A stretch of 64,000 nucleotides of DNA, taken from positions 18,994 through 82,993 of the IMG/VR virus record IMGVR_UViG_3300007609_001138; one strand, written 5' to 3'. Positions 1-64,000 of the stretch are shown here, one piece after another (within the stretch, counting starts at the first letter, position 1; the number at the start of each line of letters is the position of its first letter). Both the position numbers and the translations under genes were made by a program. This DNA comes from a virus. A model generated the notes under the pieces. That model saw nothing but the letters and a program-made list of their open reading frames with translations, ran no database searches and was not told the DNA's origin.

Positions 1-2795
1 AATGCAGTGCGCCATTCTGTAATCTCATCACCATACACCGCAGTGCCACTTACAACAGGTACCACTTCGTGCGCTTTTTCCATTGTAAGGTCTAACTCTG
101 TGCCAGTACTACTGAGTAAAAGATCTTTGTTATAAGCAACAGCGGCCATGTGCCCATAGGTCAATCCTGTTGTAGGATTGTGCGCATGGAAAATATAGTG
201 CTTGGGCTGTTGCATTCTGTCAGGTTGCCAGTTCCAGTCAAAGTCTTCGGCTACATTTAGCTTTGCAGGCACTAGAATAAACCAATCAGTGCTTGCTAGC
301 TCTGCGGCTTTTTTAAATGCTTCTAGTCGTCCGTTGATGCCTTCTACTACATGCAACTGTTGATTGTTTGGTAACACCGCACGTAGACGCTGTAAATGCG
401 TCTGTGACACCGTTTCACCGTTGCTTACAAACACTACATCCAGTGCCGATACTGGGTTATTAGCTTGTGTTTTATCTATATAAGCATAGTCATACAACTG
501 TGTTTTCACAACTCCGTGTGCTTCTTTTGGCACAATCACAGTGGTGGCACCACTGTCCAACGGCATAACGGTTTTAGTTTTATCTCTCCACAAGCTAACA
601 GTAGGTATCTTGGTCGGCACAGTACCTACTGTAAACACGGTCAGCGGAGCAGCGGCAGTGTGAGTCTTTACACGATCTACATGACTGTTATCAGAATGCT
701 CCACAACTGGCATTGGCCAGCGAGGCACAGATTGATCTGTTGCGTAGTTTACTGTTTCAAACCAATCCAATATCTCAATGTTTTCTATTCCATGTTTAAA
801 GCTAGGCACATGCAGGAAGAACGTATCACCGAATTTTTGCTCGTTGCTAGGAAACACATGTAGCATGTGCTTTTGCCATGCTTCTGGCTGCCAAGAAAAA
901 TCAAAAGACTGATAATCACACACTGTGCTTGTTACCCAGATATACTCATCTGCCGCACTGTCTACTAGACGTTTAAGTGTGTCAAGATAATTGTCAAAGT
1001 ACCGAGCTTGCTTAACCACGCGATAATTGTTTTGTAAATGATCAAACACTTGATCTCTTTCTGGATTGCCGTGGTCAATCACATAAATGCTATATGCATC
1101 AGCAGGTGCATGCACTGTTTGATTTTCAACAAAATTCAAATTAGGAAACTGTTCGATACTGTCAGCCCAGCGGCAGTGCCTATCAAACTCCCAGCGGTTG
1201 ATCAAAAACGTATCACTCCACTTGTTCCACTGACTGCCAAACACATGTGTCATTGATCTCTGCCAAGGCTCTGGATGCCAGTCAAAGTCAAATTCACTGT
1301 AGTCATTTTCACTGCCGATTACCCAAAAACGCTGTGTTGTGCTTTTCTTGGCACAGCGTTTCACAGTGTCTAGCACAGAGTTAAAATAGCGCACACGTTG
1401 TATACCTGGATACCTTTCTGCTAGTGCATCAAATCTGGCACCAGAACTGGCATTACTGCGATCCATGTAAAAAATATCCAGTGTTTTTATTGTTTTACTT
1501 TCTAGTGTACGCTGAGGAATATCACCTGCAAATTTGATCTCGGTGGCGCCAGGCACGGTGTAGGTTAAATTCACACTGCTTTGATAGTCTGTGCCAAAAT
1601 GATATATGTATGGAGGATCGCCTGGATCAGGTATCCAGCTAAAGTCTACTGCATCTGCATCTACTTCTTCGGGTACTGTCCAGCGCCGCTGATCGGGCTG
1701 TAGTGTTGCAACAGGATCCATTATGAATTTTCTTTCTGTTGCTCCTGGCATATGATATTCAATGGTACTCATTATTTCTGCATTATGCCATTGATTACCA
1801 AACACGTAAATGTAAGGCGGATCACCAGGGTCCGGGCACCAACTACGGTCGAACTCAAACTCGAATCCGTGTTCTGGAACATGCCAATTTGTGTTTGTTT
1901 CTAGCAGTGTTGCACGAGGATAATCAACAAACTTGCGTTCACTGGCACCGGGCATGTGGTATTCCATGGTGGGCATAATTTCTGCATCGTGCCACTGATT
2001 GCCAAACACATAGATGTACGGTGGATCGTCAGGGTCGGGTTCCCAACTAAGGTCAAACCTGCACGGACTATACAGCCATTGCCATAATTCTCCGTTGCTT
2101 GCACAGCGAGTGGCCTTTACTTCGTTTACATATTTGCGTTCAACTGCGCCTGGCACAGTGTAGGTTGCACTTGTTCTTTTTTCAGCAGGCCACCACTGAT
2201 TGCCAAACACATAGATATAAGGTGGATCTGTTGGGTTTGGTCTCCAACGGAACAGTGGATCTTCCAGCAATAAGTTGTCTTGTATTTCAAACAAAGAACT
2301 GTCGTGCTTGGTTGTAACAGTAAAATCGCTTACAAACTTTCTGCCGATTGCATCTGGCATTCTGTATTCTGCGCCGCCTATTCTATCCCAACCCCATTCA
2401 ACTGGAAATTCATAGATATACGGCGGGTCCATTGGATCAGGACTCCACTGTGAATCAATGCTAGCAGGATCAATATAATCCGGAATATACCAAAAAGCTG
2501 GATCACTGTATCTATGAAGAACTGGCAATTCATGCCACGTGGTTTCGGTGTAACCTGCCTTGGGCACTAGATATGTGCCGCCATCCAGCTGATGTTGATT
2601 AGGCCAGGCATGTCGTTGATGTGACTGCCACGGCGCAGGTTCCCAAAGAAAATCCCAGTTACTGTAATCAGATAAGTAATCAACAATCCAACAATATCGA
2701 GTACGAGACATTTCACACGCATGATCTATATCTCTAGCACGAACAGCATGTACACCCTCGGGTGCACGATTTCCTAGGTAAAATATATCAAACAT
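1..2795 (-). CDS. Large repeat protein with degenerate glycosyltransferase-like modules (3' end beyond window)
   Basis: An uninterrupted minus-strand frame of more than 930 codons starts at ATG 2795 and runs off the left edge. The N-terminus (MFDIFYLGNRAPEG) is followed by five repeats of about 65-75 residues built around P(D/N)PxDPPYIYxF and a later PGAxERKF motif. DPPYIY lies near 2420, 2215, 2018, 1815 and 1610. After that come at least two longer modules with the pattern RVRYFNSVLDTVKRC, then WVIGSENDYSEFDFDW, then HVFGSQW. The last visible module (VVEGINGRLEAFKKAAE, then DWFILVP) resembles the GT-A-like protein at 22687-23610, so I infer a string of glycosyltransferase-like folds that lost a DxD motif. 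No signal peptide or membrane segment is visible. The role is unknown; surface-glycan binding or modification is a guess. The start codon overlaps that of the divergent gene. Confidence 0.8.
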   Translation of the reverse strand, partial: MFDIFYLGNRAPEGVHAVRARDIDHACEMSRTRYCWIVDYLSDYSNWDFLWEPAPWQSHQRHAWPNQHQLDGGTYLVPKAGYTETTWHELPVLHRYSDPAFWYIPDYIDPASIDSQWSPDPMDPPYIYEFPVEWGWDRIGGAEYRMPDAIGRKFVSDFTVTTKHDSSLFEIQDNLLLEDPLFRWRPNPTDPPYIYVFGNQWWPAEKRTSATYTVPGAVERKYVNEVKATRCASNGELWQWLYSPCRFDLSWEPDPDDPPYIYVFGNQWHDAEIMPTMEYHMPGASERKFVDYPRATLLETNTNWHVPEHGFEFEFDRSWCPDPGDPPYIYVFGNQWHNAEIMSTIEYHMPGATERKFIMDPVATLQPDQRRWTVPEEVDADAVDFSWIPDPGDPPYIYHFGTDYQSSVNLTYTVPGATEIKFAGDIPQRTLESKTIKTLDIFYMDRSNASSGARFDALAERYPGIQRVRYFNSVLDTVKRCAKKSTTQRFWVIGSENDYSEFDFDWHPEPWQRSMTHVFGSQWNKWSDTFLINRWEFDRHCRWADSIEQFPNLNFVENQTVHAPADAYSIYVIDHGNPERDQVFDHLQNNYRVVKQARYFDNYLDTLKRLVDSAADEYIWVTSTVCDYQSFDFSWQPEAWQKHMLHVFPSNEQKFGDTFFLHVPSFKHGIENIEILDWFETVNYATDQSVPRWPMPVVEHSDNSHVDRVKTHTAAAPLTVFTVGTVPTKIPTVSLWRDKTKTVMPLDSGATTVIVPKEAHGVVKTQLYDYAYIDKTQANNPVSALDVVFVSNGETVSQTHLQRLRAVLPNNQQLHVVEGINGRLEAFKKAAELASTDWFILVPAKLNVAEDFDWNWQPDRMQQPKHYIFHAHNPTTGLTYGHMAAVAYNKDLLLSSTGTELDLTMEKAHEVVPVVSGTAVYGDEITEWRTA

Positions 2796-3921
2796 GATTA
2801 GAATTGACGAACTTTATAACAATGTGTTTTGGCCGTGGATAAGTCAAAATATACCTTTGTGTAGAATGTATTTTTGTGATCCTCCCGGACAAAGTGATCC
2901 GGATAGTTTATATAATTATGGACATGATCTCCATGAACTACATTATATATACTTTCACGACCAAGAGCCAATTCATTTGGACCTACACAGACCACTTTTT
3001 AACGAAGTAGCAGAACGCAGCAGAGATCTTGACTTTGACCGAGAAGCTTTTGGTAAAGCAGTTGTTACCAGTGAGCACAACAGCGAGTTTGTTGATCAAA
3101 TCTGCGAAGACTACGGCTGGCGACAATACTATTACTTTTTCCATGGCTGGGCAGCAATGGATTGGTACCGAGGATACAATCGATCTTGGTTGATGCCCAA
3201 GCCAGAAGACAGGAAAATGAAACGCAGTTTTATTTGTCCAACTCGCATCGTAGGCGGTAAGCGTGATCATAGAGTATTGCTGGTATATCAGTTTATTAAA
3301 CAGCAAATTGAAAATGCTTGGCTGAGCTGCCCAAGAACATGCCCGGTGGAAAACATTAACATAGAAGACATTGCTGCAAAGTTTAGCATGCACTATCCAG
3401 ACATCGAGCAAACATTAAAAGATGCTGACTTGCCCTGGCAATTTCCTGGTGAAACAGATCACCCAATGCACAGTTGCTGGCTGAGCTTGTTTGATGAGTG
3501 TGCCGAAAGTTTAGCATATGTTGTTACTGAAACAGTGTTTTCAGGTCGTAGGCATCATTTAACTGAAAAAACATTTAAACCAATATGTTTACAAATGCCA
3601 TTTATACTGGTTGCACCGCAAGGCAGCCTAGAATATCTTAAACTCTACGGCTTTAGAACCTTTGATGATTTTTGGGACGAAAGCTACGACCAAGAACCAG
3701 ACGATTATCGCAGACTAGAAAAAGTAGCTGAGCTGTGTAAAAAGATAGATAGTATGACATCTGCAGAAAGAACAGATATGTACAAGGCAATGATGCCAAT
3801 CATTGAACACAATTACAATCATTTCTACCACGGAGGATTTGAAACTGTGCTTTGGACAGAACTGGAACAAATGCTAGAACAGATGCAGAAAGATTTTAAA
3901 ATAAAGGGTATTGATAGATGA
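2794..3921 (+). CDS. Glycosyltransferase-like protein, 375 aa
   Basis: A C-terminal block near residues 245-290 carries VTETVF, HLTEKTFKPI, PFILVAPQGS and GFRTFDDFWDESYD. This signature recurs in phage proteins annotated as glycosyltransferases and is also present in the 326-residue protein at 21713-22693 (TEKIWRPI, PFIVQGSQ, GFKTFNQWWDEGY). The N-terminal half is aromatic-rich and unassigned. No signal peptide is visible. The gene is plus-strand and its ATG (2794-2796) shares two bases with the minus-strand start at 2795; an AGGT stretch upstream is only a weak ribosome site. Its stop overlaps the next start as ATGA. A sugar transferase role is inferred from motif resemblance, and donor and acceptor are unknown. 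Confidence 0.75.
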   Translation: MIRIDELYNNVFWPWISQNIPLCRMYFCDPPGQSDPDSLYNYGHDLHELHYIYFHDQEPIHLDLHRPLFNEVAERSRDLDFDREAFGKAVVTSEHNSEFVDQICEDYGWRQYYYFFHGWAAMDWYRGYNRSWLMPKPEDRKMKRSFICPTRIVGGKRDHRVLLVYQFIKQQIENAWLSCPRTCPVENINIEDIAAKFSMHYPDIEQTLKDADLPWQFPGETDHPMHSCWLSLFDECAESLAYVVTETVFSGRRHHLTEKTFKPICLQMPFILVAPQGSLEYLKLYGFRTFDDFWDESYDQEPDDYRRLEKVAELCKKIDSMTSAERTDMYKAMMPIIEHNYNHFYHGGFETVLWTELEQMLEQMQKDFKIKGIDR

Positions 3922-4958
3922 CATCACAAATAAAAGCGTATACTAGTTGGCAACCACTGGAAGAAGTAATTGTAGGCAATGTGTTTACGCCAGAACACTT
4001 TGAATTTATCGAAGATCGGCAGGTATTCAATCAGCTTAGTCAGATACTTGAGGAAAGTGCCGAGGACCTGGATAATTTACAAAAAACCATCGAAGAATAC
4101 GGTGCACGAGTACGACGCCCGGATCTACCTAATGTACATCGTTTTCATGAGCAACAGATTGCCGACCAAGGTGCTCCACTGCCTCCATTGACTCCAAGAG
4201 ACTGGCAGATTACACTGGGCGATAAACTATTGCGTGTATTGCCTGTACAAGAACTGGATAATATCTGTGCAGACCTAGAAACCCATAACCCTGGACAGGT
4301 AATAAACCCGCATCAAGGAGAATGGGACGAAAATTGTGTACTCAACGGCGCAAGTGCAAGTTGCATTGTACGAGTAGGCAAAGACGTTTTCTTTGACAAT
4401 TCAGACTATTTAAAACCAGAACAAACTCGCTGGATTGTCGACAATGTTCTAGGCTCAGAATATCGTATACACGAAGCTGTTACTGACGGGCACGGCGATG
4501 CTGTGTTTGCTATTCTCAAACCAGGTGTGCTATTGAGCAGCAAATGGGATGATCAGCTGGATCTAGCAGGCGACTTTCCTGGATGGGATGTTTGTAAAAT
4601 CTGGGATAGTTCAATATGGGCAGCAATGGAAGTTGGCAAATTTAAACAGGAAAACTTTAACGGTCGTTGGTATGTTACAGGACAAACGCCTACTCCAGAA
4701 TTTTCAAACTTTGTAGACAGTTACCTGAGTCAATGGGTAGGATTTGTGGAAGATACAGTGTTCGATGTAAACTGTTTGGTGCTGGACGAAGAAAATGTTA
4801 TTTTTAGTGCATACAACAAACAGGTATTTGACTACTGCGAAAAACACAAGATCAATCCTATTGTCAGTGAACTACGACACAGTTATTTCTGGGACGGAGG
4901 AATCAGTTGTTGTACGCAAGACCTACGTAGAAAAGGTGAGTTAGAGAGCTATCTCTAG
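3918..4958 (+). CDS. Amidinotransferase-like enzyme (guanidino-modifying superfamily), 346 aa
   Basis: The protein resembles glycine/inosamine amidinotransferases and arginine deiminases. Residues 9-20 read [12 protein letters not shown], as at the start of that fold. FFDNSDY at 158-164, HGDA at 192-195 and [12 protein letters not shown] at 327-338 match the expected Asp, His and nucleophilic Cys regions, with Cys331 or Cys332 as candidate nucleophile. Length suits the family (about 340-420). Such enzymes move an amidino group from arginine to an amine. The gene is coupled to the glycosyltransferase-like gene by an ATGA overlap, hinting at amidination of an amino sugar or similar product. Its stop codon TAG shares CTAG with the stop of the convergent ferredoxin gene. 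Family assignment is fairly firm; substrate is unknown. Confidence 0.8.
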
Positions 4959-4963
4959 CTCTC
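4944..4963. terminator. Hairpin across convergent overlapping stop codons
   Basis: GAGAGCTA, loop TCTC, TAGCTCTC: a perfect 8-bp stem with a 4-base loop. The two stop codons of the convergent genes lie inside it at 4955-4958 (CTAG). The position suggests a compact bidirectional terminator or mRNA 3'-end stabiliser. No U-run follows on either strand, so intrinsic termination is uncertain. Confidence 0.45.
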
Positions 4964-5296
4964 CATATAATGCTGTATATATTGTACCTTGCCGGGCACA
5001 TCTGTCCATGATTTGTGATCTGACAACGGGTCTATTTTTTGAGTAATATTGTTATCTGCCCATTTTGCTGATAGCTCTGCATTTATTTTAAACCAGTCAA
5101 TTCCGTCATCGGGTACTTCGTCTTCTGCAACAATGGCATCCACAGGACACTCTGGAATACAAACTGCACAGTCAATGCACTCATCAGGGTTGATTACAAG
5201 AAAGTCAGGACCTTCGTAAAAACAGTCCACTGGGCATACATCAACACAGTCTGTGTGTTTGCATTTAATACAATTGTCAGTTACTAAGTGTGTCAT
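4955..5296 (-). CDS. fdxA: FdxA-type seven-iron ferredoxin, 113 aa
   Basis: Cysteines 9, 17 and 21 (the last before Pro) with C12 and C25 nearby, followed by C40, C43, C46 and C50 ([11 protein letters not shown]), reproduce the FdxA arrangement of one [3Fe-4S] and one [4Fe-4S] cluster. CPVDCFYEG and DEVP after the second cluster also fit. Length is typical (about 107-113). AGGAG precedes the ATG at good spacing. It is the last gene of the long minus-strand block, eight bases after a ferredoxin-NADP reductase. That pairing suggests a soluble electron carrier supplying the eight radical SAM enzymes upstream; the link to them is inference. Confidence 0.95.
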
Positions 5297-5303
5297 AAGT
5301 CTC

Positions 5304-6011
5304 CTAGGTTACAAATGCACGTTCAAGTACAAACGTGCCTGGATTTTTCTTATTGCCTTCAGTGTATCCATTGGATACTAAAAGATTTTTCATGTCTTGG
5401 TTGAATGCCATACTGCCGCATAACATCACTCTATCTGTTTCTGGGTTACTATTAGTCATTATAGCGCCAGATTCAATATGTTTTTGTATACGTCCTGTGT
5501 TAACAAATTCTTCCTGAGTTACTGTCGGGAAATAATCTATGTCAAGATCTTGCAAAAACTCGTGATAACTTAATAATTCAGCAGGTGTTCTCACAGTCCA
5601 GGTTACATGTACTCGTTTGTAAATATTGAAGATTTCTCCGTCTCGTAACAAACTGATAAAAGGTGCAATGCCAGTTCCAGTTGCCATTAGCCAAAGATCG
5701 TGTCCTGGTTGCACAAATTGTGTTGTTAAACTTCCTGTTGGTCGATCGCCTACTTCTATAGTATCACCAGGTTGTACATGTTGTAGTCTACTTGTTAACG
5801 GACCATCGGGTACCTTAATACTGTAAAATTCCAGAAACGGATCTCCTGGTGCACTGGTAATACTGTAAGCTCTCATGAGATCATTATCTCCCATTCCTAT
5901 CATTGTAAACTCACCAGCACGAAAAGTAAAGTCATTTGGCTTTTCTGTTCGGATCCTAAACAGTCGATCTGTGTAGTGTTCTACTTCTGTTATTTTTAAT
6001 ATTTCTGACAT
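5304..6011 (-). CDS. fpr: Ferredoxin-NADP+ reductase (Fpr family), 235 aa
   Basis: FAD site RAYSITS at residues 47-53, GPLTSRL at 70-76, the nucleotide-binding loop [10 protein letters not shown] at 109-118, VMLCGSM near 200 and an aromatic-containing C-terminal tail (FVLERAFVT) all match bacterial Fpr-type reductases. Length is close to the usual 245-260. The enzyme passes electrons between NADPH and ferredoxin through FAD. GAGG sits five bases before the ATG, and the gene overlaps the upstream SGNH-like gene by 16 bases. With the adjacent ferredoxin it forms a complete NADPH-to-ferredoxin module, plausibly dedicated to the radical SAM cluster. Confidence 0.95.
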
Positions 6012-6712
6012 AACAACCTCTGTTTGACTTCCTCAGCATAATCCTGCTGATATTGCCCGGGGCAGTGATACGTAGGAAGTTTTAATTGATCATGATTTTT
6101 AAAATTTTCTATCCAAATCTTTTGAAGATTTGTTTCTGTTTCTAATGAATAATATTTTTCAAAAAACAGTTTATCAACATCATCGCCGTAGGTTTTAAAA
6201 AATTTTTTACTCTCGGTACGATAAAACATTCTATATACAGCATCGTTGGTCGGTATCTGCAATACAGTTCTACTCCATGCTATTGCTTTGGAATTTTCAC
6301 ATGCTATTTCTAATGCCTTTGCAGCTACTGACATAGCTGCAAAGTCTTGCGCAGGAGTATGTGCTAATTTGTTGTAATATTCTATGCAATCTTTATGTTC
6401 TTGAGTCTGATATTCTTTGTTACAGCTTGTAAACCATCTGTAGGTGAGTTTTTTATAAAACGGATCTTGTCCTGGTGCAAAACTAAAATCTGTTCTATAA
6501 CAATCAGTAAACCCTAAAAAAATATAATCAGGATTAATTTTTAATCCTTCAAGCAGTTGACTGAGTATTCCAGTATTACTTGCGCCAGGTATTGCATAAT
6601 TAGTTACTTCAAAATCACTGTTTAACAATTCACTCCAATGAGTGTTGCGATATTTTGGTGTTTGATCTTCGGCATGAAAGCTGTCACCTACTACTAGCAG
6701 TCTAGGTTTCAT
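5996..6712 (-). CDS. SGNH-hydrolase-like protein, about 238 aa
   Basis: The N-terminus MKPRLLVVGDSFHAED carries the GDSx nucleophile motif of SGNH esterases/acetyltransferases, followed by NYAIPGASNTG, which fits the block II/III Gly and Asn positions. The C-terminal DxxH pair is not clear to me (candidates lie around PTYHCPG near the end). An ATG three codons further upstream exists, but I prefer 6712 because it makes an ATGA overlap with the carbamoyltransferase stop. No signal peptide, so a cytoplasmic role such as adding or removing an acyl group on a sugar is more likely than a secreted esterase. Substrate unknown. Confidence 0.75.
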   Translation of the reverse strand: MKPRLLVVGDSFHAEDQTPKYRNTHWSELLNSDFEVTNYAIPGASNTGILSQLLEGLKINPDYIFLGFTDCYRTDFSFAPGQDPFYKKLTYRWFTSCNKEYQTQEHKDCIEYYNKLAHTPAQDFAAMSVAAKALEIACENSKAIAWSRTVLQIPTNDAVYRMFYRTESKKFFKTYGDDVDKLFFEKYYSLETETNLQKIWIENFKNHDQLKLPTYHCPGQYQQDYAEEVKQRLLCQKY

Positions 6713-8217
6713 GGTGTACACACTCGTGTGTTATATAATTTCTCGAATCTTTGTGCATCTTCAACCGTATCAACCATCGGTTCGCCACGGATATTCAAGC
6801 TGGTGTTAAGCAACATAGGACAGTCTGTTAACACGTACCATTTCTCTAAAAGCTTTCTTATACCACTGGCGCTGTCCTTGGGTACAGTTTGTACTCTGCT
6901 GGTGCCGTCTACATGCACAATAGCAGGATACAATTCAGGATGTTTACAATAGGCAGTAACCTGCATGTAAGGACTGCTGGAAAATCCTTTGGGCATTGCA
7001 AAGTATTGATCTGCATATTCTTCCAAGATCACAGGTGCAAATGGACGAAACTTTTGACGTTTCTTAATAGTGTTTACTAGATCTTTGATATCGTCGCCTC
7101 TAGGATCTGCTAGTAGACTTCTGTTGCCTAAAGCTCTAGGACCAAATTCAGCACCTCCGGCAGCTACACCTACAATGCGATTTGTTAGCAATTCGTCAAG
7201 TAGTTCGTTAACTGGGTATTCACCTTCGATGCATGTACCGATGTAAGGGTGTTGCCAATTCACACGCTTACCGTAGCGCAATGCTGCACAGCCAAGTCCG
7301 CTGCCGGCATCACCAGGATTGGGCATGATCCATACATTGTCAAAGTTGAATCCAACATTGCGATTTGCAACACAATTAAGTGCTACGCCTCCCATGTACA
7401 CTAGATTCTTGCTTTTTCCCAGTTCAGCAGCTATACACATAACATCTTGAATTAATTCTTCGGTAATGGTTTGAGCTGCAAATGCTATTTCTTCGTTGCT
7501 GTAGTCTTCCCAGTGACTGGCATCTATGCCTGTGTGAAAATTTTCTCGAAACTGTAGTTTGTTGTCTTCATAGAAATAACGCTGTTTCATCTGTGATTCA
7601 AGCATGTTGTTGCTCATAAGCGACTTGGCTTTTTCGTGTCCAAACGCTGCCATGCCCATGGTAATATATTCTTCGTCCATTGGACGTAGACCTACACGTT
7701 GCGTAATAGCACTGTAAAACAATCCAATACTGTGAGGATATCTTTGCCCCCAGAGTTTTTTATAACGTGCTCGTCCGTTGCGATCATAGTATGCATGATA
7801 TATGCTGATGGTGTCAAGTTCGCCAATGGCATCAATAACAACCACTGTGGCATCGTCATAAGGAGAAGTTTGAAATCCTGCGGCTGCATGACTGAGGTGA
7901 TGCGGATAACAGCTGGTGGTTAAATTGCTGTTCCAGTGATCTCCGAGCATGAATTTTAATGTGCCGTTTAGGCTCCATTCAGACCGGGTTGGTTGTCCAC
8001 TGATCCATTGTTGCATATTGTGCATCCATGGACGTTCGTAGTATGCAACATGTTCAATTGGATATTCAAAACAACGATCCATTATGGATTTACAGAGATG
8101 CCGGTCGTGTTTATTCTTGCTGAATCTTTCACTGTGTGTTGCAAATTGGATATTGCCATCACGATCAAGCACACACACACCTGCATCATGGAATCCTGCA
8201 CTAATTCCTAGTATCAT
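6709..8217 (-). CDS. Carbamoyltransferase (NodU/CmcH/TobZ family), 502 aa
   Basis: Hallmarks of the family are visible: the start MILGISAGFHDAG, metal-binding HHLSH at 106-110, VVIDAIGE at 127-133, YMGGVALNC at 274-282, GPRALGNRSLLADPR at 359-373 and NTSLNIRGEPMVDT near the C-terminus. The first part is the ASKHA/TsaD-like domain that makes carbamoyl-adenylate from carbamoyl phosphate and ATP; the C-terminal domain transfers the carbamoyl group, usually to a sugar hydroxyl. Length is slightly shorter than many (about 550-600). The start at 8217 gives the canonical N-terminus. It sits among sugar-modifying genes, so carbamoylation of a glycan or nucleoside is the natural inference. Such genes are known from large marine phages. 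Confidence 0.93.
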   Translation of the reverse strand: MILGISAGFHDAGVCVLDRDGNIQFATHSERFSKNKHDRHLCKSIMDRCFEYPIEHVAYYERPWMHNMQQWISGQPTRSEWSLNGTLKFMLGDHWNSNLTTSCYPHHLSHAAAGFQTSPYDDATVVVIDAIGELDTISIYHAYYDRNGRARYKKLWGQRYPHSIGLFYSAITQRVGLRPMDEEYITMGMAAFGHEKAKSLMSNNMLESQMKQRYFYEDNKLQFRENFHTGIDASHWEDYSNEEIAFAAQTITEELIQDVMCIAAELGKSKNLVYMGGVALNCVANRNVGFNFDNVWIMPNPGDAGSGLGCAALRYGKRVNWQHPYIGTCIEGEYPVNELLDELLTNRIVGVAAGGAEFGPRALGNRSLLADPRGDDIKDLVNTIKKRQKFRPFAPVILEEYADQYFAMPKGFSSSPYMQVTAYCKHPELYPAIVHVDGTSRVQTVPKDSASGIRKLLEKWYVLTDCPMLLNTSLNIRGEPMVDTVEDAQRFEKLYNTRVCTP

Positions 8218-8225
8218 GTACGGCC

Positions 8226-8354
8226 TTACTTGTAGATGAAAGGATCTCTTTTACGAAGTTCCTTGAGTTTTCGCTTATATTGAATATGCAGTTTGATTCT
8301 GCGATATGTGTCAAGCACCCAGCGAAATGTAATAATATATTTTAACGTGTTCAT
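8226..8354 (-). CDS. Small basic protein, 42 aa
   Basis: ATG 8354 to TAA 8226. The peptide begins MNTLKYIITFRWVLDTYRR and ends in a lysine/arginine-rich helix (KRKLKELRKRDPFIYK). AAGGGG six to seven bases before the ATG is a good ribosome site, and the gene fills the space upstream of the carbamoyltransferase. The N-terminal 15 residues are hydrophobic and the rest is strongly basic, suggesting a short amphipathic or membrane-adjacent peptide. Function unknown. Confidence 0.65.
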   Translation of the reverse strand: MNTLKYIITFRWVLDTYRRIKLHIQYKRKLKELRKRDPFIYK

Positions 8355-8378
8355 GGTTTTCCCCTTGCACTGTAATTA

Positions 8379-9473
8379 TCAATGATCGGCCAGTGCCCGA
8401 ATTTGTTGAGCCATGTAGTCTTGATCACTCCAGTGATACGAATACTCTGCATGTTGATCATTGGTACTAACACTGTGTACATCTAAATAATCGTTAAGCA
8501 GTGCCCAAATGGTTTCAAAATTATCTGTGCCAAAGCTAGCATGCAAGTCTACTTGCCCTATCTGCGGATGCCCAATTGTGAGACTTTTGTCCTCAGGATC
8601 AAATCCGTTTGCTATTAGCCAACTTCTAAAATCTGCCATTTCACGTTGAAAAAATTCATAGTTGCCAGGATTGTTTGCCCATTCGATATCAAAGTCTCCG
8701 GCAGCTTCGGTTTGACTGTTCAACGATGTAGTAACCAACTCGTCAATTCTGCTGTCTCGTCCTTCGTCGTGAAATACTTCCCAGTGATGTTTACCTACAG
8801 CTTTGTTAACTCCTACAAATACACCGCCCAATGGTCTGGCCAGTGTTTCTACTCCAAACAGTTCATAGTCACTTTCGTCTAATGTAAATCTCGGAGCATT
8901 GAGCCAGCACATCAATTGACTAGGTCTACGCCACTCAGGTGCATGTAGTTTTTTACGCATGCTTAGTACAAGACTTTCGTATTCATGGCACAGCAAATTC
9001 AGCTGACGTATGTGCCAGCGAGTCATGTCGTTTGCCTGTTTGTAATAAGGGCTGATATCTGCACTGGTTCCTTGTAGATCTTCAAAGTATCTATGCAACC
9101 AATTCATTTTTTCCTGAACCAGTTTGTGCCCGGGTAAATCCTCACCTACTGGTCCAGTGGTTATTGTGTTTTCAACTGTGAAGTGGTCATGAATAGCATA
9201 GTCCAAGTTGCTAGCGTTGATTGCTGCAATGCTGCGATTGATTTGATCGCAGATGTATTCTGCACTGCGTTCACCGTCAGGAAAGCCAAAAAAGCAATAG
9301 TTCTTTTCTAGATGTAGATCTCTGCTTAGTATTGTGTTTAGTGCGTCAAGCCATTTTCTCGACAGGCCGTTGTCGTATACATCAATGTGCACCGGCAACA
9401 GTGATCCTGATGTACGATTCTTTAGCTCGATTGAAATTTTATCCAATAATTGGAATTGATTGCCACCAGTCAT
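8379..9473 (-). CDS. Conserved-looking protein of unknown function, about 364 aa
   Basis: I recognise no catalytic family. The protein starts MTGGNQFQLLDKISIELKNR, has LLPVHIDVYDN soon after, a charged middle with RWHIRQLNLLCHEYE, and an acidic C-terminal half with ASFGTDNFETIW. Cysteines are few and not spaced as a metal site. The frame opens upstream at GTG 9524 and ATG 9515, but these overlap the preceding radical SAM gene by 77-86 bases; ATG 9473 with AGAGA upstream overlaps by 35 and is preferred. It follows a radical SAM gene directly, so it may be a partner protein of that enzyme. This is context only. Confidence 0.7.
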   Translation of the reverse strand: MTGGNQFQLLDKISIELKNRTSGSLLPVHIDVYDNGLSRKWLDALNTILSRDLHLEKNYCFFGFPDGERSAEYICDQINRSIAAINASNLDYAIHDHFTVENTITTGPVGEDLPGHKLVQEKMNWLHRYFEDLQGTSADISPYYKQANDMTRWHIRQLNLLCHEYESLVLSMRKKLHAPEWRRPSQLMCWLNAPRFTLDESDYELFGVETLARPLGGVFVGVNKAVGKHHWEVFHDEGRDSRIDELVTTSLNSQTEAAGDFDIEWANNPGNYEFFQREMADFRSWLIANGFDPEDKSLTIGHPQIGQVDLHASFGTDNFETIWALLNDYLDVHSVSTNDQHAEYSYHWSDQDYMAQQIRALADH

Positions 9474-10755
9474 AAATGTCTCTGTTGTGTTCCTGTAAAA
9501 TATCGCCGTATCCATAGTTATCACTGCGGATACTCTCTAGTCGTAATACTCGCTTTTTACCTGCGACCAATCCTGACTGCCAGTCATCTGGCCATTGTTC
9601 TTGAAAGGTTGGCCTGTTTTTTAGCTGTAATAGTACGTCTTTTAGTGCGCCATTGGGTACGCTCTGTGATAAGCTGTCAACTTGTTTATCTAACAATTCT
9701 CGAGGCAATGCCAATGGACTTAGCACAATATCCGGAGAGAATCCAAATACAACTTTTGCTAGTATATCCACACCCAGATCGTCGGCTAGCTGTTGCATAG
9801 GCTCTACTTCAAACAGCCCCGGCAGTGTGAGTGTGAAGTCTAATCGCATTTGTCTGCGATTTTTCTGTAGGTCTACACCTTGTTTAAAGTTATCTAAAAA
9901 CTGTTGATAATTCAAGCCAGTGCGTATGTATTCGCCGATTTTACCAGTGCCATCTATGCTAGCACATATCTGCCAGTCTCGTATGTTACTGATAATGTCT
10001 TGATATAGATGCGCACCTTTGTACTCAATTCTACTGAGATTTGTATTGTACCGAGCATAAAGTCCAGGACCGTCTCCCAATTCTACGATCCTGGACATAT
10101 ACCTCCAATGTTGCTCATACATTAGAGGTTCTCCGCCTACCCAATAAACTTCTTGCACCCTGTGTTCTTCAACAGCTTGAGCAAATTCAGCTTCAATCTG
10201 AGTGTCTTGAAATTTGGATATTTCTGCACGGACTTCGGGACGCATCCAATTGTTTTTAGGATTGTCCCAATCGATCATGTTGTGTTTTCGTTGTTCAGTT
10301 TCCCAGGCTGAACTCAACATGTCCCCGCAGGTTCTGCATTTAAAGTTGCAGAGATTACTGAAACGATAGTCCCAGCTAACAGGTTGCATACTGGTATGTC
10401 CTGATTCGTCTGTGTTTTCCCATATATCGTCGTAGTGATGCTTAAACAGATGCCAGAAATAATCTCTATATACATCAGTGTTTAATAGTTTGTCATTGCA
10501 CACTTCGCACTCGCTGAGGGTTTCGCCTGACATCATTCTACGGCGCACACTTTTCATGTGCTCGCTGTTCCAGTGTTCTTCTAGAGTGCTTGGTTGGTAT
10601 TCGCCAGTGCCTGCGTCTGTGTCAATGTACTGTTTGAAATTCTGCGCAGGTTCTCTGCTGGCACAACACATTCTGCGCTCTGTTTGTGGACTGAGATAGG
10701 TGTGTGTCCACGGAGCCATACACAGACTGTGCGGTTTTTCTTTAGGTTTTGTCAT
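9439..10755 (-). CDS. Radical SAM protein 1 (twitch/SPASM-like, subtype A), 438 aa
   Basis: CNFKCRTC at 136-143 is the CX3CX2C motif that binds the SAM-reducing [4Fe-4S] cluster; VGGEPLM is the SAM-amino-group GGEP motif. The N-terminus carries C12-M-A-P-W, M-C30-C31 and C83-x2-C86, a set of cysteines upstream of the core barrel suited to an auxiliary Fe-S cluster. SxDGTG in the second half fits the barrel strand pattern. Substrate is unknown. It lies between the cytidylyltransferase (14-base overlap) and the unknown gene at 8379, and needs one-electron reduction that the nearby ferredoxin and Fpr could provide. Confidence 0.92.
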   Translation of the reverse strand: MTKPKEKPHSLCMAPWTHTYLSPQTERRMCCASREPAQNFKQYIDTDAGTGEYQPSTLEEHWNSEHMKSVRRRMMSGETLSECEVCNDKLLNTDVYRDYFWHLFKHHYDDIWENTDESGHTSMQPVSWDYRFSNLCNFKCRTCGDMLSSAWETEQRKHNMIDWDNPKNNWMRPEVRAEISKFQDTQIEAEFAQAVEEHRVQEVYWVGGEPLMYEQHWRYMSRIVELGDGPGLYARYNTNLSRIEYKGAHLYQDIISNIRDWQICASIDGTGKIGEYIRTGLNYQQFLDNFKQGVDLQKNRRQMRLDFTLTLPGLFEVEPMQQLADDLGVDILAKVVFGFSPDIVLSPLALPRELLDKQVDSLSQSVPNGALKDVLLQLKNRPTFQEQWPDDWQSGLVAGKKRVLRLESIRSDNYGYGDILQEHNRDIYDWWQSIPIIG

Positions 10756-11164
10756 TGTGTAAAGAGGCTACTCTGCGTCTTAGATCGCTGCTGCTGAACC
10801 GATGTTCTCTTTTATTGAAGTATAACTGAATACCACGCTTTTTGCAAATATCTTTGCCAGTGAAGTCATGCTCTCTGTATTCTTCTCCAAGTATGCGCAC
10901 ATCTATGTGCATCATTTCTAAGATGTCTTCTAAATCTCTTTCATTTTCGTACACAACAATTTCATCTACATAGCGCACAGCCTGTAGCTGTGTATATCTT
11001 TCTACCAGTGTTTGCACAGGAGAGTTTTTGTTAGCACGGTCGCGGCTTGGATCCACTTGAAGTCCTACCATTAAGTAATCGCACTGTTCCTTTGCTTCGC
11101 GCAGCATTGCTACATGTCCTGCATGTAACAGGTCAAATGTACTACAGGTAAATCCTACTTTCAT
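10742..11164 (-). CDS. Cytidylyltransferase-like nucleotidyltransferase, 140 aa
   Basis: HxGH motif (HAGH) at 14-17 in the context FTCSTFDLLHAGHV and a C-terminal FSSSDLRRR at 123-131, the counterpart of the RTxGISTT signature, place it in the glycerol-3-phosphate / ethanolamine-phosphate / HldE-type cytidylyltransferase family. Length (about 130-150) is typical of stand-alone members. The family transfers CMP (or AMP) from a nucleoside triphosphate onto a phosphorylated alcohol or sugar, yielding an activated donor. It is coupled by a 4-base ATGA overlap to a radical SAM gene upstream. An activated sugar-alcohol donor for the glycosyltransferase-like genes is a reasonable inference. Confidence 0.9.
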   Translation of the reverse strand: MKVGFTCSTFDLLHAGHVAMLREAKEQCDYLMVGLQVDPSRDRANKNSPVQTLVERYTQLQAVRYVDEIVVYENERDLEDILEMMHIDVRILGEEYREHDFTGKDICKKRGIQLYFNKREHRFSSSDLRRRVASLHNDKT

Positions 11165-12384
11165 TGCACACCCTCATACTCAATCCATTCTGCTAATTCA
11201 CTGTGATGATCTCTAAGGTCTTGACTGCGCTTGAAATCCAAGTCTCTTACCTTCATGCGTAGTATTTGTCCGTCGTGACTTGGGCCGCCGTTCATAAAAT
11301 CAATTATACGCTCGAACTCTTGTTTATGCTTGGGTCCAACATCGGCACTGCGAAGTCGCTGTTCGATTTCATGTTTTGCACGACTAGGTAATGTGCTAAT
11401 ACTGAAATAATAAGCTTCGTGCATCATGTTCCAGTATACAAAATCAAACTCCTGCTGGTCAATCCAATTAGCCAGTGTTTCTAGATATGTAACATTGAAC
11501 ACATTTACTGTGCTACATACCTGAAGTTGTATTATATCAGGGTAACGTTGTTTAAGCTCCCGGAAACGAGAGATATTCTCGTTTACTAGATTCCACTCAG
11601 CATTACTGCGTTGATACTCAAAGCGATCTTCTACATCATCTATGCTGAATGCAATCTCAACAGTCTTAAAGTGCTTCCAAAGATCTTCGCCGGATTCTGG
11701 ATAAATTGTACCGTTTGTGTTGTAGTGAATTTCTACATTGTTTGCGATGCCTTTGTCAACCAAGCTTTGCAAGATGCCAAAGTGTTCTTGAATCATAAAC
11801 GGTTCGCCGCCTGTGAATTCAATATAGCGTATATCATCGCTTACATTATCAAATTGATCCCAGAACGTTTCAGTTTCTTTTGGCCAGGCACCTTTTTTCA
11901 ACATCTCATAGTGATAGCTGTCTTTTTTATCGCCTTCTTCTCTTCTATGAAATTGCAATTCCTCGGCAGCAAACTGTGAACTAGACCATGAACCACAAAT
12001 TCTGCACTTGAGATTACAGATGTTGCCAAGTTTGAGATCAAGAAACATCAAAGGTTTAGCATCCACAGTCCATTCCTGTTCCGGTAGCACATGTTTCAAG
12101 CGATCCAAAGTGTGCATGCGTTTACTGGTACGGCCTGCACGTTCTTCCTTCCAGCATTTCCTACATGTGCGAGGTTGCTTGCCATCTAGAAACTGTTGTC
12201 TTAAATCCTGCATGTAATCGCTGCGTTGTATTTCACCCAAGTCGCTGGCAATAAGTTCAAATTTTTCACCGTTGTTGTCTTTGATTTCGTCTTCGGCAAG
12301 ACAACAAGGTCGAACTGTACCAATGGGACTGGTTTCTAAACTAATCCATGGTAATACACAAAACTGTTCGTGTGGTAAATTCAT
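11161..12384 (-). CDS. Radical SAM protein 2 (subtype A), 407 aa
   Basis: CNLKCRIC at 123-130 gives the CX3CX2C cluster motif and TGGEPFM the SAM-binding GGEP. N-terminal C9-V-L-P-W, P-C27-C28 and C74-x2-C77 match the auxiliary cysteine pattern of radical SAM protein 1. The core continues through HYNTNGT and FSIDDVEDRFEYQR, which occupies the usual SIDG position. The C-terminal third is less conserved. Overlaps neighbours by four bases on each side, so translation is likely coupled. Substrate is unknown. Confidence 0.93.
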   Translation of the reverse strand: MNLPHEQFCVLPWISLETSPIGTVRPCCLAEDEIKDNNGEKFELIASDLGEIQRSDYMQDLRQQFLDGKQPRTCRKCWKEERAGRTSKRMHTLDRLKHVLPEQEWTVDAKPLMFLDLKLGNICNLKCRICGSWSSSQFAAEELQFHRREEGDKKDSYHYEMLKKGAWPKETETFWDQFDNVSDDIRYIEFTGGEPFMIQEHFGILQSLVDKGIANNVEIHYNTNGTIYPESGEDLWKHFKTVEIAFSIDDVEDRFEYQRSNAEWNLVNENISRFRELKQRYPDIIQLQVCSTVNVFNVTYLETLANWIDQQEFDFVYWNMMHEAYYFSISTLPSRAKHEIEQRLRSADVGPKHKQEFERIIDFMNGGPSHDGQILRMKVRDLDFKRSQDLRDHHSELAEWIEYEGVQ

Positions 12385-14087
12385 CGTAGTGCCTCTAATT
12401 CTGGAATTTGTTCTAGTATGTTTTCGTTTCTTATTTGATCAAGCTGATCGGTCTTGGACCAAAACTCATCTATTAGTGCTGTGTTGTCTGTGCTGTTCAT
12501 AAACCGTATTGCACTTTCGAAGCCTTGGGTAGCACGTTGTAGATCATCCTGCGGACGCAACCATTCCAGGTGTTGTTCCCATTTGTGTTGTAGTTTTGCT
12601 TTGTACTCTGCAGGTGCAATGTCAATCCTGTAATGCCTTGGATCTTGTAGTATGTTAACATTGAGATCCTGTGCACGTAACAAACCTTTGTTGACCCAGT
12701 CTTGGTGGAAATCAGTAATATGCCATGCATTCATTATACTCAGTGTAGGACTAATATAAAAGTCCACGTCAGGACAGATTTCCAGCATCTGCTGTCTGTT
12801 GCGTTCCACGTTTGCCCAGGTAGTGCCTTTGCGAATATACTCTGCGTGATTACCCATTGCATCGAGACTGGCACCGACAGCTACACTGTCAAACTTTTTC
12901 CAGTAGTCAAACACCAGTCTATCCTTGAGTTTGACTTCAGTAAAGTTGCTGTTGTAGATTAAACGTACATCAAATCTGCCGCGACGTTCAAGTTCTTCTA
13001 AAATGTTGTAGTGTTCTATCATCAACAGAGGCTCACCGCCAGCAAAATAAATTTGCTCTACGTCGTCGATGTGCTCGACCAACTGTTCCCACATATCAGT
13101 TTCGTGTCTGCCAGCATAGATAAGCACACTGTTTTGTTTTTTCCAATCGTCACCTGCTAGCTTGGCTTGATCTTGATACCAACTACTAGAGAATATATGT
13201 CCGCAACTTCGACAGCTTAGATTACAGAGATTACTAAAACGTATGTCCCAGTAGGTCATTGAAAATTGGTCTACACTACCGTCTTGTTTGGTATCTTTGA
13301 TGCGTTTAATATGGTGACCATGGTGCTTGTTTGCGCTTTGTCTTCCTGAGAAAAATCCTGCATCTTCTTGCTCATAGCATCGAGTGCACCAAGAGTTTTC
13401 TTTTTCAGATAACATGTCTCTGCGAAGTTCGCGCATGCGCTCGCTGTTGTTTATATTCTCTAGTGTGTCCTGCTTGGCATTACCTGCAGGGCCTTCACGC
13501 ATTTCAGCATGACAGCATGGGTACACATCACCAGTGGGATATGCATGTAAATGAATCCATGGATATATACAAAAGCGTTTACTGCCAGTGAGATAAAACT
13601 GTTCACTGTCAGTTACGTCATTGAGATTAATTTTAATTGGATTTAGACTACCGTAACGATATTCGTCTTTTTTACTAGTGGGTAATCTTTCTAATATTCT
13701 TCTATGATGTAGATCTTGTTCAACGTAGACAAATTCAACTGACACAGGGTCATTGCTTAGATCTTTTAATCGACTTTGTTGTTCTTGCCAGTGTGAGCTA
13801 TTAGTTACTATTATAACAAAAAAATTGCTAATGTCAACATGGTTTAATGCCAGTTGCAGATTTTGCAACACCAGGCCCACAGTATCATCTTGTACATAAC
13901 TGTCAGTGGTAGTTGTAAACACCAGGCGTTCTTGGTCACTGTAAGCATCCTTTCGTAGTCGTGCAAGCAATTCAACCAACTGTTGTTGCATGTCTTCGTA
14001 GTGCAATTCAACATAATAATCAAGATCAACAGTGGACACAACTGTGTAGGTTTTTTCTATACTGTTTAAGGTATTTTCATATTTCAT
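12381..14087 (-). CDS. Radical SAM protein 3 with N-terminal extension (subtype A), about 568 aa
   Basis: The last 400 residues are a subtype-A radical SAM enzyme: C-I-Y-P-W, Y-P-C-C, a CTRC pair, CNLSCRSC (CX3CX2C) and AGGEPLLM. It differs in carrying about 170 extra N-terminal residues. These include VIIVTNSSHWQEQQ and VSVEFVYVEQDLHHRR, look alpha/beta, and match nothing I can name. The C-terminus (DQIRNENILEQIPELE) resembles the end of radical SAM protein 6. I chose ATG 14087 because it overlaps the preceding stop as ATGA; ATG 14102 in the same frame is possible. The extension could be a substrate-binding or second catalytic domain. Confidence 0.9.
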   Translation of the reverse strand: MKYENTLNSIEKTYTVVSTVDLDYYVELHYEDMQQQLVELLARLRKDAYSDQERLVFTTTTDSYVQDDTVGLVLQNLQLALNHVDISNFFVIIVTNSSHWQEQQSRLKDLSNDPVSVEFVYVEQDLHHRRILERLPTSKKDEYRYGSLNPIKINLNDVTDSEQFYLTGSKRFCIYPWIHLHAYPTGDVYPCCHAEMREGPAGNAKQDTLENINNSERMRELRRDMLSEKENSWCTRCYEQEDAGFFSGRQSANKHHGHHIKRIKDTKQDGSVDQFSMTYWDIRFSNLCNLSCRSCGHIFSSSWYQDQAKLAGDDWKKQNSVLIYAGRHETDMWEQLVEHIDDVEQIYFAGGEPLLMIEHYNILEELERRGRFDVRLIYNSNFTEVKLKDRLVFDYWKKFDSVAVGASLDAMGNHAEYIRKGTTWANVERNRQQMLEICPDVDFYISPTLSIMNAWHITDFHQDWVNKGLLRAQDLNVNILQDPRHYRIDIAPAEYKAKLQHKWEQHLEWLRPQDDLQRATQGFESAIRFMNSTDNTALIDEFWSKTDQLDQIRNENILEQIPELEALR

Positions 14088-15502
14088 AAATTGTTGTACC
14101 ATTCGGCTAGACGGGGGAACGTTACTGCAAAGTTCTTGTTACGTCTTCTGTCATACTGCTCAAAGAAACGTTTGAAATCTTGTTGTAAAAGCTTGATATC
14201 ATTCTGCCCTTGTTGAAGTTCATAGGGCGTAAGATCATGTTTAGTTACATCTTCCTTGTGCGGATCTACTACATTGCGTATGTATTTGCTGATACGCTGA
14301 ATATGGTCTCTTTCCAAATGGTCGATTACATCTAACACATCAGTACTGGCCATGAATTCATCAATTTCATTTGCAATGGTTTCTCGGACATCTTCGGGCA
14401 ACACAACAATGTTTTGAAATGTTGGGAAACGTACTGGATTAATAGTAAACATCAAATTTTTGCCCTGAGGTTTGGCGGTTTTTTTCTTTTCTACCAGCCA
14501 CTTTAAAAAATCAACAAAGCCATCAGCATTTGGTGCATTAATAGTGCCAATAATACTGATATCCCCTATGTCTTTGCTTGCAATTAAACGATCAAGATTT
14601 CGTTCCCATTGTTGCCAATCCAGACCGTCCCTCACATACTCGCCCTGAGCACCAACACTTTCACTGCTAACATAAGTCCACACAGGTAAATCTATCCTGC
14701 TGATTTTGTCTAGCATTTTGTCAACCACTTTATCGTCGTATGCAAGATTGGTTGTGATTTCAATCCTGCATGTTGCCTTGCTTGGATTTTTCTCTAGCCA
14801 GTCCAACAGTCTCCACATATGAGGGCTCATCATCGGCTCACCGCCTGTGATACGCAGTTGTTTTAAACTGGCAGCTAAACTGTCTTCCCACCACTGAAAA
14901 AATGCTTCTGCGTACTGGTTAACTTCGTTGGGTCCACTGGTCATGCTGTCATCGCAAGGCGAAACATAATGTTGTCTGCGATCAGTTTCCAGCCCTTCAT
15001 ATGCGCCGTTATTGCGCACATCAGTTGCCCAACTGCTGCTGATACTAGGACAACAATAGCTGCATGCCAACTGACAGGTTCTATCAAACGCAATTTCTAA
15101 ATATAGTAAATCAACATCTTGATCAGCTGGAGCATCAAATGCTGACTGTAATTGTTCTTCACTGGCAATAGTACTTAACCAATACCTATCTGCAAGATTA
15201 TTAGGATCTGTTTCTTCCATAACCCAACAAAATTGACAGTTAGCTGGTTTCTCGCCACGTTGCATCATTGCACGTTCATTTTTCTTAACTGAGGTATTGT
15301 GCAATGCTCGGGGATTTTTTTTAATCTCTTCTATATCAATTGCATGCGGTGGATTGTGATGGCAACTTGTAGTCCACCCTTGCTGAAGCCACACACTGGC
15401 ATTATACCACTTAGCACCACAGAAGCTAGGACTCTTGCTGTTAAGCACTCGATCTTTCCACTCTCGGTATTCAGTGTTGTTGTAGAGTTTTATTTTTTTC
15501 AT
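14084..15502 (-). CDS. Radical SAM protein 4 (subtype B), 472 aa
   Basis: CQLACSYC at 143-150 is the CX3CX2C motif; TGGEPMMS the GGEP motif. The N-terminus differs from subtype A: FC28GAKWYNA, then SC47HHNPPH, then C89-x2-C92, i.e. Cys, Cys-His-His and a Cys pair that could hold an auxiliary cluster. The C-terminus has the trio signature YDRRRNKNFAVTFPRLAEW. It is clearly paralogous to the following gene (15499-16851) and more distantly to 19453-20877. Overlaps the next gene by four bases. Substrate is unknown. Confidence 0.92.
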   Translation of the reverse strand: MKKIKLYNNTEYREWKDRVLNSKSPSFCGAKWYNASVWLQQGWTTSCHHNPPHAIDIEEIKKNPRALHNTSVKKNERAMMQRGEKPANCQFCWVMEETDPNNLADRYWLSTIASEEQLQSAFDAPADQDVDLLYLEIAFDRTCQLACSYCCPSISSSWATDVRNNGAYEGLETDRRQHYVSPCDDSMTSGPNEVNQYAEAFFQWWEDSLAASLKQLRITGGEPMMSPHMWRLLDWLEKNPSKATCRIEITTNLAYDDKVVDKMLDKISRIDLPVWTYVSSESVGAQGEYVRDGLDWQQWERNLDRLIASKDIGDISIIGTINAPNADGFVDFLKWLVEKKKTAKPQGKNLMFTINPVRFPTFQNIVVLPEDVRETIANEIDEFMASTDVLDVIDHLERDHIQRISKYIRNVVDPHKEDVTKHDLTPYELQQGQNDIKLLQQDFKRFFEQYDRRRNKNFAVTFPRLAEWYNNL

Positions 15503-16851
15503 AGTTGGGAGTACCAGCTGTTTAGATCAGGAAATGCTGTAGCAAAATCCAAGTCTCTGCGCTCGTCATACTGCGAATAAAACTTTTTAAAGTCGTTTAA
15601 AAGTTTTGGATGTTCAAAGGTTTCTGAGTGCGGAGTTTTTACAACATCTAAGTAATCTATTAAACGTTGTAGGTGATTGATTTCGTGTTGATGTAGCAGT
15701 GTATTGTTCTTGTGAGTATTTAACCATGATTCAAGATCTTGTTTATATTTTGTGCGTATGTGGTCAGGAAATATCAACGGACTCTGAAAACTAGGAAAAC
15801 GTAAAATATTCAATGTAAAGTTAGGACGGTCCTTGCCAAACTCTGCTTTCCATTCTAGTACCCGATCTAAAAATTCAGGTAGACTGTCCAGGCATAGTGC
15901 ATTGATTGTGCACATGTTATGCAAACTGCGTATTTGCGGACTGCGTACCAATAGGTCCATATTGCGTAACCATAGATTCCAATTTAATCCGTGGCGGATG
16001 TACTCAGCTTGCTGATCCATACTTTCGTTACTGGTGTAAATATCCAGTTCGATATCTTTGCAAGCATCCAGTAGTTCTTGAATCTTTTCAGTAGGCAGGC
16101 TCAAGTTGCTGTTGATAGCCAGGCGAGTTTTACTTTTTCCACGATTTTGTTTAAACCATTCAATCAGTCTCCAGGTATATCCGCTCATCAATGGTTCGCC
16201 GCCAGTGATCCTCAATTCTTTCAGTGTGCGGTGAAGATCACTTTCCCACCAACGAAAAAATGCTTCTACATATGGGTTTTCTTCATTGATAGTAAATAGT
16301 TGTGCACTGTCATGTGGATGTGTAAAGTGATTACGACCGTCACTGACCAGTCCGTTGTATGCGCCATTGCGTTTTACGTCCTTTACCCACGTACTGGAAA
16401 ATGCAGGATTACAATAGCTGCATGCCAGTTGACAGGTTCTATCAAAACTAATCTCCAGTGTTTGCAGATCTATATCTGCATCCGGGTCTGTTTCAAAAGC
16501 AGTTTGCAGATCATTGTCGTTATAAATCACACTTTTATACACACGATCGCTGACTGCGTCACGACCCATGTCTTCTATTTTCCAACAGTACTCGCACCCA
16601 GGTGGACGCTCGCCACGCTGCATCATTGCTCGATCTTCTTTTTTCTCTGGCGTGTTGTGCAATAGCTTGGGATTATCAGTGATATCCTTTACAGGCACCA
16701 GATGCGCAGGTGGATGATGACAACTAGTAGTCATGCCCGACCCAAGCCAGATAGTAGCATTGTACCACTTGGCTCCGCAAAAACTAGCACTTTTACTGTC
16801 TAGTACTCGCTTGCGAAATTCTAAGTCTGATTCGTTGTTAAGTCTTGTCAT
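15499..16851 (-). CDS. Radical SAM protein 5 (subtype B), 450 aa
   Basis: Paralog of radical SAM protein 4 along its length: FC25GAKWYNA, SC44HHPPAH, C86-x2-C89, CQLACSYC at 140-147, TGGEPLMS, and a C-terminal YDERRDLDFATAFPDLNSW. Tandem position and matching motifs suggest an old duplication. The separate conservation of all cysteines implies both copies are active, possibly on related substrates or successive positions. The start at 16851 follows the upstream gene by one base. Confidence 0.92.
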   Translation of the reverse strand: MTRLNNESDLEFRKRVLDSKSASFCGAKWYNATIWLGSGMTTSCHHPPAHLVPVKDITDNPKLLHNTPEKKEDRAMMQRGERPPGCEYCWKIEDMGRDAVSDRVYKSVIYNDNDLQTAFETDPDADIDLQTLEISFDRTCQLACSYCNPAFSSTWVKDVKRNGAYNGLVSDGRNHFTHPHDSAQLFTINEENPYVEAFFRWWESDLHRTLKELRITGGEPLMSGYTWRLIEWFKQNRGKSKTRLAINSNLSLPTEKIQELLDACKDIELDIYTSNESMDQQAEYIRHGLNWNLWLRNMDLLVRSPQIRSLHNMCTINALCLDSLPEFLDRVLEWKAEFGKDRPNFTLNILRFPSFQSPLIFPDHIRTKYKQDLESWLNTHKNNTLLHQHEINHLQRLIDYLDVVKTPHSETFEHPKLLNDFKKFYSQYDERRDLDFATAFPDLNSWYSQL

Positions 16852-16852
16852 G

Positions 16853-17977
16853 TTAATATGTTACCCAGCCGTATTCAAATTCAGGCAATACTTTAAGTAT
16901 ATTCCGTTTCCTAATATTATCTCTTAGTTTTATTTCCTTACAAAACTCATCCCAGAGTCCTCTATTAAAAAAATATTTTTGGTCAAGGAACTGTTTAAGT
17001 CCTGGATGCAAATCCTTAACTAATTCAATCTTGTTAACTGCACCAGCGTAAATTTCCGGGGGTAGATTGTTCCAAGTGTATATTCGCGGAGTAAACAGTT
17101 TTGCAAAATGACAATTTAATTGTTTTTTATTTGCATATTCTACAACTTCTATTATACGACAGAAATTTAAATTTGTCACTGTACAATTAAGTGTAATGGC
17201 ATTTAGATTATCAATTGTTTTAAAAGTATCTATATTGGAGTCAATGTCATTCCACTTACTAGGAAATCTAATATACTCATTTACAGGTCCTACTCCATCA
17301 ATACTTATCATGATGTCAACACTGTTGAATTTTGAAAAAATCTCCTGCCACTTTTCAGGAAACACTGTTCCGTTTGTCTGAATGCGCAAGTGTATTTCTG
17401 AACACCAATCAGGATCAGCATCAATCAGTAACTGTTGTATCTCAGGCACAATCAAGGTTTCGCCTCCACGAAGATCCAACACTTCTATGTCTTGCTCGAC
17501 AACACTAGCAAAAATTTCACCAAGTCGCTCTGAAGTGTATTGACAATCGCTCTGTCGTGGTGTTGACTTACCTATAAGTCTGTCTTCTGCTAGTAACATA
17601 GAACTGTCTTGAGGAACACACATTAAGCATTTCAGATTGCAAAGATTGCTTACGTGAAATTCTATACGTCGAGGGAACTCGATATTTAAGTCTGCATCTG
17701 TGATATTAATAGCAGCTAGAGCTTCTGTTCTTGGTGATGTTCCGCTAGCTTCTTCCTGTACATAGCATCCATTGCAATAGCTGTTCTTTTTACCAGCAAT
17801 CATGTCACTACGAAGACTAGTCATTTGGTCACTTAAGAAAAAATCTTGTATACTGTGATTATTCAATGAGTAGTCTGGCTTAGCAAAGCAACATGGTGAT
17901 TGTTTTTTGTCGTTGCGAATTACTACGCTGGTAAATGCATATGGACAAATAGCTTCATTATTCTCGGTGTTTATCAC
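16853..17977 (-). CDS. Radical SAM protein 6 (subtype A, GTG start), 374 aa
   Basis: CNLKCLMC at 113-120 (CX3CX2C), with N-terminal C11-P-Y-A-F, P-C29-C30 and C68-x2-C71. The GGEP position reads RGGETLI, a conservative variant. SIDGVG follows at the expected place. It is the shortest of the subtype-A set. No in-frame ATG occurs before the PCC motif, so GTG 17977 is the start, supported by GAGG six bases upstream; it overlaps the preceding gene by 20 bases. The local sequence is more AT-rich than neighbouring radical SAM genes, perhaps reflecting separate acquisition. Substrate is unknown. Confidence 0.9.
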   Translation of the reverse strand: MINTENNEAICPYAFTSVVIRNDKKQSPCCFAKPDYSLNNHSIQDFFLSDQMTSLRSDMIAGKKNSYCNGCYVQEEASGTSPRTEALAAINITDADLNIEFPRRIEFHVSNLCNLKCLMCVPQDSSMLLAEDRLIGKSTPRQSDCQYTSERLGEIFASVVEQDIEVLDLRGGETLIVPEIQQLLIDADPDWCSEIHLRIQTNGTVFPEKWQEIFSKFNSVDIMISIDGVGPVNEYIRFPSKWNDIDSNIDTFKTIDNLNAITLNCTVTNLNFCRIIEVVEYANKKQLNCHFAKLFTPRIYTWNNLPPEIYAGAVNKIELVKDLHPGLKQFLDQKYFFNRGLWDEFCKEIKLRDNIRKRNILKVLPEFEYGWVTY

Positions 17978-19460
17978 TGTAATCCTCGATATGCTGTATT
18001 ATTTTTTTATGTTTTGCGTAAGAAGCAAATCCACCATGCGCATTATCATATTCATGGTCTATGTTTTTGTATTCTTCAACATGCCAGTAAGGATGTAATG
18101 TATTACAACTGTCAATTGATTTTTTCATTGGCAACTCTAACCATGTACATATATGTGCTAAGGTTTCCTGCGGCGAAAAAATTATGTCTTTTAAAAGAAT
18201 TTTCTTAATGTTTCTGTTTTCAATGGCGTCGTTGAAGTGCGCAGGAAAGGCAAACAAATTGTTGGCAAAATTCAGTGCAGATTCTTTGTGCAAGACAGTG
18301 TGTAAAGTGCGCAATACATCTTCTAATTCAAAATTTTTATTTTGTATTACAATCAAATTTTTTACTCGGGTTTGTAAATAGCCAAACCATTCGTTGATGT
18401 TTATCTTGTGTTGCTCTAAGAGCTTATTATGACTTTCGATTGATGTTTCATAAAACAGATTATCACTGTCAGTAATATGATGTAAAACCTCCGTTAAGCA
18501 TTGGCTAGCTACGCTGGTATTATGTACAATTAAATTACAGTCTGCAAGGGTTTTGTTGACTACCTGATCGTAAATCTCATTTAATATTTTTTCTTTTTTT
18601 TCTGCAATGTAAAATACAGCAGGATAAATGTTTCTAACTTTTGGAGTAGCCAACAAGTCTACAAATTCTTGACTCTGTATTGGTAACTGTTTTAAACAGT
18701 CATGATAAATTATGCTGTCAGTACTTGATATTGATTTTAATTGTGTTAAATGTTGCCTTATTTTTTGTTTATGTATATCTGGAATTTTTTCACGCAACAC
18801 TGGATTTTTATCTCTGAACAAAGTTAGAATTTTTTCATCTTGATCTAGGTACGCCTGTCTATCCTGCCAAAAATTGATAGATTCTTCTATCTCCTTGGTA
18901 GATCGTGCACTATTCTTATGTTTCCACCATTGACATAAGGTAGTTAACGTCTTCACTGGTCTGTTAACCAACTGTTTCATTTTAACTACATGTAAGTTGC
19001 AGTGTTCGATACTGTTAATCTGGTTTGATGCATTTTGAAAAGTAGAGATTGCTCTTGCTAGTTCAATAACATTTGTAACTTTTGTAAAACTGCAAAAGGG
19101 CATTTCGGGTTGTCTATTGTTGAGCAATTCTAGTATGCAGTTTGTAGGATCAATGACCACTGTAGGACCCGTGTCTGCAATTTCTAGAATGTCAGATTCT
19201 ATGTCATTGACATTGTAATGTAATCTCACTATGCTACTTGTTGTGTTTGTATTTGTAAGATGATATTCATCGTGTCTATTGATAAAATTATCACGATAAT
19301 TGTGTACGCTACCGTTTTCGGTTATAACGTCTTCAATGCTTTGGTAATTTAGATCATCTAACCATCCTAGTGCCCAGCATAAAAAGTTTCCGTAATCTCC
19401 GCCTGTATGTACTACACGGAGATCAAACTGTTCGAGATATTTCAAATAGTCGTCATGCAT
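17958..19460 (-). CDS. Protein of unknown function with weak sulfotransferase-like C-terminus, 500 aa
   Basis: Starts MHDDYLKYLEQFDLRVVHTG and continues GGDYGNFLCWALGWL. The middle is helical and charged with no recognised motif. Near the C-terminus, KILLKDIIFSPQETLAHICTWL resembles the family tail in which a sulfotransferase acceptor helix follows a Glu/Asp-rich strand, but no clear PAPS loop is visible, so this is only a hint. AT-rich like radical SAM protein 6 next to it. Overlaps both neighbours by 8-20 bases. Function unknown. Confidence 0.75.
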   Translation of the reverse strand: MHDDYLKYLEQFDLRVVHTGGDYGNFLCWALGWLDDLNYQSIEDVITENGSVHNYRDNFINRHDEYHLTNTNTTSSIVRLHYNVNDIESDILEIADTGPTVVIDPTNCILELLNNRQPEMPFCSFTKVTNVIELARAISTFQNASNQINSIEHCNLHVVKMKQLVNRPVKTLTTLCQWWKHKNSARSTKEIEESINFWQDRQAYLDQDEKILTLFRDKNPVLREKIPDIHKQKIRQHLTQLKSISSTDSIIYHDCLKQLPIQSQEFVDLLATPKVRNIYPAVFYIAEKKEKILNEIYDQVVNKTLADCNLIVHNTSVASQCLTEVLHHITDSDNLFYETSIESHNKLLEQHKININEWFGYLQTRVKNLIVIQNKNFELEDVLRTLHTVLHKESALNFANNLFAFPAHFNDAIENRNIKKILLKDIIFSPQETLAHICTWLELPMKKSIDSCNTLHPYWHVEEYKNIDHEYDNAHGGFASYAKHKKIIQHIEDYSDKHRE

Positions 19461-20877
19461 GATTGTTTTTACTCCTATACTCGCACAGCTTCCACCAGTC
19501 GCTCATCTCTGGAAAAGTTTCCTGGAAGTTTGTATTTCTTCTTCGATCATGCTCGCTGAAAAATCTATAAAAGTCAGCCTGTGCACAATGTAGAAATTCT
19601 GTGTCTAAATCTTGCCCGTTTCGCATCCAGGCAATGTCACGATCCAATCTCTGTATTTCGTAGTCCTTAAATCCTTTAAGTCGTGTGTCTGCTGTTTCGG
19701 CTTGTGCAATCATCCAGCTCCACAATCTTTCCAGTTGTACTACATAGCTTTCTGGCAGTATCTGCAGGCTCTGCCACTCAGGTTGTCTTAGCACAGGAGT
19801 ATCAAACCAAACTCGCTGATAGGTCTCGCTGTACACTTTACGCAAGCCCAGTATACCAGCAAATAGATCACCTAGGCTAGGAACACTGAGATTGTTCATA
19901 GTTACAATAAAAGTAAGACTGCTACGCTCTGGCACTTCATTTAAAAATTGATTGCATCTATCCCACATGAGATCAAAGTCAAGACCGTTGCGCATGTATT
20001 CTGCTTGCTTGCCCCAGCCGTCGACACTGACAAACTGCATATAGTGTTCAACATGTCCTTCGTTGCACAAACGCTTGACATATTCTAAATATTTTTTCCA
20101 CAAACGTTCATCAACGCTGAAATTACTAGTAACATTTAAATGCAATTTGGGATTAGGATTTTCCAACACATAATCAAATACACGATAGGTATTTTTATCC
20201 ATCAACGGCTCGCCACCGGTCATACGAAAGTGTTCTAGTTCTGGATATAGTTCAGGCCACCATTTCCAAAATGCTTCTACATAAGGATTGTGTTCTCTTG
20301 CAGGTATCGGGCGGCGATCTCCTTGAAAGTGTTTTGGGTCGTTGTGCGGTGTACTAGTAGGCCATGCACCATGTTTTTCAGTTTCTTCCATCCACGAACT
20401 ACTAAACTGCGGACTGCAATAGCTGCACCGCAGATTGCATGCACTGTTAAAGTTTACTTCTACATATGCAGGATTCACATCTTCGTCACCGGTGCTGGCA
20501 ATAATATTATCAAAATCTTTGGCGGCCCACGGCTCACCTGATCTATAGTGTCTGTCGCTGAGTTTACCGTTATCCTCCATTGCCCAACAATAGCTGCATT
20601 CTTCTGGACGTTCTCCGGCAAGCATACGTTTACGCTGTTGTTTTTTCCAAGCAGTGTTGTGCAGTGCGCTGGGATTGTTTTCGAGTTCAAGTGCATCAAT
20701 TCTATGCAAAGGAGGATGATAACAACTGTTGTTATAGCCATTGGTGAGGTGTAAACTAACCTGTTTCCACTTTGCTAGACACATGCCAGGGCCAACCTGA
20801 TTCAGTGCGTCTCGCATGTCTTCTGCGTTGGTAATAAACCCACTGCGAAAGTCTTTGTTTACTTCGTCACCTTTCAT
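19453..20877 (-). CDS. Radical SAM protein 7 (subtype B), 474 aa
   Basis: Third member of subtype B: M-C33-LAKW, SC52YHPPLH, C94-x2-C97, CNLRCSYC at 147-154 (CX3CX2C), TGGEPLMD, and the C-terminal signature HDRRRNTNFQETFPEMSDWW. It is more diverged than proteins 4 and 5, which are adjacent to each other. SVDGWGKQAEYMRNG fits the SxDG strand. It overlaps its neighbours by four and eight bases. Substrate is unknown. Confidence 0.92.
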   Translation of the reverse strand: MKGDEVNKDFRSGFITNAEDMRDALNQVGPGMCLAKWKQVSLHLTNGYNNSCYHPPLHRIDALELENNPSALHNTAWKKQQRKRMLAGERPEECSYCWAMEDNGKLSDRHYRSGEPWAAKDFDNIIASTGDEDVNPAYVEVNFNSACNLRCSYCSPQFSSSWMEETEKHGAWPTSTPHNDPKHFQGDRRPIPAREHNPYVEAFWKWWPELYPELEHFRMTGGEPLMDKNTYRVFDYVLENPNPKLHLNVTSNFSVDERLWKKYLEYVKRLCNEGHVEHYMQFVSVDGWGKQAEYMRNGLDFDLMWDRCNQFLNEVPERSSLTFIVTMNNLSVPSLGDLFAGILGLRKVYSETYQRVWFDTPVLRQPEWQSLQILPESYVVQLERLWSWMIAQAETADTRLKGFKDYEIQRLDRDIAWMRNGQDLDTEFLHCAQADFYRFFSEHDRRRNTNFQETFPEMSDWWKLCEYRSKNNHA

Positions 20878-21725
20878 AGATCTTTTTTATACTCTGCGTA
20901 GATTTGATCGCCGTTGTACTTTTCTGGACAGAATTTGCACTGCGGTATACTATTGCCGATATTGGCAAAGAACTGTTCTTTGTTTTCTGCGTCTACTGTT
21001 AGCGGTTGATAACTTTGCATGAGTTTTCTGTCACTGTTACTTAATTGTAATTGATACTGCGAGTCAAATTCTGGCAGCAGTGCTACCACGCCACACTTGT
21101 AGAGTTTTCCGTCTATCCAGTGGTGACAATTTTTCATGTGGCAATTGCTGTGAGCCAATTCTGGATCGCTGTTGTGTAACCGCTTTACACCAAGTTGATC
21201 TATTATAGATCCTTGATGAAACCACCAGTTGTATTCAATCCGGGTAGCAATGCCATTGCAGTCTCGCAAAATTCTGTAAACATTGTACGGATCATCGTTG
21301 TTTACAGTATCGATCACTGGCCCTTCTAACCATTGATGAACTCTAGAAACCACATCCGGTACATGATTTTCGTTGTGTATACCAACCCATACGCTAAATC
21401 TGTCTTTGTACTCTCTATTGAGATCGTAAAGATCTTGTCTGTGTTCAATTCTATAGCCATTGGTAATCAATCGCAAGTATGTGTCGGGCCAAAGCTCAAG
21501 TATGCCGCGGCACCAATCAATTACATCTGGATTAAGCAAAGGTTCTCCACCAAGCACTGCACAGTGTCTAATAGACACAGATTTACTCCACTCTCGGTAC
21601 ACAGGTTCTAAATCTGCCCAGCGTTGGCGTCCACGGAAGTTGTAGTTGTTGAATCTGTTGCAACCAGGGCAACTGAGATTGCACACATTGGTAATGTAAA
21701 ATTCAGAATAATCTAATTGGTGCAT
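20874..21725 (-). CDS. Radical SAM protein 8, short form with C-terminal cysteine cluster, 283 aa
   Basis: Unlike the other seven, the cluster motif CNLSCPGC lies at the very N-terminus (15-22) with LGGEPLLN at 58-65. Auxiliary cysteines are C-terminal: C195, C200, C211, C263 and C266, a SPASM/twitch-like arrangement. The strand ITNG at 87-90 and WVGIHNEN are typical. Size fits short radical SAM/SPASM proteins. The start at 21725 overlaps the glycosyltransferase-like gene by 13 bases. Related proteins act on peptides or small molecules; the substrate here is unknown. Confidence 0.92.
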   Translation of the reverse strand: MHQLDYSEFYITNVCNLSCPGCNRFNNYNFRGRQRWADLEPVYREWSKSVSIRHCAVLGGEPLLNPDVIDWCRGILELWPDTYLRLITNGYRIEHRQDLYDLNREYKDRFSVWVGIHNENHVPDVVSRVHQWLEGPVIDTVNNDDPYNVYRILRDCNGIATRIEYNWWFHQGSIIDQLGVKRLHNSDPELAHSNCHMKNCHHWIDGKLYKCGVVALLPEFDSQYQLQLSNSDRKLMQSYQPLTVDAENKEQFFANIGNSIPQCKFCPEKYNGDQIYAEYKKDL

Positions 21726-22693
21726 GGTATACTTGCTATAAAATCTTTGTTCATATCCAGCAAAAGCTGCCTATTGTGCTCTAGTGTGGGCAACATTTCG
21801 TTGTAGATTTTTTTGATTTCGTCGGCGGGTTTTTTGGCTAGACGATCAATTACTTTTTTAATCTCGCCTGGCTGCCAGTCAGCTGGATCTTCGGCATAAC
21901 CTTCGTCCCACCATTGATTAAAAGTTTTGAATCCTAATTTTTGTAATCTATGTAAAAAATGCTGGGACCCTTGTACTATAAACGGAGTTTGCATTATGAT
22001 AGGTCTCCAGATTTTTTCTGTTGGGAAAAATGTATTTCCTACATAGGAAGTTTCGCACACAATTTCTACAAAAAAATTTCTGTATTGCGAATACATGTTA
22101 CAGTGTTGATTCATTAAAATTGGATACTCTACTGTTTCCTGTAATCTGATTGGACAATGCCGTAAAAAGTTTGATATAGACGCAAGATCACCGGTTCCTT
22201 GTATTTCTACTAGAGTGTCAAGTCCAAGGTTGTTCTTATGATAATCGTCTGAGTAATCATAATGAAAAGTTTGATTTGTTTGCTGTCTATACTTGTTGAA
22301 CAAGTAACTGCTTAGATCCAGTCTATGACAATTACTACGTCCTACAAAAATACCAAATGTTTTTGTAATATCTTTGTTGATTGGTTTGTTTTCTAGTTTT
22401 TTAACAGTGTTAAAAACAAAATGATTAGGAAAAACAGTTTCGAAATTGATTTGATCAACAGACTGCTGATAGGTATTGCAACTTGTAACAGTGATATTAT
22501 CGAGATTATAATTGTGTTCTTTGCAGATACGTATCAATGAATCGAATATATCTAGATTTTCAAAAGCAGGTCCTTCAGACAGAAGATCAATACACACAGG
22601 TTGATTGTTGCAAACAGCCGATGTAAATTGCGAAACAACTTCTATTTTGTTCCACACATAGCTGTCGCTGGTAATCAATCGTATTGTTACCAC
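21713..22693 (-). CDS. Glycosyltransferase-like protein (GTG start), 326 aa
   Basis: C-terminal block with FFPTEKIWRPI, PFIVQGSQHFL and GFKTFNQWWDEGY, the same signature as the plus-strand protein at 2794-3921, followed by a helical tail (LPTLEHNRQLLLDMNKDF). The N-terminal half is unassigned alpha/beta. The frame has no early ATG; GTG 22691-22693 overlaps the stop of the preceding GT-A-like gene and is taken as start. Probably a cytoplasmic sugar transferase, based on motif resemblance only. Confidence 0.75.
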   Translation of the reverse strand: MVTIRLITSDSYVWNKIEVVSQFTSAVCNNQPVCIDLLSEGPAFENLDIFDSLIRICKEHNYNLDNITVTSCNTYQQSVDQINFETVFPNHFVFNTVKKLENKPINKDITKTFGIFVGRSNCHRLDLSSYLFNKYRQQTNQTFHYDYSDDYHKNNLGLDTLVEIQGTGDLASISNFLRHCPIRLQETVEYPILMNQHCNMYSQYRNFFVEIVCETSYVGNTFFPTEKIWRPIIMQTPFIVQGSQHFLHRLQKLGFKTFNQWWDEGYAEDPADWQPGEIKKVIDRLAKKPADEIKKIYNEMLPTLEHNRQLLLDMNKDFIASIPCTN

Positions 22694-23610
22694 CCTTCGA
22701 TCTGCCTAATTACATCAATTTCACGGACCATTATACCGCGATTGACCCAATCGCTGCGATAGTGCTGTTTAAAAAATGCACTGGCAGTGTCAGAAAAGTC
22801 AGCCAGTGGCAACTCCAGTTGTGTTGCTAGATCTTCACTTACACTGCCGATTACTTCTCTTGGATGCCGATCTTCAACTGTGGTCCACAATTCAGCTAGT
22901 TTGTCAAAGTCTTGCACATCTTTATAGTTCCAGTTGGTTAACATGGTCATGTAAGTGCCTTGCCTGGCACCTGCAATTGCCCATTCACCGTTTTCCACAT
23001 CGTAGCCAACGTTGTGCCAGATAGTCAAATGATCAAGATTTCTTTTGTGAACGCTATCTTTGAATTCATCAACACTGGGCTTTGTGCCTTTGTTGAGGCA
23101 CATTTTTACACCTTCTCTGAATCCTGCCCGCCATGCATGAAAAGCACTGCCATTGGGATAAGTTACACTGTAACAGTCATGCATTGCCCAGTACAATGGA
23201 TCAAAGCAAAACTCAACATCAGTGTCATCGGAGCCTGTGCTGTTTTCGTGTGTGTTCATATTAAACACAAAGTCTTTGGTCCATGAACTAACACCGCCGT
23301 TGCCGTACATCAATCCATTGACAACATTTCTAGCTCGCCAACGATAAACAGCACGTTGATATTCTTCTGTGGGCATGTCCAGCGTTTGATTGAAAAAATC
23401 AGCTTCTGGAATATTGTCACCATCAATGAGAATAAAGCGATCAGTATCTGATTCTTCAGCGGCAGCTTTGTGGGCAGCATCGCTGCCTTTAACACCGTCT
23501 ACTCGTTTGGCCCAAGGAATCATGTTTTTGATCTGAACCCAGAACTCTTCTTTCAGTGGCTCGTCGTAGGTAAGAAAAATACAGTCTAAATCTGCTACAT
23601 CTACTTTCAT
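22687..23610 (-). CDS. GT-A-like glycosyltransferase, 307 aa
   Basis: PWAKRVDGVKGSDAAHKAA followed by DRFILIDGDN (DGD at 63-65) matches the nucleotide-sugar and metal-binding segment of GT-A glycosyltransferases. GGVSSWTKDFV and SAFHAWRAGFREG follow in the acceptor half. Related modules with the DxD apparently lost occur in the long repeat protein at the left edge of the window. Starts with ATG 23610, one base after the methyltransferase gene stop. A role in building a phage-directed glycan is likely; donor and acceptor unknown. Confidence 0.8.
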   Translation of the reverse strand: MKVDVADLDCIFLTYDEPLKEEFWVQIKNMIPWAKRVDGVKGSDAAHKAAAEESDTDRFILIDGDNIPEADFFNQTLDMPTEEYQRAVYRWRARNVVNGLMYGNGGVSSWTKDFVFNMNTHENSTGSDDTDVEFCFDPLYWAMHDCYSVTYPNGSAFHAWRAGFREGVKMCLNKGTKPSVDEFKDSVHKRNLDHLTIWHNVGYDVENGEWAIAGARQGTYMTMLTNWNYKDVQDFDKLAELWTTVEDRHPREVIGSVSEDLATQLELPLADFSDTASAFFKQHYRSDWVNRGIMVREIDVIRQIEGW

Positions 23611-23611
23611 A

Positions 23612-24262
23612 TTAATGTCCTAAAATAAATCTCACACTGCCGTTGCAATTAAAGTATCCCCGTCCGTGCCAGTCATGTCCTCTTAGTTTAGGACAATCAA
23701 ACATTTTTAACTTGTACCCACTCTGCGCCACTGTGTTGTAAAACTTGGTTAGTACTATATCCAAGTTATCACTGGGCAAGTTTTGCATTTGATCGAAATT
23801 AAAAGTAAACAAAAAGTCACGTTTAACAACACGCATTGCGTTGTGTATCTGCTTAGGCAAACTTTGCCAGTCGCAGTAGTGTAGACTGCCCAGTGCCATG
23901 CCAGCGTCCCAGAAGTTTTCATTGATGTCTGCATAATCTGTATCAAAGTATGCTATGTCATCCACTGTGCCGCCCGGCCATTCTTCAGTGTCCACTCCTA
24001 TAATGCCAGGAAACCAGTTTGCGAATATGTTTTCACCACAGCCTATGTCAACCACACTGTCTGGTTCACAGGTATACAGTCGATCAATATACCAGAAGAT
24101 ATCTCTAAAGCCAATTTTCAATCCGCTTTCATATCTATATCTAGGAGTGCTTTTTGGAATCTCTACGTCCAGTGACACATAGTCATAGTGTTGATGTAGT
24201 CTAGCATCTAGATCAGGAAAAACTGCAAAAGTCTTTTCAGGTGAATAATTATTTACAAGCAC
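23612..24262 (-). CDS. SAM-dependent methyltransferase-like protein (GTG start), 216 aa
   Basis: VDIGCGEN at 71-78 is motif I of class I methyltransferases; GVDTEEW supplies the acidic residue after strand beta-2, and AGMALGSLHYCDW is in the motif IV position. The C-terminal part has VVKRDFLFTFNF. Size is typical of small-molecule or sugar methyltransferases. GTG 24262 is the only reasonable start, with GGGAG upstream. It sits among glycosyltransferase-like genes, consistent with O-methylation of a sugar, which is inference. Confidence 0.82.
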   Translation of the reverse strand: MLVNNYSPEKTFAVFPDLDARLHQHYDYVSLDVEIPKSTPRYRYESGLKIGFRDIFWYIDRLYTCEPDSVVDIGCGENIFANWFPGIIGVDTEEWPGGTVDDIAYFDTDYADINENFWDAGMALGSLHYCDWQSLPKQIHNAMRVVKRDFLFTFNFDQMQNLPSDNLDIVLTKFYNTVAQSGYKLKMFDCPKLRGHDWHGRGYFNCNGSVRFILGH

Positions 24263-24573
24263 TGCTTTAACTCCCAGTGATAATCTGTATCTGCAATTAC
24301 CATTACATTGTTTGGTAATGTACTTGTGCCCGATGTACCTGGTACAAGTTTTGTTGGCACAGTATCATTTATCTCGACTATTTGATTGTTTTTTATAATC
24401 ACATTGTAGTTGCCTTGAGCATACTGTGCCTTGCTGATGTTAATATATTTAAAATTCAAGTCTTCCATGCTATAGCATATAGGTTCACCGGTGCTTTCAT
24501 TATAATACAATCTATATTCAACTTCAACTGAATTGAGTTGAATTTTTGCAAACTCTTGTAAAAAATCATTCAT
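24253..24573 (-). CDS. Small phage protein of unknown function, 106 aa
   Basis: Begins MNDFLQEFAKIQLNSVEVEY, continues with YRLYYNESTGEPICYSMED and a beta-rich half (NVIIKNNQIVEIND). No catalytic motif is visible. An upstream TTG at 24585 is possible, but ATG 24573 is a better start and overlaps the preceding glycosyltransferase-like stop by eight bases. Small proteins of this look accompany glycan-modification genes in marine phages, as far as I recall. No function can be assigned. Confidence 0.7.
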   Translation of the reverse strand: MNDFLQEFAKIQLNSVEVEYRLYYNESTGEPICYSMEDLNFKYINISKAQYAQGNYNVIIKNNQIVEINDTVPTKLVPGTSGTSTLPNNVMVIADTDYHWELKQCL

Positions 24574-25375
24574 AATACGGCTCAAACTGCTTGGCTAATT
24601 CTTTACAGTGATAGTGCCACAATGCACACTGTGTATATCCATTGACTCTTACTTGCCCGCTGTCGATTTCCCAGGTTAGGCTTTTATGCCACTCAGTGGG
24701 TGTGCGAACAATGTCACTTTTCATGTGAACTATCCTGGGTGATAGATTGTGCGGTAAGGTACATTTTTCGATACCACAGATCAGTGTTGCTAGACTGTAT
24801 GCAAGATCAGTGTTAGGCAATTCACCACGTGCATATTTAACAGCAGTCATTGCATCTGACCAATTATCAAAAAGCTTTTTCACTGTTACAAAAAATTTCT
24901 TTGCCATCTCGCTTTGTCGCCAATAGGTAAATGCGTTGTAAGTGTCAGGAAGATTGTTTTTATGTATTACATTTCTATAACGACGGCACTCTACTGATTC
25001 GCCTTTAAAGTCCAGTGCACCTGTGCTTACTACTATATCTCGATGACGCAGCATATCCCAATAATGGTCAATTGGTTGTGCAATCAACATGTCAGCTTCT
25101 AACTTGATGGTTTCATGAAAAGGACTTGCAATATAACATTGCCAATCATTAGCATAGGGATTATCATCTGTGCGCAGATCACCATAGGGCAATGTTTTAA
25201 CTATGTCAAAATCGTTGTCTGCTGGTAGCTGTTTATCTGTTAGTAAACAAACAACGGCATTCTTGTGCCAGTGCTTTAAACTACGACTTAACACACGAGC
25301 ACATGTTGTATAATCCGAGTCCTGCGAATCTATAGCAACAATGAGATATCCTCGATCATGTGCGTATGCTGTCAC
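24566..25375 (-). CDS. Glycosyltransferase-like protein (GTG start), 269 aa
   Basis: The N-terminus RGYLIVAIDSQDSDYTTCAR and CLLTDKQL resemble the nucleotide-binding strands of GT8/GT-A-like folds, and ETIKLEADMLI places an ExD at 93-95 in the usual metal-site position. LPNTDLAYSLATL follows in the acceptor region. There is no in-frame ATG early, and GTG 25375 with AGGGG upstream is the start. It overlaps the adjacent gene by 20 bases. It pairs with the similar protein at 25356-26144. Fold assignment is moderate, substrate unknown. Confidence 0.75.
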   Translation of the reverse strand: MTAYAHDRGYLIVAIDSQDSDYTTCARVLSRSLKHWHKNAVVCLLTDKQLPADNDFDIVKTLPYGDLRTDDNPYANDWQCYIASPFHETIKLEADMLIAQPIDHYWDMLRHRDIVVSTGALDFKGESVECRRYRNVIHKNNLPDTYNAFTYWRQSEMAKKFFVTVKKLFDNWSDAMTAVKYARGELPNTDLAYSLATLICGIEKCTLPHNLSPRIVHMKSDIVRTPTEWHKSLTWEIDSGQVRVNGYTQCALWHYHCKELAKQFEPYYE

Positions 25376-26144
25376 ACTGTGCCCCTAAACTGATTTTGTC
25401 AGATATGTGAATATCATTGTAGACTATAATTCTTTTTTTCTTGTCGTTGAGAGTGTAGGTAACTTCTGTGCTATAGTCTAGCAATTTAAAGTCACAGTGA
25501 TGCGACACTGTGGTCATGCTCCAAGGTATATTAGTAAACTCTGGTATACGACCGCCGTTGACCATTAATAATGCCAGTGTTAGTGCATAGTCGTTTCTAA
25601 AAGGAGATTTATTAAATCTAAACAAATCACTGTAATGGCCATAGTTTTGTTCTATCATCTGCCAGGCGCTGAACACTGACTCTGCAAATCTATTTCTTGT
25701 AAATTGACACACTGTAGCCCATACATGAGGTGTATTGGTTTTGCCGAATGTTTCTTCTTGCATGGTCAAAGGCAGATACTGATTGTTGTGAAAGCACAAA
25801 AACTCATTTTCTGAATCTAGCACTGATTTCAACTCATTACCATTGAGAAAATAATCACAGTCTAGTAACAGTGTATTTTCATAGGGCGATAATGTGTATG
25901 CACTGCTACGAGAACGATTATACCACTGATCTCGATGTTCACTAGCATGCCAGTATCGATCTCCGCCAGAAGACTTTTCAGAATGTATTACAGTATCAAA
26001 CACTGAGTTGTCGACATCAACATCACTGACCAATGTCACAGGAATATCTAGATATTTTTTTACACGTCTAGCACATTCACTGGCTATGCTAACATAATCA
26101 ATGCTGTGATTGTTGAATGCAAAAATTAGTGCGCCGGTACTCAT
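25356..26144 (-). CDS. Glycosyltransferase-like protein with DCD motif, 262 aa
   Basis: GALIFAFNNHSIDYVSIASE at the start, VTLVSDVD, then ENTLLLDCDYFLNG with DCD at 95-97 as candidate metal and nucleotide-sugar site of a GT-A fold. FRNDYALTLALLMVNGG in the second half parallels the corresponding stretch of its downstream neighbour. The gene begins with an ATGA overlap with the first gene of the block. Probably a cytoplasmic glycosyltransferase; specificity unknown. Confidence 0.77.
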   Translation of the reverse strand: MSTGALIFAFNNHSIDYVSIASECARRVKKYLDIPVTLVSDVDVDNSVFDTVIHSEKSSGGDRYWHASEHRDQWYNRSRSSAYTLSPYENTLLLDCDYFLNGNELKSVLDSENEFLCFHNNQYLPLTMQEETFGKTNTPHVWATVCQFTRNRFAESVFSAWQMIEQNYGHYSDLFRFNKSPFRNDYALTLALLMVNGGRIPEFTNIPWSMTTVSHHCDFKLLDYSTEVTYTLNDKKKRIIVYNDIHISDKISLGAQCDSIRT

Positions 26145-26446
26145 CTTTCCTGCTGAATTTTTTCATACTCGGCAAGCCACACATTCATTTGTTCTTGCCA
26201 TCGCTGTTGTGCGGCCAATTCAAGTTCTGTTACATCAATCCTAACAGGATTAGCATGAACATCTAATATCACTGCTGATTCATCAGGACATGCTTGCAGC
26301 ACATTGAGTAATTCTGGACCTGCACACCACATGCCGCCATTGTATGCAAAATGCAACTTAGCAAGCATGCGTTCTTTGAGTACTTGTTTAGCTGTTTCGT
26401 GGTCGAAACGAGATCGAATTTGATTAGAAATATCTGTAGAATTCAT
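26141..26446 (-). CDS. First gene of the accessory block, unknown function, 101 aa
   Basis: Acidic-helical small protein: MNSTDISNQIRSRFDHETAK, then LHFAYNGGMWCAGPELLN, then a long C-terminal helix (AAQQRWQEQMNVWLAEYEKI). No known domain is recognised. Its ATG (26446) lies inside the right-hand part of a perfect dyad, and only seven bases separate the ATG from a TATAAT box, so the message may be leaderless; no ribosome site precedes the ATG. A product at the head of a regulated operon could be autoregulatory, but no helix-turn-helix is evident. Confidence 0.75.
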   Translation of the reverse strand: MNSTDISNQIRSRFDHETAKQVLKERMLAKLHFAYNGGMWCAGPELLNVLQACPDESAVILDVHANPVRIDVTELELAAQQRWQEQMNVWLAEYEKIQQER

Positions 26447-26472
26447 GTAAGTAATTATACATGAATTCTACA
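26435..26472. promoter_or_regulatory. Perfect 15-bp inverted repeat over the -10 box and start codon (operator-like)
   Basis: TGTAGAATTCATGTA at 26435-26449 is exactly repeated in inverse at 26458-26472, with an 8-base centre. The dyad covers the -10 box, the expected transcription start and the initiation codon of the gene at 26141. It looks like an operator for a dimeric or tetrameric repressor; in RNA from the upstream virion genes it would fold into a long AU-rich hairpin that masks the start codon. Confidence 0.65.
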
Positions 26473-26482
26473 CGTTATGCAA
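26454..26482 (-). promoter_or_regulatory. Sigma-70-like promoter at the head of the accessory block
   Basis: On the minus strand, TTGCAT (26482-26477), a 17-base spacer and TATAAT (26459-26454). This is close to consensus and is the only such match in the gap between the virion genes and the accessory block. The expected start of transcription falls at about 26446-26448, the initiation codon of the first gene, so the transcript would be leaderless or nearly so. It probably drives most of the block down to 4955 using host RNA polymerase. Confidence 0.7.
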
Positions 26483-26490
26483 GTTTTAAA

Positions 26491-27456
26491 TTAGCTAGTT
26501 GACCAGCTCGCGCTTTGCATTGATGGAGTGCCCCAAGATGCTGTCAAATAAGTTGTGCTTGGAGGACGAATTACATGTGTACCTGTTAGCGTACCATTTA
26601 CAGTATCATCAAAATCATCGGCTCTATCGTCGTCTAATGTGGTTGTTATTGTGATTGTTGTTGGAGTTGTGTCATTGTTTACTCGTGCTTGTATCTGGAT
26701 ATAGTTCGTAGTATAGGGCGATGTATCGGCAAACTGCTTGAACAATACGGTATTAGAAGTTGTTAAATCATAAGCACCTGTACTGGTTGCAAGTGTATCG
26801 GCAGTTCCGCTGCCACCTATTTTCGTTGTTCCAGTATAGTCAGTGCCAGCAATATTTTTTGTTGATCCTAGACCTGTGAGAGCAATTGTTCCAGTTTTAG
26901 TTAACAAGTCGGTCCACTCGGCATTTTTACTGTGTCCTGATCCGCCAGCTCTGCTGTATGCTAATCGTATCATGCCGCCGGCATTGAAGAAATAACGAAA
27001 CTGGTCAGGAGTGCCGAAGTCAAATGTCTGCTCCAATATTGCAGTGTTCGTCCAACTATTGGTTGTAGATATTGTACCATTTGATGTAATATCACTGCCA
27101 CTAGCAGCAGCGTTTGCACTGCTGTTGAACAGTGTGGTTAAATCTGCTTCAAATGTTGAGATTGCTTCAATGGTGTCGCCAGTGGTTGGATTAGAGATAC
27201 TGGTCACAGTTGTACCAGTGTGATTTGCAATACCTGTGAATGTTCCAAACAAACTGGCCCACTGTGTTGCAGTAATGGTTGTACCTGCACTGACTGCACT
27301 GACATTACCTGTTTGTCCATATCCTTTTGCGCCACTGCCTGTTGCCCAGATAGTGTTTACATTAGGTACACTTATGTTACCAGTGCCGTCTGCACTTCCT
27401 GTAACAAATGTGTTATACTCGTCGTCTAGAATTAAATTGCCAGCACTATATGCCAT
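26491..27456 (-). CDS. Virion/tail-fibre-like protein, 321 aa
   Basis: The sequence is Thr/Ser/Gly/Asn-rich with repeated TGT/ITTT stretches typical of phage fibre or appendage proteins: MAYSAGNLILDDEYNTFVTG at the start, a small conserved region FDFGTPDQFRYFFNAGGMI near the middle, and a beta-rich C-terminus. No enzyme motif. It follows the other fibre-like gene by six bases with AAGGTAA before the ATG, and is the last gene of the late virion block. Probably a tail appendage; exact location unknown. Confidence 0.75.
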   Translation of the reverse strand: MAYSAGNLILDDEYNTFVTGSADGTGNISVPNVNTIWATGSGAKGYGQTGNVSAVSAGTTITATQWASLFGTFTGIANHTGTTVTSISNPTTGDTIEAISTFEADLTTLFNSSANAAASGSDITSNGTISTTNSWTNTAILEQTFDFGTPDQFRYFFNAGGMIRLAYSRAGGSGHSKNAEWTDLLTKTGTIALTGLGSTKNIAGTDYTGTTKIGGSGTADTLATSTGAYDLTTSNTVLFKQFADTSPYTTNYIQIQARVNNDTTPTTITITTTLDDDRADDFDDTVNGTLTGTHVIRPPSTTYLTASWGTPSMQSASWSTS

Positions 27457-27462
27457 AAAAAA

Positions 27463-28836
27463 TTACCTTATCGTTACCACTGCTTCTACGATTTCTACAT
27501 CGTCTGTGTCTTTGCTATTTAGCAAACGACCGATGATCATAAACGGTGTAGCATCTTTATCAGCAACTTCGGAAATTCCGTTGCCGGCACTGACCAGTCT
27601 GTCGCCAGCCTGCGCCTTGCCCTGAACTTTAACACCGACCCGGCCTACCAGTGCTACAGGAGGATGAGTTTCATCGGTACCTGCTCCTGCATTCAGCAGG
27701 TACGCAGGATTTTCACTGATAACGCCAAATGCACGTTCGCTGTTTTTGTTGGCACACAGTGTAATTTCCTGTTCGCCTCCTAGCTCTACCAGTGTACCTG
27801 GTTCATAAACATCATCTGCTGCATAGCGTTCTGCTACGTCAGCGTAAAGCGCACTGGTTGAGGTTGCAAATACTCGATTGAAGTAGCTGCTTGTGCTACC
27901 AATGTTACCAGTTGCATTTGCACCAAGATTGGTAATTCCAAGAACACCAATTGTTCCCGTAGTACCGTCTACTGCGATAGCTGTGGTTTTTTCAGTGGCT
28001 TTGTTTACCTGAATATTAATATTAGCATTGGCTGTTTGGTTGTAAACATTTGCAATGCTAGTACTGGTTTGTACACTTAACTGCAAGTCACTGTCTACAC
28101 CAACACTGAGGCCGCTGTCATTTAAAATACCCAGTGTACCTGTTGTGGTATCGTTGGCAATACTGCTGAGATAGCTGCTGGCATTGGCTCCTCCGAGCTG
28201 TTGACTGTTAGTAGCAGTGCCTTGGAAAAACTGAGATTCACCTCCTACTGTGCTAGCAAGAGTAACACCAGGAAGAACTGAACTAAATCCTGTGATACTT
28301 GGATTCGGAGTAAACTGTGCATCTGGACTGACAATACTTACAACGTCGCCATTTACAATATTTTCAATAACCACGTGTGTGTTGCCAAGTGTGTCTGTGA
28401 TACTGGTTGGAATAGCACCGGTGTTGCCTAATCCACTGGCTGCAACAGGTCCAATTGTTACAAAGCTTGCACCGTCGTATGCTTTAAGCTGGTCGTTTGT
28501 GGTATCCCACCATAGATCACCTTGCTGATTTGTGCTAGGTGTTGTAGTACTAGCTGTGATTGCAGCAAGACGCTGAAATTTTGTTCCTGTGTATACTTTT
28601 AAACTGTTAGGTTGACTGGCACTTCCTGAATCATACCAAAGTTGACCTCTTAGAGGTGAACTTGGCGCAGTACTGTTGCTGCCGCTTTCTAACAGATGTA
28701 TAACGTTTTCGTTAAGGAACTCACCATAACCTGCGTAGTTCTTACCAACCAAGGTCATTGAACTGTCAGTGTTAATGGTACCGTCTGCTACTGTTGCAAA
28801 CGTGGTTCCATTTGTAAGGGTAATAGTATATGCCAT
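27463..28836 (-). CDS. Tail fibre-like structural protein, 457 aa
   Basis: Paired modules GQLWYDSGS and GDLWWDTTNDQLKAYDG are characteristic of T4-like marine phage tail fibre proteins. A long Ser/Thr/Gly/Asn-rich beta region follows, and the C-terminus (YADVAERYAADDVYEPGT, then AFGVISENPAYLLNAG) is a distinct globular tip seen in phage fibres. A GATAAATA late-type promoter lies 24 bases upstream. Probably a receptor-binding or baseplate-attached fibre. Confidence 0.82.
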   Translation of the reverse strand: MAYTITLTNGTTFATVADGTINTDSSMTLVGKNYAGYGEFLNENVIHLLESGSNSTAPSSPLRGQLWYDSGSASQPNSLKVYTGTKFQRLAAITASTTTPSTNQQGDLWWDTTNDQLKAYDGASFVTIGPVAASGLGNTGAIPTSITDTLGNTHVVIENIVNGDVVSIVSPDAQFTPNPSITGFSSVLPGVTLASTVGGESQFFQGTATNSQQLGGANASSYLSSIANDTTTGTLGILNDSGLSVGVDSDLQLSVQTSTSIANVYNQTANANINIQVNKATEKTTAIAVDGTTGTIGVLGITNLGANATGNIGSTSSYFNRVFATSTSALYADVAERYAADDVYEPGTLVELGGEQEITLCANKNSERAFGVISENPAYLLNAGAGTDETHPPVALVGRVGVKVQGKAQAGDRLVSAGNGISEVADKDATPFMIIGRLLNSKDTDDVEIVEAVVTIR

Positions 28837-28859
28837 TTAATAGGTACCTTCCGTATTGT

Positions 28860-28866
28860 TATTTAT
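28860..28866 (-). promoter_or_regulatory. Late-promoter-like motif (ATAAATA)
   Basis: Minus strand GATAAATAA, overlapping the TGA stop of the preceding gene. GGAAGG and an ATG follow at 28836. It fits T4 TATAAATA late promoters and the other sites in this window. Confidence 0.6.
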
Positions 28867-29498
28867 CACGTGGAGCTCAGGTTGGTCAAGGTCTGAATTC
28901 TAATAGTGTAATCAACCTGTATCTGTCTGTTCAAACTTTTTTGCACTGGATGAAAAATCACGTGTGTGCACAGCCTAAGATCAGTTGCACTGCCGTTCCA
29001 GGTTTTTATACCCAGCTCGTCGAACACGAAATCGCCATTTAGATCAGTGCTGTTATCGAATGCTTGTTGTCCAGCAGGTTCGCCGTAATCAAGTAAACAG
29101 CTGACCAAAATATCGCTGTATACTCTACCACTTACGTGACTAACAGTGAGTTTATTTCTAACTGGATCTGTGTTTGTGCTGCTGTTGTCGTCTACAACTT
29201 TTTGAAAAGTTTGATTGTACAACGCTGCGTTTTGTCCAGTAACATTTGGCGGCAAGTAAGTGATTACTCCTGTTGGATCAACTGCACTTCCTCCATTGCC
29301 AAAGCTCATTGCATAAATGTAGCCAGTGTTGCGATTAGCAATAGTTTGTGCCAAACTTTCACTGAAATTTTCATAGTTGATTGCATTACGCTTGTCAACA
29401 AAAACTTCTTCTGTATCAGGATCAAAAATTTTAATATGTCCTTCAAGCAGAACTCCTGAGTTTTCGTCAGGTACGGTCTGGTCTTGTGTTTTTTTCAT
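28866..29498 (-). CDS. Virion-associated protein of unknown function, about 210 aa
   Basis: A charged Lys/Gln/Asp N-terminus (MKKTQDQTVPDENSG) precedes a compact domain with GHIKIFDPDTEEVFVDKRNA, YIYAMSFGNGG and LLDYGEPAGQQAF. It resembles small structural proteins encoded next to fibre genes in T4-like marine phages; I cannot name a T4 counterpart. ATG 29528 is in frame ten codons earlier but would leave almost no leader from the late promoter at 29535; ATG 29498 has AGAAGAG just upstream and is preferred. Function unknown. Confidence 0.72.
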   Translation of the reverse strand: MKKTQDQTVPDENSGVLLEGHIKIFDPDTEEVFVDKRNAINYENFSESLAQTIANRNTGYIYAMSFGNGGSAVDPTGVITYLPPNVTGQNAALYNQTFQKVVDDNSSTNTDPVRNKLTVSHVSGRVYSDILVSCLLDYGEPAGQQAFDNSTDLNGDFVFDELGIKTWNGSATDLRLCTHVIFHPVQKSLNRQIQVDYTIRIQTLTNLSST

Positions 29499-29534
29499 AT
29501 TTTGCTCTTCTTGGCTATCTTTTTGCATATATGT

Positions 29535-29541
29535 TATTTAG
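29535..29541 (-). promoter_or_regulatory. Late-promoter-like motif (CTAAATA)
   Basis: Minus strand AACTAAATAACATATATG, in the 48 bases between the giant gene and the gene starting at 29498. Expected start near 29529, giving about 30 bases of leader to the preferred ATG 29498. Confidence 0.55.
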
Positions 29542-29546
29542 TTGGG

Positions 29547-32500
29547 TTATAAACCACGTATAAATCGTGCACCACCTGTGGTTTGAAGTTGTAATGGCAA
29601 ATCACTACCAGGAGCATACAGAGATTGAGACTTTCTAACTCTGATCAGTATGTCTAATCCATCTGCAACAGGCTCATCAAATGTTATAGTTACAGGATCA
29701 AGCAAGTCGACTGTGTAACCTTGCGAGACTGTGATTCCGCCCACATAAACTTCTACTTCGTCTGCGCTTCCGGCACTTACGCCAGTGGCTGTATACTCAA
29801 GTGTGCTAGTGTCTGCGGACAGTGTGGCACTTTGATACTGATCTTGATACTCACTTTGCAGTCTTTGACTAGGTGTAGCGTCATACACAACACTGCCCGC
29901 TGAGTGGTTGAACACACCAGTGCCTGCTGTTCCTCTGCGCAGTCCTGTGACGGTGTTATTTACAAAATCTATTTCTCTGTAGGTTATTCTTTCACCGTTT
30001 ACTAACAGGATTCCAAACTCGCCGTTGGCTGGATCAGCGCCAGGCAGGTTGTTTGCGTTTTCAACATAAATCACAGTAGCATCTGTTGCTAAATCCTGTG
30101 TTAATACTGTTTGTGTTGTTGGCAACACTCTTAATAAACTGCGATTATTTCGCATGTCATCAAACAGTCTAAACTGTATGCTGTCTTGTACTCTGTTGTC
30201 TGTGTACATTGTAACAGCAATAACATCATCTGTGTCAATTGCGGGCACACTGAGTGTCAAGAAACTGGTGTCAATACCTGCGGTAACTGTGAATTCATCG
30301 CCGGGTGTAATATAGCTACCATTTACGGTAACCCAGACTGCATCTGTTTTTACACCAGCTCTGCCTAGGTCAAATTCAAGTGTCGTACTTGCTACCGCTG
30401 CTTGCCCATCGAAACTGGTTGAATCAAACGGAAACTCGTCAAACCGAGCCACTGCCGGGGTTTCAGTTTCTGTAGGTCCAATAAACACCTTGGTAAGCAT
30501 GTTTAATTGTCGACTGTCTTGGTATGTATAAACCGCAATTTCTTGACTGTCTTCTAGATTCACATTATCGTCGATAACCAATAAGTTGCCTGTTAAACTG
30601 TAATCGCTGTCTGTGTTTACATATATCTGAACAACACTGCCTTCAGCTGGAGTAGTTGTTAATACAACAGTTCTTGGTATACTACTGCCGTCGTTCGGAA
30701 GAACCGTAAAATCTACTCCTAGAGTCAACGGAACGTAGTCTACGTAAACTTGAATCTGGTTGTCTGCTATACCGTTACCCGGCGTCTCACTGTTAGGATC
30801 TGTGTCAAAGCTAGTGGTGCTAGCGTCGCCGATATATTCAACACCAGTTGGAGGACGCAGTCTAGTACCGTCGACTTCTACTAGCATGTTTTGATAGGTA
30901 GGTCCTTGACGATTCGCATCTAAATCAAACTGTCGAGAACTACCGTCAATAACGAATCGCTGAGGCGCCATTGAGCTGTATTCATAATACGGCGTTTGAT
31001 TTCCCATCACGGTGATAGCAATATAATCAGTGCTTCCGTACACTTGATCGAACACTATGTCTAGTGTTCCGTTGTCTGCTTCGGTAAGAGCAAAGTCAGT
31101 GATCTCTGCACCGTTGATGAAAATCACAGCATCTTGAACTTGATCAAAGTCCACCGGCATGTTTACAGTGTTGTCAACAATGTTACTCCCAACCACGCTG
31201 GTTCTATCAAGTTGATTGCCACCGCCTAGACCGTATATATCTACAACAACAAAGCTTCCGGAGCCTGCACCTGCAAATAGATCAATGGTGTGATTTATGT
31301 AATCAACTGTATAATAGGTATCTTCATACAGAGTTTGTCCACTTTTAAGGTTACGTACCACAATGTTGTAAGGAACTTCGACACTGTTTGATCCCCAGTC
31401 CAATGTTTGATTGCCACTGGTTATTTCATAAACTCTGTGATCAACTGGCCAGGCGTGTCCTCTGTCAAGATAATCGGCACCCGGAGTTGAACTGACCAGC
31501 ATGCTTAAGGTATCAAACATGCTACCAGGTACCAATTCCTCTGGTGCATGACTGTGATAGGTGTCAATATAATCACCACCGTCTACATTAATATCATCAA
31601 GATTGGTTCCTAGATATGTGTCGCTGTAATTGCTTGAATATGCAACATCAATGTCGTATCCGCTGGTTGGGTCAATCAGCTCCCAGCCAGGCCCGTATAC
31701 TTGTACTCCAGGATATTCAACTCCGTTTATTAATTGACTTAACTGTAACCCAGCATCTTCAAGATCTGGGTCATATAATCCCATGGTTCTGTCTACACCA
31801 CTCAGCGTTGCCGCATCTGTTAGTGTCCAGTCATTTGGTTCGAACGTAGAGCGTCCGCTTGGGCTATTATCAATTGCAGATTCAGTGAAAGTAAACACAC
31901 TTTGTAACAATGTTTCAAAGCTTACTGTATAGTCAACACCTTCTGTTAACACAGTGCCGTTGCGAGTAACAGTGGTAGTGCTGATGTCTCCCAAAGGTAC
32001 ATCAACAACCACTTGATAATTGTTAATACCGCTGCTCTTCAACTCAGTTACTGTAACTACGCCGTCGGTGTCTGCTATTCTTATCAGTATTAGTGCATCT
32101 GCTGTGTAAACTTTGTTGAGATATCTTACTAGCACACCATTGTTGTATGCAACATCTGCTTGCCAACCTATGATACTTGTGGTATATTCGTTACGGTCGA
32201 ATTTCATCACAGTAGACATTGTTCTCACATTGTTAACCTGCATGATCGGTCTTGCTTGAGCACCTGTACCGTTACCGCCCGAGAATGTCACTACGGGTGT
32301 TTCTGTGTATCCGCTGCCTGATGATACTATTTCCACTGAGATTACATTGCCAATGGCGTTAATTCTTGCTCTAGCCACAGCAGGTACGTCAGCATTACCC
32401 GATACTGTGACTTCTGGTTCAACAGTGTATCCGGTTCCGCCTGACACAATCTCGATACTGCTTAATGCAAGCAGATAGGTACCGTACCACTGGTTGTATG

Positions 32501-35500
32501 GAAAACTTTGCCAAACTTCACTGCTATCAGGCAGACTGCTTTCGTATCTCAGCTCATTGTCTAGTATAGGACTTGTGAATTTGTTCTGTGCCTCATTAAA
32601 ATATGCAGGCAAATCAAAATCGGTTATATCTCCGCTGAACTGATCTTCGCCTGCGTAGGTAAGGTTGAAATCTCGTATTTTAGTTCTATAAGGTTTTACT
32701 TCGTTGATGTAGTCTCTTACAAAGTCTTGGTTGTCTGGCTTGTAGATTTGAAAAGGCTGCAACACACGCAGTGAATGGTCAACGTCAATGAGACTAGTCT
32801 TGTACAACCAATCAGGTGCAATTTGCTCACTGAGCACGTACTTGAATGTCAGTGTCACTGCTTCATTGCGACTGGCAACTAGATCGTTTATAAACAGTTC
32901 TTCGTTGATGCTTTCAATGATTCTTCTTGTTTCGACAATAGGTTCTTGGTCGAAGTATTGTGCATCAAATACTTCGCTGTCAAATCCAAATTTGCCGATG
33001 GCGTAGTCAAACACACTGTCGCTGATTTGGATTGTGCCATTTTGCACTCCTACTCGCGTCCAGGCATTATTTTGAGAATAGTTGTACAGTTCCCATTGGC
33101 CTTGACTGTTGTCTTTTACCTTGATCAATGTACCAGGTATTACACGCAAGCTTGACAAATCAGCAACGTTTTCAACTTCTTTGTATGCTACAGTGCTATT
33201 GCTATAGCCAGTGGCATACCAATTCACATAATTCCAAAATTCTGTAGTATCGTATGTTTGTACAGCTTTGAGACTAAGCTCACGGGTACTGGTGCCTTCA
33301 ACTAATGTAATTTCATAAATGGTCCATCTATTTCTGTTATCACTGTCGGTGAGCACAAGGTATCTATAGCCAACGCTTTCGCTGTTGATATCTTGATAGC
33401 CTAGCTCTGTTAGATCAGCAACCTGTTTGTTCCAGCTTTTGTTTGTGTCGGTTTTTTCTGGTATAGGTTCTGCACTGAATAGCTTGTTAAAAGTTTTGCT
33501 TTCCGCTACTGGCACGCTCTGCAACACTCTGTTGGCAAACTGAATATAGTTTTTTAGTGCAACAAGCCGATCCTCAAACATGCTTTGTCTAGGCCTAAAC
33601 TGTATGCCATATTTGTCTGCGTCACGTAAATCTGGGTCAGGCACTCGGTTTCCGTCGGTGTCTGCACCACTATAACTGTCCAAGAACTTTCGGAACAGTC
33701 TATCGTCTATGAATTGATCTGGCTTGTTTTCTTGGAACAGATCATATTCTACATGTACCGGGCTGTCATTTTTTGTTTCGTCGTACTCAACATGTAGCAC
33801 AGTGTCACCGCTGCCGAGATATTGTTCAACATTGTATAGTGCTAGTGCATTATTTCGCAGTGCTGTGATATAACTGATACCACTGCTTCTAGGATCTAAA
33901 ATATACTGAGCTACAGCGTTTGTGCTTAGTGTTTTGTCATGGGATCTAGCAACAGTGTTTAAACCTGTTACCCAGAAATAATACACTGTTTCAAAAGTGC
34001 CACTGTCGTTCAATGTTGCACTGGTACTATAACTGCTTACACTGTATGGCAATCCAGGGCCGCTGTATTGGCTAGGCGGCACACGACTAGATGTCCATTG
34101 ATAGATGTCCACACTGCTGCCTGGGAACACTGTACCAGCAGTTCGGCTGGCATAGATTGGGCTTCCTTGGTCATAGTCAATGAATCTCACATTTTCTGTG
34201 TTCCACCAAATTTCGCCAAGGTGTTCTTGTCTCCATGGCTTGCCTACATTGTGTACACTGCCGGCGGTATAAAAAGCTGGGTCGACACTGCCATTGTAGT
34301 TGATATTTTCTGCGGCAGCGCCAAGTATCTTACCTCTCTGAGGATCAACCCAGTCAAGGTAAATTAATTCTGTTTTTGATCTACGATCGTATAAGAACAC
34401 ACTGTTCAATAGATCTGTTTCAACTGCCGCTTTTTGCTGACGCTCGACAGCCCAAGCCGGCGATCTTGTTGAATTATCAAACACGTATACACTGCCAATG
34501 TCTGCTGTGCTAAAGTCGTCAGTTCCGAGTGCACCTACCATTAACCGTCCGCTGGTTTGATTAACTGCAAATCCAAATTGATCTGCTGGTGCTAAACTGT
34601 TGGTGTATATCAACTGCCCGAACAAGAACTTGCCTGGATTGTCCACGCTGATTTGATAACTGGGCAAATAATCAAATGTAAACACTGCGCCACATCTTGA
34701 TGTATTATCTATAAAGCGTGTTGTCTTGCTGTCAAATGTGGTATCGTCATTGACCCAGGTACTAGGTGCTGTTAAATCATTGTTTGTGGCACTTACTACT
34801 AGACTGTCGGCGTTGGTGTCAATGTCAACTACCTGTCCAAAGTAACCAAAATCAGTTGGTTGTGGTGAATAGATTGTCTGTGTATGAGCCATCGGTGCCA
34901 AGAATAATTCTGCCAATCCAGTGTCTGCAGGATTGCTTAGTCCTGGGCAAATGCGAATCTGATCAAGTTCAGACACAGCAAGCATGTTAATCACCGAGAT
35001 TCTCAGTTTATTGTCAACTGCACTGGCTTGGATGTTACTCAAACCAACTGTGCCATTTATGTCATCAACAACATTGGCTAGGGTACTGCCGGTGAATTCC
35101 ACATTGATGTCGTTGATTCTAACACTGTTCCCTGGAGTAACACTGGTTACTGTTTGAGCACTGGTAATTGCTCCGTATGCTCTTGCTTGATTTACCCAGC
35201 GTTCTACACTGCCAGTGTCAGGACCTTGTGTGCTGTTTTGAGGTGCACCGATATACAAACTACAGTTTGTTGGGCACTGATCAACGGAAAATCCAAAACG
35301 TGCTTGTGCTGTAGCATCATCTGCGGTTACTGTTTGCACTAGGTTAAACTGATTGGTTTCAACGGCAACAACGTCGCCAGTGTCTAGCCCTACTCGAATC
35401 TCTCCACTTAGCGGATCTTGATAAGGAGGTATTGTGCTGGGCACAAAACTTTCACCGTGATTCGTATCACTGTTTGGCATGTAAAAAGTTGTGCCAGGGT

Positions 35501-38500
35501 ATTCAGCAAAAGTCATAGCATGTGCACCTGCGCCCATTGGGCCAGTTCCTTGGTCTGCAGATTCAGCTGCAGATTCCAATAGATACAGTGGATAAAACAG
35601 CCCAGCATCTCCTGCGGTAGGACCGGATGCACTGGTACCATCTACATAAAATGGGCCTTGGTTGATTTCAGATAAAAATCTAACACTGTTGCCACCTACA
35701 ATTTCGTATGTGCCATTGGTATACAGATCTGCATCTCGTTGACGAACGTTATTAAGGTAGACACTGGCAGTGCCGTCTAGAGTGTTTAAAAAGTCTATTG
35801 TACTGGTTGAGTCACTTTGTATCACAGTGTTAAATGCACTGCGATCAAACAGATATACAGTGCCTTCATCTGCATCTGCACCACTACCGCCGGGTGTACC
35901 TATCATAACTTGACGGCCGTCGGTTGTTGTGGTTACACTATGCCCGAATCTAGCTGTGCTGTCTAGTCCTGCAACTGTGATGCCGGATGACATTGGTTCA
36001 TAATAGCTGATTGCGGTATAGGTTATTTCTGCACCGTCGATTGGTGCACTGGTAAACACTACTGTGCCTGCAACTGCCATTGTGTAATCTACGCCGGCTT
36101 GCTGAATTTCTCCGTCAACGTCAATGCGAATGCTGTCGGCTGTTGTAGCTGTAAAAATGTCTCGCTTGTCAGCTCTGCCCTGCAGATCAAAAGACACACT
36201 GCTTCCGTCGCCTTCGTCTGTGGTAACTGTTCTGCGTCGAATAGTAATAGCAGTATCGTCACTGGGTGCAGTGTCAAATGTCAACAGTTGGTTGGCAAGA
36301 TCCACAGTGTAGTCTGTGTAAGCTATAATATTATCGCCTAGTTGAACTTCTATTTCGGTGTCTTGATCAACAACAATAGCATTCTGGAAGCTGTACTCAG
36401 TGGTAGTACCATCACCTGTGTAACTCACTGACTGTGATTCTAGCTCAATCAATTGATATGCATACACTGTGTTTCTACCAGGAGCACCTACATATATCCA
36501 ATTGCTGTTCCGACTCATGGCAACACTGTAGCCAAACTCGTGGTTGTCAGCTGTGTGATTGGGCGGAGTTAACAGTTGATGAGCACTGTACTCAGTTTCG
36601 TTGTCTGCTTTTCTTAAAACCAGTGCTACGCCACCGGCACCGCCTTGATCAGGTGCGCCGCTTACTGCCCATTCGTCTTGTCCAATTTTAGTGCTGAATC
36701 CCAGCTGTGAAAAATTAGCATTGTTTGCATATTCAGCTAGATTTACAATTTCGCTTCGACTGTAGAAACCTTGCTCAGTGAATCCGTAATTCCATACACT
36801 GCCGGTGCTGCTATATCCAGGTGCACCTACCAGGCTGTATATTGTATCCACAGATTGTGCTACACTGTGTCCGTATTGTTGATCAACACTGGGCAAATCA
36901 CTAGCAAGAGTATCATTAAGTCCTGTGTAAGGTTGATTTTTTTGTATTGTTTGCCAACGACCGTTTATGTCATTGTCGACCCAGATTCTATCACCGCTCA
37001 CTAGATTTTGCACAAAGGGCAATTCACTGATGTCGCTGGGCTGTTCAACTCTCACAGTGTCAAATTTTAAAATAACACCAGACCCGGTTATTGTTGATTC
37101 GCTGCCGGGCACACTGCCTTCAACTAAAACTTCTCTAGGTGAGTTGACCTGTTCAATGCGATAAACTGCATTTAGATTTGCTTGAAACAGTTTTAAACAG
37201 AATACATCATTTTTGATTAAGCCATGGTCCTTGTCAAAAGTGATTCGAATACTGCCTCGGAGAGTGTCGTCTATTCTAACTGGAATAGCTGAACTTCGAG
37301 TTGCTCGATACACAGTCCAATCATAGCTGTTCTTTTTTGCTAACCAAATAACTGTACCAGCTGATATTTCTCGAGGATTGATATTTGTCAAGTTATCGTT
37401 ATCAAATACTTGAATATCTATATCTTCGTTGTTTACATATCCAGCTGTAGGGAAGCCTCTCAGTGTAGCAAATGTTGTTGGCAAAATGTTAACATTTGCA
37501 TACTTTTTACTGGTTTTATAGAGATTTCTCAGCAGTACATTTTGGTTGCTTTCAACAGCATCGCCTGGCTGACTGATTGTTATTACACTTGGATTGGTTG
37601 TTAACAAATCAGGATCTAACTGTATTTCAAAGTATCTGCGGTTGTCGCTGGCGCCATACGCTGCTTTTTTTAGTGCCCAGTTTTCGTACACTCTATATTC
37701 TGCTTGTTCTTTTACAAGATCAGCTTGACGGAATGCTTCTGCGGCAGTTGGCGTGCCTTTGTTTTGTATAAATGTACTGTAGACTCCTACCTGTGTTACA
37801 TCATTGAGATTGATATCTGTCATGTAACTTCTGGGTCTAAATCCAATAAGTCCTGTAGCCAGCAAGTCAGCGTCGCGACCTAGGACCACTTGTTTGTTGT
37901 CATAGTATTCGGCTAATTCGCGACCGCGAGTTGCTAGGTTAGGCAGTAAGCCAGTGGCAATTCTACTGTAATCACTTTGTATCCACTTGCTAAATTGGAA
38001 CGTTGCAGATGGTTCGATAACCTGTGCGGCACTCCAGTATTTGTTTTTGAACAATACAATTTCGCCTTTGCTGTACTTGCGATTTTCTTGCCATTCAACA
38101 ATGTTGTCTTCGTTTAAGAAGAAACCAGGCACATCCAATCTGCCGTTCCAGTTTGCACTAACTTGTCCGTTTAGACTAATTCTGCTTTGGCGGTCTCCGG
38201 TTATAGGTTGGTACAACAGATCGTTAAACACAGTGATATTATCAAACACTGCACAATGTTCTGTGTTTGTGAATTCTAAATTCAAGAATCCAATCACTGT
38301 ATCATCGAGCACACGAATTGTAATGGTATTGTCTAATCGATCTATTACAGTGCTGCGATTACTGACTTGCAGTTGATTTACATCAAGCAATGCGTTGGGC
38401 ATTGCAAATACATTGTTTGCTTCTTGCAAATCTCTTGTTATCTTGAGCTGTTTAGCACCAGGATTGATATTGATTGCGGCTGTGGTTTCCCAACCTTGTT

Positions 38501-41500
38501 GCACCCAGCTCAAGAACTCAGTGACCATTTGATCCCAGTTGAGTTCTACACCATTCACAGTGTTGTCAAATACAAATCCTGCCAGTTCTAGTCTGCGTCC
38601 GTAGCTGTACAAAAAGTCTGCTACACCTGCTACACTTTTAAACTCGTATCCATAAGGAACCAAACTGATATTGTTTGTATAGGTTTGGTTCAATCGTACT
38701 GTTGTGTCGCCAACAGAAACAGTTTTATAGTTGCCGTCTACTCTGCTGACCAATATTTCAAAATTTGGCTCAGTGATAGCATTGCCGAATACTGCGTAAC
38801 CAGAATCAGTTCTCTGAATAATAACACTGCTGTATTTGACAGTGTCTATTGGCTGATTTTTGTGCAACAACACAGCATAGCTTTCGTCTGGCACCAGGAA
38901 ACTACTGTTGGTGCTGTTAGGACTGGTTTTTTCTAGCAAGAAGTTAACATAGGTTTTGTCTGTAAAGGACGCTAGACGATAACTCAATCGAACATCAAAA
39001 TTGTTAACTAAATTTTCAATCAGCTGTTGGCTGTTGATTCCTCTTTGTTTGTTGTAGTCAACAACCCAGTTGAGGTAGCTGTGTTTTGCAACACCGCTTC
39101 CATAAACCACAATATTGCTAACATTAAATCTTCCTCTATTGTTAACTAGATACTGATTAAATTCAGTGTTAAACTGATATAGATCTCTATCTATGTTTAA
39201 CCCATAAAACTGACTTGGACGGAATGCAGCAAACAATCTTGTTAGTGCAAAAGGATATGCACTGCTGCGTCTCCAAGCAGTTTCAACTGGGCCTTGGTCC
39301 CCAACCACATAAGGTCTGTTAAAACTGTTGAAATCATAATTTTGAATCAACACTGTTAACGGATCTAATAGATTGCCTTCACCGTCGACTGGAATTACAT
39401 CCAACAGGTCTGGGCGAATGTATCTAGCGTCAACTCTTGGATTGCCGGGCTCGTCAATTAATCCTTGTGCTAGATCTTTCCACAGTACCAAGTTACCGCT
39501 GGTATAAGGAGGCGCACCGTATTGATCTTGCCACCAACTTGGCTGTACAGTAATACCCAGCATTTCCCATGGTGTTAGATGTGGAGTGTCAGTGTCATAG
39601 TAATAATTAAAAATACCTCTCCAGTTTCCTACCTGTAGCTCATTGTCCAGTTTTCCTGTACTTTGACTGTAGTTGTAGGTAAATCCGTTTGCAGCATCAT
39701 AGTTTTGTGTTTTCACATCTAATCTATTATAACTGGTCCAACTTAACAGTATAGGACTTAAAAATTGATTAACTTCCTGCAAGCTGTATCCTGTGTCTCT
39801 AAATTGACCAGGAACAACATCTGCCTCGGTTAACGGAATAGCACCAGATGTTTTTAAATTGTTATAGATTCTTTTCTCAAGTTCAAGTATCAACAGATCT
39901 CTATCATCACCATAGGCTGTTGTTATACTGCCATCGTGCCCTCGAATTACCAGTTGTTCTTCTACATAACTGTTGTCATAGAACATGCGAGGTTGCCAAC
40001 TTGGATACATGCCAAGCTTGGTAGGCGTCGATGGCATGTAACTACCGTAAGTTTGATCGTATTCATTGATAATCAACTGATCGCCAACTGCTAAACTGGC
40101 AGTGATTGTCACACGAGGCTCGTTGTTAACAATCACATAATCTCTACCGTTAATTAGCTGTGTGCCATTGAGATATATTAACACACCATTATAATTGGCA
40201 TTAGCAAAATCATAGCCCCGAGTCAGGTCAAATATTGGTGTTGTAATCTGACTCACTGTCACGGCGGTGGTAGTCACAGGACCGTTTGGAATCATGTCAG
40301 TCCAGAAAAACGGAGAATTTTCGGTTTTACCTACTGCAATTGTTTCCAACACTGCATCAAGTATTTCAGGCACAGTTTCAGTTGGAAACTCGTTCCGGGT
40401 ATAGGTATCTACAACCAGTGTTTTAAATTTTTCATATTCACTGGCACTGTACGCCACTGCTGTTTGTAGATCAAGTTCTTTGTCTCTGCTGAAAATACCC
40501 TGAAACGGCACCGGTGCACTGTGTTGCAACAATTTGTCACCAAAAGGTATTACATTGCCAAGGTCTCGAATGTTGTTTCTGCCATTGACATTGCCTTCGA
40601 GATTTTGTAAATTGCGGCCGATGCTGTTAAAGTGTTTGCGTATTGTACCCAGTGTTAATTCTGCACTGTTTTCGTTTAACGGATTAAATTCCAAGTTCGC
40701 CGGCACACTGTACTGACCAATTTCACTGGTCTGTGAGCTGATAATTTCCACTGTTATACTGCTACCAGATTCTGGTTCGGTGTTAAACACAAAGGCTGTT
40801 GAGTTTGTATCAGTGGTATAAGAATATTGTGAAGGATCCACATACTCATTGTTAACAATAACCTTAACCGGAGTTACACTAGCTGTTTGATTGGGCACAA
40901 CGTCAATTGTGAACTGTTGTCCTTGTGTGTAAGTCTGTGTTATAATCTGAGTTGTGTTGAGATCACTGACCATTGTCTGCCAGCCGATTAATCTTGAGTA
41001 ATCTGTTCTGTCACTGTATTGGTGAACATATCCGTTGGCAACTGGTGTTACAATACTTTCTCTATCAACAACATTAACAAACGATTCTGTGTAGTAACTG
41101 TTTTCAAACACAATGTCGCCGACATTGTTGATGTTGAGATATTTTAGTGCAAACCCTAGGTTTGGATCTTCGGCACCTGTGCCCGTGCCATATGAAAAAA
41201 GTTTATTGCCAACGAACGTGGTGCTAGGATAAATTTCGGTGTCGCTAAAACTAACTCCGTTTTGATCAAACACATCAAACAAAGGGGCTTGATTTGTACT
41301 GGTCTTTTGCTGCGTAGAAACCCAATTGCTACCGTCAAATCTATAACTGAGTCCTTGGTTTTCTACTCCATTTAATTGAACTACACATTGATCAACAGAC
41401 ACATCACTGTCTGATGCAGGCACAAGATTTATAATTTCTAATCTTGTTAAGCGTATTAAGCTGCCGTCATCTGGCGCAGTGGTAAAGGTAATTGTTTGTG

Positions 41501-43652
41501 TGGCAAGATTAAGTGTATAATCTTCAGTAATGTCAAATGTTTCGCCGTCGACCTGCACCAACAGTTGGCTGGTACTTGTGATACTGAGTCCATCATTGGC
41601 TGTAGGAGAAGTATCTCCAAAATCAAACTGAACACTGCTGCCATCTCCGTCAAAGGTTCTTGCGACTGGACTTGTAGCAGCAGTGTCAACAAAGGTTACG
41701 TCGTAAATTTTATCGCGAACATCTCTGTCTTCATCTGCTGCAAATATAACTCTTGTACCGTCAATGAAACTGTATCCGTCAATGGTGTAACCAGTGGTTC
41801 CGTTGATGTTACTGAATGCATCAGTTTCCTGATCATCAACAATGTTCACTGGTGCTTTTGATGCTGTGCCGAAATTGAACAAACGTATACCAGGACGGAA
41901 TTCGAGAATAGGTCTCTTGGCTCTTAAAAGATTGTCTAGGTTTGCTTCAGTGTTGTTGTATTCTGCACTAGCAAGAACCACATCAATGTGAAACCATCTG
42001 TTGCTGCGTGTCCATGGATTTAGATCCTTGCTTTGTTTGCTGACTGTGATATAATCTCTCTCCAACGGCTGATTCAGTGCTTGATCAAATGGTGTGCTGT
42101 CAAACGACTGTAGATCATAGCTGTCTTGTCGATTGTTTGTGTAGGTCTCAGGGGTTACATAATTGCCCACAGGCAAAAACTCAATGCTGTCTCCTACACC
42201 ATAAACATAGTATGTTTCCCCTTCATAACTGGCAGGGAATGTGTTTCCGCGGAAAGTGACTTTTAGTCCATTGGTTAGCACAACACCATTTGGACTGGTA
42301 TAGGCTGTTTGTCCAATAATATTGTCTATGTCTAGAGTTTGCTGACCTTCTTGATCAACTAAAAATATTCTACCAAACTTGTCTTCGCTAGTGCCATCTT
42401 GATAGTATAGCACATCTTTTGCAGCAGTTAGCAGTGGCACTGGTTTAAAGTATCCATCAGTGTCTCTGTAGTAGTAGAGATTACCTCTTTCACTGCCGAA
42501 CTGAACCTGTAACTTGGTTTCTTTTGCTACAGTTCTTAGAGGGCTCAATGACAGGTACGGATTGTTACCATCTTCGTCATAACGATAACTGATTAACCAA
42601 ACACCATAGCGTTGATCCTGATCAGTGATTTCTGTGTGCAGATCAAACCCAGGCACATCATATGTTCCCAGTGCACCGTCTAGCGGATCTGGGTCTGTTG
42701 TATCAGCCGTTCTAATTACCGAATCAAAAGTCTGACGATAAAACCAGCCTCCTTGTTCGGCACTGGCACTCTGATCTAGGAAGATGACAGTACGATTGTC
42801 AAGATCCACAATGTCGTCGATGCCATTGTGTTGCTCAACAAGATCACTGAGAAATACACCATCAATTTCATTAAATTTCAATGTTGTTGCCAACGTTGCT
42901 GGCAAATTGTCTGTCATGTCAGTGAAGTAATTTTGCGCAGATCTTTGCGGCACATTGAATGTAACCTTGCCATTGCGTGTGCCATTGTTTACTGCGCCAA
43001 GCACTTCCCGGCTGCTTCTTTGCGGATTGCTATCTAGTGTGCCGTCGGCACCGGGCTCGCTTTGTATCCAAAATCCAGCATCTTGGTTAACTGAAAATTC
43101 ATAACTGCCGCCACGCACCAGTGTAATGTCGGGATTATCGCCACTGGTTCCAGAAAATTCATATCCAGTGCTGGTATCAGTGACTTGTAAATCATCGCTG
43201 AGCGCAATTTCACTGGCTTGTACGTCAACAGGATCTGGACCGTTGGGCAACCAGTAGTACTGACTGAAGTTGCTGAATTTATCTAGGTCAACAAAAGGAT
43301 CCCAACTGTAGCGTTGTGCACGGAAAAGTTGATCTGGTCTGTTGCTGTTACCGCCTTGATTTTCAACAGTGTTTAGAAGTTCTGGATATGTTACTACATC
43401 GTCTGCTGTTTGTTGATCCTGTTTAAGAAATACCACACTGGGTTCAAGTTGAAAATCAGTTCTGGTCTTGTTTGGCTCTTGAACATAGTAGTCATTAGCA
43501 TCGATGCCTTCTCCGTAGCGTCTACCTACATATCCTTGTACTCTGCGAAATTCTGGCTCACTGGTTAATTGCTCAAGTGTAGCAGCTAGTAATTTTTTAT
43601 TTGCAGGAGTTTGAAATACCTGCGGTAAGAATTTATCTGGGCTTAGTGCCAT
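29547..43652 (-). CDS. Giant virion protein with FG-GAP-like propeller and repeated beta domains, 4701 aa
   Basis: One open frame of 4701 codons directly after the gp6-like gene, overlapping its stop as TAATG. Residues about 1-150 (FLPQVFQTPANKKLLAATLE) form a conserved-looking head. Throughout are Ig-like/beta repeats with the pattern xVDGxxxxxxDYTxxLxxxTITFxTAPxDGxxI (for example near 41470, 36070-36330, 30650 and the C-terminus). Residues about 2250-3060 contain seven FG-GAP-like units (FGxSV then VGAPG then a GxVYxF strand), which I read as a seven-bladed propeller with extra modules inserted between blades 3/4 and 4/5. Two IxSGGxGYTxxPxVTxSG repeats lie near 32240-32480. T4 gp7 follows gp6 in the same position, so this may replace gp7 and neighbours, or be a long fibre; no sequence proof. 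Length is extreme for a phage virion protein. Confidence 0.88.
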   Translation of the reverse strand: MALSPDKFLPQVFQTPANKKLLAATLEQLTSEPEFRRVQGYVGRRYGEGIDANDYYVQEPNKTRTDFQLEPSVVFLKQDQQTADDVVTYPELLNTVENQGGNSNRPDQLFRAQRYSWDPFVDLDKFSNFSQYYWLPNGPDPVDVQASEIALSDDLQVTDTSTGYEFSGTSGDNPDITLVRGGSYEFSVNQDAGFWIQSEPGADGTLDSNPQRSSREVLGAVNNGTRNGKVTFNVPQRSAQNYFTDMTDNLPATLATTLKFNEIDGVFLSDLVEQHNGIDDIVDLDNRTVIFLDQSASAEQGGWFYRQTFDSVIRTADTTDPDPLDGALGTYDVPGFDLHTEITDQDQRYGVWLISYRYDEDGNNPYLSLSPLRTVAKETKLQVQFGSERGNLYYYRDTDGYFKPVPLLTAAKDVLYYQDGTSEDKFGRIFLVDQEGQQTLDIDNIIGQTAYTSPNGVVLTNGLKVTFRGNTFPASYEGETYYVYGVGDSIEFLPVGNYVTPETYTNNRQDSYDLQSFDSTPFDQALNQPLERDYITVSKQSKDLNPWTRSNRWFHIDVVLASAEYNNTEANLDNLLRAKRPILEFRPGIRLFNFGTASKAPVNIVDDQETDAFSNINGTTGYTIDGYSFIDGTRVIFAADEDRDVRDKIYDVTFVDTAATSPVARTFDGDGSSVQFDFGDTSPTANDGLSITSTSQLLVQVDGETFDITEDYTLNLATQTITFTTAPDDGSLIRLTRLEIINLVPASDSDVSVDQCVVQLNGVENQGLSYRFDGSNWVSTQQKTSTNQAPLFDVFDQNGVSFSDTEIYPSTTFVGNKLFSYGTGTGAEDPNLGFALKYLNINNVGDIVFENSYYTESFVNVVDRESIVTPVANGYVHQYSDRTDYSRLIGWQTMVSDLNTTQIITQTYTQGQQFTIDVVPNQTASVTPVKVIVNNEYVDPSQYSYTTDTNSTAFVFNTEPESGSSITVEIISSQTSEIGQYSVPANLEFNPLNENSAELTLGTIRKHFNSIGRNLQNLEGNVNGRNNIRDLGNVIPFGDKLLQHSAPVPFQGIFSRDKELDLQTAVAYSASEYEKFKTLVVDTYTRNEFPTETVPEILDAVLETIAVGKTENSPFFWTDMIPNGPVTTTAVTVSQITTPIFDLTRGYDFANANYNGVLIYLNGTQLINGRDYVIVNNEPRVTITASLAVGDQLIINEYDQTYGSYMPSTPTKLGMYPSWQPRMFYDNSYVEEQLVIRGHDGSITTAYGDDRDLLILELEKRIYNNLKTSGAIPLTEADVVPGQFRDTGYSLQEVNQFLSPILLSWTSYNRLDVKTQNYDAANGFTYNYSQSTGKLDNELQVGNWRGIFNYYYDTDTPHLTPWEMLGITVQPSWWQDQYGAPPYTSGNLVLWKDLAQGLIDEPGNPRVDARYIRPDLLDVIPVDGEGNLLDPLTVLIQNYDFNSFNRPYVVGDQGPVETAWRRSSAYPFALTRLFAAFRPSQFYGLNIDRDLYQFNTEFNQYLVNNRGRFNVSNIVVYGSGVAKHSYLNWVVDYNKQRGINSQQLIENLVNNFDVRLSYRLASFTDKTYVNFLLEKTSPNSTNSSFLVPDESYAVLLHKNQPIDTVKYSSVIIQRTDSGYAVFGNAITEPNFEILVSRVDGNYKTVSVGDTTVRLNQTYTNNISLVPYGYEFKSVAGVADFLYSYGRRLELAGFVFDNTVNGVELNWDQMVTEFLSWVQQGWETTAAININPGAKQLKITRDLQEANNVFAMPNALLDVNQLQVSNRSTVIDRLDNTITIRVLDDTVIGFLNLEFTNTEHCAVFDNITVFNDLLYQPITGDRQSRISLNGQVSANWNGRLDVPGFFLNEDNIVEWQENRKYSKGEIVLFKNKYWSAAQVIEPSATFQFSKWIQSDYSRIATGLLPNLATRGRELAEYYDNKQVVLGRDADLLATGLIGFRPRSYMTDINLNDVTQVGVYSTFIQNKGTPTAAEAFRQADLVKEQAEYRVYENWALKKAAYGASDNRRYFEIQLDPDLLTTNPSVITISQPGDAVESNQNVLLRNLYKTSKKYANVNILPTTFATLRGFPTAGYVNNEDIDIQVFDNDNLTNINPREISAGTVIWLAKKNSYDWTVYRATRSSAIPVRIDDTLRGSIRITFDKDHGLIKNDVFCLKLFQANLNAVYRIEQVNSPREVLVEGSVPGSESTITGSGVILKFDTVRVEQPSDISELPFVQNLVSGDRIWVDNDINGRWQTIQKNQPYTGLNDTLASDLPSVDQQYGHSVAQSVDTIYSLVGAPGYSSTGSVWNYGFTEQGFYSRSEIVNLAEYANNANFSQLGFSTKIGQDEWAVSGAPDQGGAGGVALVLRKADNETEYSAHQLLTPPNHTADNHEFGYSVAMSRNSNWIYVGAPGRNTVYAYQLIELESQSVSYTGDGTTTEYSFQNAIVVDQDTEIEVQLGDNIIAYTDYTVDLANQLLTFDTAPSDDTAITIRRRTVTTDEGDGSSVSFDLQGRADKRDIFTATTADSIRIDVDGEIQQAGVDYTMAVAGTVVFTSAPIDGAEITYTAISYYEPMSSGITVAGLDSTARFGHSVTTTTDGRQVMIGTPGGSGADADEGTVYLFDRSAFNTVIQSDSTSTIDFLNTLDGTASVYLNNVRQRDADLYTNGTYEIVGGNSVRFLSEINQGPFYVDGTSASGPTAGDAGLFYPLYLLESAAESADQGTGPMGAGAHAMTFAEYPGTTFYMPNSDTNHGESFVPSTIPPYQDPLSGEIRVGLDTGDVVAVETNQFNLVQTVTADDATAQARFGFSVDQCPTNCSLYIGAPQNSTQGPDTGSVERWVNQARAYGAITSAQTVTSVTPGNSVRINDINVEFTGSTLANVVDDINGTVGLSNIQASAVDNKLRISVINMLAVSELDQIRICPGLSNPADTGLAELFLAPMAHTQTIYSPQPTDFGYFGQVVDIDTNADSLVVSATNNDLTAPSTWVNDDTTFDSKTTRFIDNTSRCGAVFTFDYLPSYQISVDNPGKFLFGQLIYTNSLAPADQFGFAVNQTSGRLMVGALGTDDFSTADIGSVYVFDNSTRSPAWAVERQQKAAVETDLLNSVFLYDRRSKTELIYLDWVDPQRGKILGAAAENINYNGSVDPAFYTAGSVHNVGKPWRQEHLGEIWWNTENVRFIDYDQGSPIYASRTAGTVFPGSSVDIYQWTSSRVPPSQYSGPGLPYSVSSYSTSATLNDSGTFETVYYFWVTGLNTVARSHDKTLSTNAVAQYILDPRSSGISYITALRNNALALYNVEQYLGSGDTVLHVEYDETKNDSPVHVEYDLFQENKPDQFIDDRLFRKFLDSYSGADTDGNRVPDPDLRDADKYGIQFRPRQSMFEDRLVALKNYIQFANRVLQSVPVAESKTFNKLFSAEPIPEKTDTNKSWNKQVADLTELGYQDINSESVGYRYLVLTDSDNRNRWTIYEITLVEGTSTRELSLKAVQTYDTTEFWNYVNWYATGYSNSTVAYKEVENVADLSSLRVIPGTLIKVKDNSQGQWELYNYSQNNAWTRVGVQNGTIQISDSVFDYAIGKFGFDSEVFDAQYFDQEPIVETRRIIESINEELFINDLVASRNEAVTLTFKYVLSEQIAPDWLYKTSLIDVDHSLRVLQPFQIYKPDNQDFVRDYINEVKPYRTKIRDFNLTYAGEDQFSGDITDFDLPAYFNEAQNKFTSPILDNELRYESSLPDSSEVWQSFPYNQWYGTYLLALSSIEIVSGGTGYTVEPEVTVSGNADVPAVARARINAIGNVISVEIVSSGSGYTETPVVTFSGGNGTGAQARPIMQVNNVRTMSTVMKFDRNEYTTSIIGWQADVAYNNGVLVRYLNKVYTADALILIRIADTDGVVTVTELKSSGINNYQVVVDVPLGDISTTTVTRNGTVLTEGVDYTVSFETLLQSVFTFTESAIDNSPSGRSTFEPNDWTLTDAATLSGVDRTMGLYDPDLEDAGLQLSQLINGVEYPGVQVYGPGWELIDPTSGYDIDVAYSSNYSDTYLGTNLDDINVDGGDYIDTYHSHAPEELVPGSMFDTLSMLVSSTPGADYLDRGHAWPVDHRVYEITSGNQTLDWGSNSVEVPYNIVVRNLKSGQTLYEDTYYTVDYINHTIDLFAGAGSGSFVVVDIYGLGGGNQLDRTSVVGSNIVDNTVNMPVDFDQVQDAVIFINGAEITDFALTEADNGTLDIVFDQVYGSTDYIAITVMGNQTPYYEYSSMAPQRFVIDGSSRQFDLDANRQGPTYQNMLVEVDGTRLRPPTGVEYIGDASTTSFDTDPNSETPGNGIADNQIQVYVDYVPLTLGVDFTVLPNDGSSIPRTVVLTTTPAEGSVVQIYVNTDSDYSLTGNLLVIDDNVNLEDSQEIAVYTYQDSRQLNMLTKVFIGPTETETPAVARFDEFPFDSTSFDGQAAVASTTLEFDLGRAGVKTDAVWVTVNGSYITPGDEFTVTAGIDTSFLTLSVPAIDTDDVIAVTMYTDNRVQDSIQFRLFDDMRNNRSLLRVLPTTQTVLTQDLATDATVIYVENANNLPGADPANGEFGILLVNGERITYREIDFVNNTVTGLRRGTAGTGVFNHSAGSVVYDATPSQRLQSEYQDQYQSATLSADTSTLEYTATGVSAGSADEVEVYVGGITVSQGYTVDLLDPVTITFDEPVADGLDILIRVRKSQSLYAPGSDLPLQLQTTGGARFIRGL

Positions 43653-46600
43653 TAGTAACTGCTGCCTCCGCCGTTTGATGATCCACCTGTTGGTGCTGTT
43701 GTACCTGTACTGCTAACATTAAACCCACTTACTGACGTAACACTAGCCGAGCCTCCGTTTTCTGAACTGGTGCTTTGTCCGGTTCTCAGTGTAGCACTGT
43801 TTAAACTTGCTACCACTTCTATGTCGCTGATCTGCGCAGCATTTACAAAAATTTCATTTGGCTGAGCTTTTAACTCGTAAAGATCTCCAAATACCAGCGT
43901 ACTGTCATTGGGTACCAGCACAACACTGCTGACAATGTCACCAAGTTGCTGCTGTAAATAACCTGCTAGTTCACTGAAGTAAAAGGTTTGTCCAAAATCC
44001 CATTTGTCAATATCAAAGTAAGCGTCCATTTCGCTTAGTACTCGACTTTTTATTTCGCTACTGCTTATCACAGCGTCAACCAGTGGAACTACTTTTATTG
44101 TGGCTTGCAGTTCTCTTGCTGCCTTTTCACCAAACAATGGTTTAAATGTAACACTGTTGATTACAATATTATCACTGAGCATCTTGTAGTCTTGCAACCC
44201 GCTGTATTCTGCGGTTAACGTGTCAATGTTTGGTTGCTCAGGTTGTGCTACTGTACCGGTAGTGTCCACAATGTAGTTTCTGTATGCTTGATAGTAACTG
44301 GCAGTAACCACATACAAATCAATGGTATTGCTAAACGCAGGATCAATTCTACGTGTGTTAGGACTGTTGTGTCTATACTGGAAATACAATCCGCCGCGGC
44401 CGGTTTTCTTGCTGTATTCGCCATCTGTGTCCAGCACCAGTGTTCTATTGTTGTCAACATCAACATCCAGTGTATAAAACCGATCGTCGGTGTATGCATA
44501 AAACACTTGACCTTCCACAAAGCGATTCTTGACCAGTTCTATGTCGTCCAGTGTAGCATAGGCTGCATTTACCGTGCTCTCTGCTAGCGGAAGATCTCTC
44601 ACTAGATTGTCAAAGTCTTGAACTTCTTGGAAAAACACTGTTCGCAGTGCAATATCACTTTGATCAGGATCAACCACTTCGTCAAAGAAGTCTGGGTTGT
44701 CAGCAAATCCATCACTGTTATTGTCTGTATAACTCACAGTAACCACAAAGTCGTTTACAAATCCATCGCTGGTTACAGGTTGATCAACGATATCAACTTC
44801 AACATCGTTGTTCAACGGAGTGCTGGAAGTTGGTTGATTGTTGATTTTTAGAATCTTAACAAAATCATCTATCACTGTGCCTGTTTTGCTGTCGTATATT
44901 CTGCGATCGCCGTCAAAGTAAAAACGTGTTTCGATAACACTTGCAAAATAATAGTTCAAACTTCTTGAACGTACACTGTAAATTTCACCGTCGGTGGTAA
45001 ATTTCACAAGCCAGCTTGCATCTTGATTTGTGCCAGCTTGACTTTGAGCATTTGTTAAACTGAATGTGTTACTATCGCTGAGGTTGGTGCTGGTTATGAG
45101 ATACCATTCTGCATTGAGATAATCATAGCCTATGCCAAAGTTTCGGTTTAACTGCACCTGCTCAATGATAGAGTTTTCTAAACTGGTAGGCAAGTCACTA
45201 ACAAACAGTGGTATCACTCTACTGGCTACGGCACCAGTGGGGATAAATCGAGAAATTGTTACAGGACCAGTGCCGTCATCTAGATTTCCTTGATTAAAGT
45301 TTGTACCGTCAAGCACAACATTTGTTATGGTTGCCCAAATATAATTTTTCTCATCTGGTTGTGACGCAGTGCCATTTGTTAAATTGTTGTTGCGATCAAA
45401 ATACTGTCCACTGGGCGCATCAAATCGCACCAAGCTTCCTACAGTAACATATCGCTGATTGTTATTGGCATACTGCCCAATAGGCTGATATCTCTGGCCA
45501 GTGGTTGTGTTGAGATTGGTCCAATAACCTGTGTTGGTTATTGCAATTCCAGGCGGCACTGTGGTTTTACTTTGATAATATCCTTGATTGATGCCGCTGC
45601 TTACTACAACAGTGACACCTGTGTTCCAACTCTGAGTGTTGTTCCAGGCTTCTGCTTCTGTGATTCTACTGTAGAAATATCCAGTGGTCTCGTTTGTGAG
45701 AGTGGTTGAATAGTTCCATTGTACATTTAATCCGCCGGCAGCTTCAAGCTCTAATCTAGGAAAATTGTCTTTGTCATAGTAAAACTGTTGCATTGCTCGA
45801 CTGCGCAGCTTAGGTTCAACTCTGTTTACCACAATGTCGGTAATGTCGTTAACATCATCGTAGATAAACGTAAATGTGTCTAGCACATTTTCTCTATAGA
45901 TCAACCCATCACTGGCATATAGATTTGTACTACTGTACTTGCCGGTTGGATCTGTGAGGTCAAGATAACGACTGATTCCTAAACTGGATCTGTTAACAGC
46001 CTTGCTTTTGATAATTGAACTGTACAGAGTATACGGAAAGTTATTGTAATCTTCGCCGTTAACCATACGATTCTGTGTGTAAAATCTTGCAGGCGCTCTT
46101 TGTTTGATTTCGTTCAGTGTTTCTCTTTGCAGTGCATTGCTAACAGTGTCAGTGAGACTCACTGTAAAGGTTACAGTTTCAGTGCGACCTGTTCTGCTTA
46201 CATACTGAATTGGAATCTGCACTGTCTGTATGTCGTCTGGAGAAATTGAATATGTGAGGCCATTGCTGAGTCTAACATAGCTGCGAAACACTCCAACTGG
46301 AATATCGCTGAACACACCATCGCCAAAATTTAAGTTTACGCCATCATTGGCTCGACTGGTTACACTGTAAATTCTTCTTTGCAGAGCCGCAGTTTCGTTG
46401 TTGACATTTTCCTGATAGATGTTTTCAACTTCGTTCCACTCGTTTTCAATGTTGCCATTGCTGTCCAATTGATACAACCATATGTCGTCGTTGTTTACAC
46501 CTTCGACACCGAGATTGACCACTCTGTTGCTAACACGTTCTGCTAGATTAAAGTCTTGATTTTGTAAACTGCCTTGTTTAAAATACAGGAACCAACCTGT

Positions 46601-47353
46601 GTCATTGCTAGCAAATCCTAGTCCGTCATTTCTAAACAGAATATTAAATGCACCATCTGGTCTTGGTGCAGGTTCATACACATAGTTCTCACCACGAGTG
46701 GTTGCACTAACAACTTCAAAATTCATAGTGGTGTTATTAACTGTGGTACTGAATGGTATAACTGGCAAAAACCCTGATCTCAGTTGAACAGTGTATTCAT
46801 CTGTGGTAACACCCAGTATACTTTTACTGTCTGCAGGACGCCCTACTCGCTGACTGCTAACCAATGCGGCATTGACAATTGCTGTAAACTGTTCTTGCCA
46901 GTCTGGATTTGTTGGATCGTTGAAATTAATAACGGCGTTTACTAGATTGATACCATTGAAATCAATTACATCTTCTGTGGTACTCACACTTTGTACTTTG
47001 AGATAACCTTTAGCGGCTGTGTTGCGCTTTGGTGTATACCCAACCAGCTGAGCCAAGCGAACTGCACTGTCTCTGCGTTCTGCTGTGTCTAAAAAGTTTT
47101 CTCTAGCATTTAAGTCTGTTCTGAAACTGAGGCTCTGTCCCATAAAAGCCATTACATCCAGCAGTGCTACAAATTCCGAGCTTTCAACATAGTCGTTGAA
47201 GTTTTCTGGATAATACTGACGCAGATAGTCTACAAAGGTCTTGCGCAGTGTTTCAAAATCATAGCTTTGAAAGTCAGCTTCTCTGTAGGTTTGATAGATT
47301 CTGCGCCAATCTTCTGCGCCGAATACTGCTGTTTGTCTTGTGGTTTTAGCCAT
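43652..47353 (-). CDS. gp6: Baseplate wedge protein, gp6-like, 1233 aa
   Basis: N-terminus with SYDFETLRKTFVDYLRQYYP, VALLDVMAFMGQSLSFRTDL and AVRLAQLVGYTPKRN, the start region characteristic of T4-type gp6, which forms the inner baseplate ring. NFGDGVFSDIPVG and RAPARFYTQNRMVNGEDYN lie in the next conserved part. The protein is about twice T4 gp6 (660), with extra beta-rich sequence in the second half and a Gly/Ser C-terminal tail (TTAPTGGSSNGGGSS). It follows gp25 as in T4. A late promoter-like CTAAATA and AGGAC precede the ATG. Confidence 0.92.
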   Translation of the reverse strand: MAKTTRQTAVFGAEDWRRIYQTYREADFQSYDFETLRKTFVDYLRQYYPENFNDYVESSEFVALLDVMAFMGQSLSFRTDLNARENFLDTAERRDSAVRLAQLVGYTPKRNTAAKGYLKVQSVSTTEDVIDFNGINLVNAVINFNDPTNPDWQEQFTAIVNAALVSSQRVGRPADSKSILGVTTDEYTVQLRSGFLPVIPFSTTVNNTTMNFEVVSATTRGENYVYEPAPRPDGAFNILFRNDGLGFASNDTGWFLYFKQGSLQNQDFNLAERVSNRVVNLGVEGVNNDDIWLYQLDSNGNIENEWNEVENIYQENVNNETAALQRRIYSVTSRANDGVNLNFGDGVFSDIPVGVFRSYVRLSNGLTYSISPDDIQTVQIPIQYVSRTGRTETVTFTVSLTDTVSNALQRETLNEIKQRAPARFYTQNRMVNGEDYNNFPYTLYSSIIKSKAVNRSSLGISRYLDLTDPTGKYSSTNLYASDGLIYRENVLDTFTFIYDDVNDITDIVVNRVEPKLRSRAMQQFYYDKDNFPRLELEAAGGLNVQWNYSTTLTNETTGYFYSRITEAEAWNNTQSWNTGVTVVVSSGINQGYYQSKTTVPPGIAITNTGYWTNLNTTTGQRYQPIGQYANNNQRYVTVGSLVRFDAPSGQYFDRNNNLTNGTASQPDEKNYIWATITNVVLDGTNFNQGNLDDGTGPVTISRFIPTGAVASRVIPLFVSDLPTSLENSIIEQVQLNRNFGIGYDYLNAEWYLITSTNLSDSNTFSLTNAQSQAGTNQDASWLVKFTTDGEIYSVRSRSLNYYFASVIETRFYFDGDRRIYDSKTGTVIDDFVKILKINNQPTSSTPLNNDVEVDIVDQPVTSDGFVNDFVVTVSYTDNNSDGFADNPDFFDEVVDPDQSDIALRTVFFQEVQDFDNLVRDLPLAESTVNAAYATLDDIELVKNRFVEGQVFYAYTDDRFYTLDVDVDNNRTLVLDTDGEYSKKTGRGGLYFQYRHNSPNTRRIDPAFSNTIDLYVVTASYYQAYRNYIVDTTGTVAQPEQPNIDTLTAEYSGLQDYKMLSDNIVINSVTFKPLFGEKAARELQATIKVVPLVDAVISSSEIKSRVLSEMDAYFDIDKWDFGQTFYFSELAGYLQQQLGDIVSSVVLVPNDSTLVFGDLYELKAQPNEIFVNAAQISDIEVVASLNSATLRTGQSTSSENGGSASVTSVSGFNVSSTGTTAPTGGSSNGGGSSY

Positions 47354-47370
47354 AGTGCGTCCTGTTCTAA

Positions 47371-47377
47371 TATTTAG
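47371..47377 (-). promoter_or_regulatory. Late-promoter-like motif (CTAAATA)
   Basis: Minus strand GCTAAATATTAGAACAGGAC upstream of the gp6-like ATG (47353). Expected transcription start about 12 bases before the ATG, with AGGAC as ribosome site. Confidence 0.62.
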
Positions 47378-47398
47378 CGTGTGAAAAAACGGCGTATT

Positions 47399-47773
47399 TT
47401 ATACAGCAATAGCACGTTGCTGTCGTTGATCAAACAGAATGTTTAACTGTGCATTGGACACGCCTGTGACTGTGTCAATTTCAATTTGTACTAGAATACC
47501 ATTTTCGTTAGGATACACTAGGAGTTTTTTCAGTGCTAGCCTGGGGTCTAGTTTGATTATTCTGCGAATTTCATTTTGAATAGCTGCTTCTACTTCTGGA
47601 CTTTGGTTTTCAAACACCATGTCAAGCAGTGCACTGCCGACACTGGGTCTACCTGGCAATTCGCCTTGACGAATATTGAATGCATTTAGCAGATCTCTCA
47701 CTATTAACTCGTAGTCAGTTAATGTAAAATCTCTTTCTTGTCCTTGAGTGTTGTATCCGATAAAAGTTGTCAT
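47399..47773 (-). CDS. gp25: Baseplate wedge protein, gp25-like, 124 aa
   Basis: Matches the GPW/gp25 family: an N-terminal DFTLTDYELIVRDLLNAFN, GELPGRPSVGSALLDMVFEN, an EIRRIIKLDPRL stretch and a beta-hairpin tail (ILVQIEIDTVTGVSNAQLNI). Length is close to T4 gp25 (132). The protein joins the baseplate wedge to the sheath. The CTAAATA motif lies only four bases from the ATG; there is no ribosome site, so leaderless translation or another promoter is possible. It precedes gp6, the usual T4 order. Confidence 0.93.
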   Translation of the reverse strand: MTTFIGYNTQGQERDFTLTDYELIVRDLLNAFNIRQGELPGRPSVGSALLDMVFENQSPEVEAAIQNEIRRIIKLDPRLALKKLLVYPNENGILVQIEIDTVTGVSNAQLNILFDQRQQRAIAV

Positions 47774-47777
47774 AATG

Positions 47778-47784
47778 TATTTAG
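47778..47784 (-). promoter_or_regulatory. Late-promoter-like motif (CTAAATA) very close to an ATG
   Basis: Minus strand CACTAAATACATTATG: the motif ends four bases before the gp25 initiation codon, so a T4-like start would leave no leader. It may be unused or give leaderless RNA. Confidence 0.45.
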
Positions 47785-47787
47785 TGG

Positions 47788-49641
47788 CTATTTACTGCGG
47801 TCTTGATTGTCGATTGCTTTGAGACGTATACGCTCCAGTATCAGTATAAGCTCGTTGACCTGCAACAGCCCAGCACTGGCTTTGTCCACCGTGATTTGAC
47901 TGTAGGGCTCTTGCTTGAGTGCATGTTTTTTATAATTGGTAAATCGTTTTTTGTAGTCTTCTAATTTTGAGTTAATGTCAATCCAGCCGTTGGACCCTGA
48001 AAATCCGTCGCCTTTTATTTGATCAAATCCCTCACCGCTGTCTACCTTGGCCTGTAGGTCTTGCACCAGTCTTGCAAATTCTTGATTTACAGTTTTCAGT
48101 CTTTCGTTAATGGTTTCTTCCAGTGGTTTGGCACCTTGCCAGCCGCCTGTTCCTGCAGCTAAAAATGCTGCATTGAATGTGCCGCCACCTGTGTCGCCGC
48201 TGCCTGACGCTGCAAAAATATTTTGCAGTTGATCTTGCAATCCAGGACCTATGCTGTCGCCGATGTCCTGCAATGATCCTAGAGTGCTGTTCGGATCTAT
48301 ACTGCCATCTGAGATGCCAGCAGCTGCCCCAAGATCAGTGGCTAACCCAAGTGCACCTGGTGCTAGGCCTTCTACTGAACCAAGTAGACTTTCGGCATCT
48401 CCTAGCAACCCGCCAAGCCCGCCGCTTTGAAGTCCGCTGTAGACTTCTTGTGCATTTCGCAGGGTTGCAACTTCTTCGGGTGTAGTAGATTGTCCTCGAG
48501 CGTTCAATGCAGCTGCCCGATCTTTGTCTGCTTGAGTAACTGTTACTGGTTCGCCGAGACTGCCGCCGAAGTCATAGTTTTGTATTCTGTCATTCACGCT
48601 CAGTGCTGCACGTTGCATATCCACACTTTCTCGTTTCACTGTGTTTACAAATGCCGGTGGCAATTCTGGAGTTTTTATTTCTGCCGGTAACTTGTCTTTT
48701 ACAAAGTCAACACTGTACTCTCCACCGCTTTGAAGTTGTCCAATTTTGTTTTGCATCTCAGGCGGTAGGCTGTTGGAAAAATATTGTTCAAGTTCAGCTT
48801 CACTGGCACTGCCGCCGGCATTGACCAACCCAGCAAGAGTTTCTGGACTTTCGTTTCCGGTTAGTATGCCTTTTTCCTGCAATCTAGAAAAGCTGTCAAC
48901 CAACATTTCCTGTTGCATTTGACCTTGCAGTTTTTCATTGCCAATTATGTCCGGTAGGCTTTTTGCTCCACTTTTACCAGTCCATATAGTAGGACTACCA
49001 AGTATGTTTTCTACTTTTCTACTTGCAGCGGCTTCCTCGGCTGTGAGCACACCACCACTTTGTTCAGCCTTTAATATGTCAGCATCAGTGATCTCTGGCG
49101 GAGCAGAAAAATTCAAAAACTTTTTTGTTGTGCCAGGTTTAAGAAATCCTTGTTCCTCCAATTTCTCAGGCGAAAATCCATATTTGCCCAGGCCATTTTT
49201 TGCACTAAAGTCTGACGTAGTTTGTCCTAGGCTTTTTTCTGTTTGTGCCATCATGGCTGTTACTTCATCTGATCCTAGCTGTTTGCCAATACCTTTGACA
49301 TTGTTAGCCTGACTGACAAAATCAACTGTGTCCATCTGCTCAACAGGAACTTGATTTGCTAAAGTACTCAGTGTGTCAAGTGCTCCTGTACTGGACAATG
49401 TATCCTCTACACTGTCTCCTACACTACCCAATGCGCTCGAAACGCCATCAAAATCCACTCCAGCCCGGCCACTGTCCAGGAGGTTTTTCCCTGGTTTCAT
49501 GCTTTTAAGTGTGTTATACTGTTGCTTGAACACACTTTCGGCCTGCTTGCGTGTTAAACTGCTGGGTCCTTCAATAACCACTGTTTTAGGCTGCCCAGTG
49601 TCTTGATCAGTGATTGTAAACGTATAGCTTTTTTCTGCCAT
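47788..49641 (-). CDS. Virion-associated protein of unknown function, 617 aa
   Basis: Low-complexity Gly/Ser/Ala/Leu-rich middle (SGGLGGLLGDAESLLGSVEG) flanked by a beta N-terminus (SYTFTITDQDTGQPKTVVIEG) and a helical C-terminus (ETINERLKTVNQEFARLVQD). It lies between the gp5-like hub and gp25, where several marine T4-like phages carry extra baseplate genes. No lysozyme, protease or tape-measure signature is visible. It starts with an ATG overlapping the preceding stop by one base. Probably a baseplate component; role unknown. Confidence 0.75.
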   Translation of the reverse strand: MAEKSYTFTITDQDTGQPKTVVIEGPSSLTRKQAESVFKQQYNTLKSMKPGKNLLDSGRAGVDFDGVSSALGSVGDSVEDTLSSTGALDTLSTLANQVPVEQMDTVDFVSQANNVKGIGKQLGSDEVTAMMAQTEKSLGQTTSDFSAKNGLGKYGFSPEKLEEQGFLKPGTTKKFLNFSAPPEITDADILKAEQSGGVLTAEEAAASRKVENILGSPTIWTGKSGAKSLPDIIGNEKLQGQMQQEMLVDSFSRLQEKGILTGNESPETLAGLVNAGGSASEAELEQYFSNSLPPEMQNKIGQLQSGGEYSVDFVKDKLPAEIKTPELPPAFVNTVKRESVDMQRAALSVNDRIQNYDFGGSLGEPVTVTQADKDRAAALNARGQSTTPEEVATLRNAQEVYSGLQSGGLGGLLGDAESLLGSVEGLAPGALGLATDLGAAAGISDGSIDPNSTLGSLQDIGDSIGPGLQDQLQNIFAASGSGDTGGGTFNAAFLAAGTGGWQGAKPLEETINERLKTVNQEFARLVQDLQAKVDSGEGFDQIKGDGFSGSNGWIDINSKLEDYKKRFTNYKKHALKQEPYSQITVDKASAGLLQVNELILILERIRLKAIDNQDRSK

Positions 49642-51137
49642 TATTCCACTCTCACTGTAACATCAGGCAGAGGTGTAGGCGTTTCTGTTTCTTGTTCTGT
49701 CATCAACGACGTTGTGATATCCACACCTTGATTGTGTGCCGAATAAGGCTCGTGTGTGGTAACCCGACTCACAGTGCTTTCAAATTTGTCAACTGTGGCA
49801 GTCCAACCTTGATCTGCATTGAATTTTACATCAGGATATTTGAGAATTTTCAGTGGATCTATTTCTGGTGTTGGCAAACTGCCATTGGTTTGAATATACA
49901 CGATACCGTCACTGTTTAAGTCCAGTTGACTTGTTCCTTTTATGCTGGCTTCTTGCTCACTGGTTAACGCCAGTGTGCCATCGGCTAGCACTGTGAGATT
50001 CTTTTCTGTGTACACACTCATGTCTTCTGTGCTGAGAACTTCCATGGTGCCACGACTTTCAATGTGCGTGTTAACATTGCCTGTCATGTTGAGATTGCCA
50101 GCGGCATACATGTTGATGTCTCTGTCAGCATGAAAGTTAATGTCGCCACCTGTTCTAACATTAACACTGTTGGTAGCGTACACATCCAGTGTGCCTTCTT
50201 TGCCCAGTTCAATCCAGGCTTGTCCGTTGGCATGAGTAATGTAAACACAGTCTCCGTCATCACTCATTGTGATTTGGTGCCCTTTGCTGGTTCGCAGACG
50301 TATCAGCTGATTTTTACCTGATATGTCACCGTCGTCCATAACAAAGGTATGACCTCCCATACGACCAACAACTTCAATCTGCTCAGGTTTAAGTTCGCCG
50401 CTTTCGAGCCGTTGTTTGATTTCGGTGCTGCTGACACCGTCTCTATAGATTGGTTTACCTGGACTGCTTATTCCGTATGCACTGCTAGGCGTTTCTCTTT
50501 GACTGCTGGTGCTTATGGGTCCTCTTATTGGATCGCTTACTAGGCCCTGTTGCCAGAGCAACTCGGCTTGCACAGCATGCACTGGCTTAGGTTCAGCAAA
50601 AAATCTTGGATTGTCATATACTTCCTGATTTCTGTGATTTATTTCTGTAACAGGCAATCTCACTGCGCCACTGAGCAGTCTTTGCTGACTTTCGGTTTCG
50701 GCGGCTGGGTTGGTTACACTGCCGATGGCAGGCACCATGTGGTTCAATCCCAGTGGCTCAGGTACACAGCCAATGTAGAATCCTTGATTTGGATCTCCGC
50801 TGGCAAATACACACAACACCTTACCGCCAATATCTGGAGGAGTAAACCACATTCCATAGCTGTGCTTGTTGCCAAGAAAATTTCCGTATCCTCCGCTGCT
50901 GGACACAGGATTTGTACTGCCGAAAAATGCAGGAGCATAACTCACTGTTCTCCAGCTTTCTGGATCGTTTTTGATTCCGCCAAACTCTTCAATAAACACC
51001 TGCAGTCTGCCACTGCGAGCATCATCTATGTTGTTCATTACAATACCAACAAACGGCCCAAAATCAGCAGGAGTCCCGCCTCGATCTACTCGATAGGTGC
51101 TGTCTCTGCCTTTGGATCTTTGTATATTCTCACTCAT
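49641..51137 (-). CDS. gp5: Baseplate hub spike protein, gp5-like without lysozyme domain, 498 aa
   Basis: N-terminal OB-fold-like region (GPFVGIVMNNIDDARSGRLQ, then MWFTPPDIGGKVLCVFASGD, then GFYIGCVPEP) is the gp5/VgrG signature. From about residue 290 onward short beta repeats (GTLDVYATNSVNVRTGGDIN, ADRDINMYAAGNLNMTGNV) form a triple-stranded beta-helix needle. T4 gp5 carries a lysozyme domain between these parts; here it is replaced by about 130 residues without catalytic motif. Forms the membrane-piercing tip. Overlaps the next gene by four bases. Confidence 0.9.
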   Translation of the reverse strand: MSENIQRSKGRDSTYRVDRGGTPADFGPFVGIVMNNIDDARSGRLQVFIEEFGGIKNDPESWRTVSYAPAFFGSTNPVSSSGGYGNFLGNKHSYGMWFTPPDIGGKVLCVFASGDPNQGFYIGCVPEPLGLNHMVPAIGSVTNPAAETESQQRLLSGAVRLPVTEINHRNQEVYDNPRFFAEPKPVHAVQAELLWQQGLVSDPIRGPISTSSQRETPSSAYGISSPGKPIYRDGVSSTEIKQRLESGELKPEQIEVVGRMGGHTFVMDDGDISGKNQLIRLRTSKGHQITMSDDGDCVYITHANGQAWIELGKEGTLDVYATNSVNVRTGGDINFHADRDINMYAAGNLNMTGNVNTHIESRGTMEVLSTEDMSVYTEKNLTVLADGTLALTSEQEASIKGTSQLDLNSDGIVYIQTNGSLPTPEIDPLKILKYPDVKFNADQGWTATVDKFESTVSRVTTHEPYSAHNQGVDITTSLMTEQETETPTPLPDVTVRVE

Positions 51138-53950
51138 TCAGTGTCGTCCTTTACGGTTTGTGGTGTGGGTTTACTTGATGCTGACGGCACTTGATCGGCT
51201 GTAAAAATTTCTACCCTGATGTCTTGCCCGTCGCTGGTAGGCTCAGTGATTTTAACATCCTCTGGCGGTCCGCCGGGTGGATTTTCTTGCACTGCTTCAA
51301 TTTGCGGTGGCGGTTCCACTGCAAAAGTTCTATCTTGTGTTAGAGTACTAGGCTGAGCCACTGAAGCACCTTTAAATCCTTCGCCTGTGAATCTGCCACT
51401 GCCAACACCAATGTTTCCTAAGTTAGTACTACCACCAAAGCTTACGCCTTCAAAGTCTCCTGCCGAACCACCAATGGTTGATTCCACTCCATACTGTTCA
51501 GCAACCACACTGTCTACAGTGGGTGTTACAGTTTTATCCAGTATCAGTGTGCATTCTAGATTTTGAGTAAACTCACCTTTGCTGAATGTACTGGTCACAA
51601 CATTCACTCGATAGAGAAATTCATTTTCTCTTTTTTGATTTGCATTGTTTAGGCTACTGCTGCTAAACTCTGGATTCTCCATAACTCCAGTGCCAGTTTC
51701 GTCGTACTGTGTTGGAGTTTTAAATCGCAGTGCCATTACTACATCTCTGCTGTCATAGTTGATGCTGCCGTCTGGCAAGTAGGCCTGCAAACTGTTTACC
51801 TTTATGTCTTGTTCGCTGTTGTACAATATCTCATTTTGTTGAATGTAATCAGGATCACCGATTATTTTAATATTGATTATGCCTTGGTCAGCAGGACTGA
51901 ACAGTGTGCTTGCTAGATTGCTGGCTGGCTCGTTTACCTGTGTTTGATGCCCTTGTGAGTTTTCTTGACTGTTTACCTTGGGTGCTTGTGCCACAGTTTC
52001 TCTGCCGCTGACTTGCCTGTTTACTTGGTAAGGTGTGGTCACTGACACATAATAGAGATAGTTGAAATCCTGTTCAAAGTCTAGCACATTTTTGTTTTCG
52101 CCGGTGAACCAATAGTCATATCTCTTGTGTGGTGCCGGTATTTCATTGTCTGGAAAATAGGGACTTTCTGTTTTTGCAAGTTTATAAGGACCTATTACAT
52201 ACTTGATTTCATACACATAGTCATTGCGTTTTTCGTCATATTCAAGAGGTTTGATGTAGCTTCTTACCTTGTACCATTTGGTAAACGGTTGATCCTTGTT
52301 GGTTTCAGTTTGTTCTCCAGTTACTGGATCAGTGACCACATTTTGTTGATCTCTAATATAGCTACTGCGCTGAACAATATTTTGCAATACTTGCACTATT
52401 TGTGTACCAGCACTCACAGTGTACTTGCGCTTGCTGTTGTTAACCTGTCCGCGGTCTGGATTTTTGCTTTGACTGTCCGGTTGACTCATTGGCCGAGTGC
52501 TTTTGTCTTTGAATCCTTCTGGCACCACAGTGGCACTTTCAATGTTGTACCCAGGAACAAATTCAATTTTGTACACGTTGGCTTTCATGCCTTTTTCGCT
52601 GGCAGAGCTGCGTTCGGCTTGATTTAATGCTTTTACCAGTCCTCGAGTGACACTGGTAGCGTTGATAGCGGCAGTTTCCTGCGAGGGTGTTTCGGCATCA
52701 ACAGGTTCATCATCTGTGTTTTGTACACGTTCTACTTCTCCTGTGAGAATTTCTGCAACTGTGCCTCCAGTGAGTTCAAAATTAAAAGGTATCTCGCCGT
52801 ACTTGGTACTGTATCCTACATTGGTAGGCAGTGGACGAGCTTCACAGGCATATTCGACTAGTTGATTGGCTACACGAAATTTAATACTGGTAAACACAAA
52901 CGGAATAAATTTTTCAATGTATCTTTCGCCGTTAGCAAGAGATATAATATCGCCATTTTCATCATACCCAAAAAATTTCACAACCAATAAGTAGGGTTGA
53001 GCCGCATAATTAGGATTGGTTGCTGTTGGATTAGCTGCAGTACAAGCGGCTTTTAATCTGTCCAGCAGTGTGATGCCATTTGGTTCAGTGATGGTAAATC
53101 GTATATCTGCAACATTGTGGGCACCTTGAGTGGCTTGCCCTGTGATAAAGCTTTTTATTTCAAGATCGTCTATGTAAAAATCAACGTCAAAAAATCTATT
53201 TCTGGTATTGCCACTGTCCGGAGTAGGTGCATTGTAAGGAGCGCCGCCTGTGCTGATCAACAGTTCATCTCTGAATATGTTTCTTTCGCCTTGTACTACA
53301 AGACGTCTATAGTTCTCTGGACTTAGCAGATATAAACTAACAGTGTAAGTGGCACTTGCAAACCCATCCATTGGATTGTCACGAGTTTCCACTGGTTTAA
53401 CAAATTCAGCAGGGATTAAAACCTTGCGGTCGTTGAAAGCACTGGCACTGGCTGTTTCTACTTCAACTTTTTCGTCATCGCGTTTTGTGCTGTTTGTGCT
53501 CTGTGCCAGATCAGCAATGTCAGTCTGCGGTTGTGCTACTTGTCCGCCTGCGGCATTGCTTCCGCTGGCAATTGTAGCGGCGTTTACTGTTCTGCCTGTG
53601 GCTGCTGGACTAGTTCTTGAGTCAGTGGTATCTGGACTGGTTGCAGTGCTGTCTGCTTGTGGCTGAGGATTGATAGGCGGACTTTGTGTTCTGCCTTGAT
53701 CACGGGCTGTTCTACTTTCGTTTACTTGCTCGCCAGCACTTGCGCCTGGATTTGCCGGCGGTGCTTTACCGCCTTGAGTGCCGCCACTGCTGCTGTCAGC
53801 ACTGCGTTCCGCAGTGATTGCGGCTTTTAATCTAGTTTCGTTGGCTACTTCAACAACAAATCTTGCTATGGCTGGATCTGTGCCATTGGCAATTTCTTTT
53901 TCAATCTGCTGTTCTATTGAACGCTGTACTTCTGCAACAGTGTTTGTCAT
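51134..53950 (-). CDS. Large baseplate protein, possible gp27-like hub, 938 aa
   Basis: Residues about 60-170 are disordered Ser/Thr/Pro/Gln-rich. The rest is beta-rich with FDVDFYIDDLEIKSFITGQA, YLLVVKFFGYDENGDI, IKFRVANQLVEYACEARP and QVLQNIVQRSSYIRDQQ. Position next to gp5, and hub-like content, suggest the gp27 role (trimeric hub holding gp5), but I see no diagnostic motif. A second disordered, proline-rich tail ends the protein. Starts with ATG 53950. Confidence 0.78.
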   Translation of the reverse strand: MTNTVAEVQRSIEQQIEKEIANGTDPAIARFVVEVANETRLKAAITAERSADSSSGGTQGGKAPPANPGASAGEQVNESRTARDQGRTQSPPINPQPQADSTATSPDTTDSRTSPAATGRTVNAATIASGSNAAGGQVAQPQTDIADLAQSTNSTKRDDEKVEVETASASAFNDRKVLIPAEFVKPVETRDNPMDGFASATYTVSLYLLSPENYRRLVVQGERNIFRDELLISTGGAPYNAPTPDSGNTRNRFFDVDFYIDDLEIKSFITGQATQGAHNVADIRFTITEPNGITLLDRLKAACTAANPTATNPNYAAQPYLLVVKFFGYDENGDIISLANGERYIEKFIPFVFTSIKFRVANQLVEYACEARPLPTNVGYSTKYGEIPFNFELTGGTVAEILTGEVERVQNTDDEPVDAETPSQETAAINATSVTRGLVKALNQAERSSASEKGMKANVYKIEFVPGYNIESATVVPEGFKDKSTRPMSQPDSQSKNPDRGQVNNSKRKYTVSAGTQIVQVLQNIVQRSSYIRDQQNVVTDPVTGEQTETNKDQPFTKWYKVRSYIKPLEYDEKRNDYVYEIKYVIGPYKLAKTESPYFPDNEIPAPHKRYDYWFTGENKNVLDFEQDFNYLYYVSVTTPYQVNRQVSGRETVAQAPKVNSQENSQGHQTQVNEPASNLASTLFSPADQGIINIKIIGDPDYIQQNEILYNSEQDIKVNSLQAYLPDGSINYDSRDVVMALRFKTPTQYDETGTGVMENPEFSSSSLNNANQKRENEFLYRVNVVTSTFSKGEFTQNLECTLILDKTVTPTVDSVVAEQYGVESTIGGSAGDFEGVSFGGSTNLGNIGVGSGRFTGEGFKGASVAQPSTLTQDRTFAVEPPPQIEAVQENPPGGPPEDVKITEPTSDGQDIRVEIFTADQVPSASSKPTPQTVKDDTE

Positions 53951-54246
53951 ATTCCAAGTGCATCTTTGAGAGTGTCTATGGTTGGCAGATATATTTCAAC
54001 ACCAACTTCAAAGTCACTGATAGGAGTTTTTAGGGTGTTTGGATTTCTTTGATAAAACACCCACCATAGATTGCTGTCACCATAGAGGTCAAAAGCCAGC
54101 AGATCTGGTCTATACTGATATGTTAAATTTATCTTAAACAACTGATCACTGGCCTTTTTAGGCACAGGACGGTTGACCATTACTCCTAATCCGTAACGGG
54201 TTTCTGGTGTTGTGTAATATGGACTGCTGGTATCATAGGTTGACAT
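53947..54246 (-). CDS. gp53: Baseplate wedge protein, gp53-like, 99 aa
   Basis: RPDLLAFDLYGDSNLWWVFY followed by NPNTLKTPISDFEVGVEI and LP is characteristic of gp53-type wedge subunits, which adopt a LysM-like fold. Length is shorter than T4 gp53 (196). The frame opens at GTG 54252, but ATG 54246 overlaps the upstream stop as TAATG with GGAGG at correct spacing and is the better start. Likely translationally coupled to the gene at 54246-56726. Confidence 0.86.
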   Translation of the reverse strand: MSTYDTSSPYYTTPETRYGLGVMVNRPVPKKASDQLFKINLTYQYRPDLLAFDLYGDSNLWWVFYQRNPNTLKTPISDFEVGVEIYLPTIDTLKDALGI

Positions 54247-56726
54247 TACCACATACCTCCTTTGAGCAAGCTGCCAGTGGCAAAGTCACGTAAACTGAAT
54301 TCTTGACTGATTCGTTGACGACTGTTGATTGGCAACAGTGTGAGTTGTATTTGCATTTTTGTTGGCACATATGTTGGATTGCTTTCGTCGGTGCCTTGTG
54401 TTAGATCGCCTGGTGTAAATGCACTAACAGGACCTAGCCCACTGGTGCTTAATCTTTTTCTACTGCCTCCCAGTAGAGCACCTGCAATTTCCAACAGCGG
54501 ATTAGGAGTGTCCTGTTTTGGTTTTCTATCTCCGGTGTTTGTGCTAGCTGGATTGATATTAGGTGTCCCTGCTCGAATATAGTCTACATCGTTTGGTAGA
54601 TTATACATAAAATTACTAACAAGGCACGGGTGTCCTGAAAACTGAAAATCACCCAGTCCGGTGAGATAGGTCATAGGAGGTGGAGCGCCAATGTGTTTGT
54701 CAGGCTCACCGTTGCCTCCGCCATAAAACATTTTAGTAGCACTGCGGAAAAAGTGTATCACTGCTAACATGTATTGGGCTTCAACAGTGTCCTGTGCTGT
54801 GAAATCCGCAGTCACTGTGATTTCGTCCACATAACTGTTTTGATAGAAATAGCCTTTGTAGTTGCTGTGTGTTAGATCATAGCGATTGTAATTTGCTGTG
54901 TAGTTGGTTGTTATCTGTGGTGTGTATGGAAATATTACACCACCAGTGACCTGCAAAGGTGCTAGTATACCTGGATTTTCAGCATTGTAAAGATAACTGC
55001 TGCCAGGTGCCAGACTAAGCCTTACTCGCCAATCTCCGCGATTAGCACCATTGGCATCTAATCCCAGTTGTTCTCGTATGCTTTGTCTTTGCTTGGCCTG
55101 TTCTGTTGCAATGTCTGCTACATCAGCATCTGCTTGTACTGCTGTAGCTGAACTAAATCCTCCGGTACTGCTTACACTTTCCGCAAACGCATCAGCTTCT
55201 TCTTTGGTGTCAAAGACACCAGAACCGGGTACTGCATTTCCGTCTTGATCTACAACTTGATACTTGCCATCTGATCGTTGTTGCACAATTGGATTTTCAA
55301 CTGTGCCCAGCGGAGTTGCCTGGTTATTGGCATTTGCACCTGCATTACCCAGTACTTGTTCTGTACTAGCTGTACCCCCGGGTGCAGGATTACCGTTGAG
55401 ATTGATCGATTCAGTGCTGTAACCAGCATCTAACAACTCTTCTGTAGTACCATATACAGCACGACCTTTTGAGTCAACTGCAAAAGGCAGACTTGTATCT
55501 ACATTGTAGTTCTGTGTACCAGTTTTGTCAATGCCTCGCAGTTGAACGGCCTCAGTGGGTGCTACTTCTGGAGCTGATGTGCCAAATGCTGGTGTTTCGT
55601 TGGCAAAATCGTCAGCGGCAGCATCTATGTCAAGAGCGTCTGGTTCGGCTAGTGGTATTGTTGCAGTATCATCAATACTTGCAACTCCAGTTTCTTGATC
55701 AATGGTTTCTGTGCCTTCTAGATCTGGTGCTGAGTCTGGATCTTCTTCGCCTGGCGTTACAGGTTCAGATGCAAATGTACTAGGATTGTCAAGGTTGATA
55801 TTTTCATCTGTACCTTCTACAATGCTTTCAGTGTCAGTGGCTATTTGTTCAGAGCTGGCATCGGTTGGAAATGTGGTTGAGTCAACTACATTGCCGTTGC
55901 GATCGAATTCGGTAACAGAACTAGGTGTAATTTCACGTTCATATAATCCACCTTCATTGGTCTCAAGTGCTAGTTCAGCTTCGTCTCTAGCCGCTTCTAG
56001 TTCTCTAACCTCTGGATCATTCAGTGCATCTCTAAAACTTGCACCGCCAGCTCTGAGTTCTTTGATTCTTTCTGTTCTTGCAGTGTCCAGTGCATTTGCT
56101 TTGTTTTCAAGCTCCAGTCCTGCGGCTGTGAGTTCAGTTTCGCCACGTTTGTACACTGTGGTACCGCCGCCGGTGACAACTGGTTCTCCGCCGGTTTCGG
56201 TTATGGTTTCTGTTCGAGTGATGATGTTAGCTGGATTAGAAGCGTCAAAAGGATCTTCTGTGTCTGACACAAACGCTGGTTCTTGTCCGGTAAACAGTGT
56301 ATCGTCGGTATCAGTTTGAAATACATTTGGATTTTCATTAAACAAGCTGTTTTCAGGACGCACTGGTTCTGGACTGGCTGAACCCCAGCTTGTGGTCACA
56401 GATCTTTCATTTGGGTCCCACACATCTCCAGCTTGTGCATTGTCGATGCCAGGCACATTTTGATTAATTCTATCAGCCTGCTCTTGCGAAAGCTTGGTAG
56501 GTGTTTCTGGGTTTAGTCCTAGGTCAGCTATTTCGCTATCCGTACTTCGAAATGAGTCTCCACCACCAAAACCAATTTCTAACTTGCCCATTGTGCCGTC
56601 TTGATTGATTTCATAATCATAGGCATCTTCGTTGGTTATTCCTGCAATATCAATTGCCGCATCTTCGTCGAATCCTTCGGCGATTGCAGCATTGTATGCA
56701 TCAGCTTTTTGTTGGTCGTATGCCAT
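54246..56726 (-). CDS. Tail tube/baseplate junction protein with long disordered N-terminus, 826 aa
   Basis: About 550 N-terminal residues are acidic, Thr/Glu/Asp-rich and probably flexible (for example PDLEGTETIDQETGVASIDD). The last 250 form a beta domain with SSYLYNAENPGILAPLQVTG, SYVDEITVTADFTAQDTVEA and GLGDFQFSGHPCLVSNF, resembling the tail-tube initiator/cap proteins (gp48/gp54 type) of T4-like phages; the equivalence is tentative. A CTAAATA motif and GAGGAC precede the ATG. It is the first gene of the late leftward block. Confidence 0.78.
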   Translation of the reverse strand: MAYDQQKADAYNAAIAEGFDEDAAIDIAGITNEDAYDYEINQDGTMGKLEIGFGGGDSFRSTDSEIADLGLNPETPTKLSQEQADRINQNVPGIDNAQAGDVWDPNERSVTTSWGSASPEPVRPENSLFNENPNVFQTDTDDTLFTGQEPAFVSDTEDPFDASNPANIITRTETITETGGEPVVTGGGTTVYKRGETELTAAGLELENKANALDTARTERIKELRAGGASFRDALNDPEVRELEAARDEAELALETNEGGLYEREITPSSVTEFDRNGNVVDSTTFPTDASSEQIATDTESIVEGTDENINLDNPSTFASEPVTPGEEDPDSAPDLEGTETIDQETGVASIDDTATIPLAEPDALDIDAAADDFANETPAFGTSAPEVAPTEAVQLRGIDKTGTQNYNVDTSLPFAVDSKGRAVYGTTEELLDAGYSTESINLNGNPAPGGTASTEQVLGNAGANANNQATPLGTVENPIVQQRSDGKYQVVDQDGNAVPGSGVFDTKEEADAFAESVSSTGGFSSATAVQADADVADIATEQAKQRQSIREQLGLDANGANRGDWRVRLSLAPGSSYLYNAENPGILAPLQVTGGVIFPYTPQITTNYTANYNRYDLTHSNYKGYFYQNSYVDEITVTADFTAQDTVEAQYMLAVIHFFRSATKMFYGGGNGEPDKHIGAPPPMTYLTGLGDFQFSGHPCLVSNFMYNLPNDVDYIRAGTPNINPASTNTGDRKPKQDTPNPLLEIAGALLGGSRKRLSTSGLGPVSAFTPGDLTQGTDESNPTYVPTKMQIQLTLLPINSRQRISQEFSLRDFATGSLLKGGMW

Positions 56727-56744
56727 TGTATGTCCTCTATTACA

Positions 56745-56751
56745 TATTTAG
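56745..56751 (-). promoter_or_regulatory. Late-promoter-like motif (CTAAATA) heading the virion block
   Basis: Minus strand CACTAAATATGTAATAGAGGAC, then ATG 56726. Expected transcription start about 12 bases before the ATG; GAGGAC is a good ribosome site. It faces away from the sigma-70 promoter of the sigma-factor gene. Confidence 0.65.
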
Positions 56752-56776
56752 TGACACAAAAAAGCCGGTTTTTCTA

Positions 56777-56804
56777 TTGACTAGCACACAAAACAATGTA
56801 TAAT
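56777..56804 (+). promoter_or_regulatory. Sigma-70-like promoter for the gp55-like gene
   Basis: TTGACT (56777-56782), a 16-base spacer and TATAAT (56799-56804), close to consensus. A 25-base leader with AGGAGA leads to the TTG start at 56830. Transcription by host polymerase would make the late sigma factor early or in mid-infection. Confidence 0.75.
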
Positions 56805-56829
56805 TAATGTAACCTATAGGAGAATATCT

Positions 56830-57723
56830 TTGAGCACAACACCCACTAAAAACATTTATTTAAAAAACAAGGATATCTTGGAACAGATTCATCTAAGCAA
56901 AAATACCTATTGTACATTTGCCAACGCTGAAATTGATCACAGATATGACATTATTTTAGACAGTGTGGAAAGAATCAACATGCGCACTGTTGCAGAAGCC
57001 AGACGTAATCGTGCAGATAGAATCAAAAAAACCACTGGCGAAGTGTTAGATCCTACAAAAATTCCAAACACAGAAGTGGTATTTCGCATCATGACCAACG
57101 AGCATGTGCCACTGGTTCCAAAGAAAAAGAAAACCAAAGCTCCTAAAAAACAACGAGCTGAAGATGTGCTTGATCTATCCGAGTTGGACCTGGACGATGA
57201 TCTGGACATTGAAGAAGCAATTCCGTCTGACGTGGAGTATGTGCATACCAAAGTTAATTTTCCACCGTTTTTTCACTATAGAATCACTGAAGATCGAGTG
57301 CCTTACATTGTTGCCAAAAGTCATTGGCAAGGAGATCTAGAATCAGGTGAGTTCTGCAAAGACCACGGGCATATGACAGACACACTGGCTCGAATGTTTA
57401 TGAAACTGTGTGAACGCTATGCCACACGAAGTAACTGGCGTGGATACACCTACAACGATGAAATGCGTGGACAAGCTCTGGTGCAATTAAGTCAGATTGG
57501 CCTGCAGTTTGATGAATCAAAATCACAGAATCCGTTTGCATACTACACAGCTGCTATTACGAATTCATTTACTCGGGTGCTGAACCTAGAAAAGAAAAGT
57601 CAAAACATTCGCGACGACATACTGGAAATGAACGGCTTGAACCCCAGTTATACTCGTCAGTGGAAAGGGGACCGCAGCATGACCGAAGACAGAACCATTG
57701 TTATCGAAAACAACGAAGAGTAA
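56830..57723 (+). CDS. gp55: Late-transcription sigma factor, gp55-like (TTG start), 297 aa
   Basis: The C-terminal half holds the sigma-like core: YATRSNWRGYTYNDEMRGQA, LVQLSQIGLQFDESKSQNPF and YYTAAITNSFTRVLNLEKK match T4 gp55, which directs RNA polymerase to TATAAATA late promoters. The N-terminal 130 residues are extra, including a basic run (KKKKTKAPKK) and an acidic stretch (LDLSELDLDDDLDIEEA). T4 gp55 has 185 residues. No ATG occurs before codon 51; TTG 56830 with AGGAGA six to seven bases upstream is the start. Its likely targets are the CTAAATA/GATAAATA sites of the virion block. Confidence 0.93.
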   Translation: MSTTPTKNIYLKNKDILEQIHLSKNTYCTFANAEIDHRYDIILDSVERINMRTVAEARRNRADRIKKTTGEVLDPTKIPNTEVVFRIMTNEHVPLVPKKKKTKAPKKQRAEDVLDLSELDLDDDLDIEEAIPSDVEYVHTKVNFPPFFHYRITEDRVPYIVAKSHWQGDLESGEFCKDHGHMTDTLARMFMKLCERYATRSNWRGYTYNDEMRGQALVQLSQIGLQFDESKSQNPFAYYTAAITNSFTRVLNLEKKSQNIRDDILEMNGLNPSYTRQWKGDRSMTEDRTIVIENNEE

Positions 57724-57726
57724 GCT

Positions 57727-58740
57727 ATGAATCTTTTCCGCAAAGCAGCAGTGTGCACTGACATTCACTTTGGGCTGAAAAACAACAGCCTAAAACACAA
57801 TGCAGACTGTGACGCATTTATTGATTGGTTTATTGAAACTGCCAAACGTGAAGGTTGTGAAACAGGTATGTTCCTAGGAGATTGGCATCATCACAGAGCC
57901 AGTATCAATCTACAAACACTGAACTTCAGTTTGCGAGCACTAGAAAAACTCAGTGCCGCATTTGACAGATTTCTGTTTATTCCCGGCAATCATGATTTAT
58001 ACTACAGGGACCGACGTGACATCCACGGTGCTGACTGGGCAAGGCATATTCCCAATATAGAAATTGTGAATGACTTTTTCTCAGAAGGCGATGTTGTTAT
58101 TGCTCCTTGGCTGATCGGTGACGATCACAAGCGGTTGATGAAGATGCAGGGTCAGTATCTGTTTGGTCACTTTGAATTGCCACATTTTAAAATGAACGCC
58201 ATGGTCGAAATGCCAGACAATGGCGAAATCAAGCAGAGTGATCTACGCAGTTTCGAAAGTGTGTTTTCTGGCCACTTTCATCTAAGACAAAAACAACACA
58301 ATATTCACTATATCGGCAACTGTTTTCCGCACAACTTTGCTGACGCAGGAGATCAAGATCGTGGCATGATGGTGCTGGACTGGGGTAAAGATCCTGTGTT
58401 TCATAGATGGGATGCACAACCTACCTATGATGTAATCAATCTTAGTGACCTCATCGACAATGATGATCGATTGCTACGACCAAATCAACATGTTCGAGTG
58501 AAACTGGATATTGACATCAGCTACGAAGAAGCTAACTTTATCAAAGAAACCTATGTAGACAAACACAAACTGAGAGAGATCACTCTTATTCCTATTAAAA
58601 ATGACGAGCATGTGCAGGATCTTGCACCAGGCGATCTCAAGTTTGAAAGTGTAGACAGCCTGGTTACACAGCAGATCACTGACATTGAAAGCGATTTCTA
58701 CGACAATAAACTACTATTGCAAATCTATCAAAATCTATGA
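57727..58740 (+). CDS. gp47: Recombination endonuclease subunit, gp47-like (SbcD/Mre11), 337 aa
   Basis: Metallophosphoesterase motifs in order: TDIHFG at 11-16, GDWHHH at 51-56, GNHD at 87-90, GHFEL near 145 and GHFHL near 182. Length equals T4 gp47 (339). With gp46 it forms the Mre11/Rad50-type nuclease that processes DNA ends for recombination-dependent replication and host DNA breakdown. It follows the sigma gene by three bases. Two unrelated genes separate it from gp46, although it overlaps the first as ATGA. Confidence 0.95.
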   Translation: MNLFRKAAVCTDIHFGLKNNSLKHNADCDAFIDWFIETAKREGCETGMFLGDWHHHRASINLQTLNFSLRALEKLSAAFDRFLFIPGNHDLYYRDRRDIHGADWARHIPNIEIVNDFFSEGDVVIAPWLIGDDHKRLMKMQGQYLFGHFELPHFKMNAMVEMPDNGEIKQSDLRSFESVFSGHFHLRQKQHNIHYIGNCFPHNFADAGDQDRGMMVLDWGKDPVFHRWDAQPTYDVINLSDLIDNDDRLLRPNQHVRVKLDIDISYEEANFIKETYVDKHKLREITLIPIKNDEHVQDLAPGDLKFESVDSLVTQQITDIESDFYDNKLLLQIYQNL

Positions 58741-60179
58741 GCATTATTGACAGACACTGGATACACCCAGACATAAACTGGCACCAACAGAACCAGGATG
58801 GCACATTCACAGTGCTACACCGGCAAGACTTCTGGGATGGCATTGACCACTGGAAAAACATTCTTGCAGAACATGGCTTTACGGAGCACAACGTTTTAGC
58901 CATAGGCCTAAATCTCTGTGATATTAGATATGTTACAGCGATTATTGCATGTCTGGAGCTTGGCGGCAAGCTAGTAATCATTGACAAACCGGGTACACCG
59001 GCTACAGTTGACACAGTGCGTTGCAGAATACATGCGCCGTTTGACATTATGATTGTCAATCCAGATGATGTTGCAGATAATTTGCAGGCTGTAGCTGATG
59101 CATATGCAACACAGGTAATAAGTGCCGATATATGGTTCGGAAACAATTACACAGCCAACGATACCAGTCACAAGGATATTTTTCGTGCAACCGATTCTCA
59201 TGAGGTAATTGTGTGTACCAGCAGTGGCACCACTGGCACTCCGAAACCAATCACATATCAACATGATTTCTTTTATGATCTCTGTGAACGAAACCAACGG
59301 GTATTCGATTGGCAAGAAAATGACCGTGTATTACATCTAAGCAATTTTCATCACGGCGGTGCAAGTGCAAACTTTTTCTGGCCTACATTAAAATATGTTA
59401 AAAATCATTACTTTGATTATGGCATTAACACACACAGACTAAAAAAAATCATTGATCTAATAGTAGATCAGCAGATCAATCAAGTGATGTTTCCAAATCA
59501 ATATGTGTTAGACGAATTTATAAACAATGCTCCAGTGTTGACCACTGCTTTAACTGCACATGTACTTGGATCTAATAGACTTCGCTGGATTGAATCAATG
59601 AAAAAATGCAACATAGATCGTGTGCATGCTCACTGGGGATTTAGCGAGCAGGAAGGTCCTATTCTTCTTAATACCATTACACAACACAGCGACAGTGAAT
59701 TTAACACGTTTGACTTTGGTCAGCCGGTTGATGATTTTTACAAGCTAAAACTGGTTGATCAAGGATTAGAAGTGTGGAACAGCTATAGAGGCACTTACAC
59801 AGCAAAAGATCTGCTTACACAAGACAGCGATGGCAATTATATTTTTCATGGGCGAATGCATGGTGTTCGCATTAGAGACCAGATTGTGGACTGGAATACA
59901 TTGATTGATATTACAAACAACCTATTTGACTATGATCAAGCATATATTATTCCAGACTCTGAATATAGAGAATTGTATCTGCTGATCGACAGTTCACTGA
60001 AACAGAATCCGTCTACCGAAGATAAAATAGCATCAATGAATCAACAGTTGTCAAAAATCGACCCGCACATGCAGATACGGTATATATCTTACAAACCAAT
60101 CATTGAATTTTACGACTTTAGTAAATTCAGTTATCTCTTAGCAAAGATACACTTTCGGCAAGAATTCAATCTCTTATAA
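58737..60179 (+). CDS. AMP-forming ligase / acyl-CoA synthetase-like (ANL superfamily), 480 aa
   Basis: TSSGTTGTPKPI near 161-172 is the ANL ATP-binding P-loop; HWGFSEQEGPIL around residue 300 matches the adenylate-binding A5 region, and FHGRMHGVRIRDQIVDW is the hinge (A8) region. Length is near the family minimum (about 500), with a reduced C-terminal domain. The enzyme would adenylate a carboxylic acid, perhaps to a CoA or carrier thioester. It is inserted between gp47 and gp46 and overlaps gp47 by four bases. Substrate unknown; it is not a T4 core gene. Confidence 0.88.
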   Translation: MSIIDRHWIHPDINWHQQNQDGTFTVLHRQDFWDGIDHWKNILAEHGFTEHNVLAIGLNLCDIRYVTAIIACLELGGKLVIIDKPGTPATVDTVRCRIHAPFDIMIVNPDDVADNLQAVADAYATQVISADIWFGNNYTANDTSHKDIFRATDSHEVIVCTSSGTTGTPKPITYQHDFFYDLCERNQRVFDWQENDRVLHLSNFHHGGASANFFWPTLKYVKNHYFDYGINTHRLKKIIDLIVDQQINQVMFPNQYVLDEFINNAPVLTTALTAHVLGSNRLRWIESMKKCNIDRVHAHWGFSEQEGPILLNTITQHSDSEFNTFDFGQPVDDFYKLKLVDQGLEVWNSYRGTYTAKDLLTQDSDGNYIFHGRMHGVRIRDQIVDWNTLIDITNNLFDYDQAYIIPDSEYRELYLLIDSSLKQNPSTEDKIASMNQQLSKIDPHMQIRYISYKPIIEFYDFSKFSYLLAKIHFRQEFNLL

Positions 60180-60187
60180 GGAACACT

Positions 60188-61111
60188 ATGAAAAAATTAT
60201 TAGCAAGTATAGCATTGCTGTTGTCGTTTTCTGTGCAAGCAGAAACTTACACTGTTGTCAGCAGCTTACCAGCTGGCACTGGTCCAGACGTGGTACTGAG
60301 AAAGATTACACAGCATTTAGAAGATCGCTGGAACAAGGATATTGTGGTTGTAAACAAGCCAGGAGCAAATGGCTTGATTGCCGCTGAACATTTTTATGCC
60401 ACAGCTGACGAAAACACACTCTACTACGGCGACATGAGCAACTTTACCAGTATGCCACTGTTGTTCGACAAGCAAGAAATTGTTGACAATCTTGACCCGG
60501 TTGCCAGTGTATACGACAACTTCAGTTGGGTAATTGTAACAGCCGCTGACAAAACCAACGAACAGTTGATCGAAGATATTAAAAACCGCGGCAGTTTTGG
60601 CAGTTGGGGAGTGGGCAGTGCAGGTCATCTAGCTGGGTTAGAAGTGGTTGACTATTTTGGTGTCGACGCAGTGCATGTACCATATAAAAACTTTGGACAG
60701 TGGTTCACAGACATTGCCAATGATGATCTTGCATTCAGCGTGATCAGTTTTGGCAGTACCAAAGGCATGGTTCAAAGCGGTAAACTGCGTTGGGTGGCTG
60801 TTACTGGAACAGAATCAAATCCTTACTTCAATGACATTGGCACTATTAAGCAAGAATTCGGAATTGAAGAATTTTTCAACCGCAGAGGATGGCTGGCTTT
60901 TTACAGCAAGTCAGGCACAGTGAGTAATCTTGATAATCTACAGGATGATGTTGCATGGGCCGTGGCACAACCTGATGTAGCGGCTACTCTTGAATCAATA
61001 TATGCCAAGCCTTGGAATGCAGGGCCTGCAGGTGTTGCAGAAACACAAGCATCTGACTATGAAAACTACGTAGAACTTTTTGATAAATTTTCCATTTCTG
61101 TTGAAAAATAA
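60188..61111 (+). CDS. Secreted TctC/Bug-type solute-binding protein, 307 aa
   Basis: A classic signal peptide (MKKLLASIALLLSFSVQA, likely cut before ETYTVV) precedes a two-lobed binding protein with SSLPAGTGPDVVLRKITQHL, VVVNKPGANGLIAAEHFYA, SWGVGSAGHLAGLEVVDYFG and AVHVPYKN, the signature of the tripartite tricarboxylate transporter receptor family. Length is typical (about 300-330). AAGGAAC precedes the ATG. The phage carries no membrane components, so it would serve a host transporter or alter uptake during infection. Host-derived metabolic gene by inference. Confidence 0.93.
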   Translation: MKKLLASIALLLSFSVQAETYTVVSSLPAGTGPDVVLRKITQHLEDRWNKDIVVVNKPGANGLIAAEHFYATADENTLYYGDMSNFTSMPLLFDKQEIVDNLDPVASVYDNFSWVIVTAADKTNEQLIEDIKNRGSFGSWGVGSAGHLAGLEVVDYFGVDAVHVPYKNFGQWFTDIANDDLAFSVISFGSTKGMVQSGKLRWVAVTGTESNPYFNDIGTIKQEFGIEEFFNRRGWLAFYSKSGTVSNLDNLQDDVAWAVAQPDVAATLESIYAKPWNAGPAGVAETQASDYENYVELFDKFSISVEK

Positions 61112-61129
61112 CACTCAAGGCGCTATACT
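61101..61129 (+). promoter_or_regulatory. Sigma-70-like promoter for gp46
   Basis: TTGAAA (61101-61106), a 17-base spacer and TATACT (61124-61129). The ATG of gp46 is only six bases further on, so the transcript would be leaderless or start within the codon. The -35 box lies in the last codons of the solute-binding protein gene. Confidence 0.5.
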
Positions 61130-61135
61130 AGCTCT

Positions 61136-62899
61136 ATGATAAAATTGAAGACTCTTACTGCCCGCAACTTCATGAGTGTGGGCAATGTCACACAGGCTGT
61201 TGACTTTGATAGAGACGATCTCACACTGGTGCTAGGACAAAATCTTGACCTAGGCGGTGACGGCTCTCGAAACGGCACTGGCAAAACCACTATTATCAAT
61301 GCGCTGAGTTATGCGTTGTATGGACAAGCATTAACCAATATTCGACGTGATAATTTGGTTAACAAGACCAATGGCAAGAACATGCTGTGCAGTCTTGACT
61401 TTAGTATCAATGACATTAACTATAGAATCGAACGTGGCAGAAAGCCAAATATTCTTAAATTGTATGTCAATGAGCAAGAACAAGAACTAGACGAGAGTCA
61501 AGGCGACAGCAGAGAAACACAGTCCTACATCGAAGGATTGCTAGGACTAAAGCATGATATGTTCAAACATATTCTTGCATTAAATACCTACACAGAACCA
61601 TTTCTCAGCATGCGAGCAAATGACCAGCGTTCAATTATTGAACAGTTGCTTGGGATCACAGTGCTCAGTGAAAAAGCTGATCGCATAAAAGAAGAGATCA
61701 AGCAAACCAAAGACGCTGTGAAACAAGAACAATTTAAAATACAAGCACAGCAAGAAAGCAACAAGCATATTCAGGACCAAATCGACAGCTTGAAAAAGCG
61801 TCAGAAAATGTGGTTAAAAAAGCACGGCGAAGATATAGCTGAACTTGAATCTGCAATAGAAGAACTTGCGCATGTTGACATTAACGCAGAATTACAACAG
61901 CACCGGGTATTACAAGAGTACAAACAAAAACAATCTGCTGTTACTGAAGCAGAAAAGTGGATAGCCAGTATTGAACGTGACAATGCCAAACAGCAAAAGC
62001 TGTCTGACAAGCTGAAAGCAGAAATACAGGACATTCAAGATCACAAATGCTATGCTTGCGGACAAGATCTACATGACAGCAAGCAGGATGAAATTCTCAA
62101 AAGCAAACAAGACATGCTTCAAGAATCTGCACTGCAAATTTTGTCTAATCAAACACAAGCTGATGAACATCAGGCTGTGATACAAGAAATTGGCAAGCTG
62201 GGTGACACTCCGGTTACATACTATGCTACCTATGAAGATGCACTGAATCACAAAAGTTCATTGGAAGCACTGGCAAAAAGTTTAGAATCAAAAATCAATG
62301 AAACTGACCCGTACGGTGAGCAGATTGTGGATTTTGAAAACACAGGTTTAAAAGATATAGATTACAATTCTATTAACGAGTTAAATAAGATCCAGGAACA
62401 TCAAGAGTTCTTGCTAAAACTGCTCACTGGCAAGGACAGTTTTATACGTAAAAAAATTATCGATCAAAATCTCAGCTACTTAAATGGTAGACTTACACAT
62501 TATCTAGATCGTGTTGGACTGCCACACAGCGTGGTTTTTCAAAACGATCTCAGTGTAGAAATTACAGAGCTAGGCAGAGATTTAGATTTTGACAATCTTT
62601 CAAGAGGTGAACGAAACAGACTGATATTGAGCATGAGCTGGGCATTCCGCGATGTATGGGAAAGCCTGTATCACAGTATTAATGTTTTGTTTATCGACGA
62701 ACTGGTTGACTCTGGCATGGACACTGCCGGAGTTGAAAGCAGTATTGCGTTGTTAAAGCGCATGTGTCGAGAACGACACAAGAGTGTTTGGTTGGTAAGT
62801 CACAAAGACGAACTAAGTGCTCGAGTGCATAATATATTGCACGTAATAAAAGAAAATGGTTTTACATCCTATAACACAGATGTAGACATTGCATACTAA
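61136..62899 (+). CDS. gp46: Recombination endonuclease subunit, gp46-like (SbcC/Rad50), 587 aa
   Basis: Walker A GSRNGTGKTT at 43-52, a coiled-coil middle, zinc-hook C305-Y-A-C308, the ABC signature NLSRGERNRL near 488-497 and Walker B VLFIDE near 517-522, with SHKDEL as the switch His region. Length is close to T4 gp46 (560). The protein is the ATPase partner of gp47. No ribosome site precedes the ATG; a sigma-70-like promoter sits directly upstream. Confidence 0.96.
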   Translation: MIKLKTLTARNFMSVGNVTQAVDFDRDDLTLVLGQNLDLGGDGSRNGTGKTTIINALSYALYGQALTNIRRDNLVNKTNGKNMLCSLDFSINDINYRIERGRKPNILKLYVNEQEQELDESQGDSRETQSYIEGLLGLKHDMFKHILALNTYTEPFLSMRANDQRSIIEQLLGITVLSEKADRIKEEIKQTKDAVKQEQFKIQAQQESNKHIQDQIDSLKKRQKMWLKKHGEDIAELESAIEELAHVDINAELQQHRVLQEYKQKQSAVTEAEKWIASIERDNAKQQKLSDKLKAEIQDIQDHKCYACGQDLHDSKQDEILKSKQDMLQESALQILSNQTQADEHQAVIQEIGKLGDTPVTYYATYEDALNHKSSLEALAKSLESKINETDPYGEQIVDFENTGLKDIDYNSINELNKIQEHQEFLLKLLTGKDSFIRKKIIDQNLSYLNGRLTHYLDRVGLPHSVVFQNDLSVEITELGRDLDFDNLSRGERNRLILSMSWAFRDVWESLYHSINVLFIDELVDSGMDTAGVESSIALLKRMCRERHKSVWLVSHKDELSARVHNILHVIKENGFTSYNTDVDIAY

Positions 62900-62908
62900 G
62901 GAAAAAAT

Positions 62909-63094
62909 ATGACATTGCATGAACAAATAATTGAACAATACGAAGCATACCTCAAAGAAGCAGCCAGCTTCGATGAGAAAAACGTTAAAGCTGCTGCTAC
63001 TCGCGCTAGAAAAGCACTAGGCGAAATTGGCAAGCTAGCAAAAACTCGCAGAGCTGAAATCCAAGAACGCCGCAACGAACTAGACGGCAAGTAA
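62909..63094 (+). CDS. Small histone-like or basic helical protein, 61 aa
   Basis: MTLHEQIIEQYEAYLKEAAS followed by a Lys/Arg/Ala helix (KAAATRARKALGEIGKLAKT) and a charged tail. The composition resembles small Hc1-type DNA-binding proteins seen in bacteria and marine phages, but there is no diagnostic motif. AAGGA precedes the ATG. Next to gp46, a DNA-binding role is plausible. Confidence 0.72.
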   Translation: MTLHEQIIEQYEAYLKEAASFDEKNVKAAATRARKALGEIGKLAKTRRAEIQERRNELDGK

Positions 63095-63601
63095 TTGGGT
63101 AATCCACAAAAAGCAAAAGGATCGTCATGGGAAAGAGATGTTGCAAATCATCTCAGTGAACTCTATGGCGAAACTTTCATCAGGGCACCCGGTTCGGGTG
63201 CCTATGTTGGTGGCACAAACAGCGTACGAAAAGAAGTACTTCACGAAGGACAGATAAGAGCTTTTAAAGGTGATATCGTTCCAGGCGAAAGTTTTCCTCG
63301 TTTTAATGCTGAATGCAAAAGCTACCAAGAGTTTCCGTTTCATCAGCTGTGGAGCGGATACTGTAGACAAATGGACGAATGGCTGGCACAACTTCTTGAT
63401 GTAGAAGATCCTGGCGATTTTAACATTCTCATAATAAAAATCACACGCAAAGGCAAATACGTTGCTGTAGAAAGCAAACACAACTTCTCTTCTGACAATT
63501 TCTCATTGTACACTTCTCATGAACTAGGCTCGTGGCATATTTTTGAATATGATCACTTTTGGCAAAATCACGCAGACACAGTAAAAACTCTCTGCAAATA
63601 A
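63095..63601 (+). CDS. PDDEXK-type nuclease-like protein (TTG start), 168 aa
   Basis: SSWERDVANHL (E13), APGSGAYVGG, GDI (D60) and ECK (E73, K75) follow the E...GD...ExK arrangement of PDDEXK nucleases, including phage Holliday-junction resolvases and Mrr/HJC-like enzymes. The C-terminal half is beta-rich without further motif. The TTG start directly follows the TAA stop of the preceding gene; no ATG occurs early in the frame. A role in recombination-linked DNA cleavage fits the neighbours gp46/gp47. Confidence 0.78.
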   Translation: MGNPQKAKGSSWERDVANHLSELYGETFIRAPGSGAYVGGTNSVRKEVLHEGQIRAFKGDIVPGESFPRFNAECKSYQEFPFHQLWSGYCRQMDEWLAQLLDVEDPGDFNILIIKITRKGKYVAVESKHNFSSDNFSLYTSHELGSWHIFEYDHFWQNHADTVKTLCK

Positions 63602-63840
63602 GGCTATAACCAATACTGTTTGGTCGAGGCAGCTCGACTCGTAATGAAACTGCCAGTGTAGTGCTGACGCCGTTGGATATTGCGTTTTGGAAGGACAAAG
63701 CTAACTTAAGGCTTAAATGATACAGGCTCTGTGAAACAGAAACAACCTGTGCTTGACTACACTTTGCTTGTAGGGGTGTAGATCAGGTTCCGCTGTGAGT
63801 CAAGGCTAGAGTAAGGGGTACAGCACAACCGCCCCTGCGT
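63602..63840 (+). ncRNA. Candidate structured RNA (unassigned)
   Basis: No supported protein gene; several hairpins follow one another: 63623-63638 (GTCGAG, loop GCAG, CTCGAC), 63722-63750 (ACAGG/CCTGT enclosing TCTGT, GAA, ACAGA), 63752-63804 (CTTGACT/AGTCAAG enclosing ACAC/GTGT) and 63814-63836 (AGGGG/CCCCT). I do not recognise tRNA, tmRNA, RNase P or group I intron core elements. It could be a phage small RNA or the 3' region of the preceding message. Strand is assumed from the neighbouring genes. Confidence 0.35.
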
Positions 63841-63898
63841 TGTAAGCAATAGTTTACATTTCTTGCATTTTATACAACAGTGTAAAGTGTAGTTTACA
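63841..63898. promoter_or_regulatory. Two matched dyads TGTAA-N8-TTACA, 40 bases apart
   Basis: 63841-63858 and 63881-63898 both read TGTAA, eight bases, TTACA, and share TAGTTTACAT. The pair looks like a double operator, about four helical turns apart. TTGCAT and a TATAC stretch lie between them without a well-spaced promoter. A target gene may start at the right edge or beyond. Confidence 0.4.
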
Positions 63899-63916
63899 TC
63901 AATCTCTTGATACAAG

Positions 63917-64000
63917 ATGGCTGGAATCACTCAGATGATGACAGACCGTTACTTGCCCGTAACAGGGCAAGTATGGCCAAAATATCTAGATGATAACTAA
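63917..64000 (+). other. Possible 27-aa open frame with 9-bp hairpin at right edge
   Basis: ATG 63917 to TAA 64000 encodes MAGITQMMTDRYLPVTGQVW and seven more residues. A strong hairpin (TACTTGCCC, loop GTAACA, GGGCAAGTA, 63950-63973) lies inside it. Coding is not established; it could equally be leader RNA for a gene beyond the window. Confidence 0.2.

Follow-up and report, generated by a model that had tools for sequence, protein, structure and literature searches.

Gene content and integrity of the cassette

The window analysed here is a stretch of 64,000 nucleotides of the viral record IMGVR_UViG_3300007609_001138 (positions 18,994 to 82,993), and the virus is an aquatic tailed phage of a lineage with T4-like baseplate proteins. 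All open reading frames (ORFs) named in an earlier sequence-only reading of the 4955-26446 region were present at their positions. They are listed below with their neighbours. Scores for NF033640, the NCBIfam family of radical SAM (rSAM) enzymes with an N-terminal Twitch domain (N-Twitch), should be read against its curated cut-off of 170 bits, and counts refer to 81 loci.

2794..3921, plus strand: g2794, divergent neighbour; 63/81 loci; no family match
3918..4958, plus strand: amidinotransferase (AGAT/StrB/SxtG/HsvA superfamily), divergent cassette neighbour; 2jdx, E=3e-12; 49/81 loci
4955..5296, minus strand: FdxA, 7Fe ferredoxin; accessory; NF045490, 147 bits; dN/dS 0.03
5304..6011, minus strand: Fpr, bacterial ferredoxin/flavodoxin-NADP reductase; accessory; 2bgi, E=2e-59; dN/dS 0.064
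5996..6721, minus strand: SGNH-like ORF; variable slot; no family over cut-off; related ORFs at a few other loci
6709..8217, minus strand: O-carbamoyltransferase, NodU/TobZ/GdmN type; core; 66/81 loci
8379..9524, minus strand: g8379, conserved protein; core; 55-65% identity across 16 phages
9439..10755, minus strand: rS_9439, core N-Twitch rSAM; NF033640, 292 bits; 72/81 loci
10742..11164, minus strand: cytidylyltransferase-like ORF (TagD/HldE domain II type); variable slot; PF01467, 56 bits; 9/81 loci
11161..12384, minus strand: rS_11161, core N-Twitch rSAM; NF033640, 337 bits; 80/81 loci
12381..14102, minus strand: rS_12381, core N-Twitch rSAM with a 170-aa N-terminal extension; NF033640, 403 bits; query of the locus search
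14084..15502, minus strand: rS_14084, accessory N-Twitch rSAM; NF033640, 277 bits; 5/81 loci; groups with rS_15499 in the tree
15499..16851, minus strand: rS_15499, core N-Twitch rSAM; NF033640, 303 bits; 80/81 loci
16853..17977, minus strand: accessory N-Twitch rSAM, GGET variant; NF033640, 257 bits; rare among relatives
17958..19460, minus strand: fast-evolving ORF with a weak sulfotransferase hint (Sulfotransfer_3, E=0.03, below cut-off); 44% identity to the sister phage
19453..20877, minus strand: rS_19453, core N-Twitch rSAM; NF033640, 330 bits; 80/81 loci
20874..21725, minus strand: short accessory rSAM, non-NF033640; Radical_SAM, 43.8 bits; 8/81 loci
21713..22693, minus strand: g21713, possible glycosyltransferase (GT), in a large phage family with g2794; no family match
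22687..23610, minus strand: g22687, possible GT-A enzyme; core; 66-74% identity across 17 phages; weak GT2 matches
24253..26446, minus strand: g24253, GT24566, g25356 and g26141, conserved upstream genes; 48-65/81 loci
within 24253..26446, minus strand: GT24566, possible GT8-like enzyme; glycogenin, E=0.33 only
26491..29528, minus strand: fibre-like/tail-associated genes; same run, upstream; matches to phage virion and tail families
within 26491..29528, minus strand: autoproteolytic chaperone domain in one gene; Peptidase_G2, slightly above cut-off
43652..47353, minus strand: baseplate wedge protein; same run, farther upstream; phrog_10646, E=5e-272

Eight rSAM genes with few interruptions had been proposed, and eight intact ORFs were indeed found on the minus strand between 9439 and 21725; same-strand genes overlap or abut, the largest gap being 161 bp. 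The description of these enzymes as CX3CX2C/GGEP-type held for the first motif in 8/8 and for the second in 7/8, with GGET in 16853-17977, and the CX3CX2C and glycine-rich SAM motifs that define the radical SAM superfamily were found in all eight. Seven passed NF033640 (257-403 bits), while 20874-21725 scored 27 bits, below that cut-off, and passed Pfam Radical_SAM. The run continues from the cassette, which forms its 3' end, into tail and baseplate genes. Exact matches to the T4 late-promoter string TATAAATA were absent from the window, and promoter-like sites occurred near shuffle level.

The predicted ferredoxin and reductase, encoded in the same direction as the rSAM genes, were likewise confirmed. 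FdxA exceeded the cut-off of the NF045490 equivalog (135 bits), in keeping with an FdxA/FdI-type 7Fe protein, and aligned to all nine cysteines of Azotobacter FdI (AvFdI, 1f5b). Fpr matched bacterial FPRs, with Pfam NAD_binding_1 and FAD_binding_6 above cut-off; it was closer to R. capsulatus 2bgi and other bacterial FPRs than to the E. coli-type equivalog NF008178 (123 bits, cut-off 390). Of the remaining enzyme labels given earlier, carbamoyl- and cytidylyltransferase exceeded the Pfam cut-offs (Carbam_trans N- and C-domains, 132 and 167 bits), whereas for the methyltransferase, glycosyltransferase and SGNH labels no family came above its cut-off. The nearest structures of the carbamoyltransferase were the 7xb6 carbamoyltransferase, a novobiocin-type enzyme, GdmN and TobZ, all of which act on sugars or natural products. 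The amidinotransferase also matched 6u1r, 1bwd and 5wpi, which places it in its superfamily; it shows 70-78% identity among phages, and its C-terminal catalytic Cys is invariant in GGxSCCTQD.

In comparison with sister phage G002, dN/dS was 0.015-0.083 in the genes for which it could be computed. The genes compared are therefore not degenerate but under strong purifying selection, and the cassette is genuine and kept by selection. The rSAM set was understated by the sequence-only reading, since more such genes lie beyond the window: two further ones in the 82,993-bp record, and others, together with the SAM synthetase gene metK, in a second record of this virus that overlaps the first by 50,442 bp with one mismatch. 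Epimerase-like and DegT-like ORFs were also read by eye in this virus.

Conservation of the core among relatives

Relatives were retrieved from IMG/VR with rS_12381 as query, and the search for the same gene set in other phages recovered the five-rSAM core in 80 contigs. Across these contigs the five orthologous rSAMs, g22687, g8379, the carbamoyltransferase and the divergent amidinotransferase keep a fixed order, and the content of the insertion slots varies. Each of the five core rSAM groups formed a single clade in the tree (support 98-100), with catalytic motifs intact in every full-length orthologue. The largest variable-slot family was that of g21713 and g2794 (103 copies at 63 loci), and nucleotide-sugar epimerases were present at 11/80 loci.

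Within the limits used, neither rS_19453 nor g8379 had a match among cultured phages; for a cultured relative, the predicted host would be Methylophilaceae or another aquatic one. In the wider search g8379 matched proteins of uncultured phages and Atu_ph07 only; its AF2 model (pLDDT 78) found no PDB match in the fold search. The model of rS_12381 (pLDDT 74, cluster region poorly modelled) retrieved generic rSAM folds only (viperin, CteB, anSME and SuiB; E>0.003), and by profile the nearest solved rSAM was anSME, a protein-modifying enzyme (E=6e-4). Among the bacterial N-Twitch relatives, a carbamoyltransferase homologue is the neighbour in two MAGs, one of Halobacteriovorax (where epimerases occur as well) and one of Bdellovibrionaceae, while in an Acidobacteria MAG the neighbours are GT2-like genes; several other relatives have no glycan genes nearby.

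Support genes and the possible product

FdxA/Fpr lies inside the cassette in this lineage only and is absent from it in all other lineages examined. The pair is retained, functional-looking, in the sister phage, but FdxA is sporadic (3/30 rSAM-selected and 0/20 baseplate-selected records), and rSAM-rich genomes were not commoner among FdxA carriers (9/12 versus 8/9, large contigs), which rules out an enrichment of FdxA with rSAM-rich phages. Co-occurrence of the pair with rSAM genes, as expected earlier, was thus real, though not above lineage background; the pair is accessory, and a role as obligate partner is ruled out by its absence from most relatives. Neither 2Fe-2S ferredoxin (Fer2) nor flavodoxin was found among 30 mostly large relative records, which excludes these as another phage-borne donor, and therefore most relatives must depend on host donors.

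The idea that FdxA/Fpr may supply electrons gains support, on comparative grounds, from other rSAM-support genes in cassette slots of the same clade, namely SAM synthetase, an MTA/SAH-type nucleosidase and a SufT/PaaD-like Fe-S protein. Such genes were found in 7/10 lineages of this clade and 0/39 outside it, so their gains represent few events, and the slot of FdxA/Fpr in this lineage is that of the SufT-like Fe-S protein in sister lineages. MetK is encoded by the same virus, outside both window and cassette. The notion of a self-supplied pathway was accordingly upheld as regards intact rSAMs, an own MetK and same-clade support genes, but not as regards FdxA/Fpr as an integral partner.

The reading we prefer, with a probability of about 0.5, is that the five N-Twitch rSAMs, g8379, the O-carbamoyltransferase, the putative glycosyltransferases and the divergent amidinotransferase form a biosynthetic cassette which would tailor a carbamoylated, possibly amidinated, glycan, borne by the tail fibres or added to the surface of the infected host. 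In this phage, the rSAM clusters could be reduced by low-potential electrons passed from NADPH through Fpr to FdxA, and SAM may be topped up by phage MetK. The kinship of the carbamoyltransferase, the epimerases, the bacterial neighbourhoods with carbamoyltransferase or GT2-like genes, and the pelagimyophage host-recognition islands described below favour a glycan; on the other hand, the profile match to anSME, the generic fold match, the GT, methyltransferase and SGNH labels below cut-offs, the lack of FdxA/Fpr in most relatives and the bacterial relatives without glycan genes nearby speak against this reading. It is a tentative and rather unlikely extension that a largely self-supported rSAM line, with its own SAM synthesis and FdxA/Fpr and, in sisters, Fe-S delivery and removal of 5'-deoxyadenosine, an inhibitor of rSAM enzymes (PMC8102628), would lead through the five rSAMs and g8379 to a new modification of tail fibres or of the infected-cell surface.

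The closeness of FdxA/Fpr and MetK to the rSAM genes could also be due to chance, with all three serving general host redox and SAM metabolism in infection. This is possible, if doubtful: in other phages FdxA and Fpr are encoded apart from rSAM arrays (loci L405-L407 and L410), FdxA is not enriched with rSAM genes and MetK lies outside the cassette, but the slot shared with the SufT-like protein and the concentration of support genes in one clade argue otherwise. It is unlikely, though anSME is the best profile match among solved structures and the run passes from fibre and baseplate genes into the cassette, that the rSAMs modify tail-fibre or baseplate proteins (e.g., by thioether links, formylglycine or epimerised residues) in a protein-maturation island instead of a glycan pathway. 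SPASM/Twitch enzymes do include peptide maturases; however, reading the cassette ORFs by eye revealed no recognisable precursor peptide, and small-molecule or sugar chemistry is the better fit for carbamoyl- and amidinotransferases and for nucleotide-sugar epimerases.

The cassette might instead yield a diffusible aminocyclitol-like or guanidino-like compound, made by BtrN-, StrB- and TobZ-like steps, that blocks rival phages or host functions. The matches of the amidinotransferase to StrB1 and SxtG and of the carbamoyltransferase to TobZ and GdmN agree with this, as does a weak Twitch match to BtrN, but the latter reached only E=0.04, and family searches recognised no 2-deoxy-scyllo-inosose synthase, NRPS or export gene in the block, which makes a compound of this kind improbable. 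Highly improbable are viperin-like antiviral or nucleotide-analogue enzymes directed against competitors: viperin is among the best fold matches, but the N-Twitch architecture differs and the weak scores for the viperin family NF038283 (14-35 bits, cut-off 180) exclude membership.

With its fixed gene order, g8379 and the carbamoyl- and amidinotransferase steps, the conserved five-rSAM cassette makes a single pathway, open to expression and assay, out of what had been a collection of odd genes. Through the support genes in its slots one can ask whether SAM and redox supply are remodelled by phages to serve chemistry of their own. Should the product be a virion or surface glycan, it would matter for how abundant aquatic phages recognise their hosts.

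Comparison with known rSAM-rich phages

Phages rich in rSAM genes are already in the literature, where they have been recorded since 2010 with no function assigned. Among them are Campylobacter phages CP220 and CPt10 (Firehammervirus), with 11-12 such genes per phage in exchangeable clusters, each with a glycine amidinotransferase, an enzyme type also found here; the text of that paper mentions neither a carbamoyltransferase nor a ferredoxin (PMC2853527). Identity with the Campylobacter module is ruled out because the family is not shared, the CP220 rSAMs not belonging to NF033640 (best 31 bits versus 170), unlike those of the cassette. Several NF033640-type genes, as here, are carried by the large cultured Vibrio phage K566 (OZ196521), but identity is only 22-26%, and no synteny with the cassette was seen. 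The host-recognition cluster of pelagimyophages, an island between VrlC and gp14 in which the structural region varies and carries tail fibres, glycosyltransferases and rSAM cassettes (PMC7029224), resembles the present cassette in its tail-gene neighbourhood, the one feature compared; pelagimyophage HTVC008M has no NF033640 member, unlike this phage. The T4-like marine virus TARA_ERS488813_N000010 is described, in the part of the report that concerns it, with 12 rSAM genes and the Fe-S support genes ATC, Grx and PaaD (PMC5332604), i.e., with Fe-S supply as against the ferredoxin/Fpr pair found here. Lake Baikal VP_139, also T4-like and compared by description, encodes rSAM proteins together with methionine adenosyltransferase and an MTA/SAH nucleosidase, which were assigned to PQQ and the SAM cycle in a phage of methylotrophs (PMC7678222); these support genes are the same as those found in the cassette slots in this study.

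The gene run and its radical SAM genes

The window is contained in an 82,993-bp virus record. A second record shares 50,442 bp with that record and differs there by one mismatch; therefore both records represent the same virus. The minus-strand genes run nearly without gaps from the baseplate and tail genes into the block and on to the end of the ferredoxin gene FdxA at 4,955.

56,726 down to 26,491, minus strand: baseplate and tail genes, the upstream part of the block's gene run
4955-26446, minus strand: block with eight radical SAM (rSAM) genes, FdxA and the reductase gene Fpr

All eight rSAM ORFs are intact. According to family profile scores, seven of them are N-terminal Twitch proteins of NF033640 (cut-off 170 bits), while the short rSAM at 20874-21725 is a different rSAM outside that family. 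The ferredoxin and reductase assignments of the sequence-only reading were borne out: FdxA (4955..5296) is a genuine 7Fe ferredoxin of the FdI type, while Fpr (5304..6011) is a bacterial FPR. Phages rich in rSAM genes have been published previously (PMC2853527, PMC5332604), as has a Baikal phage with rSAM, SAM synthetase (MetK) and nucleosidase genes (PMC7678222). Literature searches, limited to open-licence papers, turned up no earlier account of the five-rSAM cassette.

The same virus carries a second rSAM group on the plus strand (G000:C1:3988-9283, locus L009), which also includes a methyltransferase-like ORF.

3988-4953 of G000:C1, plus strand: SPASM rSAM of the second group
7053-8579 of G000:C1, plus strand: B12-binding rSAM of the second group
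9316-11751 of G000:C1: tail-fibre-like gene, directly after the second group with its methyltransferase-like ORF

Fibre genes adjoin rSAM genes at both sites, the window cassette and the L009 group. A PhyH-like 2-oxoglutarate oxygenase gene at L009:12986-14113 is flanked by MoxR- and VWA-like genes. Also in this virus but outside the window, epimerase-like, DegT-aminotransferase-like, FolE-like and QueE-like ORFs were recognized by eye in G001:C1:20114-32948 (locus L412).

Cassette order in related phages

A search with rS_12381, one of the five core N-Twitch rSAMs (named, like the g-genes, by window start), retrieved 80 viral contigs, onto which the window proteins were mapped; because most relatives came from this one similarity search, frequency counts are valid for that sample only. 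A single order was found in the 80 contigs: tail genes, g26491, g26141, g25356, GT24566 (a possible GT8-like gene), g24253, g22687, rS_19453, rS_15499, rS_12381, rS_11161, rS_9439, g8379, the carbamoyltransferase, a divergent amidinotransferase and g2794. Almost all insertions fall into six slots, and they are rare between rS_15499 and rS_12381 and between rS_9439 and g8379. Among 20 contigs picked by baseplate protein rather than rSAM, 15 had NF033640 members over the cut-off.

The five core types each came out as one clade, with support of 98-100, when 91 rSAMs were placed in a tree; the core rSAMs are therefore old enzymes, separate from each other. Compared with the sister phage G002, dN/dS was 0.015-0.083 for every computable gene, with synonymous sites near saturation; rS_11161 and g17958 were saturated. 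Many residues are invariant in g8379 (8379-9524), which had no match in Pfam or PDB and whose structural relatives are confined to uncultured phages and Agrobacterium phage Atu_ph07.

A 931-aa ORF at 3-2795 of the window (minus strand) contains the motif DPPYIYVFGNQW three times and is a conserved neighbour of the amidinotransferase gene (23 of 81 loci); it matched no family over its cut-off and showed no tandem repeat at the DNA level. In a single-cell-derived marine contig (MH319727, Marine virus AG-345-D19) an amidinotransferase, a carbamoyltransferase (47% identity) and the first part of an N-Twitch rSAM gene occur together. Tandem N-Twitch rSAM arrays were also seen in Elusimicrobia and Rickettsiales MAG contigs (L301, L313, L314), in an order unrelated to that of the phage cassette.

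Electron donors and support genes

The sequence-only reading had proposed that FdxA and Fpr supply the electrons for a phage-borne rSAM pathway. Both genes do occur in the cassette of this lineage, but in no cassette of the other lineages among the 80 contigs. Genome-wide, FdxA was present in 3 of 30 rSAM-selected records (2 over the curated cut-off) and Fpr in 2 of 30, and neither was present in 20 baseplate-selected records. A scan of 30 records yielded neither a Fer2 ferredoxin nor a flavodoxin. At least four N-Twitch rSAMs were encoded by 9 of 12 FdxA carriers vs 8 of 9 control contigs, which had been picked through ThyX or a baseplate protein (contigs >100 kb; Fisher p=0.6). Since many records are fragments, all these presence counts are lower bounds. 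In another phage contig (G018:C1:55000-65713) Fpr adjoins a cytidylyltransferase 78% identical to that of the window.

Other genes that could serve rSAM enzymes occupy the variable cassette slots: a SAM synthetase (TIGR01034, 434 vs 309 bits cut-off; 10/80 loci), a PNP_UDP_1 nucleosidase nearest to MTA/SAH nucleosidases (14/80), which passed the Pfam threshold but fell short of the NCBIfam equivalog thresholds, and a SufT/PaaD-like protein of PF01883 (8/80), which takes the same slot as FdxA/Fpr. MetK is also encoded by the same virus outside the window (L412, 31848-32948). The compound 5'-deoxyadenosine is both a product and an inhibitor of rSAM enzymes (PMC8102628). After removal of near-copies, the support genes and FdxA/Fpr were confined to one clade, where 7 of the 10 lineages have such genes, vs 0 of 39 outside it (Fisher p=1e-6, a value that overstates independence because the lineages are related). 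The proposal that the phage helps to supply its own rSAMs is supported by this pattern more than by FdxA/Fpr alone.

Possible product of the cassette

Neither the sequence nor the models obtained pointed to substrates of the rSAMs. The carbamoyltransferase is similar to GdmN, a novobiocin-type enzyme and TobZ, and the amidinotransferase to AGAT, StrB1, SxtG and HsvA; nucleotide-sugar epimerases are present in some cassettes. Some bacterial rSAM relatives adjoin carbamoyltransferase or glycan genes and others do not. A glycan on the fibres or the host surface is the favoured product, with about an even chance (roughly 0.5), because of the likeness of these two transferases, the epimerases in the slots, some of the bacterial neighbours and the location after the tail genes. 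Protein modification ranks next to it as the role of the cassette. For the glycan, the location bears comparison with a known system: the place of the cassette after the tail genes matches that of the host-recognition islands of pelagimyophages (PMC7029224).

Follow-up and report, generated by a model that had tools for sequence, protein, structure and literature searches.

What do seven radical SAM genes on one strand of a phage genome do, and do the two N-terminal cysteine signatures that divide their products into classes A and B mean that the auxiliary Fe-S clusters have different ligands in each class? The genes lie in a 64,000-nucleotide stretch (the window) of an IMG/VR phage record of 82,993 bases. 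All seven open reading frames were confirmed at the positions given below, where genes are referred to by their first coordinate.

4955-5296, minus strand: ferredoxin (Fer4 PF00037, 6.7e-8; DUF3470, 3.6e-13)
5304-6011, minus strand: ferredoxin reductase-like FAD/NAD protein (PF00175, 3e-7; PF00970, 6e-5), in 2 of 11 phage records including the source
6709-8217, minus strand: carbamoyltransferase (PF16861, 4e-49; PF02543, 3e-38), with homologues beside Bdellovibrionota class B genes
8379-9524, minus strand: conserved cassette protein of a family not named, without Pfam match (28 viral loci, median identity 59%)
9439-10755, minus strand: class A radical SAM orthogroup, 438 aa (NF033640, 292 bits; median identity 72% in 42 viral loci)
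10742-11164, minus strand: cytidylyltransferase-like protein within the cassette (PF01467, 5.6e-15)
11161-12384, minus strand: class A radical SAM orthogroup, 407 aa (NF033640, 337 bits; AlphaFold2 pLDDT 88.8)
12381-14102, minus strand: class A radical SAM orthogroup (NF033640, 403 bits over residues 173-570; SPASM PF13186, 1.7e-12)
14084-15502, minus strand: class B radical SAM, lineage-specific paralogue of 15499 (44% identical; NF033640, 277 bits)
15499-16851, minus strand: class B radical SAM, conserved orthogroup 2, 450 aa (NF033640, 303 bits; 69/78 viral loci, median identity 66%)
16853-17977, minus strand: divergent class A radical SAM on a long tree branch, outside the conserved core and absent from the syntenic core (NF033640, 257 bits)
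19453-20877, minus strand: class B radical SAM with N-terminal twitch domain, conserved orthogroup 1, 474 aa (NF033640, 330 bits; AlphaFold2 pLDDT 94.6; 78/78 viral loci, found in part by its own motif, median identity 71%)
20587-20781, minus strand: twitch part of 19453, with C32 before the hairpin, G46-x4-C51, HPxxH with H57, and C93xxC96 in helix 91-101 (numbering without Met; from invariant columns and DSSP of the model)
20874-21725, minus strand: eighth radical SAM gene, without N-terminal twitch domain, a variable accessory (PF04055, 4e-11; NF033640, just 26.7 bits)
22687-23610, minus strand: conserved cassette member with a DGDN motif and without known fold (78/78 viral loci, median identity 69%)
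26491-27456 and 27463-28836, minus strand: two tail/virion-type proteins near the start of the syntenic block, assigned by synteny and, for 27463, by tail fibre/virion PHROG matches

The gene run from 8379 to 26144 is tightly packed, and adjacent genes either nearly touch or share 4 to 86 bases. The maximum, 86 bases, is found between 8379-9524 and 9439-10755; this overlap may be real, or the start of 8379 may lie further downstream. The class A protein encoded at 12381-14102 has an extra N-terminal region of ~170 residues, without Pfam match and mostly missing from its orthologues. Rfam and tRNA scans over the whole window detected nothing. Elsewhere in the record, a TctC-type periplasmic binding protein (PF03401, 6.7e-23; 60188-61111, plus strand) is a possible auxiliary metabolic gene.

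Each of the seven proteins carries the CxxxCxxC motif of the SAM-cleaving cluster. The first-pass annotation, which was made from the sequence, knew no named family for class B. In a profile search all seven proteins matched NF033640 (N_Twi_rSAM) over their full length with 257-403 bits, against a curated cut-off of 170, and three bacterial class B proteins scored 266-312 bits. Class B thus belongs to a named family, as all of its members tested exceed the cut-off, but that family is uncharacterised and has no known function; the refuting outcome set out in the annotation, assignment to a family already characterised, has come true in the naming alone. NF033640 is defined by a twitch domain N-terminal to the core, and the proteins studied here have the same architecture: in 19453, C32, C51, C93 and C96 precede the core C146xxxC150xxC153. 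The earlier proposal of an auxiliary Fe-S cluster domain ahead of the radical SAM core is supported by these four invariant cysteines and their twitch order. The NF033640 model does not separate class B and specifies neither function nor substrate, and the name conveys neither the tail synteny nor the PqqD link described below. The 83-kb source record encodes these seven NF033640 proteins plus one sub-threshold match, and ten related phage records (183-344 kb) have 7 to 15 N_Twi_rSAM matches each, many of them outside the tail-side cassette.

The seven-cysteine SPASM motif serves two auxiliary clusters. It was not found in these proteins, which have four auxiliary cysteines only; the Pfam SPASM profile (PF13186) scored above its cut-off with three of the four class A proteins and gave no match with class B.

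The two classes are distinct, as first described, each with its own N-terminal signature in all seven proteins. The class B proteins show CGAKW, CGAKW or CLAKW, then SCHHNPPH, SCHHPPAH or SCYHPPLH, then CxxC. In 171 class B proteins of full length, the second cysteine (C2) is followed by His (85) or Tyr (86), the next position is His in 164, and the last His of HPxxH (C2+6) is present in all 171 sampled. With wider bacterial sampling this last His was missing in 6 of 52 class B proteins, five of which fall in a single nested group where CC has reappeared; this group includes two fusions of about 1,500-1,600 residues. In the fusions (L101:5142-9629 and L102:5116-9951) the class B domain, with CC in place of HPxxH, is joined to ~1,000 more residues without a clear Pfam domain. 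The class B signature is far beyond chance. In a quick tree, built without bootstrap, class B and the nested CC group form one side of a branch of length 1.42 with SH-aLRT support of 100; class B is a well-supported clade, whose marks are AKW, one additional hairpin residue and the His/Tyr-His-Pro-x-x-His stretch, and class A is the remainder of the tree and not one clade. Both signatures read as first described except for one letter in the tail of 15499, and the C-terminal tail proposed as a further class B mark needs small corrections: 15499 reads YDERRDLDF at the place of the expected RRN, and the D..RR..F...FP....W tail, present in class B, is a version of a family-wide tail at which the class A protein 11161 also aligns (DFKRSQDLRDHHSELAEW).

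Pattern searches gave 80 viral loci; after removal of the near-identical L001 and L002, 78 remained. Because the class B motif of 19453 was among the search patterns, some of its conservation in these loci follows from the search itself; this bias touches neither the 15499 orthologues nor the bacterial profile hits. In all 78 loci the recognised genes lie in one order on one strand, as far as the contig ends permit: 28866, 27463, 26491, 22687, 19453, 15499, 12381, 11161, 9439, 8379 and 6709. The conserved operon core beside the tail genes hence comprises two class B and three class A orthogroups, with 14084 and 16853 outside it; orthologues of 14084 were seen only in L001 and L002. The five radical SAM genes have median identities of 66-72% and 22687 one of 69%, versus 44-50% for the tail-type genes 26491 and 27463. 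No Pfam or NCBIfam match was found for the 22687 protein.

A tblastn search with the class B protein 19453 returned no match among 50,697 phage records, and because of this the cassette carriers look like an uncultivated jumbo-phage lineage. The same isolate collection gave no match from which a host could be read. Three contigs from bacterial bins (L081, L082 and L086; Rickettsiales, Pelagibacter and Betaproteobacteria MAGs) carry the tail block together with the cassette and are probably phage DNA in bins; these MAGs are unrelated, so no host is named from them.

Large phages with many radical SAM genes are already known. The available parts of the published descriptions report 11-12 such genes in Campylobacter phages CP220 and CPt10 (PMC2853527), 12 in the T4-like marine genome TARA_ERS488813_N000010 (PMC5332604), and radical SAM cassettes in the host-recognition cluster of pelagimyophages (PMC7029224). 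These phages resemble ours in carrying many radical SAM genes in one large genome or as cassettes; the same parts of the descriptions name no class and no conserved order of five paralogues. We found no paper in the open-access literature on an N-terminal twitch class with the class B signature, on its PqqD link or on the tail-side order.

A scan of bacterial genomes identified eight contigs with class B genes. Three of them are the contigs with the phage block, which look like phage DNA in MAGs; in the others, titled Bacteriovoracaceae, Oligoflexia and Bdellovibrionales, class B lies among genes that appear chromosomal by eye, and in one (L084) class B and class A members stand side by side. 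Within the taxonomic class of L084, class B was detected at E ≤ 1e-60 in 48 of 129 genomes. In the tree, phage and Bdellovibrionota sequences group together in all five orthogroups; Bdellovibrionota chromosomes hold the same five orthogroups as the phage core. Homologues of two other cassette genes were also found there: that of 22687 directly upstream of a class B gene (L112), and that of 8379 near one (L133).

Some of the bacterial genes have a candidate partner nearby. A PqqD/RRE match lies within 500 bp of class B in 17 of 77 genes, from 17 genomes, where ~0.05 would be expected, which places direct adjacency about 300-fold above chance; Pfam PqqD matches reach 5e-15. The remaining 60 class B genes have no adjoining PqqD gene. 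In 12 genomes PqqD was near 5 of 27 class B versus 0 of 64 class A genes, but these genomes were partly chosen for such pairs, and this contrast was set aside in favour of the 17/77 figure. No PqqD (PF05402) match above cut-off was detected in 11 phage records, and when ortholog profiles of the phage proteins 24253, 26141, 8379 and 28866 were compared with PqqD, hhalign gave a probability of ≤2%, so that a hidden PqqD among them was rejected. A PqqD gene as likely partner, as with PqqE, was thus seen for part of the class B genes, in bacteria only.

Around the PqqD-linked class B genes, small Peptidase_S74-domain proteins (4.6e-17), long pilin-like proteins, a nucleotidyltransferase-like family, carbamoyltransferases and Wzm/Wzt-like transporters recur, several of these neighbours having been named by eye. 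In two loci (L113:5914-8116 and L108:8939-9698) PqqD adjoins a small Peptidase_S74 (endosialidase chaperone) protein with a leader-like stretch of ~40 residues before the domain, and about ten loci of the Bdellovibrionota class have this pair close to class B and to long pilin-like proteins. This pair may possibly represent an unusual RiPP-type or fibre system, and the small S74-domain proteins are candidate precursor peptides. The phage tail proteins 27463, 26491 and 28866 contain no S74-type domain. The nucleotidyltransferase-like domain (ESDIDVTV) occurs fused to a class A radical SAM protein at L108:3667-6006, and as a free-standing form beside class B in several bacterial loci.

The bacterial PqqD adjacency points to a peptide substrate for class B, but a sugar substrate remains the main rival because the neighbours of the cassette are often of glycan type: glycosyltransferases, a carbamoyltransferase and a cytidylyltransferase, with Wzm/Wzt-like exporters in bacteria. 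According to this alternative, a sugar, sugar nucleotide or lipid-linked glycan is processed in series by dehydration, epimerisation or oxidation, as in BtrN, DesII, BlsE or AprD4, and decorates the virion or the host surface; the bacterial PqqD would then be part of a distinct peptide branch within the same surface loci. The presence of the carbamoyltransferase and the cytidylyltransferase within the cassette itself agrees with it, as do the glycosyltransferase-like and Wzm/Wzt-like genes that surround bacterial class B (with a GT4 match in L114) and the occurrence of BlsE and DesII among the fold neighbours. The roughly 300-fold excess of direct PqqD adjacency counts against it, however, and no fusion of class B to a sugar-specific domain was seen. 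We consider a small-molecule or glycan pathway a serious competitor, although it has well under even odds. A narrower version of the peptide reading, in which class B is a new peptide-modifying subfamily that acts, together with PqqD, on precursors of fibre type in Bdellovibrionota while a lineage of jumbo phages applies the five-enzyme set to its own tail fibres, is put forward tentatively, as a rather unlikely proposal in this full form. We know of no previous description of radical post-translational modification of a virion.

The second part of the question concerns the cluster ligands. The first-pass annotation had inferred ligand sets that differ between the classes, possibly with His in class B. 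Four cysteines, C27, C46, C88 and C91 (14084 numbering, without Met), and the three core cysteines are invariant across the seven-way alignment as well as in alignments of 68 and 35 rows. Both classes share the layout: a first cysteine ahead of a β-hairpin, the GX4C cysteine behind it, and CxxC in the helix that follows. The spacing from the first to the second cysteine is 18 in 194 of 194 distinct class B sequences and 17 in 178 of 178 class A sequences counted; the class B hairpin (C-x18-C versus C-x17-C) is thus one residue longer. Relatives that have just one cysteine where 'CC' would stand retain it in the first position (spacing 17), and the next residue is S, G, R or Y (for example CIVPFTNLILNPNGDVGVC-R and CLAPWTHAFVDLNGIRRLC-S). 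In the nested class B subgroup with C-C, the first cysteine stands at spacing 18. Class B contains G-x4-C, that is, the SPASM/twitch pattern, which has been given as CX9-15GX4C (PMC6231123). A gap-free MAFFT register, which pairs the class B C2 with the second cysteine of class A, was rejected on account of the single-Cys relatives and of the GX4C glycine, which fixes the register.

Since the single-Cys relatives keep the first cysteine, it is the GX4C cysteine, present in both classes, that is conserved. From these alignments it is most likely that classes A and B share the same four auxiliary-cluster ligands, and that the dispensable second cysteine of class A is replaced by His or Tyr in class B. 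By analogy with BtrN, the four cysteines would hold one auxiliary Fe-S cluster in both classes. As four cysteines are already present, a His ligand is not needed in class B, and the His/Tyr-His-Pro-x-x-His residues more probably belong to the active site or the second shell than bind iron. Different ligand sets in the two classes, with at least one His after C2 bound to the class B cluster, would explain why HPxxH is nearly invariant in class B and why CC was restored together with loss of HPxxH in one nested group. The four cysteines are nevertheless present and aligned in both classes, and the second cysteine of class A is dispensable in relatives; we hence regard different ligands as improbable and favour a shared set.

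AlphaFold2 gave models of high confidence for 19453 (pLDDT 94.6, pTM 0.92) and 11161 (pLDDT 88.8, pTM 0.87). By DSSP, the 19453 model runs from C32 through a hairpin (E38-42, E47-49) to C51 and a helix (91-101) that holds C93xxC96, and the class A model of 11161 has the same order of Cys, hairpin, Cys and CxxC helix. The twitch fold has been described as a β-hairpin followed by a helix, with one cysteine on either side of the hairpin and two more at the helix (PMC6231123); at the level of topology, both models show this layout. Foldseek and VIA-align matched the core to SkfB, SuiB, anSME, BlsE, DesII, MoaA and viperin. These order-dependent aligners paired only the core, because the twitch domain sits at the opposite end in the known structures, and the absence of some twitch families from the match lists was given no weight.

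BtrN, SkfB and MoaA resemble our proteins in the core fold and in having one auxiliary-cluster domain of β-hairpin and helix with cysteines before and after the hairpin (PMC6231123), but their twitch domain is C-terminal, their core identity is about 10-15% and their substrates, where known, differ. The SPASM maturases anSME, SuiB, PqqE and CteB share the C-x(n)-G-x4-C half-motif, and class A matches Pfam SPASM; here, by contrast, four auxiliary cysteines would serve one cluster, and class B has no SPASM match. Twitch enzymes also act on small molecules, as BtrN and MoaA do. Nucleotide or DNA modification of QueE, MoaA or viperin type, for counter-defence or genome hypermodification, is very improbable: the core matches the MoaA, QueE and viperin models weakly, with ≤37 bits against curated cut-offs of 180-284, and the locus carries genes of tail and surface type, none being recognised as serving nucleotide hypermodification.

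Taken as a whole, the best explanation, to which we assign a probability of about 0.5, is that these are NF033640 enzymes with a shared auxiliary cluster that act serially on a peptide-bearing or glycan-bearing surface structure. In each enzyme SAM would be cleaved at the core cluster, the 5′-deoxyadenosyl radical would abstract a hydrogen from the substrate, and the auxiliary cluster would accept the second electron, a role proposed for BtrN and seen in SuiB (PMC9012708). The cassette enzymes would do so in sequence on one such structure. In bacteria the class B substrate would most likely be a peptide or protein that PqqD delivers, and in the phage a tail-fibre protein or its decoration; both assignments are less certain than the electron-acceptor role. 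The ferredoxin encoded at 4955-5296 in the same gene run is a plausible electron donor for the cassette enzymes; homologues are present in 6 of 11 phage records including the source, that is, in 5 of the 10 large relatives.

The uncharacterised family NF033640 occurs commonly in large phages and in Bdellovibrionota. It is now split into testable orthogroups, and a wrong lead, different cluster ligands, has been removed. Two handles have been gained: i) the candidate PqqD partner of class B in bacteria, and ii) the tail-side operon of the phages. Should tail fibres prove to be the target of the phage enzymes, this would reveal a route by which some marine giants diversify their host recognition.

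Follow-up and report, generated by a model that had tools for sequence, protein, structure and literature searches.

What does a perfect inverted repeat do when it lies across both the promoter and the start codon of a phage gene? The question is raised by a 64-kb stretch of DNA, hereafter the window, taken from the 82,993-bp IMG/VR record IMGVR_UViG_3300007609_001138. At the head of a gene block on its minus strand, directly after the last virion-type gene, two 15-nt arms face each other across the site where transcription and translation of the block are predicted to begin. A preliminary description of this DNA had read the repeat as the operator of a repressor-controlled switch. The analysis below points tentatively to a different role, exerted in RNA. 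The features concerned are the following.

26491–27456 (−): upstream virion-type gene, possible source of read-through RNA; the 101-aa gene starts 44 nt after it
26477–26482 (−): −35 box TTGCAT, matching TTGACA at three of six positions; 17-nt spacer as in most relatives
26454–26459 (−): −10 box TATAAT, kept in relatives
26435–26472 (−): 15-bp perfect dyad with 8-nt loop, over −10 box, start site and start codon
26444–26446 (−): start codon ATG, also the predicted transcription start of a leaderless message; 7 nt past the −10 box
26141–26446 (−): 101-aa gene, first of the block; structure model with mean pLDDT 84.6
25356–26144 (−): second operon gene; shares 4 nt with the 101-aa gene, has no Pfam match and keeps its place in relatives
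56830–57723 (+): late sigma factor gene of T4 type (PHROG 12791, E 7.9e-78)

An exceptional dyad and the case for an operator

The dyad has the form TGTAGAATTCATGTA-8-TACATGAATTCTACA, and its arms (26435–26449 and 26458–26472) are complementary at 15 of 15 positions across an 8-nt gap, exactly as first described. No other inverted repeat in the window is as long when loops of up to 30 nt are allowed, the runner-up having 11-bp arms, and the maximum in 20 dinucleotide-Markov sequences of window length was 13. The earlier observation is upheld. The statement that the repeat covers the −10 box, start site and initiation codon is right as regards overlap, although the loop, and not an arm, contains four of the six −10 bases.

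A symmetric site over a promoter, as a repressor operator requires, is therefore present, and a lineage-private operator, at which a phage or host repressor binds the dyad and blocks RNA polymerase, has to be weighed. Long perfect symmetry over the −10 box and start site favours it, and there is a precedent in T4, where the regulator I-TevI binds over its own promoter (PMC2988022). The window dyad resembles that autorepression site in overlapping a −10 box and start site; unlike it, the dyad is not conserved, has no second site and comes without a known regulator. A search of the whole record for a second dyad found none. One arm does recur with 13 of 15 matches as TGTATAATTAATGTA at 56797–56811, on the −10 box of the late sigma factor gene, but this extra half-site is near chance expectation (0.35 arm-like sites with at most two mismatches) and shares the TATAAT. 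Furthermore, the repressor is a postulated one in an incomplete record, and the coding arm is also under constraint from the protein that it encodes. With the dyad also missing from the 121 other upstream regions described below, such an operator appears rather unlikely. The late sigma factor gene itself (56797–57723 region, plus strand) stands behind TTGACT-16-TATAAT.

A conserved promoter and a predicted leaderless message

The minus-strand layout at the head of the block is TTGCAT-17-TATAAT-7-ATG. The promoter had been called near-consensus, which fits the −10 box, the −35 box agreeing with TTGACA at only half of its positions. The 101-aa gene has no Shine-Dalgarno motif. From this absence and the 7-nt gap between −10 box and ATG, transcription is predicted to begin on the start codon itself. 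The predicted start of the block message, from which the actual start site is deduced, is the A of the initiation codon. A leaderless start was not part of the preliminary description and is added by the present analysis.

A collection of the 101-aa protein's relatives in viral contigs yielded 122 distinct upstream regions, among which the window's own is counted through a second record, L002. A −10 box matching TATAAT at five or more of six positions lies just 5′ of the gene in 119 of them, and in 108 of 122 (88.5%, vs 5.7% in shuffled leaders) a TATAAT-like box stands 5–7 nt from the ATG. The spacer between −35 and −10 boxes is 17 nt in 106 of the 122, and a Shine-Dalgarno motif was found upstream of none of them (0/122). 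The promoter proposed for the head of the block is thus strongly supported, nearly all relatives having it in this position. Among the upstream virion genes of the same loci, used as a control, the promoter-at-ATG arrangement occurs in 0/97 and a Shine-Dalgarno motif in 66/97; among relatives of the window's SbcC-like gene, a second control, the spacing is found in 8/59. The fixed −10 spacing and the lack of a Shine-Dalgarno motif make it very probable that the message of this operon is leaderless, and the difference from both controls marks the predicted leaderless start as a specific, old feature of the operon.

Leaderless starts as a general habit of these phages were considered and set aside, as the SbcC-like gene (gp46-type; 61136–62899, plus strand) looks leaderless in the window, with TTGAAA-17-TATACT-6-ATG, but not in its relatives. 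An SbcD-like gene (gp47-type) lies at 57727–58740 (+). Across the whole record, TGTATAAT-5..8-ATG was counted 39 times vs 13 in a reversed control, which suggests a few further starts of this kind per phage.

The message of lambda cI from PRM is leaderless, with its −10 box next to the ORF. To our knowledge, leaderless phage messages are mostly known as single cases. Leaderless messages of Deinococcus-Thermus genes show the same closeness of −10 box and ORF (PMC12340547). The window resembles both in having its −10 box a few nucleotides before the AUG and no Shine-Dalgarno motif; it differs in that the arrangement belongs to one phage operon, is predicted for 108 of the 122 divergent relatives and, in most of them, is fused to an upstream terminator. 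Such a start is predicted here at one operon in more than 100 divergent phage sequences, for which we could find no counterpart in cultured phages.

A terminator fused to the promoter in relatives

Just ahead of the promoter, 108 of the 122 upstream regions have a predicted intrinsic terminator, usually AAAAGGGCC-loop-GGCCCTTTACTTTT, whose 3′ arm and T-run reach into the −35 box. By its sequence, this terminator sets the block apart from the upstream virion genes. The conserved module in which a predicted terminator and leaderless promoter are fused goes beyond what had been claimed for this locus, and is the most solid new fact to emerge here. The window's upstream region, like 13 others of the 122, fails the terminator test (a G+C-rich stem followed by a T-run).

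Start-spanning dyads of at least 10 bp occur only in the window (15 bp) and in one relative, L013 (10 bp), and both belong to the 14 regions without a terminator. The chance of this coincidence is about 0.012 and rank tests gave p values of 0.02–0.05, but since the tests are post hoc and the sequences related, the association is only a hint. Most other relatives that lack the terminator also lack a dyad, which speaks against an exchange of one for the other. The dyad of L013, a palindrome of 21 bp (AGTATTCATACTATGAATACT, 5989–6009), is unlike that of the window but also lies on the start codon of the 101-aa gene; this relative has neither a terminator nor a clear TATAAT.

A dyad private to one phage

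The preliminary description had proposed looking for conserved dyads in related phages. The analysis began with this test, and the outcome was negative. None of the 121 other upstream regions has the dyad, and a search of all IMG/VR viral contigs with the exact 34-mer and with the degenerate pattern GAATTCATGTAN{2,14}TACATGAATTC returned the same phage only. L002 had been a candidate for an independent relative with the dyad, but it is identical to the window over 12.3 kb and another 8 kb, and identity over the tested shared DNA identifies it as the same phage in a second assembly. The window's 42000–50000 segment is not in the L002 record; as that record is a fragment, its absence is uninformative. 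A conserved operator is not supported by these comparisons, and the repressor-operator switch as first put forward is left with the position of the dyad in its favour. It had been held that the switch would fall if the dyad proved unconserved and transcription started elsewhere; the dyad is indeed unconserved, but the conserved promoter predicts a start exactly here.

The coding arm of the dyad looks derived. Its codons 3–4, TCT ACA, are found in the window only (114 relatives compared); at residue 4, 111 of the 114 have Asp, Glu or Asn. The family's −10 region, AATTCCTGTATAATTA, and the gene start ATGAAT already supply part of both arms, so that either a template switch or selection could perfect an imperfect dyad. 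Masking of the start codon as a family trait was rejected: the accessibility of the start in the relatives' read-through RNAs had a mean rank of 0.52 among shuffles, with 6 cases of low accessibility vs 6.1 expected from shuffled leaders.

These observations bear on a further explanation, in which the dyad is neutral or nearly so, a recent template switch having perfected an imperfect repeat while function resides in the leaderless promoter alone. Restriction to one phage, the partial arms furnished by the family sequence, the unique codons 3–4 (which copying of the coding arm from its partner would produce) and the absence of family-wide start masking are all in keeping with it, and mutations of this type are known in E. 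coli (PMC7202029). It accounts less well for the position of the dyad, which coincides precisely with promoter and start codon in a phage also lacking the usual terminator, and a strong effect on any read-through RNA is to be expected whether or not it was selected. A neutral origin is accordingly a serious possibility, if hardly a probable one.

Two probable promoter classes

A late sigma factor is encoded by this phage and in eight of nine records searched, the ninth being the fragmentary second assembly of this phage. CTAAATA stands 11–25 nt before four virion genes (29541, 47377, 47784 and 56751, minus strand) and is likely a late promoter motif of T4 type, although matches across the whole window are not above chance in number. 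Before the relatives' virion genes TAAATA is the commonest hexamer (34/97), as opposed to 2/126 before block genes, a contrast to be read with care because the leaders of most block genes are coding sequence, each such gene beginning within the one before it. Virion genes thus seem to use a promoter class separate from that of the block. The block promoter is sigma-70-like, with a −35 box at fixed spacing, from which we infer that the block is expressed early or middle in infection.

Predicted RNA folding and a proposed translational insulator

The two RNAs that could carry the 101-aa gene are predicted to fold differently. In read-through RNA the AUG is unpaired with a probability of about 0.001, vs a mean of 0.56 in the leaderless RNA (A 0.99, U 0.64, G 0.06), which agrees with the earlier suggestion that the repeat masks the start codon when transcription continues out of the virion genes. 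RNA from the block's own promoter lacks the 5′ arm, so the hairpin cannot form in the leaderless message; weak local pairing of the G of the AUG is nevertheless predicted there and counts against an insulating role.

The hairpin alone is predicted at −19.4 kcal/mol. This stability and its place directly after the last virion-type gene, the spot of the relatives' terminator, might instead indicate an RNase processing site, an element for transcript 3′ ends or stability, or a weak terminator of the virion transcript. The stem is A+U-rich, however, and no T-run follows, so it fails the pattern of an intrinsic terminator, and an Rfam search gave no family, only a single chance-level microRNA match. 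Roles of this kind are therefore improbable.

The reading that we prefer among these, while rating it somewhat less likely than not, is that the dyad acts in RNA as a translational insulator in the terminator's stead. A sigma-70-type promoter would head the conserved operon and direct transcription from the A of the initiation codon, giving a leaderless message. In RNA running on from the virion genes the dyad would fold and bury the AUG; in RNA from the block's own promoter the 5′ arm would be missing and the AUG would lie at the 5′ end. Late read-through would thereby be blocked and only the block's own early RNA translated, which is the terminator's job in relatives, and expression of the block would be tied to its own early or middle promoter. 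Folding in the cell, the block to translation and the timing of expression are all steps that we infer, the timing from promoter motifs.

A comparable design is known from T4 genes e, soc, 49 and I-TevI and from mobE of Aeh1, where the hairpin burying the translation start has a promoter inside its 5′ part (PMC3014915, PMC2988022). Transcripts from that internal promoter are free of the 5′ arm and therefore translatable; in T4, early read-through RNA is blocked in this way and late RNA is translated (PMC3014915, PMC2988022). The window is alike in that its long RNA is predicted to bury the AUG and its internal promoter, by position, gives RNA without the 5′ arm. It is unlike the gene e type of switch in that the short message has neither leader nor Shine-Dalgarno motif, the internal promoter is sigma-70-like with a −35 box and not late, and read-through would come from late virion genes, reversing the timing. 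Furthermore, the window hairpin is not kept in relatives and is known here from sequence.

On a wider view, which we advance with somewhat more reserve, a clade of large, uncultured phages shields a leaderless early operon from late read-through, as a rule by means of a terminator built into the promoter, and one lineage has swapped this terminator for a hairpin that hides the AUG, a time-reversed gene e switch without a Shine-Dalgarno motif. If the dyad works as proposed, translational insulation has taken the place of transcriptional insulation at this site in one phage; the 56-bp segment (26435–26490, minus strand) would then be a simple construct for asking whether upstream RNA alone can switch off a leaderless start.

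The operon, its first product and the phage

The genes behind the promoter had been described as an accessory block; the order of the first ones is instead conserved in relatives and they form no loose set. The 101-aa gene is followed by genes of ~265 and ~260 aa, one of ~115 aa and one of 308 aa, with a radical SAM gene next in many relatives, and the ends of block genes mostly overlap. Most block proteins have no Pfam match; a sugar-transferase-like character is our own reading and not a database result. In the long block at 5000–26400 (−) of the window, several genes are of the radical SAM type and many have no Pfam match.

Cultured phages gave no match for the 101-aa protein or for two block proteins tested, and bacterial genomes gave no relative. 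The 101-aa protein has no match in the PDB, by sequence or by fold, and none in Pfam or PHROG, the DUF4376 profile being unmatched in all 25 members. A BFVD fold search with its model returned weak matches to DUF4376 proteins (E 0.045 and weaker), a likeness that is a lead only. This domain occurs in tail-fibre chaperones such as gp27 of Alteromonas phage V22 and gp9 of Alteromonas phage A5 (PMC7289586, PMC10579305). The 101-aa product shares with these its small size and a gene just after tail-type genes, and may be weakly similar in fold; unlike them, it is about half their length and matches no Pfam or PHROG family.

Upstream, the gene at 27463–28836 (−) encodes a protein with a C-terminal Peptidase_G2 match (autoproteolytic intramolecular chaperone domain), and a 4701-aa open frame occupies 29547–43652 (−) in the virion gene region. 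Judged from its baseplate hub (27–35% identity), the phage is distant kin of PA5oct, 121Q and Atu_ph07, and the records of relatives reach 353 kb.
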